The notes below the pieces were generated by a model, which ran no database searches, was not told where the DNA came from, and saw only the letters and a program-made list of their open reading frames with translations. The translations under genes were made by a program, and so were the position numbers. DNA of 64,000 nucleotides, from positions 24,601 through 88,600 of the forward strand of contig NW_006920869.1 in NCBI RefSeq assembly GCF_000417875.1, given 5' to 3'. This DNA comes from Pseudozyma flocculosa PF-1 (taxonomy: Eukaryota; Basidiomycota; Ustilaginomycetes; Ustilaginales; Ustilaginaceae). Positions 1-64,000 of this stretch are shown in pieces; position 1 is the stretch's first letter; every line of letters starts with the position of its first letter.

Positions 1-72
1 CTGGATAGCTGCGGCAGATAGGCACAACCGCGCCCGGTCTAGCTCGAGAGGTTGCGCACGCCTGGTACGAGC

Positions 73-102
73 ACGGGTACGGGTACGGGTACGGGTACGG
101 GT
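73..102. repeat. Hexanucleotide tandem repeat (ACGGGT)5
   Basis: Five exact head-to-tail copies of ACGGGT, followed by degenerate G-rich sequence. The unit is not the TTAGGG telomere repeat, so this is read as an internal microsatellite. Confidence 0.9.
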
Positions 103-2694
103 TGGGGGGTTACGGGTAACGGTATCGATGGGATTGGAATTGATGCCCGTGGCCAAGGCAGCGGTACCGACGTCCAAAGCCCTGCCGCTGCTGCTCGGGA
201 TGGACGCGGGGTAGCTCACAGCGAGGAGGGACGAGGCCAGGCCAGGGCGAGGCGAGGCACAGGCGGGCGTGGTGGCAGGTCTCTGAGGCCGTGGACCCAG
301 GGCTCGGAGCGAGGCCAGGCGTTTGAGTGGATGGACCGCGTGCTGGGGTTCGAGCAACGCACGAATCGTCGTTTGCTCGAATTGTATTGGACGATGACGA
401 CGAGCGCATGCTATGGTGTGTGGCGGGGGCCACGAAGAGGGGAGGGGGGGTCGATTAAGGTTGCAGGACACTCGAGCTTCCCAGGGGACGCAGCAATCAC
501 GCACGCAGAGGCAGGCAGGTCGAATCTGCATCGCAGACGAAACCACGCGGGCCTTTAGGTAGATGTACGGTCATGCTCTGCCTTGTCCCCGAGCAAAGGG
601 GGCTACGGGGTAGCGTCACCGTGGAAGCAGATGGCGAGGGCGAGGGAAAGGCAGACGGAGAGGGTGGGAGAGAGAGGAACGTGCTTTTGCCGGCAGGGCC
701 AGGCCAGGCTGACTGGCAAAGCAACGTACTCAGTTCAAGAGGCCGGCCGTGCCGAAGGCCCCGGCCTGCTCGGTTGTGCCGAACAGCCACCGAGTGCCGA
801 GAGAGCGGACCAGCCGCGTACGGCTGCCGGCCTGCCTGCCTGGCTCGCCGCACATGCGCGTCTGTGCGTCGCGAGGTTCCCGTTTATGTATGCTGGCTCG
901 CCCTAGCGTCGAGCCGGCGTTCCATGAGCGCTGCTCGCTGCAGACGGGTCGAGCTAAATTGAGTCGAAAAATAGCAACGAAAATCCGACAGCGGCCACGC
1001 ACACCAACGTACGTGCGCATGCTCCTTGGGGCTCTGCTGCCCTTTTTCCGGGCGCCGACCGAGGGTAGCCCGCCTGCGCGACGGCGACGACGACGACGAC
1101 GACAACGACGACGAGCAGCCTGCCTGACTACCTGTATGGCTGCCTGCATGGCCACTCATCTGGCATCGTACGCCTTCGGCTGGCTGCCATAAGGGCATGC
1201 TATGGCTGGGGGCGTCTTCCGCTGCCCGAGCGTACAGCTTCGGAGCCGCCGCCGAGGCGGGGCAAGCGGTGGCGAGCATGGTCGGATTCCGACTGAACCA
1301 CACCTATCCCATCGATCTGCCTTAATGGCTTGCAATGAGCTTGGAAGCTCTCGAATCGATCCGTTACGGCTCGACTCAAGGTTCTACGGCGATCAGGAGC
1401 GAGGAAACGCTGAGCAGAACGTGCAGTCGAGCGTGCGTGCGCGCTGCCTGCGTGCTGCGCCTACGTAAAAGGATGCCGCGGTGCCGGCGGGTGGCGGGCG
1501 TACCACGCCGTTCGGGACACGGCCCTGGCTGGCCCATTTTGTTGCAGCTGCTGCCAGCCGGCCGTCGCTGGCAAGCCCCGCACCTGGGCGATGGATTCCC
1601 ACGAGGCGACCAGGCAGCGACCGACGACGGCGACAAGGATGACCGGCCCGGCGGGTGGTCATGGAACGCTACGTACGAGGGCCCGGATGGCGGTCAACAG
1701 ATGGAGCCGTGGCAGGCCCGCGCTGCACGTTGTAGACCGGTATGTACTAGGGCCCACCGCTCGACCGCTCAGTTCGTATGATCGCGTCCTCGTGGTTTCG
1801 TCGACGAAGCGTGAGGTCGCTGGGAAGGCTACAGCAGGGAACCCTGCCGGTGGTGGCTAGTTAGAGCGCGGGATGGCGGGGGGCCAGGCCGATGTTTGCG
1901 ATGCGGAGGACGGGTTCGAGGTCGTTGGATGGGAGCGAGCGAAGCGCTGCGACCCAAATCTCGCCCATCGATCCGGGCGGCCTGCCTGCCTGCCTGCTGG
2001 TGGTGTGTTCTTCGGCTCAACCACCGGCCCCGCGCTTTGGACGGTGCCGTCGTAGGCCGCAGGCCAGTCTCCGCCCCGACGTTGCGTCTGCATGCCATGC
2101 ATACCATGCATGCCCTGTCATGCGCTGCAGATGGGCATCAAGGCAGGGCGGCAGAGGCAGAGGCAGAGGCAGACACCCAGCCCTGCTGGCCTGACTGCCT
2201 GGCTGGCTGGCTGGCCGTACCCACGATGAGCCGCTTCGACGTGCGCCCCTTCCGAGACAGGCCAGGCCAGGCCAGCCGGGACGGGCCAGCCAACCAAGGG
2301 CCGGCAGGTGACCGAAGAAATAGCAAGCAAGCAAGCAAGCAGCCAAGCTCTGGGTTTCGGCGAGCTTACCAGCTGCGCAGCTGGTAGCTTGCCCCAGGCC
2401 TCCGCGGCGTCCGAGCAGAGGGGGGCCCAGGTGGACCCTGGCTGGGCCTTTCGGTGTCCCCGCTCGCTCCGAAGCAAGCTGCAGCTGCTGGTGGTGGTGG
2501 TGGTGGTCACCGAGGCGGCGGCAAGGGCCCAACCGGCGGCGCTGTTGAACGTGTTGCCGTGTGCGCTAGGCTGCTGGCCCCGCTAGCCTGGCTTGGCTGG
2601 CTTGGTCTATCTGGGACCTGGCCTAGCAAGCAAGGTGCGCTAGCCTACTGCACCACGCCACGCCACGCTACGCTACGCCTGGCCGCGGCTGCCG

Positions 2695-2736
2695 TCCTCT
2701 CTCTCTCTCTCTCCCTCTCCCTCTCTCTCTCCCTCT
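2695..2736. repeat. Polypyrimidine (CT)n tract
   Basis: About 42 bases of almost pure CT/CCT repeats on the plus strand, roughly 300 bp before the regulator start codon and 40 bp before its TATA-like box. CT-rich tracts are common in fungal promoters and leaders; no function is shown here. Confidence 0.9.
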
Positions 2737-3036
2737 GCGGCCCTAGTCATGCTCCCTTGGTCTTGGCGAGACGGGCTATAAGACGGTCAGACCTTCCTCA
2801 TTGGCCCCAACGCATCGTCCACGCCGCTCTCGGACACCACCATCCTGCCTCCCCTTCGCCGTTAAGCAAGCATCGCAACCCCACCTCCTCCTCCCTCTGC
2901 CCCTCCCCTCTCCGACATCTATGGACTCGACCATCAACATCGCCGCAATCACCATCACCACAGCCATCGCCACCGCCACCGCCTTGCCCAGCGCCGGCGT
3001 CAGCCCTACCCCTGCCAGCCCTCGCGACACCACGAC

Positions 3037-5241
3037 ATGACCTCATCCTACCTCCCCGCCCGTGGCGGCTTGCTGGCCGACATGATCAACGAGTACCCCG
3101 CACTCCAGGACGACGGCGGGCATGCTCCACGATCAACGGCCCCGACCTCATACCCCTCGCTCCCCGCCTACGCGCAGCAGCAGCAGCAGCAGCATCCACT
3201 GTCGCTCGCCATGCACACGCCCCCTCAAGCACAGGCACATGGCAACCCGCTCGGCTACCCTCCCTCGACGTCGGCATCGACCTCATCCCTCGGCCTCCTC
3301 GCTGCGCCAAAGCTCGAGCCCATCGGCGAGGACGATGCAAGCGTGCCCTTCTTCTACTGCAACATGCTCCAGGCCGGCCTCAACACCAACGCCAACCTGG
3401 ACCCGGCACATGGCATCCCCTTTGCACACGAAGGACCGCGGTCCACCATGACAGCCTCGTCGTCGAGCCTCGGCGACGGCTTCGATGCCTGGTCCGCCTT
3501 CAGCGGCGACTCTCGCCCGCAGACGACCAGCTTCACCGCGGCGTCCAACGCCTCGGACTTCGGCACAAGCCTCGAGAGCTTCTCCTTTGTCCCTTCGCCT
3601 CAGCGCTCACCAACTCACGGCGAAATGGCATCCGACCCGCTCTGGGATGGCCCGGCCGGCTTCACCCCCTCCGCCCATGGCCCGCTCGACCCAATGCCAC
3701 GCTCCTTCACCACAGCCGATGCAACGTCGTCGCGCCCCTTTACGGCGCAGAGCACCGCATTTCCGTGCGCGCCACCGCCGACATCCTGGGGCCTCGATCC
3801 GATCCCCGACATGTCTCTCGGCGCCATGACGCTGCAGGACGGTCAGCCTTCGCCCAGGCCATCTGAGCCTTCCACGGCGGCGGCGGCCACAAGCCACGGC
3901 CCTGCACAGACCCACGGTTGGTCCACGGGAGACAGCCTCGCCACCTGGCTCAACCACGACGTCCTCTCCGACCTGCTGGACGAGATCAAGGGCGAACATC
4001 CGGGCCCCATCTCCGAGGAGGTCAAGCAGGACCACGACGGGCGTCCCGTGGCCGTGACGGACCGCGTCAGCCTCTACCGCCGCCGCCGCAACGCCATCGC
4101 CCAGCTGCCCCTGGTCGTCTCGTGCGGCGTCCTTTCGGCCATGGTCTCCAACGAGCCAGAGAGCGGCTCAGACATTGCTCAGTCGTCGTCGCCCTCGTCT
4201 TCTTCCGACGAGGATGGCGACGAGATGGACGACCAAGACAGCAGCGGCGTCCTCTCGCCGCTCAGCTGCCCCCTCTCGCCCACCGCCTGTCCGCTCTCGC
4301 CCAAGTCGAGCCGGCCACGCAACAAGGTGGCGCGCTCGGCATCGTGCTCCTCGATGGCCGAGCTGCCCGAGATGCACCGCACACTCTCGTCGTGGAACTT
4401 TGCGTGCCGCAGCACGGGCCGGTACCGGAGCAGCAGCAGTGCCGCCGCCTCCAAGTCGAACAAGCGCGACAAGCAGGACGCCGTGCGCGACGCGGCCGCC
4501 AAGGCGAGCAAGGCCTCCGCTGCCAAGCGTCGAGGCCGCCGCCCGCGCAGCCAGAGCCAGGCCACCGAAGCGATGGACATCGACCCGGCCGAGTCAGACT
4601 CCGAGGCCGAGCTCGCCTCGCCCAAGAAGACGGCCGACGCCTGCGCCAAGACGATCGCGGCCAGCAGCCAGCCGGGCAAGGCGGCGGGCAAGCCGAAGCG
4701 CAGCTCGGCCAAGTCGGCCAACGGCAAGAGCTTCTCGATCATGAGCCGGATCGTGCTGCGGCCGCGGCCGGGCACCGAGGATGAGGAGGTGGCCTACCCG
4801 TGCCTGCCCGACACGCTCGAGGAGGCCAAGCGCAACAATGGGCCGAGCAGCGACATGACCCAGGGCGAGGAGCCGACCGACGAGAGCCAGAGCCTCTTCC
4901 CCTCGGATCTCTACGCGCCCCGCCTCACGCGCCGCGGGCCCAACGGCCGCGAGGGCTGGTGCTCGCTCTGCACCGAGGGCGAGTGGTACTCGATGAAGCG
5001 CAGCCAGTACCTCTACCACATCCAGTACGACCACGGCGTGAGCAGCCTGACGCGCAAGGTGTTCCACGCGCCGACGCACATCCGCGTGTGGAACGACGCC
5101 GTGGAAAAGACCGAGGGGCTGTGCCATCACTGCCAGCAGTGGATCCCCATCTGCTTTGGGCCGGTGCGCAAGCGCGACTTTAAGGCGTGGTTCAAGCACG
5201 CCCACAAGTGCCACCGCGACAAGACCGGCTGCCCCATCTAG
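3037..5241 (+). CDS. rua1: Rua1/Rfl1-type C2H2 zinc-finger transcriptional regulator
   Basis: Single-exon gene for a 734-residue nuclear regulator. The last ~105 residues (about 629-734) match the C-terminal domain typical of Rua1, the activator of the ustilagic acid cluster. They hold paired cysteines at 642/645 (WCSLC) and 696/699 (CHHC) with downstream histidines in WFKHAHKCHR. The rest is low complexity: a six-glutamine run near residue 47, Ser/Pro/Thr-rich stretches, an acidic patch around 390-400 and a basic KRRGRRPR segment near 496 that could be a nuclear localisation signal. Position at one edge of a glycolipid cluster supports a pathway-specific activator. The start gives the longest frame consistent with the TATA-like box 255 bp upstream; upstream frames look like noise. 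The family call is strong; orthology to Rua1 or P. flocculosa Rfl1 rests on context. Confidence 0.9.
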   Translation: MTSSYLPARGGLLADMINEYPALQDDGGHAPRSTAPTSYPSLPAYAQQQQQQHPLSLAMHTPPQAQAHGNPLGYPPSTSASTSSLGLLAAPKLEPIGEDDASVPFFYCNMLQAGLNTNANLDPAHGIPFAHEGPRSTMTASSSSLGDGFDAWSAFSGDSRPQTTSFTAASNASDFGTSLESFSFVPSPQRSPTHGEMASDPLWDGPAGFTPSAHGPLDPMPRSFTTADATSSRPFTAQSTAFPCAPPPTSWGLDPIPDMSLGAMTLQDGQPSPRPSEPSTAAAATSHGPAQTHGWSTGDSLATWLNHDVLSDLLDEIKGEHPGPISEEVKQDHDGRPVAVTDRVSLYRRRRNAIAQLPLVVSCGVLSAMVSNEPESGSDIAQSSSPSSSSDEDGDEMDDQDSSGVLSPLSCPLSPTACPLSPKSSRPRNKVARSASCSSMAELPEMHRTLSSWNFACRSTGRYRSSSSAAASKSNKRDKQDAVRDAAAKASKASAAKRRGRRPRSQSQATEAMDIDPAESDSEAELASPKKTADACAKTIAASSQPGKAAGKPKRSSAKSANGKSFSIMSRIVLRPRPGTEDEEVAYPCLPDTLEEAKRNNGPSSDMTQGEEPTDESQSLFPSDLYAPRLTRRGPNGREGWCSLCTEGEWYSMKRSQYLYHIQYDHGVSSLTRKVFHAPTHIRVWNDAVEKTEGLCHHCQQWIPICFGPVRKRDFKAWFKHAHKCHRDKTGCPI

Positions 5242-6199
5242 GCAGCGCCCACGGCCCTATCGTTTTCCCCTTCCGCCTGCGCAGATCTCATTTACCGCGC
5301 CTCTGATGTTCGCTGGTCGAGCCCCCCTTGCTCCCCGTACGTCCCGCTTTTGCATCGCAACCTCGTCGCCCTCTCCTCCTTGCTTCCCATGCCGCCGTCC
5401 TTTTGATACCATGCAAACTAGAAATTGACTAGAAGGCTCGATAGACTATTACCAGCGGTGATCCCCGCATTGATTCCCAGGCCGCCGTACCTGTCTAATT
5501 GGAGAAGAATTCAGTCGCGCCACCGTCCAGAGCGTCTTCGTTTGTGCGTGCCGTCGTCGAGCCGAGCCGAGTCGAGTCGAGTCAAGCGCCTGAGGTTCAG
5601 ACCGGGACGGAACCTCTTGGAAGGGCAGACGCGGAGCCGAGGAAAGGGAAGGAGCCGGTCCGGGCGAGAGATGAGGCGAGACGAGGGACGTTGCTATGCG
5701 AATGCGAGGGTTGGAGGCGTTTGTTTGTATCGCCCTCCGCGGGGATGGGTAGGCGAGTCGAGCTTGGAGCCAGGGCAGGGGCCAATCTAGCGATGCGCGC
5801 GGGTGGCAAGGGGGGAAAAAGGTGCTATGCGTCGCGAACGGGCGGAAGTCGACGAGCACGGCTCGACTCAACGCGGCTCGGCTCGGCTGCGGCGATAGAG
5901 CCTCGTGCGCCTGACCCGCCTCGTGGGCAGACACCGGCCAGCATCAGGAGGCCAGGGTAGGTAACTAGGTCGATCGTCTCGAACCGGAGACGAGCAGGAG
6001 GCTTCTCTCGGCTCGGACTTGTCGAGACGCGATGGAGGCGTGCCACGAGAGGTGGGCACCAGCTCGCCCGCGCCGTTCGCGTCTCACAGGCTCGAAGCTG
6101 CTCGCAGAGGTGCTGTAATCCATCGTGCTAGAATCCATCCCGATTCGCTACTCTGTACATCGCAAGGCCCATGTGGGCCCGCCCGACGATAGTTATGAT
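5242..6199. other. Intergenic region between regulator and reductase 3' ends
   Basis: The two flanking genes converge here, so this should hold both 3' UTRs and terminators. It contains several short repeats of the type CGAGTCGAG but no supported gene. Confidence 0.6.
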
Positions 6200-7440
6200 T
6201 CATCCCTTGACCTCATCCCGTCCCTCACCCTCCTGCTGCTGCTGCTGCTCCCGAAAGGCCTTGACCTGCTGCTCAAACTCGGCCACCGTGACCTTCCACT
6301 CTCTATACTCGAGACCGAGCACGTCGTGAACGAGGGACGTGTCGATCTCTAAGCCGCCAGTGGAATCGGAGGCGGGGGTGGGATGGGCGCACATGAGCAA
6401 CCTCCTTCCAGCCGCCTGCTCCCGCTGCAGGGCGAGAAGATGGGCGTCGGCGACGTCGCGGACATCGACCCAGCCGGGGATGCGCGAGCGCGCCGGATCG
6501 CGGAGGAAGCGTACGAGCTCGAGGTTGGAGCTCCTTAGCGGCGAGCCGCACACGGTGGGGCCGGCGATGTAGACGGGCGCTACCGTCGTCATACCCACCC
6601 CCGTGCTGCGGGAGAGGGACCAGGCGAGCCGCTCGACGACCGTCTTGGAACCCATGTACACTTCGAATGGCTTGCGAAGCGTGCGCAGCCTCGTCTCGTC
6701 CATGTCGTTCCAGCTCGTTTCGTCGATCGTCGTCGTCGTAGTCGTTGCTGTACCGTCACTGCCGCCGGGTGTTGGGAGGTGGCTGGATAGGCTTGTGGTC
6801 AGCACCACCCGACGCATGTGCAGCGACGAGGCGACGTCGAAAATGGTCCGGATGGCGCCGAGCGTCGGGTCGAGGATGGTCGCGACCGCATCGGCCATAT
6901 CGCGCGACGGGACGGGCGAGGCGGTGTGAAGCACATACTGCGCTCCTGTTTCAACCCGCCCGTAGCAGCCGCAGCCGCAGCCGCAGCCGCAGCAGCAGCA
7001 GCAAGCGAGTCCGAATGTCAGCCCAGTCGTTGCGGAACGGACATCGGTGACCGTATCGAGTATCGAAGGGTCGCGACTCTCGCCGAGGGCCGGAACTCAC
7101 CTTCACACGCGCCGCGTACGGCCTCTCGGTCCGCGAGGTCCGGCACCTCGAAAACCTTGAGGGAGCCCTCGCTCACCTCGCTCTCGAAGCGCCGTAGGAG
7201 GCCAGAGGCGGAAGAGCGGCTCCGCACCGTAGCGTGCACCATGTACCCCGCTGCGAGGAGCGAGAGGACAACGTGGGCGCCCAGGAACCCTGTCGGTGCG
7301 GCGCCCAGTCGCCGAAGGCGGAGCAGAAGGGCAAAGGGGAGGGGGGGGGGGTGTCAAGGTCTGGTTCGATCTGGCAAAAAGAAGACAGCGGGGGAGGACG
7401 TACCGTTGGCACCGGTGACGACGACGGCTTCCTTTGTCAT
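6200..7440 (-). CDS. Extended short-chain dehydrogenase/reductase (dihydroflavonol-reductase-like)
   Basis: Three exons read on the minus strand: 7440-7404, 7289-7101 and 6945-6200, giving 323 residues. The junctions restore the NAD(P)-binding motif TGANGFLG, split by intron 1, and the segment GAQYVLHTASPV across intron 2. The catalytic YMGSK (Tyr172, Lys176) matches YxxxK. The overall pattern is that of extended SDRs such as dihydroflavonol-4-reductase or cinnamoyl-CoA reductase, which reduce a carbonyl with NADPH; the natural substrate cannot be read from the sequence. The C-terminus ends in a Gln/Glu-rich tail. A TATA-like box (7648-7654) lies about 210 bp upstream. In ustilagic acid and flocculosin clusters an SDR-like protein (Uhd1/Fhd1) is linked to beta-hydroxylation of an acyl chain. 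This is a candidate for that role by position only. Confidence 0.8.
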
Positions 7441-8437
7441 TTTTGCGCGCCTTTGTTCGGATCCTCCAATCGATCGTGGGTGGGTTGCTGCTCGGTGCTC
7501 GGATCCAGCTTGCTTCGCTTGCGCTTGGTCTGTCGGTACGGTCAATTTGCTCGCTCGTTGCAAGAGGCTTGATGATCGTGTCTCCTCGACCTACGGGGCA
7601 TGTGCAGAGCAGTAACGTTTGAGACGGGGACGACGTCGCCCCTACCTCTTTATACCCTTTAAGAGGAGAGAGTCGCCTGCAATGCTCGGGGCTAGACACG
7701 ATACGGTTCGGACGCCGGCTCGCGTGGCCTCGCCCTGGGCTCCGCATCGGAAAAAAAAAAAAAGTCAAAGTCGCGCTCGCGCTCGTGCTCGAAACGATAT
7801 TCCGGTATGCTCGCGTGTGCGCCAGCCCGTGCCGGGACCTCACCACAGCTCGACAACAAGTCGACTCTCGTATGCCGTTACCGCCTCCCTTGAGCAAGCG
7901 AGCGACACGACACGTTCCCCCTCCTACCTGCCTACCTGCCTGCCGGGCTACTCTGCTAGGCTGCATTCGGGAATCGGTCAACGGGCTTCTGTATGCCCTC
8001 TTCATGGACCCCCCCCAACCCGACTTGCCGACCTACCCCGCACGTCCTACTGCCGTAGCGCAAAAGGGACCGAGACGAGGGCAACTGGAGCGCGACAACG
8101 GTTCGTCTTCTGCACGGAAGAAAGAGAGACGGAGGTCAGACAAAGGCGGACTAGAGAGATAGGGTAGCAATCGTGGATTTCGCACGGCACGGCACGGCAA
8201 GGATCGGATGACGGTATCAGACGGAGCACAGCGAGAGATTCAGAGGAAGCGGACGGACAGAACTTCTATGTGAACGGGAACCGAATCGGGGTCGCGAGGG
8301 AGCGGAGAGGTGGACCATCTACTGCGGAACTGAGACGGAGACTGGGACGGATCTGGATCTGGAACTGGAACTGGATCTGGGAATGGAACTCGAACTAGAG
8401 GCAAAGAATGGAAAGGGACGCTGCCGCAGCGCGAGCG
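7441..8437. other. Reductase promoter and synthase 3' flank
   Basis: Holds the reductase promoter, with TATAAAG on the minus strand at 7648-7654, and the 3' flank of the fatty acid synthase gene. A 12-base poly-A run lies near 7750. No frame on either strand shows a phosphopantetheinyl transferase signature, which matters because the synthase ends without that domain. Confidence 0.6.
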
Positions 8438-11400
8438 CTACGCCGCCTCCTCGACTGCCCGCCCGTCGCCGCCGGCGGTGACGAGCGGCAGACGGAAGCC
8501 ATACGAGTCGCCGATCCTCTCGGCGCGCACCTCGGGGTCGAGGAGCACCTCGGACTCGAGCTCGGCTGGGTACGGCGCGTGCTCCTTGATGCGCACCAGG
8601 TCGCCCTTGACGAGGAGCGACTGCATCCGCCGGAACGTGATGGCCTGGCGCCGCTCGCGCCGGGAGAGGTACGCCTCGAAGTCGTCGCGCGACAGCCGGC
8701 CCAGCAGGTGCGAGCCGTGCAGCACCAGCACCGCGCCGCCGACCTGCCCAAAGCCAAACGACGTCACCAGCCCCGCGTGCAGGTCGGTCCGCGTTCGCGC
8801 CAGCGACGTGCACGGGTACATGAGGTAGTCGAACCGGCGCAGCTCGGCGGCAATGTCGTCGGCGTTGCGGTTGCCCGCCACCGTGGCGCTGTTGATGCTC
8901 TGCATCAGCCCGTTGATGGCCAACGCCGCCGCACCGCCCTTGGCGTGGCCGCACAGCCACTTTTGCGCCATGGCCGGTACCGCGTTGCCCGGCGTGCGAC
9001 CGATGCGCTGTAGCAGCTTGTGGTACACGTCCGACTCGTTGCGGTCGTTGGCCTTGGTCGAGGTGCCGTGCATCGAAATGACGCCGACGTCGTCGCCGCC
9101 GAGCCCCCACGACGCGAGCGCGCGCTTGAGCGGCGCCGCCGTCGACAGCACGCCCTGGCCGGGTGCCGGGATCGAGCGGCCCTGGCGGTCCGAGGCGGTG
9201 CGCGAAAAGGCGAGGATCCCGTTGATGGGCGCGCCGATCGCGAGCGCCGTGGCCGCGCTCATGACAATCTGGACGCCGCAGCCCATGCTCTCGACGAAGC
9301 CGCTGCGGCCGCTCGTCATGGGCTTGGACATCTCCGAGGCACCGAGGCCCGCCTGGAAGGCGTCGTCGGACGACGCCGTCGCCTTCATCTGGGCAAACTC
9401 GAACATGCTCTCCTCCGAGAGGCCCTCGTAGCCTCCGGCGACCATGATCTTGGCCTTGCCCGAGCGGATCGTCTCGGCGGCCACGTCGAGCGACTGGAGC
9501 GCCGTGGCGCACGCGCCCACCGTGGGCGTGATGGGCCCGCACGACGAGACCAGCAGCAGGTTGATCCAGCCGGCGACGGTGTTGATGAAGGTCTCCTGGA
9601 GGATGTCGTTCTGCACCTCAACGTCGTTGCGGCGGTCGCGGAACATCTTGCTGAGCGAGTTGAGGCCGCCCATGGCCGAGCCCAGGCAGGTGCCCACCTC
9701 GGAGACGTGGACGTGCTTGAAGAGCTCGTAGGGGTCGTCGATGCCCGCCTCGACGAGCGCCTCGGCGACGCAGACGAGCGCGTAGAGCGCCGTCTCGTCG
9801 GTCTGGGCCACAATGTCGTCCGGGATGCCGTAGCGCGCCGCCGACCAGCCGGTGGGCAGCTGGCCAGCTACGCGGCGGTCGAAGCGGACGGCCTTGGGCA
9901 GCAGGATGCTGGCGCCCTTCTTGAGCCGCATGTACCAGCTGCCCGTCGCCGGGTCCTCCCAGATGGCCACGTTGTCGCCGTGCTGCAGCCTGTACTTGGC
10001 CGCCTCGGACGCAGACACCTCGAGCGCCTCGAGGTCGTGGTTGAGCTGGACCTCCTGCGTGTAACCCTTGCGGTCCGGGTCGAAGCCGCGCAGCAGCTCG
10101 GGCTCGACGAGGCGGATGCCGGCGTGCTCGAGGATCTGCTTCTCGTACCGCGCCCGCACCTCGGAGTCGTGCACCGGCTCGCCCGTCTTGGCGTCGACCC
10201 AGCCGACGTAGGCCTTGCCCGACGCGAGCTTGCCGTCAAAGTGGCGGATCTTGCCCGTCAGCCAGGCCATCTCGATCAGGCCCTCGACGCTAAAGGCGCC
10301 GTCAACTTCCATTTCCCAGCGGGTCCTCGAGGATCCCCAGGGCCCGACCTCGGCGAAGCCGGTGACGACGATGACCTGGTCGAGGTCGAGCGGGCCCTCG
10401 CTGCGGGCGATAGCCTGGTTGAGCTCGTGCGAGCCGACCTCGGGGTAGGCGAACTTGGACAGGCCGCGCGGCTGGAGCTGGGCGGTGCGGTGGAGGTCGG
10501 CGGCCGCGTGCCCCTTTGTGACGGCGAACTCGTTGGAGCTCTCGGCGATGAGGGAGCGGCGGATCTCGGACGCCTGCTGGGCCGCGGCCGTCTTGGAACG
10601 CATGTGGTACGAGATGTTCTTGACCTGGCTCGCGTCGCCGGTCAGGTCGAGCATGACGGGCTCGATCTGGTTGGCGGCGGCAAAGTCGGGGTCGAGGAGG
10701 CCCATGAGGTTGAAGGCCATCTCGTGGGTGCTGAAGGTGCGCAGGCCAAGGTCGCGCTCGAGGCCCTCGGCGACGACGTCGAGGTCGGCCATCAGGTCGG
10801 TGCCGCGGCAGATGCCGATGTTGGCGCCCGTGACAAAGAGGTAGTCGGACCAGTCTTCGGAGCGCACCGAGTTGAGCAGCGTCTCGAGGCCGATCTTGCT
10901 GGCGCCGTAGAGGCCGTCGTTGCCGATGACGCCGTGGTTGAACGAGAGCGGGAGGATGACCTGAGTGGGTCGGTTGTGCAGCCTGCGCGCCGACTTGTGC
11001 GTCTTGATGGCGCCCATCAGCCGGACGACGTTGGTCAGCATGATGCGGTGGGCCAGCTCGCTCTGGTCGTCGATGCCGTCAATCTGCCGTCCGTTCTCCG
11101 AGATGGCGGCGAACGGCACCAGGACGTCGATGTCGACCTTGAGCGTCGAATAGACGTACTCGACGACGGCCGATACGTCCTTGCGCGAAGCCTGGTTGAA
11201 GGGCACCACCGTCAGCCGCGAGCCGCGGCCACCCCACTCGCGGTAGAGCTTCTGGAACTCCTGCGCCTTCTTGGGCGAGAAGCTCGAGGTGGTGACGATG
11301 ACGCGGGCGCCGCCCGAAAGGAGGCGCTTGACCATCTCAGCGGCGATCGAGCCCTTTCCGGCGCCGGTGACGAGCACGTTGAGGCCGTGGTACGACCGCC

Positions 11401-14400
11401 CGTGCTTGGCCAGGTCGAGCAGGCCGTCGAGGTAGAGCTGCGTCAGCTCCTCGTCAAAGAGCCACGAGGCTCGCTCCTTGCGCGCCGCGCGAAGCCAGGG
11501 CGCCTGCCCGTCGGCGGTGCTAAACGAGATCGCCGACCTCTCGGCCGTTGAGTCGGTCGAGACGGTCTTCTGTAGGGCGTTGCCGAGGACGTCGGACAAG
11601 GAGCACACAGGTGGGCGGTAAGAAGCGTCAGTGCCCGGCTCATCAACGTATCCGGCGGGCACGCCCGCACCGCTCGAAACAGCAACTCACCTGTTGGACC
11701 AGCTCCAGCGTACGCGGCGCCGCAGCCGTCGAGCGGTAGCGCCCGCTCGAAGCCATCTGCAGCACGTAGTCTTCCAGCGAGGCGAGCCCGGCGCGGGGCA
11801 CCTCCTTGTAGACGGTGTTGCCGCGCGCGTCGAGCGAGGTGCTCGGGCCCAGGGGCGCGCGGGCGTCCTGGTAGCGGCTGGGTCCATCGAAGCGGCAGGC
11901 GAGGAGCAGCTCGCAGACGCGGAGGGCCAGCGCCTTGCCAGGCCCAGAGGCGGCCTCGAGTCGCCTCCGCTCGTGCTCGAGGGGTGCGGGTCCGTCGAGC
12001 TGGTTGACGAGGGCGATGCAGCGGGTTGCCAGCTCGGCATCGCTGTCGTCGATCTTGCCCGAGAGCAGGTCGGCGAAGAGGAGCGCCACGTTCTGCCTCG
12101 ACCAGTTCCAGTAGCTCTCGTAGTGGCGAGCGTGGAGCGGCTCAAACTTGCCCTGGATGCCGTTGGTGTACGAGTCGCCGTGCTCGGCGAGGATGTCGTC
12201 AAACATCCGCGTCACTCGCTCCAGGTGCTCCTGCACACCCTCCTGGGCGCGCTTCGACAGGTCGACGTCGACGCCAAGGTAGTCCTGCAGCGCCTGGATC
12301 TGCTTCTGGGCGTGGGCCTCCTGCTTGGCCTGCAGCAGCAGCAGCTCCTGGCTGCTGACGACGGCGCCTCCAGCCGCGCCGCCCGACTGGCCAGCACCGC
12401 CAGNNNNNNNNNNNNNNNNNNNNNNNNNNNNNNNNNNNNNNNNNNNNNNNNNNNNNNNNNNNNNNNNNNNNNNNNNNNNNNNNNNNNNNNNNNNNNNNNN
12501 NNNNNNNNNNNNNNNNNNNNNNNNNNNNNNNNNNNNNNNNNNNNNNNNNNNNNNNNNNNNNNNNNNNNNNNNNNNNNNNNNNNNNNNNNNNNNNNNNNNN
12601 NNNNNNNNNNNNNNNNNNNNNNNNNNNNNNNNNNNNNNNNNNNNNNNNNNNNNNNNNNNNNNNNNNNNNNNNNNNNNNNNNNNNNNNNNNNNNNNNNNNN
12701 NNNNNNNNNNNNNNNNNNNNNNNNNNNNNNNNNNNNNNNNNNNNNNNNNNNNNNNNNNNNNNNNNNNNNNNNNNNNNNNNNNNNNNNNCGAGGCGGCCGC
12801 GTACGCCTCGGCGACCGTCTGGAGCCACTTGGTCGCCTCGGCCTCGTTGGGCAGGCGCTGCGCCGGCTCGCGCGTGATGGCCTCGAGGAGCAGCGCGTCG
12901 GTGCGGCCGGGTCCGAGGCCCCAGTTCTTGTTGGCCTGCGCCTTGATGGCCGAGAGGCCAAACCCACCGGGCATCTTGCTCGTCACCAGGCGGGCCACGA
13001 GCGCGGTCGTGTACTTGCCCAGCGTGCCGCTGTAGCCCGGCTGGAGCGCCTTGCCGAGATCCTCGATGCTGAGGTCCTCGCTGCGGTCCGGCAGCTCCGA
13101 GAACTCGAGCTGCAGGTCGCCAATGATCTCGTTTTGGAGCGTCGAGCGGCCGCCAGTCATGCTCTTGATGGTCTTGGACGAGGCGACCTCGCTCGAGGCC
13201 AGCTTCATCTTCTGTGCCAGGATGGCCTTGAGGGTGACGACGGGGTCAAGGGGAGCATCGGCCACCTCGACGGCCTCGACGGGGGCGGCAGGAGCCGCCG
13301 CGACGACCGGAGCAGCGGGTGCCGGAGCCGGAGTCGGAGCAGGCGCGGGGGAGGATGCCTTCGCAGGGCCTTCGTCGTCGGCAGCGGCCGCAGGCGCGGA
13401 GTGGACGTAGCCGATGGCATCGTGGTCCTTGCTCGAGCAAAGCATCTTGCGCTCGACGCCGAGGGTGCGGTCGCTGCGTAGGTAGCGGCCCGCCAGCGTC
13501 CGGTTGGCCATGCCCACCAGGATGGGGCCCGGGCCAAACTCGACCAGGCGGGCAAAGTTGACGTCGCGGAAGAAAATGTCCTGCGTCTCGATCCAGCGGA
13601 CGGGCGAGGCAAACTGGTAGGTGAGCAGCTCGACGACGATGGTGGCCGCCAGCTCCTGGGCGCCGCCGGGCGCCGAGATCGAGTCCCAGTCGGCCAGCAC
13701 GCGCTCGAGGACGGCGGAGCCGGTCTGGTCGTGGATGCGCTCGACATACTCGCGCGAGAGGGCAAAGGGCGATGCGGTGAGGTTGGGGATGTAGCGTCCC
13801 ACCAGCTTGTCGGGGTGGACCATCTCGCTGCGGAGGCGCTGCTGGAGGAAGGCGCGGAAGGGCGGGATGCCGCTCTCGAGGAAGCGCGAGTGGAAGGGGA
13901 CGTCGATGCCCGCCAGGGGGATGGTGGCGAGCCCGCGCTCGAGGGGCACCGAGCCGTGAGCGGCAAGACGCTTGGCCTCGGAGACGGCGTCCTCGACGAG
14001 CGCGATGACGTCGGCCGACTCGGCGTAGCTTTCGACGTTGGGACCGACGCGCTTGCCGACGCGGTCGAGCACGGAGCCCATGGCCCACAGGGCCACCTCG
14101 TGGCCGGCGACGACGCTCTGCTGCTCGGCCACGTTGAAGTTGACCGTCTGCAGCAGCTCGCCGCTGCGGCGACCGACGAGGTCGACGATTGAAGCGAGCG
14201 CGGCGTCGGGGGCCACAGGACCACCCTTGGCGAACGCCTTGGCTGCGGCGACGGCCACCATGCCGTAGCTGGAGCGGCCCTGCGAGTCGCGCGGGACGGC
14301 ATTCTGCATCGTCAGGCCGCGGAAGAAGACGACATCGACGAGGTCCCTGAGCCGCATCATGCCGCCGACCGAGGCGAGGGCGGCATACTCGCCGAGCGAG

Positions 14401-17400
14401 TGTCCGGCAAAGGGGGCGTCGTCGACGATCAGGCCGCGGTGCTGGGCGTCGCGGAAGGCGCTCAGCTCGAACAGGACGAGCGCCACCTGGGCGAAGCGCG
14501 TGTCGAAGAGGAGGCCCTTGGGCGACTCAAAGGTGAACGAGCGCGTGGTGCGCGTGATCGAAGGGAACATGGGCCGGCGGACCGGGTTGCCGGACGAGTC
14601 GGTGGTGACGTAGTCCATGGCCATGTAGGTGCTGCGGATCCTCTGTCCGCTGGCACCGCCAAAGAAGACTGTCTTGCTCTTGGGGTTCTCGCGGACGATC
14701 TCGATGATGCTGATGCCGAGCGAGCCGTAGAGGTGCTCCTCGGCCTCGTCCCAGATGGCGCGGGCGACGTCGCTAGAGGCGTAGAGGTCCATGCCCATGC
14801 CCTGGGTCTGCGAGCCCTGGCCCGTAAAGACGTAGACGGTGGTCGGCTGCCGCACCTGGGCCTCGCCGACCAGCACCGTCTCGTCGCGCTGGTTGACGAG
14901 GCGGACGCTGATGACCTTTTCGCCGCGGCGCATCGCGACGTGGCTCAGCGTGGCCGACAGGCGGTCGCCGGGCAGCACCATGCCGGAGAATTCGGCGGTG
15001 AACGAGGTGCAGCGGGCGGGGTCGCCGTCGGCAGCGATGGCCTCGACAAAGCGGCGGGTGGCCGCCGAGGTGAACATGCCGTGGGTGATGGTGCCCGGCA
15101 GGCCGGCGAGCGAGGCAAAGTACGGGTTGACGTGGATCGGGTTGAAGTCGCCCGACGCCCGCGAGTAGGCCTCGTTGGATGCGGGCGCGTAGAAGGTGCG
15201 CACCGACTTGGCATGGCCCAGCTCGTAGGCAGTGTCGAGCGGGACCGCATCGTCGGTAGCATCGCGGCCAAAGCGGCGGACATAGTCGAGGACCGGGTTG
15301 CCGACCGAGGGGGCGTCGGCCGAGTAGTCGATGCGCGCCACCTCGACGAGGTCGCCGCCCAGCTCGGCGCGCTCCTCGAGCACGCTGCCCGTCACGTCGA
15401 GCGAGCGGAAGGTGGTCGAGTCGCGGTGCTTGGCGTCGGTGCGGAAGCGGAATCGCAGCTTGGCGCCCTGCATGGGCTCGGCGTCGGCGGTCCACTCGAG
15501 CCACTCCTTGGCCCGGAGGATGGCGAGGTCGGCGCTGCTCGAGATCGTCACGGCATAGTCGTCCTCGGACAGCTCAAAGCACCGGTCGAAGTCGGCGTAG
15601 CTGCCGCGGTAGAAGAATTCGGACGTGACGCGGAAGACGGGCTCGAACGCGGCGCCGTTGCGCTGCCTCGAGATGTCGGCCGCGACGCGGACCGTCTTGC
15701 CCGTGTCCGAGTTGCGGATGCTGACGACGCGCGCCTCGGCGATGCAGACGTCGCCGGCCTGGAGCGCCGCACCGCCTGCGCTGGTACCGAGCATGCGGAA
15801 CTCGTTGCTCAGGTGGACCAGCGAGAGGAGGTCGGCATCGCAGCTGGCCACGGCCGCCTGCATGATGGCCTCCCAGCCCGCGGCGATGGCAAAGTCCATC
15901 GGCGCCTGACCTGAGGCGTACGCCTTGGAGCGGGCTCCGACGACGTCGCAGAAGCTCTTGATCGCCTCGGGCTCGAGCGCCTTGGGCTGGCTGGTGAAGG
16001 TGGCGGTCGGCGACAGCTGCGAGGCGGGCGGCATCTCGGCGTCGAACCACATCTTCCAGAAGAAGCGCTTGGTCCGGTCGTTGCGGCCCTCTTCGATCTC
16101 GTGGAGGGGCGCCCAGGGCTGGTCGGGGCGGTACGCGAAGCGGAGGTGGAGCGGGACCGCCTCGCCTAGCCGCTCCTCGAAGACGGTGACGTCGATCTCG
16201 TCGGCAGCCGACGCCGAGCGGGCCACCTCGAGCGTCTGGAAGCCTTCGTCGTGGTCGCCGTAGGATCGAGCGGCGCCGAACGCCGAGAGACGGACCGGTT
16301 CGCCGGCGGTCGACTCGGTGACCTCGACCGTCATGCCTGCGCGCGGGCGCAGGAGGCTCGCCATCGGGTTGGCGACGACGTTCTTGCCGCGGACCACGCT
16401 GCCACTGCAGAGCAGCGCGCGCAGCCATCCCGTCTCCTTGCCCGCCAGAGAGGCGAGCCAGGCCTCGACGGGGGCGGTGCGGGCACGGTCTGCCTTGAAC
16501 GTCTTGACGACCGTCGAGCCAAGGGTAGCGACCTCGTGCGGAGGCAGGAGCCCGGCATGCTCAGAACGCTTTCCAAAGAGGGCGCGATCGAGGTACTCGA
16601 CTTCGGGCACCCGGGAGACGTCTCCGCCGTAGAAGCGGTCGAGGACTTTGGCGATCAGGCCGGCCTCGACCGAGCCGAGCACGTCGGCGACCGGCTCGTC
16701 GACCGTCGACTGGCCTCGGACGGCGATGGGGCCCTGAAGGATGCAGACGCGCTGCGGGTCGCGGTCGACGACGGCGTCGAGGTCCTCGGCCTGCCAGAGC
16801 GAGTCCTTCTTGAACTGGGTGGCAAAGTCTTCGCCGAAGCGCGTGATGAACGGCGGCGGCTTCTGCCCAGCGCGCCAGCATAGGGCGTGGAAGAAGGCGG
16901 CGTCCTCGGCGGTGAGCTGGGTGGTCCGAGCGTGGCCGTAGAAGGCCATCAGGCGCTCGAGGCACCTGTGCGGGTCGGTGTCGAGGTCGGTGTAGCTCTG
17001 CAGGCGGTACGAGCGGCCGGCGGAGCGTGTCTCGCCGACGGGCTTGCCCGAGGCCGAGAGGGCGAACCGCTCCTCGACGCGGCGGCACCAGTCGCCGAAG
17101 AGGGTGCGGTGGCTGCGGTCGATCCAACGGGCCTGGTCGCGGACAAAGAGGAGCGAGAGCATGCGGACGCACACCTCCTCGTACGTCATGTCGGCGACGT
17201 CGAGCTGCGGCACGCCGTCCTTGTTCTGGGCGAACCACACCTTCTGGAAGTCGCGGTTGAGCCTTCCGATCAGCCGGGTCTTGTTCTTGGCGAGGTAGGC
17301 GAGCTGCTTTTCCTTGGACGGCAGCGAGAAGCACTCGCGGTCCAGCTCGGCCCACAGCATCGTGGCGCGGTTGGCGATCTGGTGGATGGGCTCGTTCATC

Positions 17401-20259
17401 TCGCTGTTGACTGTCAAGATGCCGCCGGTGGGCTTGTCGTAGGTGCCCTGCCACTCGGCGTCGGTGCATCCGGGCGTCTGGGCGATGAGCTGCTTGACGC
17501 CGAGCGAGGTGCCAGCCTCGCGCGCCGTCATGATGCGGCTGCCGAACAGCACGCCGTCAAACGGCATGGGCGAGGCGCCGCGCTCGACGCTCCACTCTCC
17601 GCTCAGGTAGGGCCACACGTCGTCGTCGCAGGTGAAGCCGGAGCCGGCGACCAGCACGAGGTTGGGCTGGCGGCGGATGAGGCCGTAGGAAGCCAGGATG
17701 GGCTGGTGGAAGTCCTCGGCGCTGTGGTGGCCACCCGCCCGTCCGCCAGTCCACTGGAGCAGGATGCCCATGTCCGGGTTCTGAGCGGCGATCTTGCACA
17801 CCTGCTGGATGCCCGCCAGGCTTCCCGGCTTGAAGCTGACGTGGCGGATGCCAGCCTCGCGCAGCGACGTGAGAAGCTCCTCGGCCTTCTGCGGGGTTGG
17901 AATGCCGGCGGCGACACAGAAGCCCTCGAGCGGGAGTCCCTCGCGGCGCATCTGGATCCACGCCGGCAGCTGCACCGCCCACTGGCGCTGGTTGATGTAG
18001 AGCGAGTTGAGCGTCAGGCCGTGTCCGGGCTCGGTCATCGACTGGATCTCGGCCACGCGCGCACGCAGCGCCTTCTCGTTGTAGAGACCTCCGCCGGCCA
18101 GCTCGATGTGGTAGCCGGCATTGAGGACAGCGGCGTTGAGCTTGGCGCTGACCGTGGTCGGCGTCATGCCAGCGACCATGATCGGAGGGCGGCCAAGCAG
18201 GCGAGACATGGGCGTGTCGAGCAGCAGCTTGCCGGCGCTGTCGAGGGAAGGTGGAGGGGTCATCGTGGTAGCCGAGACACGAGGCAGAGGCGGGTCCGAC
18301 GGTCAGCTGAAAGATCCGACAAGGTAGGGCCGGGGCCGTCCCCGGCGCGCCCGTGAGGCCGTGCGGGCGTGCGGGTGCGGATACTCACCTGGTCTTGACC
18401 AGCTTGGGCTGGAATGCGTTGTCCCATCGCGACTCGCGGGGCACGCCATCGACGCGGTAAAAGTCGGCGCTGGCCGGGTGGGTGCCGCTGACGATCATCG
18501 TGTGGATGCCACGGCCCTGAAGGTTCCTGGCAGTGATGCCGCCGATGCCAAAGAGGCCGCCCGTGCCGAAGTCGACGATGTGAGTCGCGCTCGGCGGCAG
18601 GTCGATGGCGTCTTGCCAGTGTACGGGCAGCGTCAGCAGCTGGTCGCAGAGGTTGGACACCAGGCCGTCGTCGGGCAGGCTGCGCAGGTCGCTGCCGTCG
18701 TAGGTGCTGAAGACCGGGAGTACGAGGTCTTTGGGCGACCACCTGATCGCAGCGGCCTCGATGGCGGCGGGCGCCACCCCTTCGAGGTAGGGCGCGTGGT
18801 AGGGCAGGTCGACGGGCAGGAAGCGCATCTTGAAGGTCGGCTTGCGCTTGGCCGAGGGCACCTTGGTCTGGTCGAGCTTGGGCGAGGCGCAGAGCGGGGC
18901 GAGCTCGCGGATGAGGCCCATCAGCGCGCGCGGGTCGCCCGTGAGGACGACGGTGGTGGGCCCGTTGACGAGGGAAAAGTAGATCTGGCGGTCGGCATCG
19001 AGGTAGGCGTTGCACGCCGCCACCCTCGGCTCGAGGAAGGAGCGCTCGAGGCCGTTGACGAGGAGCATGGGCGTAGGGATGTCGTGGCCCGCCTCGACGG
19101 CCTCGGCCTGCATCTCGGGCTCCACCTCGTCGCAGGCAGTGGCGCTGACGGCGTGGAAGGCGAGCTGGAAGAGGAGGTCGAGCGTGCCGACGGTGCGTCG
19201 GATGAACTCGTCGTTGCCGCCCGCGCTGGCAAACACGGTGGCGGCGATGATGCCCTGGCTGTGGCCCGAGCAGGCGGCGAAGCAGTCGCGCACCTCGGCC
19301 GTCGTCATGCCAATCGAGCGGCACGTGGCATAGTACTGGGTGAGCTGCGTGAGGAAGAGCATGGGCCCGCTGATGGGGTTGGCCGTCAGGTAGTCGGCGG
19401 GCGGGCGCTGGCCCGTGCCGTCGATCCACGAGAGCAGCCGGTACCCGTGCTGGTAGAGCGCGTGGGGCGTGCCATCGGGGCTGGCGACGCTGCGCGCCAG
19501 CTGGCAGAGGCGACCCTCAGCCGCCACCAGCAGGGGCTGGACGAGCGGGCGGTAGGTCTCGTAAAGCTCCTGAAGCTCGTCGAGGTAGCCGCGGTTGTTG
19601 CCCTGACCGCCAAAGACGGCGTAGATCTCGATCGTCTTGGCCTTGGCCTCTTCCAGCAGCCGCGGTCGCCGGAGCTGGGGCGTAAAGTGGCCGGCCTCGA
19701 GGGCGGCGTAGGCCTCAAAGTAGGCTCGCAGCAGCTGCTGGCGGCGTTCGAGCCCGAGCGAGAGGGCAAAGCTGTGGATGTCGGCGCTCGGGCCGAGAAA
19801 CTCGGAGTGGAACTGATTCCACGAGGCCCAGAGCAGCGAGAGCTCCGAGGCGAACCCGCGGCCCTGGTCGTTGCCGGCGGCGATGCGCTCGGCCAGGAAG
19901 CGCAGGAAGCTGGCCAGGAAGAGGGCCTGGTCGGCCGAGGTCGCCTTTGACTGCTCGGCCTCGGCCTCAGCCGGAGCCGGGGCGGCGTCGGACTCGGCGC
20001 TTGCTGCGGCGAGAAGGTGACGCTCGAAGTCGGCCTTGATTGACTCGAGGGCAAAGTAGTTGACCGAGGCGCTGGGGTCGATGGGGATGTTGAGGTCAAA
20101 GTTGGCCTTGTGCGAGCGGATGCGGACGGTGCTGAGGGCGCTCGAGACGCTGGTGGCGAGCTCCGAGTGCAGGTCGTCGGATCCCATCTGGGAGAAGGCG
20201 GGCGAGACCGAGACCTCGGTGTCGCGGGGAGATCCGTGTCGAAGGGGAGAGGCCGCCAT
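8438..20259 (-). CDS. fas2: Single-chain (beta-alpha fused) fungal type I fatty acid synthase
   Basis: Three exons on the minus strand, 20259-18389, 18237-11691 and 11569-8438, make about 3849 residues. Domain order is that of yeast FAS beta fused to alpha: acetyltransferase (GHSQG, Ser334), enoyl reductase (VAGMTPTTV near 645), dehydratase hot-dog (FNPIHVN near 1655), malonyl/palmitoyl transferase (GHSLG, Ser1904), acyl carrier (GGRSTLQNE, Ser2322), ketoreductase (TGAGKGS near 2873; YGASK) and ketosynthase (VGACATA, Cys3493, plus HGTSTK and GHAKGG). Residues ~2441-2569 fall in the assembly gap. Both intron joins rebuild conserved sequence, for example PKLVKTSAGK. The chain stops about 100 residues after the ketosynthase core, without the C-terminal phosphopantetheinyl transferase of yeast alpha. 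It sits divergent to the exporter, and the cluster role would be to make the acyl chains of the glycolipid. The chosen ATG has ATGG context; an in-frame ATG 144 bases upstream is less likely. Confidence 0.93.
12404..12788. other. Assembly gap of 385 N within the synthase gene
   Basis: A run of 385 undetermined bases inside exon 2. Coding sequence continues in the same frame only if the true length is 1 modulo 3, as the placeholder happens to be. The left flank in coding order ends in an Ala-rich stretch just after the acyl carrier domain; the right flank starts Gly/Ala-rich (GGAGQSGGAAGG). The missing part is therefore probably a repetitive linker that failed to assemble. Confidence 0.98.
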
Positions 20260-20585
20260 TGTGAAAAAGGATAAGGGTGAGGTGATTGCGATGTGCCTGG
20301 AGTGCGACAAGGAAAGAGAGCCAAAGAGAGATCGGAAGAAGGGTATAGCAGATGGTCCGATGACAAGTGTGGTGCGCGGCGTGGGTCGAAGCGGTAGGGG
20401 CAAGGCAGAAGAAATGCGGCCGCAGGTGACGAGCGTGGTTCGGATGCGTTGTTGATGGTTGGAACTCCGTCGATGTAGAAGCTGGGCTGTACCTGGCAGC
20501 AGCAGCAGTGGATGGCGTTGTGATTGGTGGCGGAGTGGGGGAAGGCAGGTTTAGAAGGCGGGGAGGTGGCCGATGAGCGGGGTGT

Positions 20586-20596
20586 GGCGCATCTTA
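20586..20596 (+). promoter_or_regulatory. Candidate Rua1-binding element upstream of fas2
   Basis: GGCGCATCTTA fits the consensus I recall for the Rua1 element (K K C G C A W N Y Y R), about 330 bp before the synthase start codon. It overlaps the minus-strand TATA-like box, so one or both readings may be chance. Confidence 0.4.
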
Positions 20597-21036
20597 TACA
20601 GGACAGCAATGGAGTGGCGCGCTCGTGAGGGGATACGGGGCAGCGATGGCAGGCATCGCGTCGCAATCCTCTGCTCGCTGAGCAGTATCTCGGGGCGAGA
20701 GGGGGCTCTCTGATGCTGAGGAACGGCCGCCGCGCCGTTTCGACCCCCAGGGTGCGAGGACTTTGCATGCTGTCAAAGACTGGCCCTGGTGCATCGCAAA
20801 GCGTGGCATGCTCATCCTGGTCAGAGGGGAAGACGGCTGGAGAGAGCGGGGCTGGGAAGGATCAGTAGTATGGCGCAGGACCGTCTGAAGCTCGTAGGTC
20901 GAGGAGCGATGGCGTGCGGACCGCTCCGCCACGACGCCGTTCGCGCAGGCCGGTACCTCGGGCAGGCCATCGAGGTGCAGCGCCCGGGCAGATGTAGCAT
21001 GCGCTTCCGATGCAAGTGGGTCGGCCGGCCGACCAG

Positions 21037-21040
<4 letters not shown>

Positions 21041-21066
<26 letters not shown>
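21041..21066. repeat. CCAG tetranucleotide repeat
   Basis: Six and a half copies of CCAG in tandem, in the middle of the divergent promoter region. Confidence 0.9.
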
Positions 21067-21067
<1 letters not shown>

Positions 21068-22318
21068 ACCAGCGGTGTGGTATCGATGAATGCAAGACGA
21101 TGCGCGAAAGGGTTCGTGAGGGTCGACCACGAAGGTTGTCCGGGTTGCTGAGGGGGGCAGCCCGCCCACGCCGCGTGGTGGTGGCAAGAGGGAAGCGTGA
21201 GGTGGCAAAGGACGCTATGCGCTCGTCTGCTCGCCTCTGGGCTGGCGGCGCAGCCTGCTGCCCTGCTGCCCTGCTGGCTTCCTGGCCCGCAAGCGTGCCC
21301 TGCCTGCCAGCTGTCCAGCAAGGCCCAACGCCCACGACCACGGCCAGCGCATAGCACCCTCGGCCTTCGGGCGGGCTAGATCGGGATTTTCTCAAACCGA
21401 ATCGGGAAGTGGCCCTCAACCACTCCCCCTCATGACGCAGCCTCAAGCTCAGGCGAGCGACGCAGGGGCCTGGAAAAACGCCCGTGTCATCGCTGAAGCT
21501 ACCGAGACTGAAGGGAAGCGTAGCCTCTTTTGACCTGAGTGCTGCTCAAAGGTGATCTGATGAATGCGCCGGAGGACGGGGCGACGACGTCGACGAGCTG
21601 GTGAGTCTGGGCCGGAAAAGGTCAGATCGGGCGCGCCCGATCGGATGCGCGCGAGGCGCGGCTGGCTGCGCTGGCTGGCCCCCCTTTCGAAAATCCGACA
21701 TGCGTGCGGTGGCGGCGAGGCGCGTCTGGCAGCCGTGCGCAGCTTGCTCGCCTCGCCTCTTCCACCACCCACGCGCTGCGCCACCGCCGACGAGGACCCG
21801 TACACGGGCAAGCATCAACACACACAAGCAGCTCGAGGCCGCGACGTGGCCCGCCATCCCGCAGGAAAGCCTGCCCCTGCCCCCTTCGCCAGGAACGTGG
21901 CAAACGACCGGCAGCCGCGTGGACGCTCTCGGCGGCGACGGCGCTGGACTCTCGGACAAGGCACGCCGCGACATGGCGGGGAACGGCATTTCACCTTTGA
22001 CGATTCGCGCTCCTTCGCTCGCTTATCTTCCATCATGACGGCAGCAGCAACCTTGTTCCCCCGAGGCTGTCGGCATCACGCCGTCCGACGCCTGGCCATG
22101 CCCGTCTACCCCCATGCTCGCAGCCCGTCGGCGGCTCTCGGTCGCCTTGCCGTTCCCTTTAAAGGTCGCTCCTGTCGGCGGACCGGCGCGTGGACGTGGT
22201 CGCATCGTCTTAGACATGGCCCCCATCCCAACCTCCCCTCCTTTGGCTCTCCCTCAGCTCCCTCGTCTCTGATCCCTCCCCTCGACATCCGCCCCCAGCA
22301 GCCACCGCACTCGCGAGG

Positions 22319-25300
22319 ATGACGCTCACCGGGAAGGTCTCCGGCGTGCGGCCCGACACTTCGTCGTCGGCTGCCACGGGCACGACGGCAGCAACCGACC
22401 GGTCCGACGCCTCCAAGTCGTGCGCCGTCTCGATTGTGTCCGATGATGGCCCGGAAGGCCCGCCCAGCGCGACGCGAGGCGAGCAGGCCGAAACCACTCC
22501 TGCCGCCACCTCCTCCCCTGTTTCGAGCAAAGCATCCTTTAGCCAGATCTTTGCCTTTGCCGACGGCCGTCTGGCCTTGCTCAACATCATCGGCCTCCTC
22601 GCTGCCGCAGCTGCCGGCGTGGCCCAGCCTCTAATGACCAGTGAGTTCACCAGCCAGCTGGCCTTGAAGCAGCAGGCATCCCAAGTCGCCTGACCTCGTC
22701 TGCCCGTCCTCTTGACCCCTGCTTCTCGCGCCCGTGCCATCGGTCCACTCACTGCCCTAGTCTTCATCGGGCGCATCTCGACCTCGTTTCTGCGCTACTC
22801 GAACGCCTTCTTCGACCACGACCTCGACATCTTCCACGTGGCCCAGAAGCAGCTCTACCACGACATCCGACAGGACTCGCTCATCCTCGTCTACCTCGGC
22901 ATCGCCATCTTTGCTGCGGTGAGTGCGGCGACGTCGAGGTCTCACACGGCGGCAGCGAGGGTCCTGCATGCTGACCTTGCAATGCTCCGCGCCGTCTTGT
23001 TGCGTCGTCCCGCTGCCGCCGCTGCTACTAGTCGTACATCTGTGAGCGCCTTCTTCCATCCCGCGTCGCCCAGTCCAGCTCTCCTGCCTCGCCGCTGACA
23101 CGCTGTGGCTCCTCCCTTTTCTGCCTCGACGCCGTACAGACATGGCTGCCTGGTCCTACACCAGCGAGAAGATCTGCTGCCGGATCCGCGAGGCCTACCT
23201 ACGGTCCACGCTGCAGCAGGAGATTGCCTATTTCGACGAGTATGGCCCGGGCCAGCTCGCCTCGCATATCCGCTCCGACGTCCACACCATCCAGAGCGCC
23301 ATCAATGAGAAGATGCCCATGACGTTGAGTGAGTGCACGCCCAGGCTGCTGCGGCGAAAGTCCGGTCCTCTCCCCGTGGTATGCTTGCTCATCCCCGCCT
23401 CTTCGCCCCATCGCGCCCGACAGTGTACGTCTCGACCTTTGTCGCCTCGGTCGCCGTCGCGTTCAGCCAGTCGTGGAAGCTGTCGCTGGTGCTGCTGCCC
23501 ATCGCACCCACCATCCTCGTGGCGGGCGGCGTCATGAGCGTCCTCACCAAGGCCGCCAAACAGACCGAGCTCGCCAGCACGTCCAAGGGCGCCAACCGCG
23601 CCGAGGAGGCGTGCCGCTCGATCCGCACCGTCAAGGCGTTTGGCAAGGAAGCCGCCATGCTTGAGCAGTACGACCGCTGCAACGAGGAGACGACGCTCCA
23701 GGGCGCCAAAATCGGCAAGCTGCAGGGCATCGGCGTCGGCTCGCTCATGTGGACGATCTACTCGGGCTACGCCCTGGCCTTCTGGTACGGAAGCAAGCTG
23801 ATCGGGCAAGGCGAGCTGAGCCCTGGACGCATCATTTCAGTCATCTTTTCCAACTTTATCGGCGCCTTTGCGATCGCCACCATCTTCCCCAACCTCGAGT
23901 ACTTTTCGGCGGCGCTGGCTGCGGCGGGGCCTGTGCTGGCAGCAATCCACCGCAAGCCGAGGCTCTCCGAGGCTGGCAGCGACGACGGACTAGAGCCCAA
24001 GTCGGTGGCCGGTCGCGTCGAGCTCGAAGGTGTGTCGTTTGCCTACCCGTCGCGACCGGACGTGTCAATCCTGCGCAGCCTGTCGCTCTCGTTCGAGGAC
24101 GGCAAGACGACGGCGCTGGTCGGCGCATCGGGGTGCGGCAAGAGCACCGTCATCGCCCTGCTGGAGCGCTTCTACGAGCCGACGGCCGGCCGCGTCACGC
24201 TCGACGGCATCGACATCCGGCACCTGCGGCTGTCGTGGCTGCGCGACCAGGTCGGGCTGGTGAGCCAGGAGCCCACGCTGTTTGCCACCACGATCCGCGC
24301 CAACATCGAGTTCGGCCTGACCAAGTGCGACTACAACGACCGCCTCACTGACGACGAGCGCTTCCACCTAGTCGTCGAGGCCTCCAAGAAGGCCAACGCC
24401 CACGACTTTATCATGGCCCTGCCCGACGGCTACGCTACTCTGGTCGGCGACAACGGCTCCCTGCTTTCCGGTGGCCAGAAGCAGCGCATCGCCATCGCCC
24501 GCGCGCTGGTCAAGGATCCTCGGGTGCTGCTGCTCGACGAGGTGACCAGCGCGCTCGACACGGCGAGCGAGGCCGTCGTCCAGGCGGCCCTCGACGCGGC
24601 TCGTTTTGGCAGGTGAGCGGCATCGCAGGTGCAGATCGGTCGACAAGTCTAGCCAACGACCCGCCGCTGACACTGTACCATCACGTTTCTTTCCCTCGAC
24701 GCCCGCCTGCTGCCAGGACCACCATCGTTGTGTCTCACCGCCTCAGCACTGTCAAGAACGCAGATCGCATCGTCGTCCTGGGCCGCGACGGCGTCATCGA
24801 ACAGGGCTCTCACGACGAACTGATGAGCAAGGCCGGCGGCGCCTACGCTACCATGGTCGGCCAGCAGGCGCTGTCCAAGCCGGTTCCTGTCGAGGCGGAT
24901 CCAGACTCTGTCCAATCAGTTGTCGATGGCCGCACCAGCCTCCAGGCTCCCCTCAAGACGGCGCTCGGCACCTTCTCGCTCGGCCGCATTGCCGCGTCCT
25001 TTGAACTGCCGAGGATGTCGGACTTTGTGCAGAACGGCCGACCCAGCATCTCGGTGCTCCGGCGCAAGAGCTCCGGCGGCGAGGTGCCGACCGTATACGA
25101 GGACGACGATGAAGATCAGGAGAGCTCGAAATCTCGACGGGAGTCCAAGCCCGGCCTGCGCGCCCTCGCCGGGCTGGTGCTTCGGGGCGAGCGCAACAAG
25201 CGCCTGCACCTCGAGTTCCTCGTCGGCCTCGTCGCGGCCAGCGTCATTGGCGCCATCTACCCCATCTACTCTATCGTCTTCGGCATCGCGATGGACAACT

Positions 25301-27160
25301 TCACGCAGTGCAACGACGCCGGCCCCTGCTTTGCGCCGATCCGCGACAACATGCTGCACCAGGGGCGGATCAATGCCGGCGCGTTCTTCGTCATCGCGTG
25401 CGGCGCCGCCGTCATCAGTTTCCTCCAGGTCAGCACTCTGACGCGCGCCGGGTCGAGCGTGGTGCAGCGGGTGCGCCACCTGATGTTTGAGCGGTACCTG
25501 CGCTCCGACGTCGCCTTCTTCGACCACCCGGACCACTCTGGCGGCGCACTGTCGAGCCGGCTGACGGACAACGCGCAGAAGATCTATGGCGCCCTGGGCC
25601 CGACGCTCGGGGTCGTGGTGCAGTGCACGACCACGATGGTGGTCGGCTATGTCGTCGCCCTCTCCTATGGCTGGAGGCTGGCGCTCGTCGTCATCGCAGT
25701 CTCGCCGCTGACGCTGTCAGCGGGCCTGCTGCGCCTGCGCATCATTGCGCACAAGGACGAAAAGACGCGCACGGTCCACGAGACCGCCACGCGCCACGCC
25801 AGCGAGGCCGTCGGGGCCATCCGCACCGTGGCCGCATATAACCTCGAGCACGCCTGTCTCGACCTCTACCGCCAACACCTGGACGGACCCGCATCGACCC
25901 TGGTTAACTCCATCCTGAGGAGCAGCATCCTCTTTGCCCTCTCGCAGTCCATCACCCTCTTCGCCATCGCCATCGCCTTCTACTACGGAGGGAAGCTGCT
26001 TGCGGACGGACACCTGACCAGCAAGTCGTTCTTCACCGTCCTCATGTCAGTCGTCTATGGCAGCGTCCAGGCCGGCAATGTCTTCAATTACACAGCCGAT
26101 CTCTCTGGAGCTTACGCCGCCGCGCGTGCCACCATGGAGCTGATGGAGACCGACCCGACCATCGAGCGGGACACGGAGCGGGGCAAGGAGCTTTCGGATG
26201 TGCAGGGCGGGCTGCAGCTTCGCAACGTCTATTTCACCTACCCGTCGCGGCCCAATGCGCCAATCCTGCGCGGCATCTCGCTCGACTTTGAGCCGGGCAC
26301 CTTTTGCGCCCTCGTCGGATCCAGCGGATGCGGCAAAGTGAGTTGCCGGCGGCAGAGAGACCACGCTGACCGAGGACTCTGGCAACTGACCGCCCTCGTT
26401 TGACCGTCTACTCGACGCGCTTGCTCCTCAGTCTACGATCCTGCAGCTCCTGGAGCGGTTCCACGACCCGACGGGTGGTCAGATCCTGCTCGATGGCTGC
26501 GACACGCGCTCGGTCAACCTCGCCTCGCTGCGCCGCCACATTTCCATGGTGCCGCAAGACGCTGTCCGTGGGTGTCCATGCCAAAATGAAGCGGCCCTCC
26601 TGGCCTAGCGCAGCTAGCAATCTCGACATGAGCTGACCTCTGCGTGCCCACCATCGCCTCTCCTTGACCCCGCGTGCTCTGCAGTCTACGACGGCACCAT
26701 CGGCTGGAACATTGCGCTGGGAAGCGTCGATGACCCCTCGTCGGTGACGATGCCGGCGATCCGCCGAGCCGCCGACATCGCGCAGCTGACGGCCTTCATC
26801 GATTCGCTACCGGACGGCTTCAACACGCACGTGAGCGGGCGAGGCGTTCAGCTATCGGGCGGGCAGAAGCAGCGGATCGCGATCGCGCGCGCCATGGTGC
26901 GCGAACCCAAGATCCTGCTCCTCGACGAAGCCACGAGCGCGCTGGACCCCATCGGCGAGAGGGAGGTGCAGGCCGCGCTGGAAAAGGCGAGCGAGGGCCG
27001 CACCACGATCGCCGTGGCGCACCGCCTTTCGACGATCGCCAAGGCGGATACCATCTACGTGCTCAAGGACGGCGACGTGGCCGAAAAGGGCGATGCCAAG
27101 ACCCTCACGGACCGCGGCGGCATCTATGCCGAGATGGTGCGCGTGCAAAACGTCGCGTGA
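22319..27160 (+). CDS. atr1: ABCB-type full ABC transporter, glycolipid exporter candidate
   Basis: Eight exons: 22319-22640, 22761-22918, 23032-23041, 23140-23328, 23424-24612, 24717-26337, 26432-26567 and 26685-27160, totalling 1366 residues. All joins keep frame and rebuild family sequence, for example QPLMTIFIG and SYIYMAAWSY. Exon 3 is only 10 bases. The plan is TMD-NBD-TMD-NBD. NBD1 has Walker A GASGCGKST near residue 459, signature LSGGQKQR near 574 and Walker B LLLDEVTSALD. NBD2 has GSSGCGKST near 1154, split by intron 6, then LSGGQKQR near 1264 and LLLDEATSALD. Family members are plasma-membrane or vacuolar drug and lipid exporters. Beside the synthase and glycosyltransferase it is the expected Atr1-like cellobiose-lipid exporter. 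The Val in the first Walker B region replaces the usual Ala; the Glu is kept. Confidence 0.92.
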
Positions 27161-27450
27161 TTTGGGGGCTCGTGATGGGCCAAGTTGTTTGTTCATAGAC
27201 CTTTTTCGTGGCAATCTCATCAGCGGTTTCCCTTCCTCGCCCTTCAGGTGCCGTCGTCGTGGTTGGCGTGCTTGCCAACTGTCCGTGTGTGGCAAATTAG
27301 CTCTGTCGCCGACGAGGATGGGGAAAGGCGGACACGGCCGTGCCTGTCTTTCGACACAGGGTGTGTCTGAGGGAAGCATGTTCCTGCCTCTGTGGGGCGA
27401 GGCAGCGCGTGAAAAGCAGAGGAGAGGAAGAGGAGAGGAGGGCGACACGT

Positions 27451-27461
27451 GGCGCATCTCG
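27451..27461 (+). promoter_or_regulatory. Candidate Rua1-binding element 1 upstream of ugt1
   Basis: GGCGCATCTCG fits the recalled consensus at every position, 439 bp before the glycosyltransferase start codon. Confidence 0.5.
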
Positions 27462-27583
27462 ACGAAGGGCATAGCATCATTGCGCAAGGGGCGCGAGGCC
27501 GGGCAGGGCATGTCGACTTGCGCCCCGGCCCAGATGCGCGCGGTCAATGTTCCGATGGAGGGAGAGGGGGTCGTATCGGTGCA

Positions 27584-27594
27584 TGCGCATACTG
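27584..27594 (+). promoter_or_regulatory. Candidate Rua1-binding element 2 upstream of ugt1
   Basis: TGCGCATACTG fits the recalled consensus at every position, 306 bp before the glycosyltransferase start codon and 125 bp before its TATA box. It nearly repeats the TGCGCATACCG found upstream of acyltransferase 2. Confidence 0.55.
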
Positions 27595-27889
27595 AACGTC
27601 GCTCCTCTCCGCTGTTGATCCTCTCCGCTGTTGATCCGCCCTGTGCGACATCGTACCGGTCTCTAGATGACGGCGTGGCGGGATGAGGGTCGAGCGTTGG
27701 TCGGTCTCGCTTTCTTGTATATAGGAACCTCTAGCCCTCTGGCCCAGACGAGGTTCGATCAGGCATGTTCCACGTCCGACGCCCACTATCGTTCCTCCCT
27801 CTCGGCGACCACGTACACCATCCTGGCACTCGACCACGACAACAAGGCACCACGACAACAAGGCATCACGACAACAAGGCGCGACAACA

Positions 27890-29636
27890 ATGACGAAGCA
27901 AGAGATCCTCATGGTTTCGTGGCCAGCCATCGGGCACGCGCGGCCGATGCTCGACTTTGGGCTGTCGCTGCTGAGCGACTACCCGAGCGTGGAGCTGACG
28001 TTCATCTGTTCCGAGCATCAGATTGCCTCTCTGCGCAAGCTCGACGGACGGGCGGGCACGCACCCGCGTCTGCATCTGCGCGGCATCGAGGTCGCCTACC
28101 AGACTCCCACCGAGGGCGGGGGCAGCGAGGTGGAGCCCGAGGTGATCCTAACGATGCAGGCCGCGCACGCACTCTCGACCCAGTTCCCCGCCCTCTACTC
28201 GTCCCTCCCGCACCCACCCTCGCTGGTGATCTGCAACTGGATGATCCAGCGCGTCGCCGATGTTGTGCGCACCTCGACGCCCCAGACGAAGCTCATGGCC
28301 TTCTTCGACAACGCCGCCACCTTTGTTACGCGCATGCTCGGCCCCGTCGACATCGGCGGGTACGGCGGCGTGCAGCAGCTATGGCTGCGCCATTGCGAAG
28401 AGAACCCGCACGTCGACCGCGATGACCTCCAGCTCAAGGAGAAGCTTCTTGGCCGTCGATCCGAGGGCACCTTTCAGATTCCCGGATCGGGCATCGACAG
28501 GATGAACGACCGCGAGATGTCGCCCCAGGCAAAGGACGTGAGTGTCGGCCCCTCGTTGCCCCCCGGGAGATCAATTAAAAGGGCGCCGGACAGCGAAGAC
28601 CTTTCTTTGACCTGGCTCGGGAGTCCTGACCGCTTGCCGCTGCCTTCCTCGACTCTCGGCCGCACAGTATCTGCTCAAGGTGCCCATCACGCCGCCGCTC
28701 GTCGAGATCCAGCGCCTGGTGGAGCTGAGCGACGCCATCCTCATCAACACGCACGAGAGCGTCGAGGGCAACGTGCTCGCGTACCTGCGCAGCGTCATCA
28801 ACAAGGAAATCTACGCCATCGGCAGCGTCATGTTCCGCAGCCTCTTCGAGGTGGGCAAGACGGTCCGTGCCGCCGCCGCCAAGGCCTCGAGCACGATTGA
28901 AGCAAAGAATGCCGGCAATGGGGCCGACGCCGACGACGACGACGTGATGCAGTTCCTGCACAGCCAGCCGCGCGGGTCGGTGCTCTACATTTCGTTCGGA
29001 ACCATGTTCCGGCCCACACCGGCGCAGCTCGTCAAGATGCTCGAGATCCTGGTCGAAGAGGCGCCGGACCTCTCGTTTGTCTGGACGCTCGGGAGCGGCA
29101 AGGACCTGATCGCGTCGTGCCCGCCCGACGAGAGGCAGCGGGTGCGCGATCTGCAGTCGAAGCTGCTGCGCTCCGGGCGCGGCCGGCTGGTCGACTGGGC
29201 CGATCAGCACGCCATCCTTCAGCACCCCGCGACCGGATTCTTCCTCAGCCACGGCGGCTGGAACAGCTGCCAGGAGTCGCTGCTGGCGGGCAAGCCGCTG
29301 CTCGTCTTTCCCTTTTTCGGCGACCAGCTCTTTGACGCCTACCTGCTCAAGAGCCGCGGCGTCGCGTATCACATCCAGTCGAGCCGTTTCGACTCGCCCG
29401 AGGCGTTCCTCGAGAGCTACCGGTACGCGCTCGGGCTGTGCGGTGCGGGCAACGAGGACGGAGAGAGGCTCAAGCGCAACGCCGAGGCGATGCTGGAGCG
29501 CATCCTGCACGAGAGGGACGAGGTGGTGCGCGAGAGCGAAAAGAGGCAGCAGGCGGTCTGGAGGAGCCTGTTTGTCGATGCGGGCGAGGAGAGGGTGATG
29601 GAGGCCGTCGGCGGCGAGCGCTCCATCAAGGCGTGA
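27890..29636 (+). CDS. ugt1: UDP-glycosyltransferase (GT1/UGT fold), cellobiose-lipid glucosyltransferase candidate
   Basis: Two exons, 27890-28537 and 28668-29636, encode 538 residues. The N-terminal half carries the likely catalytic histidine in PAIGHARP (His16), the usual place in GT1 enzymes. The C-terminal half holds the donor-sugar motif: a Trp/Asp-Gln/His start (DWADQHAILQH) followed by SHGGWNS with His411, then a Glu a few residues on and GDQ. No C-terminal membrane anchor is seen, so a cytosolic enzyme is likely. By analogy with U. maydis Ugt1 it would add glucose to the hydroxylated fatty acid and then to the first glucose, forming the cellobiose head group; this is inferred from cluster context. 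The gene lies just downstream of the exporter in the same direction with its own TATA box. Confidence 0.9.
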
Positions 29637-29952
29637 GAGGGTATCGCACCGGGCCTTTGTCGATTCGGTCAGGGTGGTGCTGTTCGCTTGTATCTTGGCT
29701 TTTTTCCTGGTGTCTTGAGAATGTACATGTCTCCTTTCACGATCGGACGTTTCTTAGGCTGGTTGGCGCCCGGCGCAAAGGGCAGTCCTGATTGCCGCCG
29801 TGAGAGGGTTCCGAGGTGATGCTGTTTCGCCGAGGCGGAGGTGCTCGATCGGGCGCCGCCTTGGCCCATGGTCGGATCAAGCTGAATGCCGGATAGCGTA
29901 GGTGCCATGAATGGAAGCGTGACGGGCTGCGTGGAGAAGCATGTTGGCTCTC

Positions 29953-29994
29953 GAGGTCGAGGTCGAGGTCGAGGTCGAAGTCGAAGTCGAAGTC
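29953..29994. repeat. Hexanucleotide repeat GAGGTC/GAAGTC
   Basis: Four copies of GAGGTC followed by three of GAAGTC in perfect tandem. It is noncoding as far as can be seen. Confidence 0.9.
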
Positions 29995-30119
29995 GGAGGC
30001 CGATGGCTGAGCCTGACATGCACGCCGGCGAGCCGAGGCTGCCCAACTGCGCGCGCTTCTGCGCCTGCCTTTTGCCCCGCCGGTTGGCCAAACGACGGCA
30101 CTCGGCCGACAGCGAGCAT

Positions 30120-30130
30120 GGCGCATTCCA
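30120..30130 (+). promoter_or_regulatory. Candidate Rua1-binding element upstream of acyltransferase 1
   Basis: GGCGCATTCCA fits the recalled consensus at every position, 465 bp before the acyltransferase 1 start codon. Confidence 0.5.
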
Positions 30131-30584
30131 GCTTCGTGGCCCGCACCTCGACTCTGGGCCGCCCGTCATGGCAGCCGATGCATGGCCGCCAGATTCTTTG
30201 CCATCCCCCGTTCTGACCTCGATGCAGGATATGCGCAGCTTCGGATCCAGCGTTGTACCGACCGCCGGCGGCTGACCGGCACCTAGAGCGCGGGGCATGC
30301 TCTATGCCCTCGACATACTCGCTCCTCTTCCCCTCTTGGCCCAGCAGTCGAGGGCTGCGACTGCCACCACCGCGACCGAAGGCTCAGATGAGGATGATCG
30401 TACCTACACTCGGTCCATCTCCACCATATAAGGTGCCAGCTGCCTTTCCATCGACGCTCGCCACCACCGCATCAACTCGCCCCGTCGCAACTTCTGCTGC
30501 ACAAGGTTCGTCCTACCACCAGCATCAACGTCACAAGCATCCCCTCGCAAACATCCCACCGCGAACCAGACTCTTCCAGATAAA

Positions 30585-32220
30585 ATGTCATCGGCCGCCT
30601 CTGCCTCCTCGCCGCCGGCACCTCGCGTGCCAGCGCGCAATCTCAAGATCAAGGTGCAGCAAAAGCTCTGCGTGCTGCCTGCTCCCGCCTCGCCCGCGCC
30701 CGCCATCACCCTGACGGGCCAGGACCTGAGCATGGCCAAGATCTACATGCACATGCACTACATCTTCTCTCCTTCCTCCTCGCCATACGGGCTCTCGGAG
30801 CTCGCCAACGACATCGAGAACGCACTCTCCCTGACCCTGGACGAGTTCCCCTACATCGCCGGATCCATCGATCGAGTCGATGACAAGTGGATCTTGCAGG
30901 ACAGCCGCAAGGGCGTCGAATTGCAGATCGCACAGGCGGAAGAGGAGGCTGGTGGCCTGTCGCCGCAGGAGATTGGGGGAAGCTGGGATCAGGATGTCGG
31001 GACGAGGGCACCCTTTGTTGGCGAGGATGAGGCGCTGGTGGCCATCCGGGTGACGAGGGTGAGTCGGCCCTCCCAGTTCGAGCGCTGTGCACTCGCTGAG
31101 GGCTCACATAGCACGCCATTGCCTCTCCTTACCGAACAACGAACAGTACGCCTGCGGCACAGTCTCAATCACGACGAGCGTTCATCACTGGCTCATGGAC
31201 TTTGCCAGCTACTTTGACTTCCTCTCGACCTTCGCCTCTCGCCTCACGAGTCCCGCCGCCGCTGCCACTTTGCAGGAGCAGAAGCCAAAGCGCAACTTTG
31301 AGCGAGACGTCTTCTCGCTCCTGTCGTCTCCCGGTGGCGAGGAGGCCGATTCCGCGCCTGCGGCGACAACGACGACCGAAGAGGACGACGCCGAGGTGCG
31401 CTCGTGGTTCCGCGCCTCGGCCGCGCCGCCGTGCTTCAAGCGGCCCGTCAACCACACATATGTCGTTCCCGTCCTCTTTACGGCATCGAAGTTGGGCGAG
31501 CTCAAGGCGCACCTTGTCCAGGCCGCCTCGGCGAGCGGGACGACGACGCCGACGTTCTCGACGATGGACGCCCTCCACGCCCTGCTGTGGTCGTCGATCA
31601 CGCGCAGCCGCGACCTGGCCGCGCCGGCCTCGACCAAGCTCCTCGTCACCATGGACGGACGCCGCCGCGTCGCAAACGGCGAGCTGGCCGCCGAGTACTT
31701 CGGCAACGTCCACCCCGGCTTCGCCTTCCGCCTCGACGTCGCATCGCAGGACCTCTCTTCCGCCGAGTCCCTCGCGGCCACGGCGCAGAAGCTGCGATCC
31801 GAGTACCTGGCCAACATCGGACCGCAGACGATGGAGAGGATCATCCGGTACCAGCAGCGCAACCTCGACCGCGTCTCGACCAACATCGACGCCATGTTCG
31901 CCAACGACGTTGTCATCTCCAACCTCTCCGGCTACGAGTACGGCCGCGTCTCGTTTGGCAGGCTCGGTCGGCCCCGGGCCGTCACGATGCTCGGGAGCAG
32001 GGGCGTCGAGTATGGTCCGTTCAAGATCGACGCTGCCGACGGTACCGTCACCGTCCTGGCTGTGCCCGAGCAGCAGCAGAAAGCGCCGGACGGGGAGGAG
32101 CGGGAGGGATCGGGGGCGAAGAGGAGCGATGTGATTGCCTACATCGGTCTGAGGCAGGAGGAAATGGCGCGCCTCCTCGCCGACAAGGAGATCGCAAAGT
32201 GGGGTGAGGTGCTGTACTAG
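30585..32220 (+). CDS. Acyltransferase 1, HXXXD (BAHD-like) family
   Basis: Two exons, 30585-31058 and 31147-32220, encode 515 residues. The catalytic HXXXD is HHWLMD (His172, Asp176), 14 residues into exon 2. A WG-like second motif is degenerate (YGRVSFGRLGRPRAV). Such cytosolic enzymes move acyl groups from CoA to hydroxyls. The neighbouring glycosyltransferase points to an acetyl- or acyltransferase acting on the cellobiose head group, like the Uat/Fat proteins of ustilagic acid and flocculosin synthesis; which ester it makes cannot be told. It is a clear paralogue of acyltransferase 2: both have LTGQDLSM- or FDGQDLAM-like N-termini, the same intron position before the active site, and nearly the same active-site numbering. 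The start follows a TATAAG box by 158 bp. Confidence 0.85.
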
Positions 32221-32796
32221 ACGGCAGCTGCTCCGCTGGCTCCGAAACCAAACCCATCGAAGGCCTAGTCACCTGATTTTTGAGGTTGTCGAGGGTTCGT
32301 GCAAGTCGCCGGCGCTACGGTCAAACAGTCGACGCCCTCTGGCGGCCATTCGGCGTCGTATCCAGGCCACATTGAAGGCGAACTACTCAACGCCGCAAAA
32401 GAGATGGCGTACATCCTGCACCGAGCAAATGTACGCCAACGGGAGTGGGGGAACCGAGAAAAAGATGCAGATGTTACATACTCTTCTGCAGCTCTGCTTC
32501 GTCTACATATCTCCCTGAGGTGTGCGAGTGAAGCGGCAGGTGCAGACGAGTCTCCAACTCCGAGTGACCTGGGCCTCCGAACCCCAACATAGCTGGCTAA
32601 TGGCAGCTGGCTAATGGCAGCCGCCCGGCGAGAGGCGTGCGCGAGAATCGTACAAGAACCCCCGGGCTGGGCCGCCCTTGTTCCCTTCGTCTCTCACGCC
32701 TCACTTCATCCCCTCTCCGAGTACTCGTACAGGTATCAACTGCAACACTCCCGCTCAGTCTCGACATTCCAAGACTCCGAAGAAAGAACTGCAAGG
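32221..32796. other. Intergenic region before small secreted protein 1
   Basis: No gene is seen. A short direct repeat (tggctaatggcagc twice) lies near 32592-32620. No clear TATA box precedes the next gene. Confidence 0.6.
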
Positions 32797-32997
32797 ATGG
32801 TCAAGTTCGTCGCCGCCGCAGCAGCTTTGGTCGCCGTCGTCCTGGCCGTGTCGGCCTCGGCGGCCCCAGTCCAGCCGCTCGTCTTCCACTGGACGAATGG
32901 GAAACCTACCAAGTTCACCGATCCTACCAAGCCGCCTCCGAGGAGTTACTTCGGACCCAAAGATCGTTACCCTCCTCGCGTTCTCACTGACAAGTAG
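32797..32997 (+). CDS. Small secreted protein 1 (SSP1)
   Basis: A 66-residue single-exon protein. The first ~23 residues (MVKFVAAAAALVAVVLAV...) are a textbook signal peptide with an Ala-rich cleavage region, nearly the same as in SSP2 to SSP5. The mature part is about 43 residues, rich in Pro, Lys and aromatic residues, with PTKFTDPTKPPPR resembling the TKFSPHP segment of SSP5. It has no cysteine and, unlike its relatives, no dibasic KR or RR site. The function is unknown. The call rests on the shared N-terminus and position next to the other members. An in-frame upstream ATG would bury the signal peptide, so this Met is preferred. Confidence 0.7.
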   Translation: MVKFVAAAAALVAVVLAVSASAAPVQPLVFHWTNGKPTKFTDPTKPPPRSYFGPKDRYPPRVLTDK

Positions 32998-33870
32998 AGT
33001 GACAAGTAGAGGAGACGTTGGGGGTCATCATCTAACATGGCCTATTGCTCTTCGCCTAAGGTACCCTCTTTCCTACGCCCATCATCGGATCAAGCTGGTC
33101 TCGGAAGATGATCTCGAGCGTAGCATAAGGGGCCTCGTCCTTAACCCACATCGTATCAAGTCCCCGAACGTGGGCGACTAGGCTAGCCTGTCAGCCGTGC
33201 CTTTCTTTACGCCCACCTCTCCCCAGAAGCGCTCATTTGATCCCCTTCCATCTCCTCGCCGCCACGGACGTTGCCTTTCCTTGCACGATGTTTCGCGCGA
33301 CGTCTACCACTCTCGTTCTATCTCTGCGCTGCCCCTGGACTGGTTCCGAAAGTGTCTTTCCGAAACGCAGATCTTCTCCTCGACCCCTTTTGTGTGCCGG
33401 TACGAGAACGTCTGACCCAATCGCTGCCCGAATGCGAGTGCGGGAGGCGACATGGTCACAAGCCGATTGCATCACGCCCGTTGCGGACAAATGTGGGGCG
33501 CCTGCAGACGTTAGCGTGAGGTGGGTTCTCCTTGCCGGAACCGCATCCGAGATGCTCGAAGAAGACCCCCCACATCCCGACAGAGCAGAGTGGAAACAAC
33601 GGCACATTGGCCGCGCTATCGACCGTCGCCGATGCACAGCCAGAGCCCTGCTTTGTACGACGGGGACATCGATGCCGTACAAAGGTGCGTCTGCCTGTCG
33701 ACGCGACGCTATACGATAAGAGGATCGTTTGCCGCGTTTCGGCCCCCCTCTGTCCGGCAGACCCAACGCCCTCGCTCCCAGCTCAACAAGCCAAATCACA
33801 GCCGCATCTGCCCCGCGGATGACAAACTTCAAGCCGCCCGCTCCCATCGCAAGCTCGAACGCTCACGGAC
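32998..33870. other. Intergenic region before SSP2
   Basis: No supported gene. A 29-base segment (33666-33694) closely matches one upstream of SSP3, indicating a duplicated promoter or leader. Confidence 0.6.
33666..33694 (+). repeat. Duplicated upstream segment, copy 1 (SSP2)
   Basis: Starts acatcgatgccgtacaaagg and matches the segment at 34697-34724 with few substitutions and one length change. It lies 177-205 bp before the SSP2 start codon. Confidence 0.75.
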
Positions 33871-34095
33871 ATGGTCAAGATCCTTACCGCCGCTGGTCTC
33901 GTGGTCGTCGCGCTGGCCATGTCGACCGCCGCCGCTGCCCGCGTCAGTCGGCGCCACTTCGAAGTCGGAGATGGCGATGACGGCGAACACTTCTTCCAAC
34001 TCGGACAAGCTGGCCAGCTTGTCCCGGTCCAGCCCGATCCGCCCCACTCGGACCGCGATCTCGCTCGCCGCGGCGACGGTGAGGGAGACTGCTAG
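33871..34095 (+). CDS. Small secreted protein 2 (SSP2)
   Basis: A 74-residue single-exon protein. The N-terminus MVKILTAAGLVVVALAMS matches the signal peptides of SSP4 and SSP5 almost residue for residue. The mature part is acidic, with dibasic sites at SRR (residues 28-29) and ARR near 66-67, so Kex2-type cleavage could free a peptide of about 38 residues beginning HFEVGDGDDGEH. A single cysteine is the last residue. The GDGDDGE run resembles the acidic parts of the DLPxG peptides in SSP3 and SSP4. The function is unknown; it could be a secreted signalling, antimicrobial or effector peptide precursor. Confidence 0.7.
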   Translation: MVKILTAAGLVVVALAMSTAAAARVSRRHFEVGDGDDGEHFFQLGQAGQLVPVQPDPPHSDRDLARRGDGEGDC

Positions 34096-34696
34096 CTGCC
34101 TGCGGGCGGTTCGATATGGACGGGCGGCCGCGTTCCGCACACGAAGCGTGACGCTTACAAAGGTCCGCGCCGCAAGGTGAGGACCAGGGCGACCAGCCTG
34201 CCGGACATCGCGTTGCGTTCTCAACCATTGTCCTTTGCCGTTTGGATCCGGTAGCGCCTTCGTGGTTCCCAGGCCTTTTCCTTCTGTCCCCTTTTGTGAG
34301 CCGGTGTACCCCTTTGGGTCTGTCTTTTGGGGCACACGGCGCAGCATTCCTTCGATGCGACTTAAGCATCTCGTTGCAACCTGTTCGTCTGAATGAGGAT
34401 CTGCTCACGCCTCGATCCCTAACGCCCCCGCCCCTCTTGTCGGGATTGTACGCCTGCCCTGACCATAGCATCTCGGAATGCTTCGGAGCTCTCGGCGTCT
34501 CCCTGCAGCTTTCAACTCCATAAACATCGGACGCCGCGAGTAACTTGGGCCTCAGAGGCGAAGGCGGACAAAAGTGAGGGCTGAACCTCGCCAATTGAAA
34601 GACGCCTGCCCCCACCGGCGACAGAGCGAACGGCCTCGCTGGCCATCCGGCGCCGATGGCTCTCCACATACAGCCACCACTATCCCCAGCCGAGGC

Positions 34697-34724
34697 ACAT
34701 CGATGTCGTACAAGGTACATCTGC
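34697..34724 (+). repeat. Duplicated upstream segment, copy 2 (SSP3)
   Basis: Starts acatcgatgtcgtacaaggt and is the counterpart of 33666-33694. It lies about 225-255 bp before the SSP3 start codon. Confidence 0.75.
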
Positions 34725-34810
34725 AGGCAGCCGTGACGTGATAAACGCAGCGTTCCTGCATCTCACCGTCCCCTCGTCGTCCAGTTCCAGCGCTCTCCGC
34801 ACGACCACCC

Positions 34811-34870
34811 CACCGCATCGCACCGCATCGCACCGCATCGCACCGCATCGCACCGCATCGCACCGCACCG
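34811..34870. repeat. Decamer tandem repeat (CACCGCATCG)5
   Basis: Five exact copies of CACCGCATCG and one partial copy, ending about 80 bp before the SSP3 start codon, probably in its leader or core promoter. Confidence 0.95.
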
Positions 34871-34949
34871 CACCACAGCCCACTCACTGCAGCATAGCGC
34901 ACACCCTTCAGCAAGACGCAGTTCCACGCCAACCGCACGCCCGCACGCC

Positions 34950-35276
34950 ATGGTCAGGCTCCTAAGCATTGTGTCCCTCGTCGCCGTCGTGCTGGCCACG
35001 TCGGCCGTCGCTTCGCCACGCGATGGTCAGGGCGGTCGCCCTATCGCTCCCCTGCACCACAGACGCGACCTGCCTCAAAGCGGCGACTGGGATGGCTACG
35101 CCGCTCCTCTGCCCCACAAGCGCGACAAAATTCGCGGCGGCAACTACCGCCCTAGCGCCGGTCCCTTGCACGAAAAGCGCGACCTGCCCCAAGGCAGCGA
35201 CTATGATCATGGTGTCGCTCCTCTGCGTCAAAAGCGCGAGGCCGGCCAGCTTCCCAGCCCGGTGCTTTACAAGTGA
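34950..35276 (+). CDS. Small secreted protein 3 (SSP3), Kex2-type repeat precursor
   Basis: A 108-residue single-exon protein. Signal peptide MVRLLSIVSLVAVVLATSAVAS is followed by units ending in a dibasic site: a short leader to HHRR, then DLPQSGDWDGYAAPLPHKR, DKIRGGNYRPSAGPLHEKR, DLPQGSDYDHGVAPLRQKR and a tail starting EAGQ. The units share a DLPQ/G start, an acidic or aromatic middle and an (A/G)PL near the end. This layout, signal peptide plus imperfect repeats bounded by KR, is typical of fungal precursors cut by Kex2 in the Golgi. It has no cysteines. The EA after the last KR resembles the Glu-Ala spacer trimmed by dipeptidyl peptidase in yeast pheromone precursors. The biological activity of the peptides is unknown. 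Confidence 0.8.
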   Translation: MVRLLSIVSLVAVVLATSAVASPRDGQGGRPIAPLHHRRDLPQSGDWDGYAAPLPHKRDKIRGGNYRPSAGPLHEKRDLPQGSDYDHGVAPLRQKREAGQLPSPVLYK

Positions 35277-36187
35277 GAGAGGCGAAGACGTGATAGTCGC
35301 GGTCCCCTCGCGTGGTTTACATCCGGCCTTGAAACACTTCGGAGGAGACAAGCCCTTCGGGAGTGGCTATCCAGTCGGAATCACCGCTTTGGCCCTCGGG
35401 ACGCGATCGCGCCTCCACGAGGGCACCGATGCTCCACCTTCCTCCAAATATGTTCTAGATTGTCGCATCCCCTGCGAGCCTTCGTTCCCGAATTGACCGC
35501 GTTGCCCTAACATCGAGAAGGCTTTCCACAAGGCTGTGGTAGCGCTTCCGCACTGCTTTGACATCGAGCGTCAGCTGACGAGCCTATCAGCGGGGCCGAG
35601 CCGCACCACATTGCAAGGACGGCAGCTGTTCGCCTGCTCGATGCCGGCCATGCCGGTCGGAAGACAGAGGGCCGAATGGAACGCTGCTGACGACCTGCTC
35701 GCTCTGTGAGTCCTATGGGCGCAGTAGTTTCTGCAGATCAGGCACAGTCCTCGGCAATCCTACCGGAGCGGCCGTGTTTTAAGCTCCAGCGCACGCAAGT
35801 GATGGCCGGATCCAGAAGGACTCTCGCTATCTCGTTGACAGCCTCGAGTGCCCTCAACTACAACGGGTCGCTCGATCCCTGCCAACGCCCCACTTCCGAG
35901 AAAAAAGAGGTGGGCGTTCGTTACGCAGTTCACCGTTTCCCACTCGCGCAATCGCACACGCCATGAGATATCGGAAGTGGCGGCAAGACCGCCATCATAA
36001 GACCATGCAAAAGCTTCAGCAGTCGACGAGGGGGCAGGAGCGAAGGCATAAAAGGAGCGCGTCACTACCATACAGCCCCTCCTCCTCTGCCACACCAAGC
36101 TCGACTCCTATAACTCAACTTGCAACTCGTCGCACGAACCGCTCCCCTCTCCAACGAAAGAACAGGACACGCCTCTCTTTCTCAACG
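35277..36187. other. Intergenic region before SSP4
   Basis: No supported gene. A good ATAAAAGG box (36048-36055) precedes SSP4 by about 140 bp. Confidence 0.6.
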
Positions 36188-36736
36188 ATGGTCAAGGCTT
36201 TCGGCATTGCTGGCGTCGTCGCCATCGCGCTGGCCATGTCGGCCGCTGCTGCTCCTATCAGCCGGCTCGACGGCAGCGACATCGGACTCGTGAAGCGCGA
36301 CTTGCCTCACGGCGGCAACGATGACGAGATCCCTGACCCCGACTATCCGCCTAGGAAGCGCGACTTCGGCGACCCCCATGTCGTTGCTGTTGGAGGAAGC
36401 CGCCCGCCGCTGCACAATGACAAGCGCGACTTCGGCGACCCCCATGTCGTTGCTGTTGGAGGAAGCCGCCCGCCGCTTCACAATGACAAGCGCGACTTCG
36501 GAGATCCCCATGTCGTTGCTGTTGGAAGAAGCCGCCCGCCGCTTCACAATGACAAGCGCAGCAACGATGGCCACGACGTTATCGTTGGAGGTCGCCCCCC
36601 GCTGCAGAACGACAAGCGAACGATCGACGGCGGCGAGCCCCCCATCTCCCCTGCACCCGGTAGTGGTGTTGTGCACGTGAAGCCCGTTTCGCCGGGCGAC
36701 CAGCACATTGCGAACCCCGGTCAGCACAACCGCTAG
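36188..36736 (+). CDS. Small secreted protein 4 (SSP4), perfect-repeat Kex2-type precursor
   Basis: A 182-residue single-exon protein. Signal peptide MVKAFGIAGVVAIALAMSAAAA matches SSP2 and SSP5. It is followed by a leader to KR, a peptide beginning DLPHGGNDDE and ending RKR, and three nearly identical 22-residue units starting DFGDPHVVAVGGSRPPLHND and ending KR. Then comes a shorter related unit (SNDGHDVIVGGRPPLQNDKR) and a Pro-rich tail. The third full unit has Arg for Gly in VAVGRS. Kex2 cleavage would release several copies of one ~20-residue peptide. It has no cysteines and no transmembrane segments. The repeats also show at DNA level, so duplication is recent. The DLPHGG peptide links it to SSP3. 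The function is unknown. Confidence 0.85.
   Translation: MVKAFGIAGVVAIALAMSAAAAPISRLDGSDIGLVKRDLPHGGNDDEIPDPDYPPRKRDFGDPHVVAVGGSRPPLHNDKRDFGDPHVVAVGGSRPPLHNDKRDFGDPHVVAVGRSRPPLHNDKRSNDGHDVIVGGRPPLQNDKRTIDGGEPPISPAPGSGVVHVKPVSPGDQHIANPGQHNR
36362..36619 (+). repeat. In-frame 66-bp tandem repeat within SSP4
   Basis: Three 66-bp copies (36362-36427, 36428-36493, 36494-36559) and a diverged 60-bp fourth copy (36560-36619). Each encodes one dibasic-bounded peptide. The first two copies differ by a few synonymous changes only. Confidence 0.95.
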
Positions 36737-37219
36737 GACGCTGCAGGCTTCGACACCCCTCTTCCCGGCCCACACCCAGCCCGCACCTCGTCGAGCGCGG
36801 TGACGGTCTCGCCGCGACCTTGCTCGAGTCCTTGTTCGATGTCTCACGGGAATGATGGCGTGTCGACTCAAACTGCCGCTCCAGTGCCGGAGACGTCGCT
36901 TCTTGGCGCGTCTGCTCTGTCAACGCCCTTTTTAGCTCGCATTCTGTCTCGTGTTCGCCTGTTCGCGTCCGATAGTTGTCCGACTTTCATGATCCAAACG
37001 TTCTTACGACCTCTAGATTCGCGCGGGTGTTGTTCGTACAGAAGCGACGCGCGAGTGACACGACATGCTTTGCCCAGTGCAGGGAAAGGTGAGGGCGCAA
37101 GAAGAAGGAAGGGGACGAATCGACGAACAGCCCCGTCCTCGGGCCGAGGCACGGCGCGACGACGTCTGGGCCGAAAGATGGTCGCAAGCCCGTCACGCCG
37201 ACTCACGTCGAAGTGTGAG
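36737..37219. other. Convergent intergenic region between SSP4 and secreted protein A
   Basis: Should hold both 3' ends. No supported gene. Confidence 0.6.
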
Positions 37220-38266
37220 CTAGTCGAGCAGCAGCTGTGCAGGCAAGGAGAAGTCGCCGACATAGACTATCTCTCTGCGTGCACCGTCATGCGGCTTGGC
37301 CACGGCCCTGAAGACACGAAAGGGAAACGATGGCGGCGCCTGAATGTACGGCGTTTGCCGGTACTTGGGGTGGAAGCTGATAGTGTACCTTGCGCCGTTG
37401 GGCCAACCTAGCGCCGGTCCTGACCACTCGATGTCCTTGAGCAGGCGAGACTTCGAAAGGTCCGAGACCGGAAGCGTGTACCAGTCGTAGAGGCGTCGCT
37501 GGATCGCCCGAGTGTCTGCAGGTCTGACTGCTGCTTGAGACAGCACATACTCGTCGAGACTGTGGGGCGACACGCCCGCGTACCTTCGGAGCCGGTCGAG
37601 GAGCTCGACCTTGATGGCTTCGAACATGGCCTCGTTCCCGTACCTGTAGGTGAGACGGGATCTCCTCGTCTTGATCGCAGGTGCTGCGAGTCTGGCCCCT
37701 TGTCGAGTAGGCATGAAATCCGGGGACCGCCGGGGAGGCGACGAAGAGAGATCGGGGCTCGAGTCTTGGACGTCGGTGGACGACAAGTCTTCGCCTGCAT
37801 TCGAGGCAGATGGGCCGCTATGGCCGGCATCGACGGCTGCAACTGGATACTCGTCCTCTGCGAAGAACTGCTCCAAGAGACGGTCGAATTCATCGTCATC
37901 CAAGTATTGCTCGGCGTGTGTAGGCTTTTGCGACGGAGCTCCGCCCGAGCTCAAGGCGGCATGGTAGCTATCAGGTCGATAGTCGTGGTCCGCACGGAGC
38001 GACTCGACGCCATGGTCAAGAGCCGGACGTGGAAGACGCTGCGAGGGTGCAGTTTCCTGCAGAGGTGCAGCGGCCGACGTCAGATGCAAGTTGTCGGAAT
38101 GGAAGGATGCTGCGCCCTGGGCGGACCCATGGAAACTTGCAGCTTCCAGGCTTTGGACGACCCCTCGTGCCACTCCGCCAATCGGTGGAAGACCGGCTGC
38201 GCTTTGGAAATAGAGTAGGCAGTGGAGAAGCGGCCAGAGTACAATCAAGGGTCGATGCGGTCGCAT
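37220..38266 (-). CDS. Secreted protein A (family shared with B and C)
   Basis: Single exon, 348 residues. The first ~25 residues (MRPHRPLIVLWPLLHCLLYF...) form a signal peptide. A long Ser/Ala-rich disordered part contains an acidic DDDEFDRLLEQFFAED stretch. The last ~140 residues form a domain also found in secreted proteins B and C: an N-terminal YGNxAMFEAIKVELLDRL helix, a middle LLKDIEW segment, then SFH, FRVFRAVAKP and VYVGDF. I recognise no known domain, catalytic motif or disulfide pattern. A TATATAT box (38410-38416, minus strand) lies about 145 bp upstream. The gene is convergent with SSP4. It may be a secreted effector or host-interaction protein; this is an inference from the signal peptide and paralogy only. 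Confidence 0.75.
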   Translation of the reverse strand: MRPHRPLIVLWPLLHCLLYFQSAAGLPPIGGVARGVVQSLEAASFHGSAQGAASFHSDNLHLTSAAAPLQETAPSQRLPRPALDHGVESLRADHDYRPDSYHAALSSGGAPSQKPTHAEQYLDDDEFDRLLEQFFAEDEYPVAAVDAGHSGPSASNAGEDLSSTDVQDSSPDLSSSPPRRSPDFMPTRQGARLAAPAIKTRRSRLTYRYGNEAMFEAIKVELLDRLRRYAGVSPHSLDEYVLSQAAVRPADTRAIQRRLYDWYTLPVSDLSKSRLLKDIEWSGPALGWPNGARYTISFHPKYRQTPYIQAPPSFPFRVFRAVAKPHDGARREIVYVGDFSLPAQLLLD

Positions 38267-38991
38267 GTTCGGGATATGACGCTTGGACTTGCTACGATGA
38301 CCAGAGGGGTCGAGGTGGATGGAAGGGATTCAGCCGAGCAGGGAGAGGGTCAAGGAAAGGTCGGTTTTGGAACGGGAGTGAATGGTCAATCAAGACCCCA
38401 ATCGAAGCAATATATACGGCTGGCTCGGGAAGGGCAAGTGCATGAGGCGTCCAGCGCGAAAGCCCACAAAGTCCGGGCAGGACGGCCGGGTGCAGCTGGA
38501 CCAGGACATGTTCTCTCAGCGGGCGGATGCTCGCCTCGTCCTTCGCTCGGCCCAAGTCACGGACCCTCTTCCGTCCTGGCCGTCTCGTCCGTCGAAGACC
38601 TCCGATGGTCGCCTCGCTGTATGTGGCTGGTGTTGCCTCGAACGGGGTCACGCCCCGAAGCCAACGCAGTCAATATAGCCCGGATGCGGGCTCATGACGG
38701 CATGAGGGTGGGCGCTTCGGAGATGAGTACGTCGGGGCGTCTATACCTGAAGCCACCAACACCGACACCGTCCGCAGGAAGCTTGCCCGTACGAGCACAC
38801 TCGAATGGTTCAGAACCCGAAGCAGCCGGGGGAGGCCGTGCGCTGACAAGCTCGCCAGGCATCAGACAGCACCGTCTACACAGTCCTGCGTCCTCTGCGG
38901 TGAAAATCCGAGCTCTAGATTGCCCCAAGTGCGGACGTGGAAGAAGGATACATCTGGGAGAACGCTCTACGACGGCGGCCAGCCATGTAGC
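38267..38991. other. Region between secreted protein A and P450 gene
   Basis: Contains the promoter of secreted protein A and the 3' flank of the P450 gene. No supported gene. Confidence 0.6.
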
Positions 38992-40764
38992 TCAGGCGCT
39001 GGCAGCGACGGGCTCCCTCGGCTTGAGGCCGATCCTGAAGCGGGGCTTGGCGAGCTGGAAGGTGACAAACTGGCGGAAGTCGACGTCCTTCTCGACGGCG
39101 TACACGTGGTAGCGGCTGAGCAGGGTGTGGAGAACCATCTTCATCTCGTGCCAGGCGAACTTCCAGCCGATGCAGTTGCGCGGGCCGGTGCCAAAGGGCA
39201 TGAAGGCGGCCATGTCGGCCGGAGGGGCGCCCTCGGTGTTGCCGTCGAGGAAGCGCTCGGGCCAGAACTTGTGCGGCTGCGGCCAGTACGAGGGCGAGTA
39301 GTGGAGCGCGCGGAGCGAGGCAGAGATGGCGGTTCGCGGCGGGATGACGTGGCCCAGGACCACGGTCGACTCGCGCGCGGTGCGGCGGCCGAGCTCGTTG
39401 GTCACCGGGTACATGCGCATGCCCTCGTTGATGCAGGCGTCGAGGTAGGGCGTGTCCCTCAGCTCCTCGAAGCCGGCCACGGTCGAGTCGAGCGGCGCCG
39501 AGGGGATCGTCTCGTAGAGCTTTTCCAGCTTGTCCGGGTTCTCGAGGAGAGCCTTGAGGATGTAGGTGATGGTGTTGCTCGTCGTCTCGCCGCCGGCGAT
39601 GAGGAGCTCGACGCATTGGTCCTTGACCTGGATCTCGGTCAGCTTGTCCTTCTGCCCCTTTTGCACCTCGACGCTCGCGTTGACCAGGAACTGGAGGATG
39701 TCCTTGCGCTCCTCGGAGCCGTCGGCGTCTTTCTCCTGCGCCGCCCGCTTCTCGGCGAACCGCTCCTCGACCAGCGGGTTGGTCAGCTTGTACACGTTGA
39801 GGTCGCGCTTCATGTACTTGTCAAAGGGCCTGCAAAAGAAGCGCACGCCGCCGTCGTGGAGGTACTTGGCCAGCAGGCGGTTGATCTCGACAAAGCGTCG
39901 ATCGGCCTTTGGGTCGTCGAGGCAGGCGACCAGGTTGAACGACGTGCCGAAGGCCGTCTCGCCGAGGATGTCCTGCCATGGCGGCAGCAGCAGGAGCAGA
40001 AAGAGCGGAACGGGTCAGTCAGTGAGGCCCAACGACATGGAGAGATTGAACGAGGGGCAGCCGCGCTCGTCTCACCATGGCGAGGCAGGCGAGATCCTCG
40101 TAGACGTTGATCTGAAGCTCGCGGCCCTCCTTGGCCGCCTTCTCGGTCCTCGTCTGGTACGCTTCGAAGAGCTTGGTGGTGGCGTTGTGAAGGAACGGCT
40201 CGAGGTTCTTGAGGTACTCGACGGCAAACGCGGGGCTCATGAGCCTCCTCCGCTGGCGGTGGTATTCCTTGTTGGTGGTGGTGAACATGCCGGCCGTCTT
40301 GGGGTCGCGCGACAGGGCGGCGTACCAGTTGACCTTGGGCTGGTTCTCCTTGGCCAGCAACTGCTTGATGGCCTCCTTGTCCGAGACGTAGATCTGCCTG
40401 CTGCCCAGGCGGAAGATGGGTCCGTAGACGGTGTGCAGGTGGTCGACGTACTTCCACTGCTCTCCGCGGATGTAGTAGTACAGCGCCGGCAGCATCGTCC
40501 AGTGCAGCAGCGACGGACCTGGGATCGACGACGTGACGTGAAAGTACTTGGATTTGATGCCCTGCGGAAGAGGGGGAGCGGACGAGATGCGGAAGCGGTC
40601 AGACGAGGCTTTCCGCCATCGAGCGCACGGCTCCCGCGGTCGGTGCTCACAAGGATGACCGCGTAGGCGATGCAGGAGAGGAAGGCATTGAACAGCAGCG
40701 TCCTTGCGCTCCACGACGAGGTCGACAGGGCGACCTCGCCGGTGTAGAGGGTCGTTCCGTTCAT
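38992..40764 (-). CDS. cyp2: Cytochrome P450, likely Cyp2-like fatty acid hydroxylase
   Basis: Three exons on the minus strand, 40764-40651, 40561-40076 and 39972-38992, give 526 residues. A membrane anchor lies at about residues 20-38. The I-helix reads AGGETT, the K-helix ExxR is EGMR, and the heme-binding loop is [10 protein letters not shown] with Cys467 as iron ligand. It is an ER-bound, NADPH-P450-reductase-dependent monooxygenase resembling fungal CYP4-type fatty acid hydroxylases. In the ustilagic acid cluster Cyp1 and Cyp2 hydroxylate the terminal and subterminal carbons of palmitate. I assign this one to Cyp2 because the other P450 has the motifs typical of terminal hydroxylases; that assignment is tentative. 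The gene is divergent from the second P450. A TATATAG box is at 40861-40867 on the minus strand. Confidence 0.88.
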
Positions 40765-42496
40765 CTTTCGGACGTGGATAGGAACGATGAAGGGGTGTGG
40801 GAGAAGAGGTTGGGCTTGGGCGGTCTTCTGACCCGTCGTCGATTGGAGGAGCTCGAGCTGCTATATACGGATCGCTGTCGGCGCCGGGCAATGCAGAGGC
40901 AGGGACGCGAAGATGGATCAGGGACCTCTGATCCTGGCCGCGATAGCGCACGGACACAATCTGCCCACGTTGAGCTCCTTGACAGGTCGACGAGGTGCCT
41001 GACCGCCGTCCGACTACGACTTTGTGCGGGGCATACCTTTCTATCTGGCTGCATCGCATCCTCGCCGGTCGGCTGGCTGGTCACAGGTATCGCGCCATAA
41101 CCGGCTCCGACCAGCCTCCCATATCGCAGGCGGCGTCGAGCTCGAGAGGAGCGGGGACCGACATCTGCATGGCTCAAAGGCAAGAAGCTCGAGGCGCGCC
41201 TCGCCGTCTTTTCGAAATTTGCCTTCGCGATTCTGGTTTTCAATTTTTTTATTTTTATTTTTGCTGCGGGCGGGGGCGGGCCCGCGATATGCGGTATGCG
41301 GACGCGTCGGCCGCTGGATGCTCTCTCGCCGGATCCGCACTCGCCACCACCGCACTCGCTGCGACCACCCAAGCTGCAGCATCGAGCACGATGAAGCTAC
41401 AGCGAGGCTCGACAGACTTCAGACCTACTCAATCCCGTTGGCCCCGAGGTGTTTGCGGCGCGCCCGCAGATGACGGCATGCTGCCCGCCCGCAGGCTCCA
41501 CCCATCTCGGCTGGTGCGTCGCCACGCGCCGTGCGAATCGCCCCGCTTCACGGTCGGTCGGCCGCGCGGTGAGCCACGGAGAGTGAATGGGAGACCATGC
41601 AGCCTACTGAACGTTCCTTGAGGTGCTTGGAGTGAGAATGCGACATGCCCACCTCATGCTCCGAGGGTCTACCTCGTCAGGCAGAGAGAGGGGTGGCAGC
41701 AAAGCGCCGTCATGGTCGACCAGTGTGAAAGCCCCGGGCGTCTGCGCTCTCGCTTTTGCTTCGATTACCGCCTTCACCGCCGGCACCGAGGTATTACAGG
41801 AGAGGGAAGAAAGTGAATGACGCCAGGAGATGCTCGAACCGTACCCTTGGGCCGGGCGCCTTTGGAAGCCGAAGCGTGCGGATAAGGGATGCAGCGCCGC
41901 CACGCCCATCGAGAGGAAGGTTTTCCGTGACCGGACAGTCACAGCGGCGCCGAAACGGTCTGCGCAGGCTTGGAGGGCATCGTCGACGGCCGGCAGCGCT
42001 CCGTGGCTGCCTCGTGTTGCCCTCGCTTGTCGCTCCGAGCGGTCTAACGGCTCTGAGACTGCATAGCCAGGTACGCACGGTGATAGACTGGCTCTCGAGG
42101 AGGTTTGAAGCCCGGCTAACTGGCCTCAGGTCGCCGTCATCCGCGCGATGTGCCTCGGCGCCCTTGAGCAGTCTCGCAACCCAAGGCTGCGAATTCAGAG
42201 GGAGGCCTTCCAGCAGCAGCTGGTGGGGCCCTGCGTGAGAGAGCAGGGTCGGTCGCCCTGCAGCACGGCGCACCTTCCCCAGCCTCTACGGCGGGTCTGA
42301 AGACCTTAAATATAGCCAAGCAAGCCAACACCGGTGCCCACAGCTCCCCTCCCCATCCAGCTGCAGCCCAATCGCGCCCCGACTTTGCACCTGGCCCCGC
42401 TCTCTTATCCAACCAAGGAAGACCACATTCGTTCATCGATCATACCCACCGACGACTGGCATTGACCTCCCCGTTACGCGCCTTCTGCTTGCAAAT
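40765..42496. other. Divergent promoter region between the two P450 genes
   Basis: Holds TATA-like boxes for both P450 genes: TATATAG on the minus strand at 40861-40867 and TAAATATAG on the plus strand at 42307-42315. The nearest match to the Rua1 element is a one-mismatch site on the minus strand at 41292-41302 (TCCGCATACCG). No supported gene. Confidence 0.65.
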
Positions 42497-44406
42497 ATGG
42501 CCCGCAATCCGGCCCTCGCCTCGCCGAGCTCCATGGTGGGGCAGGCGGGCGGCCTGCTCGCCTCGAACCTCTTCAACATGTCGGCCGACCTGTCGTACTC
42601 GTACAGCAACTTTAGCGGACACGGCCAGGGCGTCCAGTACGGCTCGATCAAGGCGTCGGCGGCCGCGCCATCGGCTGGCATCGCAGCGACCCAGTCCCGG
42701 TCGATGCTGCTCCTGTCGCTCTTCCTCTGCGGCATCGCCATGCTCATGATCCGCTACCCGGACTGCGCCATCGGCTGCGAGCGCCGGACGGACCTCAAGG
42801 GACCGCGAGGGCTGCCGCTGCTCGGCAACCTCTTCTGGGCGCTCAAGAACCGAGACCCACTCGGCTACCAGGTGTACGCGCAGAAGAAGTACGGCTACGG
42901 CAACACGCACACGCTGCCCGGACTGGGCCGGCTGATCGACATCTCGCGACCGGACTGGATTGAGCACGTGCAAAAGACGCAGTTCAGCGACTACGTCAAG
43001 GGCCCCTCGTTCCACGACCAGATGAAGGACGTGCTCGGCGACGGCATCTTTACCTCGGACGGCGAGCGGTGGAAGATGCAGCGCAAGGTGGCCAGCCGCA
43101 TCTTTAGCGTCTCGTCGTTCAAGCACATAATCACGCGCACCATCCGCGAGGACTGCGCGCTCCTCGAAAAGATTCTCTACGACCACGCCGACAAGGGCGA
43201 CACGTTCAACATGCAGGAGCTCTTTTTCCGCTTCACCCTCAGCTCGTTTGTCAAGATCGCCTTTAGCCAGGACACGGGCTCGCTCTCCAAGCCCGACCAG
43301 CCCGACGAGTTCGGCGAGGCGTTCAACTATGCCCAAAAGGTCCTCGACATGCGCTTCGTCCAGCCGTGGTGGAAGCTCAGCGAAAAGTACAACGAGACCG
43401 GCCGGAAGATGCGCGAGTGCCGCAAGATTATCGACAACGTGAGTGCCGGCTGGTGCTGGCCGGGCCGAGTGCCCACATGTGTCCTCGCGCCTTCTCACCG
43501 CTTCTTGACTGCCTCTTCCTTCCTCACTCACTGCAGTTCACCGATGAGATTGTCGAGAACCGCCGCAGCCAGGCCGCAGCCAAGGCCGCCGGTCGTCTGC
43601 CCGCGTCCGACGGCGGCGAAAACGACGGCCGCAAGGACCTGCTCGACCTGTTCATGGCGCACCGCATGTCGGATGGCAGCGGACTGAGCAACAAGCAGCT
43701 CAAGGACACCATCCTCAACCTCCTCATCGCCGGGCGCGACACGACGGCCGAGGCGCTGTCGTGGATGACGTGGCACATCCTCACCAAGCCGTCGCTCTAC
43801 CGCACCATCCAGGACGAGATCGACACGCTGAGCGACGGCGGCGCCACCAACCACGAGATCGACTACGACGGCTTCGATCGGCTGCACCTCCAGAAGCTCT
43901 CTGCGTTCTACGAGACGCTGCGTCTCCACCCGAGCATACCCAAGAACATCCGACGCGCCGTCAACGACGACGTCCTCCCCAACGGCGGTCCGCGCATCCG
44001 CAAGGGCGACATCGTCCTCTACTCGGACTGGGCCATGGCGAGGAACCCGGACATCTGGGGCAAGGACGCGTGCGAGTTCCGTCCGGACCGCTGGATCGAC
44101 TCCGAGTCCAACGGCGACCACGCGGGCGAGGCGACCGAGTCGATCCGCAAGGTGAGCCAATTCAAGGCCCACTTTTTCAACGGCGGCCCGCGCCTCTGCC
44201 TCGGCCAGAAGCTGGCCACGTTCGAGGTGACGCAGGTCATCAACTCGATCTTTGGCAAGTTTGACCTCGAGCTCGTCGACCTGGGCGGCAAGAAGTCGAC
44301 CGGCAGGGACAAGGTGCCCGAGTACCTCAACTCGCTCACGCACCCCATGAAGCGGCCGCTCATGGTCCGCGTCAAGCGTCGTGGTGCCTCTGCGCCGACC
44401 GCATAG
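42497..44406 (+). CDS. cyp1: Cytochrome P450, likely Cyp1-like terminal fatty acid hydroxylase
   Basis: Two exons, 42497-43438 and 43537-44406, encode 603 residues, long for a P450. An unusual ~68-residue Ser/Ala-rich leader precedes the membrane anchor (about residues 70-86). The I-helix is AGRDTT near 379, the ExxR is ETLR, and the heme loop is [12 protein letters not shown] with Cys535. AGRDTT and GPRLCLGQ are typical of the CYP52/86/94/704 group of fatty acid omega-hydroxylases. That fits terminal hydroxylation of the long acyl chain, the job of Cyp1 in ustilagic acid synthesis. A downstream start closer to the anchor is possible, but the chosen ATG follows the TATA box by about 180 bp and the leader stays open throughout. 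Confidence 0.9.
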
Positions 44407-45214
44407 CATCCGGGGCTCGCCTCGCTGCGACGCTGGGCATACCGCGTCCAGCGTCTCGATCTCGCTATGCTCCCTCTTTCGTCCTCTCGTCCAGTCCCCG
44501 TCCTCGCATCTCTCCAGCCTCGCCCCGGTTCCTTCCTTTCATACAATCTGCCGCGGCGCACACTGTCCAGCTACTTTCTCTACTAACACTCTCGGCAATG
44601 GAAAACTTCGTCTTATCGATTCCGCCCAGACGCACGTATGCCGACGCCGGCGGCCGGCAGGCAGGTCTCGTCTCGGTGGCGAGCCGAGCCCAAACTTTCA
44701 TATCGCCCGCTCTGCGATGTCTTCTGCCCTTGACTGCTGCGACAGGAAGTGAGGGCGGTGATCGCATAGCGCTATCCGCCGAAATGGGCTTCGTTCAGAC
44801 GACATGCAGGAGCGCCTGGCAATTCGACCGCGTTGGGACGCCTTTCCGCCGTCAGGGTAGCCTGCCAGCCTGGAATCGAGTCGAGTGCAGTCGTTGTAGC
44901 CCGGTGCTGCCCCCGACTTTCTCTCAGCTGCATGCGTTCATTTGCAGCAGAGAGCAGCGATATACTCGACCCCTGTCCGGGCATAAATGCAATCTCGCGC
45001 AGAGCCAATCCGCCCCTCGTCTCCAGCCAGCAGGCTAACCGACGAAAAAGGCCTCCGGCTCCCATGCTCGGTGTCGTCGCGATCGTGATCGTGGAGTCAT
45101 TAACAGAGCATCGTGTCGCCGGGGAGCATGCCGGGGAGCATGCATGTATGTACAAGGGTCCGTCGCGGTCCTGCTCCTCGCTTTGGCCTCTGCGCATCTT
45201 GCGGCGCCGGAAGC
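44407..45214. other. Convergent intergenic region
   Basis: Lies between the 3' ends of the P450 gene and the membrane-protein gene. No supported gene or repeat. Confidence 0.6.
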
Positions 45215-46110
45215 TCAGGGCGAGTGGGCATAGTTGAGCGGGTACCTCTCTTCCCACTTTCCGCTACCCCTCATCTCGTCGCGGTCCTTGCCGACGAATG
45301 CGACGCTGAGGAGGAGGAGGACGGCGAGGACCTCTTCAACCCACTCGAAGCCGAGGTTCTGCCACACGGTGAAGCTCTTGAGGAAGTCGCGGTGGGCCGT
45401 CTTGTAGGTGCCGAAGCCGACGCGGACGAGCATGAGGGGCAGGGCGAGGACGACGCGGACGAGGATCTTGCGGTGGTGCGACGACGAGCGCGGGAAGAGG
45501 AAGAGGGTGAAGAGGAAGGCAAAGACGGTGATGACGGCAAAGATGGCGTCGCCGATGGGCGCCTTGGAGTCGAGCTTGCCGTCGGTCGAGGTGCCGTCAA
45601 AGACCGAGTCGCTGTTCGAGTAGCCCATGATGAGCAAGACGAGCGCGGCGATGTTGGCGAGGTGCAGCAGGCGGAGCAGGAAGGGCTTCTTGGACTTGGG
45701 CGGCTGGTCGGCGTTGTAGACTCCGCTGAGGAAGGAGATGACCGACGAGACGAGGAACGAGTAGCCCAGGCCGCGCAGGATGTAGCCCGTGGTGACCATG
45801 TTGGTGTTCTTGTAGTTGTCGTGATAGACGTAGATGAGAATGGCGTTGCCGGCCAGCTTGACTGCGAGGTGCGGAGGGAAAGGAGGACGAGCCCAAGTCA
45901 GATCAGCTGGATGCGTGGAGCAGAGTCGAGCCGGGTACACGGCCGCGAGCACGGGCTGCTCTGCTCACCTCCGGTAAAGAGGACGAGGCTGAAGAAGCCC
46001 GCTGCGCGACTGAAGCCCTGCTTGAAGGCGGCGGCGACTGCGAGGAGGAAGAGGAGGGCGTAGATGGCCACAAAGACCTCGTCGATGGTCACGCTGACCG
46101 GTTGCGACAT
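45215..46110 (-). CDS. Seven-helix membrane protein, DUF7702-like
   Basis: Two exons on the minus strand, 46110-45969 and 45861-45215, encode 262 residues. Hydrophobicity by eye gives about seven membrane spans, the first at residues 10-30 (FVAIYALLFLLAVAAAF). The N-terminus is short and the C-terminus ends in a charged segment. The pattern, including GYILRGLGYSFL and a short loop of Lys/Pro before LLRLLHLANIAALVLLI, resembles the fungal seven-helix DUF7702 family of unknown function. No transport or enzyme motif is visible. It may correspond to an 'orf' of unknown role in the described clusters; this is a guess. A TATAAGG box (46262-46268, minus strand) lies about 155 bp upstream. Confidence 0.8.
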
Positions 46111-47770
46111 GGTAGCTGGCTGAGCTGTGATGGTCTGGACGCGGGATGGGCAGAAGGAGGATGACAGGTGGGGGTAATATGGGCTGGTCGCTCGAGTAGT
46201 GTTCGTGAAGAGGGGAAGCGGACGAGTCCCCTCTGCCGTCTGTGGCGAGACCGACAGCGAGCCTTATAGGGGGCGAGGCTGACCAGGCGTGACGCTCCCA
46301 GGCGGCGGTGTCTAGCCGTACGCTGGGCCCCCGCGACAGCTTGCCGCGACACGGTCCGCTGCGTAGGAGCTGCCGCCGGCGTCGGAGCTGATCCGGCGTT
46401 TCTAGAAGCCAGGGAGGGGCGGGCAGTCGGGGCACACGAGCAGCGAGGCAGGCGAGAGACCCTTTGTCCCGTCGTTGCTGCCTTGCTTGTCTGCCTGCCT
46501 TTGCAAGCTAGCCGTCGCAGCTGGACCCGCGGGCGGTGCAGGCCAGACGAGGTCCAGCGCGCGGCGTGTTGGCTTGGCTGCCCTGCCGCCGACGCTGGAC
46601 TGGCTCTACCTCTGCCTCTACGACGCTACTCGCCGGGAAGCTGCCGACACAGGGGGGTGGTGTCACGCCTATCCGCACCGCCTCTCCGTCTGCTGCCGCG
46701 AGCTAATCCGTCGGACATCGATATCGGGTGTCCAGGCTTCAGTGTGAGGGGTCAGAGAAAGGCGCGGCACACAGCCCCGTCTGCGAGCGCGCGTGCGGTG
46801 TCGGTCCGAGCCGAAATGAGACCGAGCATGAGCTCAACGTACTTGGCGCGGTCGCATATACCGCTCGATGACGGCGGCCAAAGCAAGGTCGCGCCGAGGC
46901 AGGCAGCAGGGCAGCTGGCGAGCGAGGCAGGCAGGCAGGCTAGGCAAGGGCTGCGTGCATAGGCCTTATTCTCCGATGCACCTAGCTTGCTGGCTTGACA
47001 GCGAGCGTCGCATTGATGCCCGTGCGCCTCGGAAGATCCGACATGGTGCGCTGCTCTGTCCGCGGCTCGACGCCGGCGAAGCAAAGGAGGGGTACGGTCG
47101 CCTGGAGATGGCGGAAGAGGCCGGCCACCAGCGCCAGCGAACTTTTGCCTGAGGGGCAGTGCAAGGCGTATCGTCGTCCGACGGCTTTGAAGCGCTGCGA
47201 TACGGGTCGGGGCAAAGCAAGCAGGGGTCGGCGTAGCGGTGACGGCGAACGGTCAAATGCGAAAGAGAGGTGAAGAGAGAGCGGGATGCGCATACCGGGA
47301 ACAAGAGGCAGGGGGGCAGGGCAGGGCCAGGCCAGCGCCGCCCGCCGGCAGCCTTCCGCCGGCAGGCTCCACCACGAACGGGCCCCTCGGAACTCGGGAC
47401 ATTGGGGGGCCACCCTTTGGCTGGCCAGGCAGGCAGGACCCTGGCTGGCCACCGCCCGCTTGGCTCTCTCTCTTGGGCGGGCCGGCATGCGGCGTCGAGG
47501 GTCGCTGGCTGGCTGGGCATGCCGCCTCTCCCTCTTCCCGCCTTGGGACCATGCCGCTATGCTCCCTCTCGCCCACAATCGAGCATTCAATTTCACGTCC
47601 ACGTTGCCCGCCATGTCGTACATTCCTACATCAAAGGGTTAAGCCGGCACACGCTCCATAAAGCGCGTCCCGCCCCGTGGCGGGCGTGGCCTCGCCCCCA
47701 TCCCGACCTCCTCCTGACCCCGCTGTCATCGATACCCCTTCAGGCCCCCTCACCGCAGACGTCGAACACC
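46111..47770. other. Divergent promoter region between membrane protein and acyltransferase 2
   Basis: Contains TATAAGG on the minus strand, a CATAAAG box (47657-47663) on the plus strand and one full match to the Rua1 element. Several antisense-looking frames are present, none supported. Confidence 0.65.
47287..47297 (+). promoter_or_regulatory. Candidate Rua1-binding element upstream of acyltransferase 2
   Basis: TGCGCATACCG fits the recalled consensus at every position, 484 bp before the acyltransferase 2 start codon. Confidence 0.55.
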
Positions 47771-49439
47771 ATGACCATCGACGAGCCAGCCACCTCCGTG
47801 CGCATCCTCTCGGTAGAGAGGGTGCTCCCCGCGACCCTCGCCTTCCCCGCACCCTCGGTGCCCGATGCGGTCCCCTTTGACGGCCAGGACCTCGCCATGC
47901 CGAGGATGAACATGCACTGCAGCTGGTTCCTCAATGTCCACGACAAGCCCCACCTGGCAGCTGTCAGCTTCGAGCAGATCGCGCAGCAGGTCCGTACCGG
48001 CCTCGCAAGCTTCATCGCCCAGTTTCCCGCCGCCACAGGCCAGGCCAAGCTGCACCAGGACGACTCGAGGTGGTGGCTGCACTACAACGGACAGGGCGCG
48101 GACCTCCACCTCGCGCAGGTCGATGCTCCCCTTGGCGATACCTGGAAGGGCCTTGGCGCCAAGATGGACGGCGACCTGGCCCCCAGGGGTGTCGTCATCC
48201 ACAACGACGAGGACTCGCTGTTTGCGGTCAAGCTGACCAGGGTGGGTGGCAGCCGCGCACGCGACGCGAACCTCGACGACGGATCTCGACGACATTGGCG
48301 CATCGCTGACCCTTCTCTGCCTGTCCATCGACCCGTGCATCCGCTCTCAGTTTTCTTGCGGCTCCCTGTGCCTCTCGACCAGCACGCATCACTGGCTCGT
48401 CGACTTTGTTGGCTACCTCGACCTGATGGACCTCTTTGGCCGCGCCATTGCCGATCCGAGCGTGCGCCTGCCCGCCAGGAACTGGAGCCGCAACATGCTG
48501 GACCTCGTCAAGGACACGCCGCCCGCCTCGATCCCCGGCGACGAGTGGTTCAAGGAGCGCACCAAGCAGGCGGTCCCGACCCGCCAGCCGGGCCCCTGCC
48601 GCAACCTGCTGCTCCTCTTCACCGCCGACGACCTGGAGCGCCTCAAGCAGGATATGGGCAAGTGGGCTGCTGATGCAGGCGAGGAGTGCGCGCCGCCGCA
48701 CCAGTGGATCTCGACCAACGACGCCCTCCACGCGCTGCTCTGGTCGAGCATCAGCCGCGTGCGCGGCCTGGAGGGCGACTCGAGGCGCACCCGGCTGCAC
48801 ACGCCGCTCGACGGCCGGATCCATGTGCCGCGCTCGCTGGACAAGGATGCGCCGTACGTCGGCAACGTGCACCCGGCCCACGTGATGAGCGCCCGGGCCG
48901 ACGAGGTCGTGGTGCCGCGCAGCAAGCTGTTTGAGCTGGCGTGGAGGGTGCGCAACGAGTACACGGCGCCGCTCGACGCGCCGACGATGAGCGCCATTGT
49001 GCGCGACCACAACTACGCCGCCGAGGGCTCGCCGCCGGGCTTTGGCTCCGGACGGATGCCCAACCAGTCTGCCATGTTTGGCGATGATGTGACGATCAGC
49101 AACGTGGGCAAGATGGACCTGCGCAAGCGGCTCGACTTTGGCCGCGAGCTGGGTGGCAGCCCGAGCAGCATGTGCGTGCTGGGCATCCCTGCGGTGCAGA
49201 TGGGCCCGCTGACGCTGCGTGCGGCCGACGGCACGGCGCTGATCCTGCCGGCGCCCGAGACGTGGACGAGCTACGAGGCGGCGCTGTCGTCGCGGTCGGG
49301 CTCGTACACGGCCGACGAGGTTGCGCGGGGCGAGTGCAAGGGCAAGCCGGGCATGCTGGTGCTGGTCGGCTTGCGGGAGCAGGAAGTCGGCGGATTCCTT
49401 GGCGACGAGCTGGTGAGCCAGTTCTGCCACTGCCTGTAG
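47771..49439 (+). CDS. Acyltransferase 2, HXXXD (BAHD-like) family
   Basis: Two exons, 47771-48241 and 48351-49439, encode 519 residues. The catalytic HXXXD is HHWLVD (His171, Asp175), again 14 residues into exon 2. The second-motif region reads LDFGRELGGSPS. It is paralogous to acyltransferase 1: the intron falls after the same LTR/VTR tripeptide, both have a short Cys-Gly-(S/T) segment before the active site, and lengths are similar. The likely role is CoA-dependent acetylation or acylation of the cellobiose hydroxyls; donor and position cannot be told from sequence. It has no signal peptide, so it should be cytosolic. The Rua1-type element upstream supports co-regulation with the cluster. 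Confidence 0.85.
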
Positions 49440-50521
49440 CGCGCGCGGCGGTGATGTGATGCGTGGACGGCGATCCGAATAAAGCCTAAGCTCAGGCTGG
49501 CCTGGCAGCGGTATGCGAACCACGTGGGCTGCTGGCTTGATGTGACGACGATCCCGAGGGCCGAGCGAGGCCTGGCAGTTGTGTTCCGAGGTCGTTCCAC
49601 GGCGACCAGATGCCAAGACTCGGACTCGGTGAGCGCCGAACCGGAGAGGCAGCGACCGCCGCCCAATCCCCGATGGGACAGGACTCTCCAGGCCAGGCTA
49701 GGGCGCGTCATCGGCCCACGGGAGAAAGAAAAAGTTTCCGAGGCTCGGAAGACGGGGAGATTCGTGTCCCCCCCCATTTTTTTTTTTATTTTTTTCCCCG
49801 CCCGGCCCGGCCCAACCGGTGACTGGTCGGGCCGACTTCTTCCAAAAAAAAATTAGAAAATCGAAATCGCGTGGCCAGAGGGCTGGACCGAGCCCTGGCA
49901 GCAAAGGAGGTTGTGGGTTTGCTGGCTAGCAGGCCGCATTGCTCGTACTCGCTCTCTCTGTCCCCTCCCTCTGGCTCCTTCGTCTTGACCTGGCCTAGAA
50001 AGGATCCATCGTGGTCTTGGTCTTCAAGTCGGATCGGATCTCGGGATGGTCGGGGTTCAGGGTATGCCGTGTTTGAGACCAAATGACGCTGGCGAGTCGC
50101 GCCGTCCCGGTGGTCCAGAGGGAACGAGGGAAGGGGAGAGCAGGGGTCGATCTGTTTGTTGGGGCGCATCCTCGCGGGCTGCAGATTGCTGGTCTGCTGC
50201 CGCACCGCGCCGGTCTCTTTGACGCCGAGCTAAGGTCAGTAGAGATGGATCCAGCCGTCAGACAGGGTCCAGCTTCGAGGCTGCTGCCTGCCCGCTGCCA
50301 CGTTGCTGGGCGCTCGTACATCCCCCTACCGACCCAAGCCCGAGGCAAGGCGGGCTGGGGACTCGGCCATGCTCCGTCCTTGCTTCTTATGTCCGTCCGC
50401 GAGGTCGAGAGGGTGGTGTATAAGAAGAGCACGAGTCGACGACGACGACGACGGTGTCCTCGCTCTGCCCGCCTCTTCGTCCCCTCATCGCCCCCCACCC
50501 TCCTCCTCCCCCGCCTCACAG
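49440..50521. other. Intergenic region before the THEM6-like gene
   Basis: Holds a T-rich run near 49777-49797, an A-rich run near 49844, a minus-strand match to the Rua1 element and a TATAAG box (50419-50424) about 100 bp before the next gene. Confidence 0.65.
49509..49519 (-). promoter_or_regulatory. Candidate Rua1-binding element (minus strand)
   Basis: Reads TTCGCATACCG on the minus strand and fits the recalled consensus. It lies 70 bp past the acyltransferase 2 stop and about 1 kb before the THEM6-like gene, further than the other matches. Confidence 0.3.
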
Positions 50522-51462
50522 ATGTACTGGCTCCTCATCCTCCCACTCAGCCTCGTGCTGGGACTGCACTACAAATCCCTCCCCTTTGCATGGCACATCC
50601 GTCTATTCTGGATCGCCATCAAGGCGCGGTACCGCACCACCCCCCCGCTCTTCCTCGCCCGCACCTCCCCGCGCATCTCGCGGTCAACACCCCACCTCCT
50701 CCTCGATAGCCTTCCGATCGGGGTCGACGTGTTCGACGACCGCGTCGTGGAGCACTTTAAGGTCGGCTTCGACGACGGCGACTTCCTCGGCCACCTCAGC
50801 AACTCGTGCTACCCCAAGAACCTCGACTACGTACGCATGAGCTATGCCATGCAGCGTCTCCCCGTCTTTGCTAGGGATGGAGGATGGACCGCCCTGGCCG
50901 CGATTCAGTTCAAGTTCCTTCGTGAGATCCCCATCGGAAAGCGGTACAGCGTGCGTGTAGGCGTACTCGGCTGGGACGACAAGTGGTTCTGTGAGTGGCC
51001 GACCCGTGCTCCCCTCGCTCCCGCCCGCGCTTCTGCGGCTCGGCATGCTGATCCTCAGCACGTCTACATCCCTCGCCCTGCACAGACGTCCGATCCGAGT
51101 TCTACACGACCTTGCGCTCCAAGAAGATCGACGAGGATCAGGAGACGATCCACTGCGAAGCGACGTCGCGCCACTGCTTCAAGTACCGCCGCCGCACCAT
51201 CCCGCCCTGGCTCGTCTTCGCCACTGCGGGCTACTCGCCCCGCTCCAGCGCCGACCGCCGCGTCAACTGGGAAAAGACCGAGGGCGTCCGCCTTTCGCTC
51301 GCCAAGAGGTCGCGTGGCGGCAAGGTCAACCTGCTCGATGCGTGGTCCAGGAACGTTGGGACGGAGAGGGAGGAGGAGTGGATGAGGAAAGAGTTTTGGG
51401 ACCTCGCGGGTTGGGAGGATCGGAGGAAGGTTGCGACTGACGAGATCACACTGTCGATCTAG
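50522..51462 (+). CDS. THEM6-like (4HBT hot-dog) thioesterase-fold protein
   Basis: Two exons, 50522-50990 and 51086-51462, encode 281 residues. An N-terminal hydrophobic helix (YWLLILPLSLVLGLHY) suggests a membrane anchor or signal-anchor. The core has the segment FDDGDFLGHLSNSCYPKNLDYVRM, matching the catalytic-loop region of THEM6-like hot-dog proteins, followed by a beta-rich half (FKFLREIPIGKRY, VLGWDDKWFY). The family is annotated as acyl-CoA thioesterase-like, though activity is often unproven. Inside a glycolipid cluster it could release or trim an acyl chain before transfer; this is inference. A TATAAG box sits about 100 bp upstream, and the intron join restores Tyr in KWFYVRSEFY. 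Confidence 0.78.
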
Positions 51463-51877
51463 GTGGCGGCCAAAGGGTGCGCTTCTTGGCATCTATCGGA
51501 CAGCCGGCGGATAGAGGAATACTAGATCTGAAATTGCAAGGGATGCGAGGAAGCTATGCTGCGACGACCGGGCTCGAGGAGCCGTCTGGGAAGGACCCGA
51601 ACGGCAGAGCGGGCCAATGCAACAGAGACGGGCGTGGGAGAAGCGGTGCAAACAGACTTGACGAATAAGTTACGGGGGAGCTGGACGGAAACCGTCGCTG
51701 GCCAGGATGAGGGGAGGGGAGCGCTTGTGGCCATCGTAGGGCATGGCGGAGACCTTGGCCTCGCAGCCGATCGGACCCGTCCGCTTCCAGAGCGGGCCGT
51801 TGAAACGGCAGTTCAAAGCTTGTACCGAGCCTCGCTGGTGCATCGTCCCCATCTGACCAGATCAGGCAACGAGGAGC
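51463..51877. other. Convergent intergenic region
   Basis: Lies between the 3' ends of the THEM6-like gene and SSP5. Nothing else seen. Confidence 0.6.
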
Positions 51878-52255
51878 CTACTCATCCTCGCCGCGGAGCG
51901 AGCGGGGCGGAAGGGCAGGAAGTGGGTAACCATCGGAGCTAGGGGGCTGGTCCGAGCTGTGGCCCGAAACCGCGGGTGGGCTAAACTTGCCCGGCGAGCG
52001 GCGGAGGATGTCGCTGGAAGCCACCTCGCTTTCATCGTGGAGGCGGCGTCGCGGGGGAAGCGACGGCGGCGGGATGCCGGGAAACTTGGGGAGGGGCACC
52101 GGCTCCGGGTTGGGGCCCGAGACCGGATGAGGGCTGAACTTGGTCGGCGAGCGACGGACGATGCCGTCGTCGTTACTGCCACCAATGGGCGCAGCCTGGG
52201 CCGACATGGCGAGCGCGACGGCCACCAGGCCAAAGAGGGCAAAGAACTTGACCAT
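51878..52255 (-). CDS. Small secreted protein 5 (SSP5), dibasic-site precursor
   Basis: Single exon, 125 residues, about 15 kb from SSP1-SSP4 yet with the same signal peptide type (MVKFFALFGLVAVALAMSAQAA). The mature part has two related units each following an RR site: RRSPTKFSPHPVSG and RRSPGKFSPPAVSG. Each is followed by a Pro-rich stretch that ends in PPR (SLPPRR and ALPPRS). An RRR lies between them. It has no cysteines. Kex2-type cleavage would give two similar ~35-40-residue Pro-rich peptides. The TKF-Pro core is shared with SSP1. A minus-strand TATAAAG (52386-52392) lies about 130 bp upstream. The function is unknown. Confidence 0.78.
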   Translation of the reverse strand: MVKFFALFGLVAVALAMSAQAAPIGGSNDDGIVRRSPTKFSPHPVSGPNPEPVPLPKFPGIPPPSLPPRRRLHDESEVASSDILRRSPGKFSPPAVSGHSSDQPPSSDGYPLPALPPRSLRGEDE

Positions 52256-54006
52256 TCTTGCTGGAGGAAGAGGAATTCGGCTAGCTGTCTGTTGTGTTCG
52301 AAGTCTGGATGTGTTCAGGAGAGGATCGAGGCTGTGGTCGAGTGGATTGGTGGATGGTCTCGTCTTGGAATCGTTCGCGACCCCGCTTTATACCTTTGCA
52401 GCCCAGCCCATCACTTCGTTTCATGAATCACCAAACTGCCTTCGTCCCGTCCTGAAAGGATAGACTGCTGCCACCCGACACCTCAAGGCTTGCTCGGCCC
52501 CTTTCGAGATCTCCGCCCTTCGAGGTTGCCCTCGACCCCTTTCGAGATCCCCTCCCTCCGAGATCCCCCTATTCTGCGTCCGGACGTTGACGTCCGAAGC
52601 GGTCATGAATGGCTGCATCATCCCTGCCCCCCTCCCGATGCTGGTGCTGCCACAATCACAGTGCGACAGCTGTGCTGTTGTTGCGCCAGCCGTCGTAGTC
52701 GCTCCAGCGCCAACGAATAGGCATCGCCGGCGCGTGGACGCCATTTTCTGTCGTCAGCGTCCGCGATCCCATAGAGACTAAGGTAGTGGGCCGTGGCCAG
52801 CTCGACAACCGGCCATGAGTGGCATCACGTACACACGTACATAGGCGACTCTTACTGTTGTGCCCTAGACGCCTCTTCCGCAGACAGGCCGGCTGTGGGG
52901 GCACTTTTGACTCGCCCTTCTGCACCCCCACTTGCACCATGCCGGATAGCGGCACCGTGCCGGACAAAGGGCGGAGAAAGGGTGGGGTGAGCTTGTTCGG
53001 GCACGCCGTTCCGAGTGATCAGATCAAGGGTCGGAGCACTGACCCGTGTCGAAGCCCAAGGAACGTACGTATGTTTGTATGTACGTGCATCAGGTACCGG
53101 CCCGTGAGTGCGAGCAGAGGCGAGTGTTCGGTACTCTCGTCGACGCGGAGCCGGAGCCAGAAGGCGCGAGCACTGCCGGAACTCGCTCGCCGAAGACGGC
53201 CGACTGGGCACACCCGACAGCAGCGGGAGAGAAGTGTCCAGCAGAGCTGACGAGACAAAGGGGAGGCAGGCAGGAGAGAAGGAGCGAAACGGTATGCAAA
53301 CAGAGCAAGGCTAGTCGTCGGTGTAGGGCAGCCCTCGCCCACATGTCACGCCTACCGAGCACGTGTCGCACCCGTACGAGATCAAAGCTCCCGCCCGGAC
53401 ATGTCCTGCGTCGCCATCGTCGTCAAAGTCTGGCCCATTCCGGCGATGCTTCCTCTCGGTTGGCCCGCATCGTATGGCTGGTCGGCTTCGGGTTCTCGGA
53501 CGCATTTCGGTCCATGTCTGACGAATTGGGGGGGACTTGCACGCCCCGACGCACCAGTTGCTTCGGGGCAGGTGCTTCGGGGCGTAGTTGTTTGGCCCTT
53601 GTGATCACTGATCAAAGAAACGTGAAGAGCTCAAAGACGTCTGATGGGAAGTGGCAAATACATACAAGTGGTCGGACGTGACTTCATGCTGACTTGAAAG
53701 CGCCGCGAGCGGATCGTCACGAGGCGGTGGGTCTATTCGGAGCACTTCATACGTGTGATCAACGCTTCTCGGAGCAAACAGTGGGACTCGATGAACGATA
53801 AGACGGCTCGACTCATATATATACTTATGACTCTGCAGAGCCTTCAGCACGCTACTGTTCTAAGGATGAAGAGGCTCGACGCCGAATAAGAAGACGAGAC
53901 CTCATTCCATCTCCCCCCGTCTCCGCGTCCTCTTTTCCTATTCTCGCTTCCTCTCCTCATAGTCCTTGACTGACACGCATAACCCGCCGCTCTCCACGAC
54001 TCCGCC
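52256..54006. other. Divergent region between SSP5 and secreted protein B
   Basis: About 1.75 kb without a supported gene. It holds SSP5 and protein B TATA boxes (the latter TATATATA at 53816-53823) and a pair of 14-bp direct repeats, CCCCTTTCGAGATC, at 52498-52511 and 52536-52549. Confidence 0.6.
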
Positions 54007-55176
54007 ATGCGCACGCATCGAGGCTGGGCGTCGCCCCAGCTCCTCGTACTTCTGGCAATGGTGCTCTCCTTTGCCGCTCCGATGGACCTTCCCCCCTTTG
54101 GCGATGCGGCCAACAACCTCGCTTCAAACTTTGCCAACGTCGGCTGGTCCAGCCTGGCGCAGCAGACGGGGGCACATCCCTCCGAGCGCTTCGTTCAGCA
54201 CGCTCCCTCGCACATGGGCGGCCCGGCGATGGCCGAGGAGCACGACGACGACTTTTTCCGACGTCTCGACGACTACGACCTGTCGCAACACCAAGATTTG
54301 ATCGACGAACTCGAAGGCACGACTGGAGGACATGCCAGCGGGTCGTCATACTGGTACCCGGGCCAAGACGCAGGTCACCACGGGATGTCGTACCACCCTC
54401 CGTATGTCGGTCAGCCTATCGGGCATCATTTCGGCGGCTCGCACTCGGGGCAAGCGCTACCTTACACCTCGGGAGCTGCTCAAGAGGAGGACGAGGCATT
54501 CTACCAGCTCCTCCAAGATTATGATCCCTCGCAGCACCGTGACCTGTTCGACGACAGCCGAGGTATGACTGGAGGACCCACGGGGGGCGCTTCGTCAAGT
54601 GAGCCTGCCGAAGGTATGGGCGAGCGCCCATCGTCCGGCTTTCGTCGCCAGCGTGCAGGCAAGGGTCAGGAACCTCGGCAGCCGAGGGGGGCCCGGCGCA
54701 CTTCAGCCTCGAAGCCAGCCGGGGCCGAAGCGGGCTATGCCGTCTTCGACTTTGCATTCGGCAATCCAGTCATGTACGCCGGGATCAAGCTCGAGTTGCT
54801 GGAACGACTGGAACGACTGAGGCCCAACAACGTCGCCACCCTCGCGGAACTCGATGCTCTCATTCCCTCCGTACAAGCCGACGAGTCGATGCGCACACGG
54901 GCCATCAAGATGCGGCTCCGCGACGTGTACACGAGGAGGACGGAACTCCGTCAGACCAACACCCGCGCGTCGCCTCTGCTCAAGGACATCGACTGGCCAG
55001 GTTACACCGTCAGCTTCCACCTCAACACGGACGCCATGGCAGCGAGGAGGGAGGAGGCAGGCGGGAAACTCTTCTTCCGCATCTTTCGCGCGGTGGCCAT
55101 CCCTCGAGAGCGCATCGGGAACACAAAGAGCGTGCTGTACATCGCCGACTTTGAAGTGCCCTGGGACTTGACTTGA
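54007..55176 (+). CDS. Secreted protein B (family shared with A and C)
   Basis: Single exon, 389 residues. A signal peptide covers the first ~25 residues (WASPQLLVLLAMVLSFA). The middle carries two copies of an acidic module, HDDDFFRRLDDYDLSQHQDL and DEAFYQLLQDYDPSQHRDL, separated by Gly/His/Ser-rich sequence, then a basic Arg-rich patch. The C-terminal ~140 residues are the shared domain: YGN/FGNPVMYAGIKLELLERL, LLKDIDWPGYTVSFH, FRIFRAVAIP, LYIADFEVPW. No cysteine pattern or enzyme motif was seen. A TATATATA box is about 185 bp upstream. It lies head to tail with secreted protein C, its closer relative. Role unknown. Confidence 0.78.
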   Translation: MRTHRGWASPQLLVLLAMVLSFAAPMDLPPFGDAANNLASNFANVGWSSLAQQTGAHPSERFVQHAPSHMGGPAMAEEHDDDFFRRLDDYDLSQHQDLIDELEGTTGGHASGSSYWYPGQDAGHHGMSYHPPYVGQPIGHHFGGSHSGQALPYTSGAAQEEDEAFYQLLQDYDPSQHRDLFDDSRGMTGGPTGGASSSEPAEGMGERPSSGFRRQRAGKGQEPRQPRGARRTSASKPAGAEAGYAVFDFAFGNPVMYAGIKLELLERLERLRPNNVATLAELDALIPSVQADESMRTRAIKMRLRDVYTRRTELRQTNTRASPLLKDIDWPGYTVSFHLNTDAMAARREEAGGKLFFRIFRAVAIPRERIGNTKSVLYIADFEVPWDLT

Positions 55177-56123
55177 CGATCCTCGAGCTGCCCGGCCACG
55201 CTGCGGCTCATTTTTCGCTCTGCAAGAGCGCAGAGAGCAAGTCTATCGCCAGCCCGGATCGGCCGAGCCTCGCCGTGATCGATGGAGAATCAGGGCGCAA
55301 AGAGGCACCAAGCGAGTATCGCGTGGTGAGCGGCCGAGGACGGCTGGCTGTAGTAAATGTAATTTCAGCTTGCACGCTTCCCACTACCTTCGAAGGAGTT
55401 GGCGGTGCCAACTGACCTGAACTCACACCGCTTCCCTGTCAGATGCTGTGTGAGTTGAGGTGGAACGGTGATCATCTGAACGTGGAAACGTGCTCTTTGT
55501 GATCTTATCCTTCCTATCTCCACCTTCGGAGCAAGACTGGACACGGCATGGTATTTGCGCGTTTCGGGGCGGGGCTCTGTGGGCATCAGCGCGCCGTCGG
55601 GGAAGGGCCGGTTTCGGGATCTTTCTCCCTTCCGATGAAGATGCCACGTGGTAACCTGCCACTTTTCGGGACCATGACGAGCGCCCCTCTCATCATGGGG
55701 CTGCTCGGGCTGCAGCCTGCAAGTCTCGGACGCGTCCAGCGATGTGCAAGACTGCCGGAATCAACTCGGGGCGATGCTTTGGCATTGTTTGGGAAAAGGG
55801 TGTGCCGTGGCAATCAACAAGGCCTCATAGCCACCATGTCGAGCGCCACAGGCTCTTTACCGCACGGCGATGGGCGGGGAGGTGGGCACCTCATACATAC
55901 CTTGACCGAGCTGGTGCCGAACATGATTTTTGATAAGGGCTTCTGGCCCTCACTCGAAGAGACGTCGCTCGTACTTCCGTTGCGGAGCGGATCAGCCGTA
56001 TATATAGACTCGAGACTGGATGACACTTCGACTCTCGTCAGTCCACACCTCACTCTCCTGCTCCCTTCCGCCCCCTCAGCGCTCACTTCTGTGTCAGACT
56101 CGCTACCCCGACCACCCCCTGCC
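55177..56123. other. Intergenic region between secreted proteins B and C
   Basis: Contains a strong TATATATAG box (55999-56007) about 120 bp before protein C. An open frame extends upstream of the protein C start from 55548, but it would place the signal peptide internally and is not used. Confidence 0.65.
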
Positions 56124-57056
56124 ATGCTGCTGCGTCTGCCTTGGGCATCGCTGCAGCTCCTGCCAGTTCTGGCATGGCTGCTGCCCCTGTTGACGGCTGC
56201 GATGGAGCCCGAGGGGGGAGCAGCAAGCCGTCTCATGCGAGACCTCGAGGACTTGAGCTGGCTCCAGATCGCGCACGGGACCGGAGGTCTCCCTCGCGAA
56301 CATCCCTTCTACCAGGGCGCCGAAGAAGGGCTGAACCACGGTCCTCTGAATCAGCGCCTTGCGGACCACGCCCACCTGCAGTTCCCAGACGCACCTCATC
56401 AGGCCGAAAGGATGGCTGAAGGACACCACAACAATCCAACTTCCTGGGTCCTGGGCCAGGATTGGGATCCCCACGGCAACCATTACATCCCATACGTGCA
56501 CCAGCCGACGGAGCACTACGGCGGTCCCTCTGCCGTCGAGGGTGCCGATAGCTCGTCATCCAGCCGCCAAGCAGTAGCCATCGGACACTCAAGCGACGAC
56601 CAGGCTCTCCAGCGTTCTCTGAAGCGCACTCGGCCGCGGCGTGAGGGCACCTTCACGTACACGTACGGAAACGGACCCATGTACGCAGGGGTCAGGCATA
56701 TACTGCTGGAGCGACTCAAGAGGCAGGGCAGGCTAGGCGCAGACGCCCCCGTCGAGGCCGTCGACGCGCTCATTCCCTCGGCGCAGGCCCACGCCTCGAT
56801 GGAGTCGATCGAGCTCCACCGCCGACTGCGCGGCATCTTCCCGATCGTGTCCAAAGATGCCGCCAAGCCCGAATTGATCAAGAACATCCGGTGGTACGAC
56901 GACGTCATTAGCTTCCACGTCAACAGGGAGGCGACCGAGGCGCTGTACGACCAGCGCAACCCGTTCCGCGTGTTCCGTGCCGTGGCGACTCCAGTCGACG
57001 GCGGGAAAAAGATCCTCTACATCGGCGACTTTCAGGTGCCCTGGGCGTTGGCGTAG
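56124..57056 (+). CDS. Secreted protein C (family shared with A and B)
   Basis: Single exon, 310 residues from the ATG that begins the signal peptide (MLLRLPWASLQLLPVLAWLL). The signal peptide resembles that of protein B (WAS-QLL). A His/Pro/Asn-rich middle follows. The C-terminal domain reads YGNGPMYAGVRHILLERLKR, then DALIPSAQA, LIKNIRWYDDVISFH, FRVFRAVATP and LYIGDFQVPW. DALIPSxQA and the closing FxVPW are shared with protein B, so B and C are the closer pair. The start is preferred because it follows the TATA box by ~120 bp. The stop lies only 65 bp from the stop of the convergent acyltransferase 3 gene. No enzyme motif seen; candidate effector-type secreted protein. Confidence 0.78.
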   Translation: MLLRLPWASLQLLPVLAWLLPLLTAAMEPEGGAASRLMRDLEDLSWLQIAHGTGGLPREHPFYQGAEEGLNHGPLNQRLADHAHLQFPDAPHQAERMAEGHHNNPTSWVLGQDWDPHGNHYIPYVHQPTEHYGGPSAVEGADSSSSSRQAVAIGHSSDDQALQRSLKRTRPRREGTFTYTYGNGPMYAGVRHILLERLKRQGRLGADAPVEAVDALIPSAQAHASMESIELHRRLRGIFPIVSKDAAKPELIKNIRWYDDVISFHVNREATEALYDQRNPFRVFRAVATPVDGGKKILYIGDFQVPWALA

Positions 57057-57121
57057 CAGCTTCGTCCGCTCTCTTGGCCTGAGCCGTACATGTCACCCCA
57101 TCTCCTCGCTTTACGCCGAAT

Positions 57122-58649
57122 CTAAGAAGACCCGACCGCGTGCTCGTGCACGATACGAACAAGGCCGTCCCAGAAGAGCTTGAGTGCATCTTGGTCGAAG
57201 CGACCAGGACACCAGGCGAGTGAGAAGCAGAGACGGCCGTGGAGCGACCAGGCGTGCACGCCGAGCGAGGGCTGGTTGTTCCTCGACGCTACCTCGTACG
57301 ACTTTACCTGGCTCCAGCCCGCCTCCCCGGCCGCATCGAGGGGTCCGAGCGAGGAGAGAGTCGGGATCGCCGTCGTCGGTCTGCGGGCACCGAGCGATGT
57401 GGAAGTAGGCACATGTCAGACGGCTGAGTTGGGGATCAAGGGAGGATGGGTCGACACTCACGTTGCCGCTGCCTGGACCATGGCGATCATGGCGCCGACG
57501 TACGTCTCCTGTGCCGCCGGGTCCATGTGCAACGCATCGGCAAAGCTCTTCCTGACCTCGTGCGCCGTCGTCCAGACGTCTCCGTCCCGCCGCACTTCGA
57601 CAGAGGTAGGTGCGAACGTGGTGGCCATAAACGCTCCGCGCTCCTCGACGGCGAGGCTGGACATGCGTGAAAACAGCATCGCCGGTACCGTGAACCTCTC
57701 CGTCGCCGCGATTTCGCCGCCGCGAGGAGGGAGGGAGAGTATGGAGTGGTAGATGGCCGATTGGAGGAAAGAGGATAGCGTCGTGCCGTGTGCCTTGCCT
57801 GTCGAGAGGAGTGAGGCGGTTTGGGCGGACGAGAGCGTGTGCAGTCTTCGCCAGCATGACGAAGGTGCTGCGCCTCCCACTGGCTTGGGCAGGACAGGAA
57901 TTCCGGTCGTTGTCTGTTTGTTTGGGCGATGAAGGTGGGCTCAGCTGTCGTAGAGACGGGACGGTGAGTGGAAGGTGCAGCCGACCGGGCCTACTCACCG
58001 GCATCCTGGCGACCGCGGCCATCTCCCCGATCCGTTCAGCGTTGGGCTCTTGGCGTAGCGCAACGGCAAGACAGGGAGGGAGCCTCCCCTCGGTGTCGTC
58101 TTTGTCGCCGGTGCTCGAGTCCAGGAGGAGGTCAATGAGGCGGAGAAAGAGCCGCGATACGGCCATAGCATCCGCTAGGGCGTGTCCGTTGGTGATGGCC
58201 ACCCATGCCACCCTCTCTTCCCGCTGGTCTGCTGGCTGGTCTGCCGACGCGTTGTCGAAGAAGAGCCACAGCTGGAACCGATCAAACCGTCGGCGCTGCA
58301 GGCAGACGTCGACCATCTCCGTCGAAGTGCTCTTGGCCTCGTACCTCTCGACCTCGACCCCCTGGCCTGCTCCGCTGTCAGCGACGAGACGTTCACCCTC
58401 TCCATCGACGCGACAAGCCGTGACGGGCTCGACCCTTTTGAGCATCGACCATGCCCTTCGCCATTCCTCCACCCCGCATCGGGAGGCGGACGAAGATGCC
58501 TCGAGCTGGAAGAGGGAGACCATGTCGAACGCGCCGTCGAGGGAGCGCTGCGCAAAATTCCAGAAGCGCTCCGTACCGGACAGCCGGCGGTGCTGCCCCT
58601 CGGCACCGGCTTGCCAGTCGAGTGCGAGTAGAGTGGTCGAGATCGTCAT
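57122..58649 (-). CDS. Acyltransferase 3, HXXXD family, diverged from 1 and 2
   Basis: Three exons on the minus strand, 58649-57999, 57913-57462 and 57380-57122, give 453 residues. The HXXXD is NGHALAD (His156, Asp160). Intron joins restore ARMPTTTGIPVLPKP and QAAATPTTAIPTLSSLG, both plausible for this fold. The C-terminal SSLG...GRLCFSLAW resembles the alcohol acetyltransferase/condensation-like branch rather than plant-type BAHD, so this enzyme is only distantly related to acyltransferases 1 and 2. It marks the right end of the recognisable cluster. A third acyltransferase would suit a glycolipid with three ester groups. The frame stays open through both introns in other phases, so exon 2 and 3 boundaries are the least certain part of this model. 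Confidence 0.78.
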
Positions 58650-59181
58650 CCTGGATCAGTTGTCGTCGTTGGTTGTGGTTGTCGTCGGTTGTAGTTGTCG
58701 TTCGTTGTGATGGTCTTCGGAGAAAGGATGTAGGGGAGGGAGCCGACAGAGAGGAGGCTACTGGGCGGGCGTGAAGGATTCTGGCTGGCTCTTTCTGTTT
58801 ATGAAGGGAACGGCGCGGCGGAGGGCCCGCCGTTCGACGCGAGCATATCATTATGCTGCCAGTCATCAAGCACGCGGGGCCTGGGATGCGATTCAGCGTG
58901 CGGCTGTCGGACGCATAGCGGCTGGAACGCCTCCCTTTCGCCAAATCAGGAGCCAAGCGGACAGACGTGCACTGAACAGCGGGACCGAGGCCAGCTGCGG
59001 GCCTCTCTTCTTCGATTGTGGACGCCATGCGATTACGAGGGGCAGGCCGTATGTGGCCTCAGACTGCGGCGTGGTAGCCACGATGCGGGCGAGCTCGATG
59101 GTACATGAGATCGAGCAGATATCTGGCGGGATCGAGCTTCAGCAAGCGCTCTCTGGGCGCATCGTAGCGGGGGCAGGATCG
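58650..59181. other. Acyltransferase 3 promoter and flank
   Basis: Has a weak minus-strand CATAAAC near 58800 and a one-mismatch match to the Rua1 element on the minus strand at 58882-58892 (ATCGCATCCCA). No gene. Confidence 0.55.
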
Positions 59182-60468
59182 CTACTGGATCGGAGCAATG
59201 ACAATGGTGGCCGTGCTGCGCTTGACCTCCTTCCTCTTGTTCTTCTTTTCGCGCCGCTTTTCCTTGCGCTCCTTCTTGTTCTCCCTCCTGGCCGCCTTGC
59301 GCTCCCGCTTCCTCTGCCTGCGCAGCTGCTTGCTCGTCAGACCCTCGGTGTTGGCCGTCGACGAGGGCGCGGCGCTGCCATGTCCTCCGTCCTCGTCGTC
59401 GTCGTCGCTGCTATCGCTGCTGTCGCTGTCGTCGTCGCTGCTGTCTTCTGACTTCTGGTCGTCCTTGGCCGGCTTGACGTTGGCCGCGAGGGGCGTGCCA
59501 GGCACCGGTTCGCCGGGCTGGCGTGCCGTCAGGCGCTCGTTGCCCTCGACAATGTAGACGTCGAGGCGTCGCGGGATGAAAAAGTTCTGCTGCCAGGTCT
59601 CGACGGTCTCTGCGATGACGGGGATCTTCTTGCGCTTCATGCCCTTTTCAATGGCCTTTGTGATAAAGTAGCCGGTGGCGCCGAGGTGCATGGTGACGGG
59701 CGCGACGTTGGCAAAGACCGACTGTCCGCCCGAGAGCCGCCCTGCAACGTCGATGTCCTCGAGGAAGCGGGCCCAGTCTGCGGCCGAGACGTCGTGGTCG
59801 GCGAGGACGCGGCCCGGGTAGAGGGGCTTGAAGCCGTCGGCGAGCAGCTTGCCCTGGGCCTTGACCGAGATGGGGACAAAGGGCGAGTAGGACCACTGCC
59901 CCGAGGGCGGACGCGAAAACGAGGGCGCGGGCGGGTTGAAGATGTCGCCGGGCGAGCGGGCGAAGCGCTGCTTTACGCGCATCTTGAAGGCCTGCTTTGG
60001 CAGGGAGAGGAGGAGGGTGTCATCGCGGGTGGCGGCCCAGTCCTTGCTGTGGGCAAAGGGGGAGCCGTAGGCGGCCAGCGCGCGCAGGGCCTGCTCCGGC
60101 AAGGCATCTGGACGGTCCTGAGCGCCGCTTGCGGGTACGTGTGCCGGGCCAGACGCCGAGGCAGACGAGGAAGGCGTGGCGGATTGGTGTTGGCGAGGCG
60201 GCAGGGAGGGGTGCTGCGGGAAGGGCTGCTGCTGCTGCTGCTGCTGATAGTGCTGCTGAGGCTGCTGATACTGCTGCTGCTGCGGAGGGTATGGCGCCTG
60301 CTGCTGGGTATAGTAGGGGTTCTGGTGGTATTGCTGCTGCTGCTGGTGCTGCGGGTGCTGCTGCTGTTGGTACTGCGGGGGAGGGGGTGGGTAGGGTTGC
60401 TGCTGGTGGCCGGGTCCGGGCGGGTAGAAGGCGCCGTTGGGCTGGTAGGGGGGCTGCGAGTAGGCCAT
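59182..60468 (-). CDS. Conserved fungal protein with Gln/Pro-rich N-terminus and basic C-terminus
   Basis: Single exon, 428 residues from the ATGG start; an in-frame ATG 72 bases upstream would add a Pro/Ser-rich leader. Residues ~1-130 are Gln/Pro/Tyr-rich (PYPPPPPQYQQQQ). Residues ~130-300 look folded, with DWAATRDDTLLLSLPKQAFKMRVKQRF, VPISVKAQGKLLADGF, and a helix around VTMHLGATGYFITKAIEKGMK. Then comes an acidic Ser/Asp run and a strongly basic KRKER-type coiled tail. I do not recognise the central domain. The layout suggests an intracellular protein, perhaps RNA- or membrane-associated. It is probably a flanking housekeeping gene, not part of the glycolipid pathway. Confidence 0.7.
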   Translation of the reverse strand: MAYSQPPYQPNGAFYPPGPGHQQQPYPPPPPQYQQQQHPQHQQQQQYHQNPYYTQQQAPYPPQQQQYQQPQQHYQQQQQQQPFPQHPSLPPRQHQSATPSSSASASGPAHVPASGAQDRPDALPEQALRALAAYGSPFAHSKDWAATRDDTLLLSLPKQAFKMRVKQRFARSPGDIFNPPAPSFSRPPSGQWSYSPFVPISVKAQGKLLADGFKPLYPGRVLADHDVSAADWARFLEDIDVAGRLSGGQSVFANVAPVTMHLGATGYFITKAIEKGMKRKKIPVIAETVETWQQNFFIPRRLDVYIVEGNERLTARQPGEPVPGTPLAANVKPAKDDQKSEDSSDDDSDSSDSSDDDDEDGGHGSAAPSSTANTEGLTSKQLRRQRKRERKAARRENKKERKEKRREKKNKRKEVKRSTATIVIAPIQ

Positions 60469-61134
60469 GATGCGGAGTGGTGGCAAAGGTTGTGGTGGTG
60501 GTGGTGATGGTGGTGGCGATGAGGGTGGCGACGCTGTCAAGAGGGCCAGGGGAGCGGCGGCAAAGGGAGGCGAGCTGAGCCGTCAAGCCCCCGTTGGACG
60601 GGCTGTCAAGGCTCTTTAACCAGCAGGGCGGCCGGCCAGACGAGCCAGGGCACGGCGAGCTCGGGCCAGGGCCAGGGCCAGGTCAGGCGGGTCGAGCTCG
60701 GAGCGACCGACGCAGCTAGAGTGCGGTGAGGTGAGGCAGAGGCAGGTGTACGTGTTGGGCGAGGTGGCCGTCGAGAGCAGAGGCGGTGCCCGCAAATATC
60801 TTCGGCCCACTTCCGTCGGGCTGCAAACGATGGAAGCTCAAGCGTTCGCTACGCTAAGTTAGCCTTTCATGCTCCGGACACTGCGCTAGCCGGCCTGCAA
60901 CGGCCTGGCCTGGCCTGGCCTGACCTGCAGGCCAGGGCCAGACGTACGGTAACGCGCCACGGCTTTGCAGCATGCGAGCGAGCGCACGCACCGTCGGCAC
61001 AGCCCCGGGCCGTCGCGGGACGGGGCCGGGCGCGCCCAAGAAACAGATAGTTAGACGGGGGTACGTGCGTACTTGGCTGGCTGGGTCAGAGGCTCGCAGA
61101 GTCAAGCGAGCTGCTGCGCCTGGAACCTTCACAT

Positions 61135-61166
<32 letters not shown>

Positions 61167-61938
61167 TCCGCGCGTGCGTGCTTGCTTCCATCTGCCGGCA
61201 AGAAAGCAAGCTAGGCAAGCAGCAAGCAAGCAACCCGCGCGCTGCTGCTGCTTATCGGATGCATCTCCGCATGCACGCCGGCCGGCGGGTCGGGCGCACG
61301 GCGTCTTTTTTCTGATATGCGGGCCAGGGACCGGCGGGGCGGTATGCGGTGACCTCACTCGCACGAGAGCTGGCCCAGAGCCCCGCCCGCAATTGTCAGG
61401 GTTGGCCCGCACGGGCCGCTCGGGTGCCTAGCGCATAGCAAGCCCAGCCCGACTTGTTTGCTTGCTTCTTCCTCCTCGACCTGCCACCACCAGCACCGAA
61501 GCCGCTGCCGCCACACACCACCATCTCGTACCATCTCCAACCACACCGCCCGTACCACGCGCGCCTCGTAGGCACTTCCATCGCAGCATTGCGTCCGTCG
61601 ACCTCGCCAAGACCCCTACGCTGCTCGCATCCCGCCCTTCGCCTGGCATCCCGCCCTTCGCCTGGCATCCCGCCCTCCGCCTGCTCACAGCATGCAGCCA
61701 CCGTGGCACGCAATGAGACCAGCCCAAATGCGGCGGCGATCGTCCCCGCTTGGCTGCGGCCAACTCCAACCTAGACTTCTCCAACATCGGCCATCTACGG
61801 CGGTCAAGCTACATAAGCGGCTGAGATGGACACACTCCTCCTCACCATCTCCCAACCCAGCCTCAACTTCCCCCTTCGATTCTCGCAAGCCCCTCCGCAG
61901 CCATACCCGCTCCCTTCAACGATCTGCGCACACACACG
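60469..61938. other. Divergent intergenic region with CAG repeat
   Basis: About 1.5 kb between two divergent genes. It contains a CAG repeat and short CAAG repeats. A weak CATAAG (61812-61817) precedes the thioesterase gene. No supported gene. Confidence 0.6.
61135..61166. repeat. (GCA)n trinucleotide repeat
   Basis: About ten uninterrupted GCA units in the intergenic region, with no supported frame across them. Confidence 0.95.
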
Positions 61939-63093
61939 ATGACCGTCCAGTCCCAGTCCCAGTCGCAGGCGGCCGTCGTGCCCCCCTCGCTCCTCGAGCC
62001 CATCGACACGGGCGCCACTGCCTCGACCTCGGCCAGCGACCACTCGTTTGACCGCGCAACGGCCACCGTCCCCGTCACGTCCGTCCCCGAGGTCCTCGCC
62101 CCCGTTCTGGAGAAGCTCGCGCCTGGAACCAAGCTCTACCGCGGCTACGTCGACCCCGCCTACGGAAGCACGCGCAACATGCCCAACGGCGGCTACATTG
62201 CCTCGCTCATCCTCTCGGCGTGCATGCAGCACCAGTCCGCCAGCGGCTCCAAGCACCCGGACCCGCACACCATCACCTACGACTACCTCAAGGCGTGCCG
62301 CCCCGCCCAGGATGTCTACGTCGCCTGCCACGCCGCCCCTCGCGGCTCGGGCGGCTACACGACCGTCACCGCCGCCATGTACCAAATCGCCAAGTCCAAG
62401 ACGGCCGACGCCCCCGCCAAGGCCGTCCAGACCGTCGCGGCCTGGGGCATGTTTGCCGACCAGTCCAAGCAGAAGGGCATGACGACGCTGCCCAAGCACT
62501 ACGGCGAGGTCGGCAAGGTCGAGGACGTCCCCGTCCCGCACCCGCGCTCCTGGTTCCTGCCGCCGGACCAGGCCATGATCTCGCAGCAGCTCGACCTGCT
62601 GGTCCAGCTCGAGACGCAGCGCAGGCCCTACGCCGACTACTTTATCCGCTTCCACCCGACGAGCGTCGGCACCCAGCAGGAGGAGTACTCGGACGACGAG
62701 ACGCCCCCGTCGTCGCCCAGCGGCCCCACGCGCAAGTGCAAGGGCAGCAAGAAGCTGCCCCTCTACTCGCCCCTCTCCCGCCGCATTGACGCCCTGGCGC
62801 TGCCCACGATTGCCGACTTCCGCCGCCCGGCCATGGAGAACGTGCTCAAGAAGGACGCCACCTCGCACTACGACGAGCCCACGCGCACCTACGCCTACCC
62901 CACGGTCCAGTTTACGCTGCGCTTCCTCGGCAGCGTGCCCCCCGAGACCGAGTGGGTCCACTCGAGCTGGCGCGAGACGCTCATCAACGGTCGCATCATC
63001 TCGGACATCTGCATCGCCGCAGAGGACGGCACCCCTCTCGCCATCGGCCAGATGGACAGCCTCATGTTTGACATGCGGTGGTACAAGATGTGA
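61939..63093 (+). CDS. TesB/4HBT_3-like acyl-CoA thioesterase family protein
   Basis: Single exon, 384 residues. After a Gln/Ser-rich leader of ~35 residues comes a hot-dog domain: YRGYVDPAYGSTRNMPNGGYIASLIL, where the NGGY/IA helix start matches thioesterase-like acyl-CoA hydrolases. It is followed by a segment on the pairing strand (GSGGYTTVTAAMYQ), then a second half with WFLPPDQAMISQQLDLL and a C-terminal IADICIAAEDGTPLAIGQMD-like stretch (residues read SDICIAAEDGTPLAIGQMDS). A charged insert near residues 245-280 is not part of the fold. No signal peptide. It could hydrolyse acyl-CoA esters, but it lies past the last clear cluster gene and shows no Rua1-type element, so a role in the glycolipid pathway is doubtful. 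Confidence 0.75.
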   Translation: MTVQSQSQSQAAVVPPSLLEPIDTGATASTSASDHSFDRATATVPVTSVPEVLAPVLEKLAPGTKLYRGYVDPAYGSTRNMPNGGYIASLILSACMQHQSASGSKHPDPHTITYDYLKACRPAQDVYVACHAAPRGSGGYTTVTAAMYQIAKSKTADAPAKAVQTVAAWGMFADQSKQKGMTTLPKHYGEVGKVEDVPVPHPRSWFLPPDQAMISQQLDLLVQLETQRRPYADYFIRFHPTSVGTQQEEYSDDETPPSSPSGPTRKCKGSKKLPLYSPLSRRIDALALPTIADFRRPAMENVLKKDATSHYDEPTRTYAYPTVQFTLRFLGSVPPETEWVHSSWRETLINGRIISDICIAAEDGTPLAIGQMDSLMFDMRWYKM

Positions 63094-63627
63094 GCCGACG
63101 GCCGGTGGCTGCGGCGCGCGCTTCCCCTTGTCCGCCCCCCTAGTCGTCTTGTCGAGTCTCACCGCTCTGCCCCGAACCCTTTTTTGTCCTTCTCTCGTCG
63201 TTCTAGGGATTGATCTTTGTCCACCCCGGTTTCCCCGCTCCGGCTAGTCTTGAGACGCTTTTACCTTCGTCAATGTCATCGTTTTCGGTCCATCCCGTGG
63301 TCGCCACCCGCGACGTCCTCTCGCGCCGACTCTGTTTGACGCCACACAGACTCGGGCGAGGGGGAAGGAAATCAAGCCGATGTCGATTCAAAGGGAACTG
63401 TCCTTATGGGATCCACAGGCTCGGAGAGAAAAGAGGTGGGAAAGGGGCTGATTGTCCTTTGGTGCAATCGCGGGTGAGGGCGTAGATCGAGTGGGGAGAG
63501 CCTAGGAAGAGGGGGGTGGAGGAAGGACTCTGAGATTGTCGGACCAATCTTGAAGTCGCGACGGCATGGGCTTGGGCTTGATGGAAGGGCGACGACGCAG
63601 GGCGACGCAAGGGCGACTCCGGGCGGT
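63094..63627. other. Convergent intergenic region
   Basis: 3' flanks of two converging genes. Nothing else seen. Confidence 0.6.
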
Positions 63628-64000
63628 TTACTTGGCGTAGTCGCACTCGTCCTCGTCCTCGCCACCGCACTGCCATGCGTACCTGTACCTCCTGGCCGTG
63701 CCATCGGGAGCGACGTCGACACCCGCACCAGCACCAGCACCGGCACCAGCATCAGCATCAGCACCGGCACCGGCACCGGCCCTGGCACCGACATCGGCAC
63801 CGACACCGAGGCCGACATTGGCATCGACAGCAGCGGCAGCGTCAAGGCCTGCGTCGGCGCCCAACCCGATACCGCCGAGGGTCCTGCGATCAAGATCGGC
63901 GCCCAGACGAGCCCCAGCGTCAACCGCGGTGTCGAGGTCAGCCTTGGCACCAATGCCTGCTCCGACGCCGGCACCCACTCCAGCGCCCACGCCACCACCC
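63628..64000 (-). CDS. Truncated Gly/Ala-rich repeat protein (C-terminal part only)
   Basis: A minus-strand frame enters at the window edge and stops here. At least 120 residues are visible, made of alternating Gly-Ala, Asp-Ala and Val/Leu-Gly repeats (AGAGAGADADAGAGAGAGAG) and ending in a distinct polar tail with two cysteines (WQCGGEDEDECDYAK). The non-repetitive tail makes this the preferred frame, since another frame is also open across the repeat. The N-terminus lies outside, so secretion cannot be judged. It may be a cell-wall or secreted structural protein; the call is tentative. Confidence 0.4.
   Translation of the reverse strand, partial: GGGVGAGVGAGVGAGIGAKADLDTAVDAGARLGADLDRRTLGGIGLGADAGLDAAAAVDANVGLGVGADVGARAGAGAGADADAGAGAGAGAGVDVAPDGTARRYRYAWQCGGEDEDECDYAK

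Follow-up and report, generated by a model that had tools for sequence, protein, structure and literature searches.

A leader-sharing family of small secreted precursors in the flocculosin cluster of Pseudozyma flocculosa, with predicted Kex2-cut repeats in some members

The window, meaning the whole 64,000-nucleotide stretch of Pseudozyma flocculosa PF-1 DNA analysed here, holds the cellobiose-lipid (flocculosin) cluster and lies on the same contig as PFL1_00012. The available portions of the published accounts of this cluster count 11 lipid genes; those recognised here by Pfam domains are placed in Table 1 with the secreted frames. For the acyltransferase immediately left of SSP1, exon 2 lies above the Pfam cut-off and exon 1 slightly below it. 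Across the six frames of 32201-42100, P450 is the only Pfam domain present. Five small frames, SSP1 to SSP5, are present where the original prediction had placed them. Interleaved with them is a second family of larger secreted orphans, SEC-A, SEC-B and SEC-C, which that prediction had missed and for which a sequence search against solved structures returned chance hits only.

Table 1. Positions of lipid genes, secreted frames and repeat features in the window
Feature	Position	Strand	Basis or make-up
Rua1-type regulator	3037..5241	+	Pfam Rua1_C
Fatty acid synthase exons	8438..22300 (both limits approximate)	-	Pfam
ABC transporter exon	24613..26403	+	Pfam ABC_membrane
Glycosyltransferase exon	28680..29636	+	Pfam UDPGT
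Acyltransferase exons, immediately left of SSP1	30585..32220	+	Pfam Transferase
SSP1, 66 aa	32797..32997	+	shared leader; payload of 43 aa without KR/RR, net charge +4
SSP2, 74 aa	33871..34095	+	shared leader; two RR sites, no repeat
SSP3, 108 aa	34950..35276	+	shared leader; four dibasic sites, three 19-residue units
Three SSP3 units, each with KR at its end	35067..35237	+	counted from frame
SSP4, 182 aa	36188..36736	+	shared leader; six KR sites giving seven fragments
Three SSP4 units, 66 bp / 22 aa each	36362..36559	+	counted from frame
Stretch annotated as PFL1_00012 intron, 162 nt, GTCGTT..CTGCAG, within repeats	36446..36607	+	PSFLO_00764 reads through
SEC-A, 348 aa secreted orphan adjoining SSP4	37220..38266	-	no Pfam match
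Cytochrome P450	38992..41059	-	Pfam p450
Cytochrome P450	42497..44406	+	Pfam p450
Acyltransferase-like stretch	48348..48914	+	Pfam Transferase, 21 bits, below 22.7-bit cut-off
SSP5, 125 aa	51878..52255	-	shared leader; two units start SP(T/G)KFSP after RR
SEC-B, 389 aa secreted orphan near SSP5	54007..55176	+	no Pfam match
SEC-C, 310 aa	56124..57056	+	start inferred inside 55548-57056 frame

The five frames share one leader, as had been proposed. SSP1, SSP2, SSP4 and SSP5 start with MVK and SSP3 with MVR, and alignment of the first 28 residues (29 columns) leaves 7 of 29 columns invariant. The ten leader pairs score 41 to 68, and all of them outscore the 40 pairings of an SSP with one of eight other predicted secreted proteins, which reach at most 37; each of the ten is equalled by 0 to 14 of 1000 shuffles. 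Among those other proteins the best of 28 pairings scores 40, just under the 41 that the weakest SSP pair reaches. A strict leader pattern matches four times in the 23.05-Mb genome, every time at the SSP locus, whereas a loosened pattern gives 44 matches against 19 for a reversed control, five of the 44 being the SSPs; two loosened-pattern matches with hydrophobic starts were inspected and set aside, one as a short stopped frame and the other as a transporter-like protein. A crude signal-peptide scan for hydrophobicity and small residues passes SSP1 to SSP5, yet also 18 other open reading frames (ORFs) of the window. Selection on the leader is unproven, because its dN/dS is only weakly below 1, and above 1 for SSP3-SSP4.

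Codon scores were set against 195 ATG ORFs of 55-200 aa within the window, a background whose three best-scoring ORFs include at least two real exons. The number scoring at least as high was 16 for SSP1, 5 for SSP2, 10 for SSP3, 5 for SSP4 and 3 for SSP5, and the leader, the repeats and the codon score taken together make chance frames very unlikely. Beyond the leader, payload similarity is undetectable for most pairs: two of the ten alone hint at kinship, SSP2-SSP3 (score reached in 12 of 1000 shuffles) and SSP3-SSP4 (in 26), and neither retains significance after ten tests. At the DNA level, SSP1-SSP4 and SSP3-SSP4 each score above ten shuffles. A PTKF(S/T) likeness between SSP1 and SSP5, spotted by eye, was discarded, its score being reached by 232 of 1000 shuffles.

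Repeats bounded by KR or RR had been predicted for SSP2 to SSP5. They hold for SSP3, SSP4 and SSP5, where 0 of 200 shuffles match the self-repeat score in each case, and not for SSP2, which has its two RR sites and no internal repeat (83 of 200 shuffles reach the score); SSP1 likewise has none (113 of 200). The predicted unit numbers were also recovered. Two of the three SSP4 units are identical and the third carries one change, the copies differing at four sites, three synonymous and one nonsynonymous; in SSP3, units 1 and 3 agree at 9 of 17 core positions and the middle unit is weaker; SSP5 has two units. Compared with shuffled payloads, dibasic sites are in clear excess in SSP4 (P 0.003) and SSP5 (P 0.0065) and marginally so in SSP3 (P 0.057), with no excess in SSP2 (P 0.093).

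Kex2-processed repeat proteins (KEPs), as described in the available portions of two accounts (PMC6339444, PMC7329392), likewise have a secretion leader followed by similar units split by KR/RR. The criteria were taken from PMC6339444, similarity being judged by an exact-match P value in place of FIMO: four or more fragments, each at least two residues long, after KR/RR cuts, three or more similar fragments, and repeats covering at least 15% of the protein. Predicted cutting gives seven fragments in SSP4, five in SSP3 and four in SSP5, as against three in SSP2 and one in SSP1. Three similar fragments are found in SSP4 alone (P about 1e-20), where the three units cover 66 of 182 residues. In SSP3, units 1 and 3 are similar at P about 1e-6, and the equal-length middle unit does not fall below 1e-3; SSP5 has two similar fragments where three are needed. 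By these published criteria SSP4 is a KEP, its secretion signal being that of the crude scan and its cutting predicted, and SSP3, judged on sequence, falls just short of the class in the exact-match test. SSP1 and SSP2 are predicted small secreted proteins with the common leader and without repeats. The SSPs differ from KEPs in that they share a leader and hardly any payload, two of them lack repeats, and they sit in a glycolipid cluster, a setting that the available portions of the KEP accounts (PMC6339444, PMC7329392) do not mention.

SSP4 is already annotated as PFL1_00012, and the annotation places within its repeats an intron that is probably an artefact. Another P. flocculosa assembly has four 66-bp units against three here, a difference that keeps the reading frame and favours the precursor reading preferred below. 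Absence of the frames elsewhere, which would have told against them, does not apply to SSP1, SSP2 and SSP4: on a second P. flocculosa contig SSP1 and SSP2 recur unchanged and SSP4 in a longer form; SSP3 and full SSP5 were not seen on it. In a protein collection, SSP1 is identical to catalogued protein P0004 and SSP2 to P0005, and a protein search found no catalogued match for SSP3. When the P. flocculosa genome itself was searched at protein level for relatives of SSP2, SSP3, SSP4, SSP5 and the consensus leader, no further family member emerged; SSP1 was searched there by DNA pattern only, and the consensus leader has a short reach, as SSP4 and SSP5 were its only matches. Three weak own-genome matches (C4, C2 and C14; E 0.032, 0.11 and 0.005) lacked the leader, had stops in or near the frame and were judged by eye to be chance.

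The reading we prefer, with a probability of roughly 0.55, is that SSP1 to SSP5 form a lineage-specific family, grown by local duplication, of small secreted precursors in the gaps of the flocculosin cluster, partly cut by Kex2 into linear peptides. It keeps the original idea of a conserved leader with diverging, Kex2-cut payloads for the leader and for the repeats of SSP3 to SSP5 (0 of 200 shuffles), and drops it for SSP1 and SSP2, which have no repeats. The leader would carry each precursor into the ER, a late-Golgi kexin would cleave after KR/RR, and a Kex1-type carboxypeptidase would trim the basic residues. From SSP4 would come a 20-residue peptide in three or four copies, along with related peptides; SSP3 would give peptides of 17 residues and SSP5 two long Pro-rich peptides, SSP1 and SSP2 being exported largely uncut. 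The genome holds a kexin catalytic exon (274 bits, E 7.8e-81 to yeast kexin 1ot5); a P_proprotein search for the P domain gave no match, and beyond the exon the bases are given as N. The products would be linear, mostly acidic and rich in Gly, Pro and His. According to the available portions of the literature, KEPs yielding unknown peptides are widespread among fungi (PMC6339444, PMC7329392), linear KEP peptides have been detected in Coprinopsis (PMC9769878), and 8 of 15 Ustilago maydis repeat effectors have Kex2-separated repeats, shown or predicted (PMC5923269).

Antimicrobial peptides had been one suggested role. Cationic antimicrobials are net positive and often carry cysteine bridges; since 15 of the 20 predicted fragments are net negative, such a function is unlikely, and with a single cysteine-bearing fragment the suggestion is weakened. 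SSP1 (+4) is the exception to the mostly negative charge.

Among the alternatives, surface peptides of the Rep1 kind, whose Kex2-cut repeats would assemble on the wall of the producing fungus and determine wettability and attachment together with the glycolipid surfactant, are doubtful though worth weighing. In a related smut, Rep1 carries repeats, is processed by Kex2 and influences the hyphal wall (PMC6339444, PMC7329392, in the portions available), and a surfactant cluster would be a fitting home for such peptides. Repellents of this type have amphipathic, hydrophobic repeat peptides that form amyloid at the surface, but the repeat peptides predicted for SSP3 and SSP4 are hydrophilic, with GRAVY values of -0.5 to -1.4, and measure 17-20 residues against 37 for Rep1 peptides in the portions just cited. 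Set beside Rep1 and the other repeat effectors of U. maydis (PMC5923269, available portion), by description only, the SSPs share Kex2-separated repeats with a related smut lineage, whereas their units are shorter and more hydrophilic.

It is rather improbable that the products are alpha-pheromone-like or quorum signals timing glycolipid production. The two SSP5 units start SP after RR, an X-Pro cut by Ste13-type peptidases and a signature in basidiomycete KEPs (PMC6339444, portion available); elsewhere such dipeptides (XA/XP) occur only in the SSP3 tail (EA). An alpha-pheromone would show one after each Kex2 site, but the SSP4 and SSP3 units start DF, DL, DK, SN and TI, and the repeat sequences are unlike between members.

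Still less probable is that the frames are passengers, either orphan secreted genes duplicating without lasting role in a subterminal, gene-poor stretch or chance frames. Three protein searches found no relative outside P. flocculosa, the payloads are mostly unrecognisable between members, and SSP1, SSP2, SSP3 and full-length SSP5 have no database name among the search results; against this, the SEC family has likewise spread through the gaps of the cluster. Cyclic ribosomal peptide precursors of the dikaritin/ustiloxin type have the same layout of leader and KR-bounded repeats but are a highly improbable model, SSP1 to SSP4 having no nearby UstYa/tyrosinase partner: no such domain occurs in the six frames of 32201-42100 or the plus frames of 44401-54100 (minus strand scanned there in part), and a genome-wide UstYa search was silent, as was its positive control.

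Returning to the secreted-precursor family, its peptides may act outside the cell on contact with other organisms, or on the fungus's own surface, and would end up in the compartment that receives exported flocculosin. How P. flocculosa, a biocontrol yeast, exerts its effect is under debate. The original prediction's tie to antagonism of other fungi stays speculative: flocculosin is dispensable for mildew control (PMC10210494) and expression of its genes on mildew is weak (PMC6079639), as given in the portions available. One tentative and rather unlikely extension is that the locus is a double weapon or double coat, pairing the glycolipid with fast-diversifying Kex2-released peptides, and with the second secreted family, for joint extracellular use, repeat number serving as a peptide-dose dial.

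Five leader-sharing precursors and three secreted orphans among the lipid genes would alter the picture of the locus and offer named, removable test targets. The literature search found no description of such genes within cellobiose-lipid clusters, although primary cluster or genome papers may mention some frames; should peptides and lipid be produced together, this would, judging by the searches, be the first glycolipid cluster to include a ribosomal peptide arm. In the orthologous ustilagic acid cluster of U. maydis, orf2 (348 bp, orphan) is also a small gene, compared by description only, and its distribution is likewise patchy: according to the available portions of the sources it is missing from the clusters searched in S. 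scitamineum, U. xerochloae, M. ordensis or M. mackinlayi (PMC7673458, PMC8951962).

Co-regulation of the SSPs with the lipid genes is unsupported: no promoter word of 7-10 bases in 18 upstream regions rises above random maxima, and the U. maydis Rua1 motif has no exact match in the window; it occurs there six times with one mismatch, each time outside the SSP promoters. A TATA-like box lies at nearly equal distance in SSP4 (-140) and SSP5 (-137).

The common leader is what unites SSP1 to SSP5, five small predicted secreted precursors. The original prediction of near-identical starts is borne out, with all ten SSP leader pairs outscoring every one of 40 comparisons against eight further predicted secreted proteins from this genome (three of them from the window), a likeness well beyond general signal-peptide resemblance. 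In the genome (23,045,585 bases, 33 contigs; window at C1:24601-88600), a strict leader pattern that excludes SSP2 gave four matches, all SSPs, with none in the reversed control. Loosening the pattern returned 44 matches including all five SSPs, with 19 in the reversed control; two of the 39 others, chosen for hydrophobic starts, were inspected, and neither proved to be a relative. By codon score SSP2-5 rank with the best few per cent of background frames, while 16 of 195 (8%) score at least as high as SSP1. Searches of 5.8 billion proteins with the family alignment, SSP4 and SSP5 (SSP1, SSP2 and SSP3 entering within the alignment only) yielded P. flocculosa proteins and, among the matches listed, one weak unrelated match outside that species (E 0.31). 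The alignment search took in at most 8000 candidates and the method requires shared 5-residue words, so that distant relatives could escape.

The payloads differ in repeat content. SSP4 carries six KR sites giving seven fragments, including the three expected 22-residue units, which differ at one residue; their DNA varies at four sites, three of them synonymous. In SSP3, four dibasic sites accompany three imperfect units of exactly 19 residues; SSP5 has the two units foreseen, both beginning SP(T/G)KFSP. Dibasic sites bounding repeats, proposed for SSP2 to SSP5, thus hold for the last three but not for SSP2, whose two RR sites accompany no repeat; SSP1 lacks both repeats and KR/RR sites. Under the definition of KEX2-processed repeat proteins (KEPs) used by Le Marquer et al. 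(PMC6339444), with FIMO replaced by an exact-match test, SSP4 qualifies, SSP3 shows two clear units and one weak, and SSP5 two; the label "KEP family" therefore fits SSP4, nearly fits SSP3 and SSP5, and is wrong for SSP1 and SSP2. KEPs occur in most fungi, and U. maydis carries several. Positions 34810-34870, some 80-140 bases ahead of the SSP3 start, hold a short tandem run (CACCGCATCG-like) of roughly ten bases.

PSFLO_00764, the SSP4 counterpart in another P. flocculosa assembly, has four units of identical type versus three in the window; proteins identical to SSP1 and SSP2 come from that assembly. The assembly may or may not represent a separate strain, and the difference may be either a polymorphism of the repeats or a product of assembly. 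PFL1_00012, the public SSP4 annotation, is shorter because 162 nt of repeats (36446-36607, GTCGTT..CTGCAG, donor GTCGTT) are taken as an intron; removing this stretch from the window sequence reproduces it, and PSFLO_00764 has no matching gap. This doubtful intron, which we think is an artefact, apparently costs the annotated protein two repeat units.

The leader would take each precursor into the ER, and later processing by Kex2 and Kex1 would release linear peptides; the genome holds a kexin exon very similar to yeast Kex2 (274 bits). We favour peptides that would act outside the cell in its immediate surroundings, either on neighbours or at its own surface. The antimicrobial option fares poorly in its classic form for most predicted fragments, since 15 of 20 carry a net negative charge and cysteine occurs in one; SSP1, at net charge +4, could be an exception. 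No ustiloxin-type modifying enzyme was found near SSP1-4, and two motif searches for co-regulation with the lipid genes were negative. Caution on any strong role is advised because published transcriptomes show the flocculosin genes strongly expressed in culture and weakly on mildew (PMC6079639), and knockout of six Coprinopsis KEPs gave no apparent phenotype (PMC9769878).

The Pfam gene content of the window is that of a cellobiose-lipid cluster, called the flocculosin cluster in P. flocculosa, its genes being assigned here by Pfam kind only. SSP1-4 occupy the interval between acyltransferase and first P450, and SSP5 lies past the thioesterase-like gene.

Predicted features of the window, lipid-cluster genes by Pfam
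Feature	Position	Strand
Rua1-type regulator	3037	
Fatty acid synthase	~8.4-22.3 kb	
ABC transporter, glycosyltransferase	between fatty acid synthase and 30.6-kb acyltransferase	
Acyltransferase	30.6-32.2 kb	
SSP1	32797-32997	+
SSP2	33871-34095	+
SSP3	34950-35276	+
SSP4	36188-36736	+
SEC-A	37220-38266	-
Two P450s	39-44.4 kb	
DUF7702 protein		
Additional acyltransferase-like stretch	48.3-48.9 kb	
Thioesterase-like gene	50.4-51.4 kb	
SSP5	51878-52255	-
SEC-B	54007-55176	+
SEC-C (start inferred)	56124-57056	+

No glycolipid cluster housing a set with conserved leaders and divergent payloads was found described in the open literature, the primary cluster papers lying outside that search. The foremost comparison candidate is U. 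maydis orf2, likewise a small orphan of the orthologous cluster (PMC7673458, PMC8951962).

Interspersed with the SSPs are three larger predicted secreted proteins without Pfam match, SEC-A adjoining SSP4 and SEC-B and SEC-C past SSP5; SEC-A and SEC-B have a common C-terminal domain (35% across 150 residues; E 5e-13). The locus therefore holds at least eight predicted secreted orphans of two families. Further SEC-family copies lie at C22:541215-541820 and C18:605900-606409, with two weak ones at C15:588-591 kb. On C22 (positions 4427-9303 of segment L052) that copy adjoins three other small predicted secreted proteins, 111, 165 and 229 aa long, with which it may form a small effector cluster. 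To the right of SEC-C, a weak PapA_C match (57001-59098, minus strand; 22.8 bits, under the 30-bit cut-off) suggests a further acyltransferase gene.
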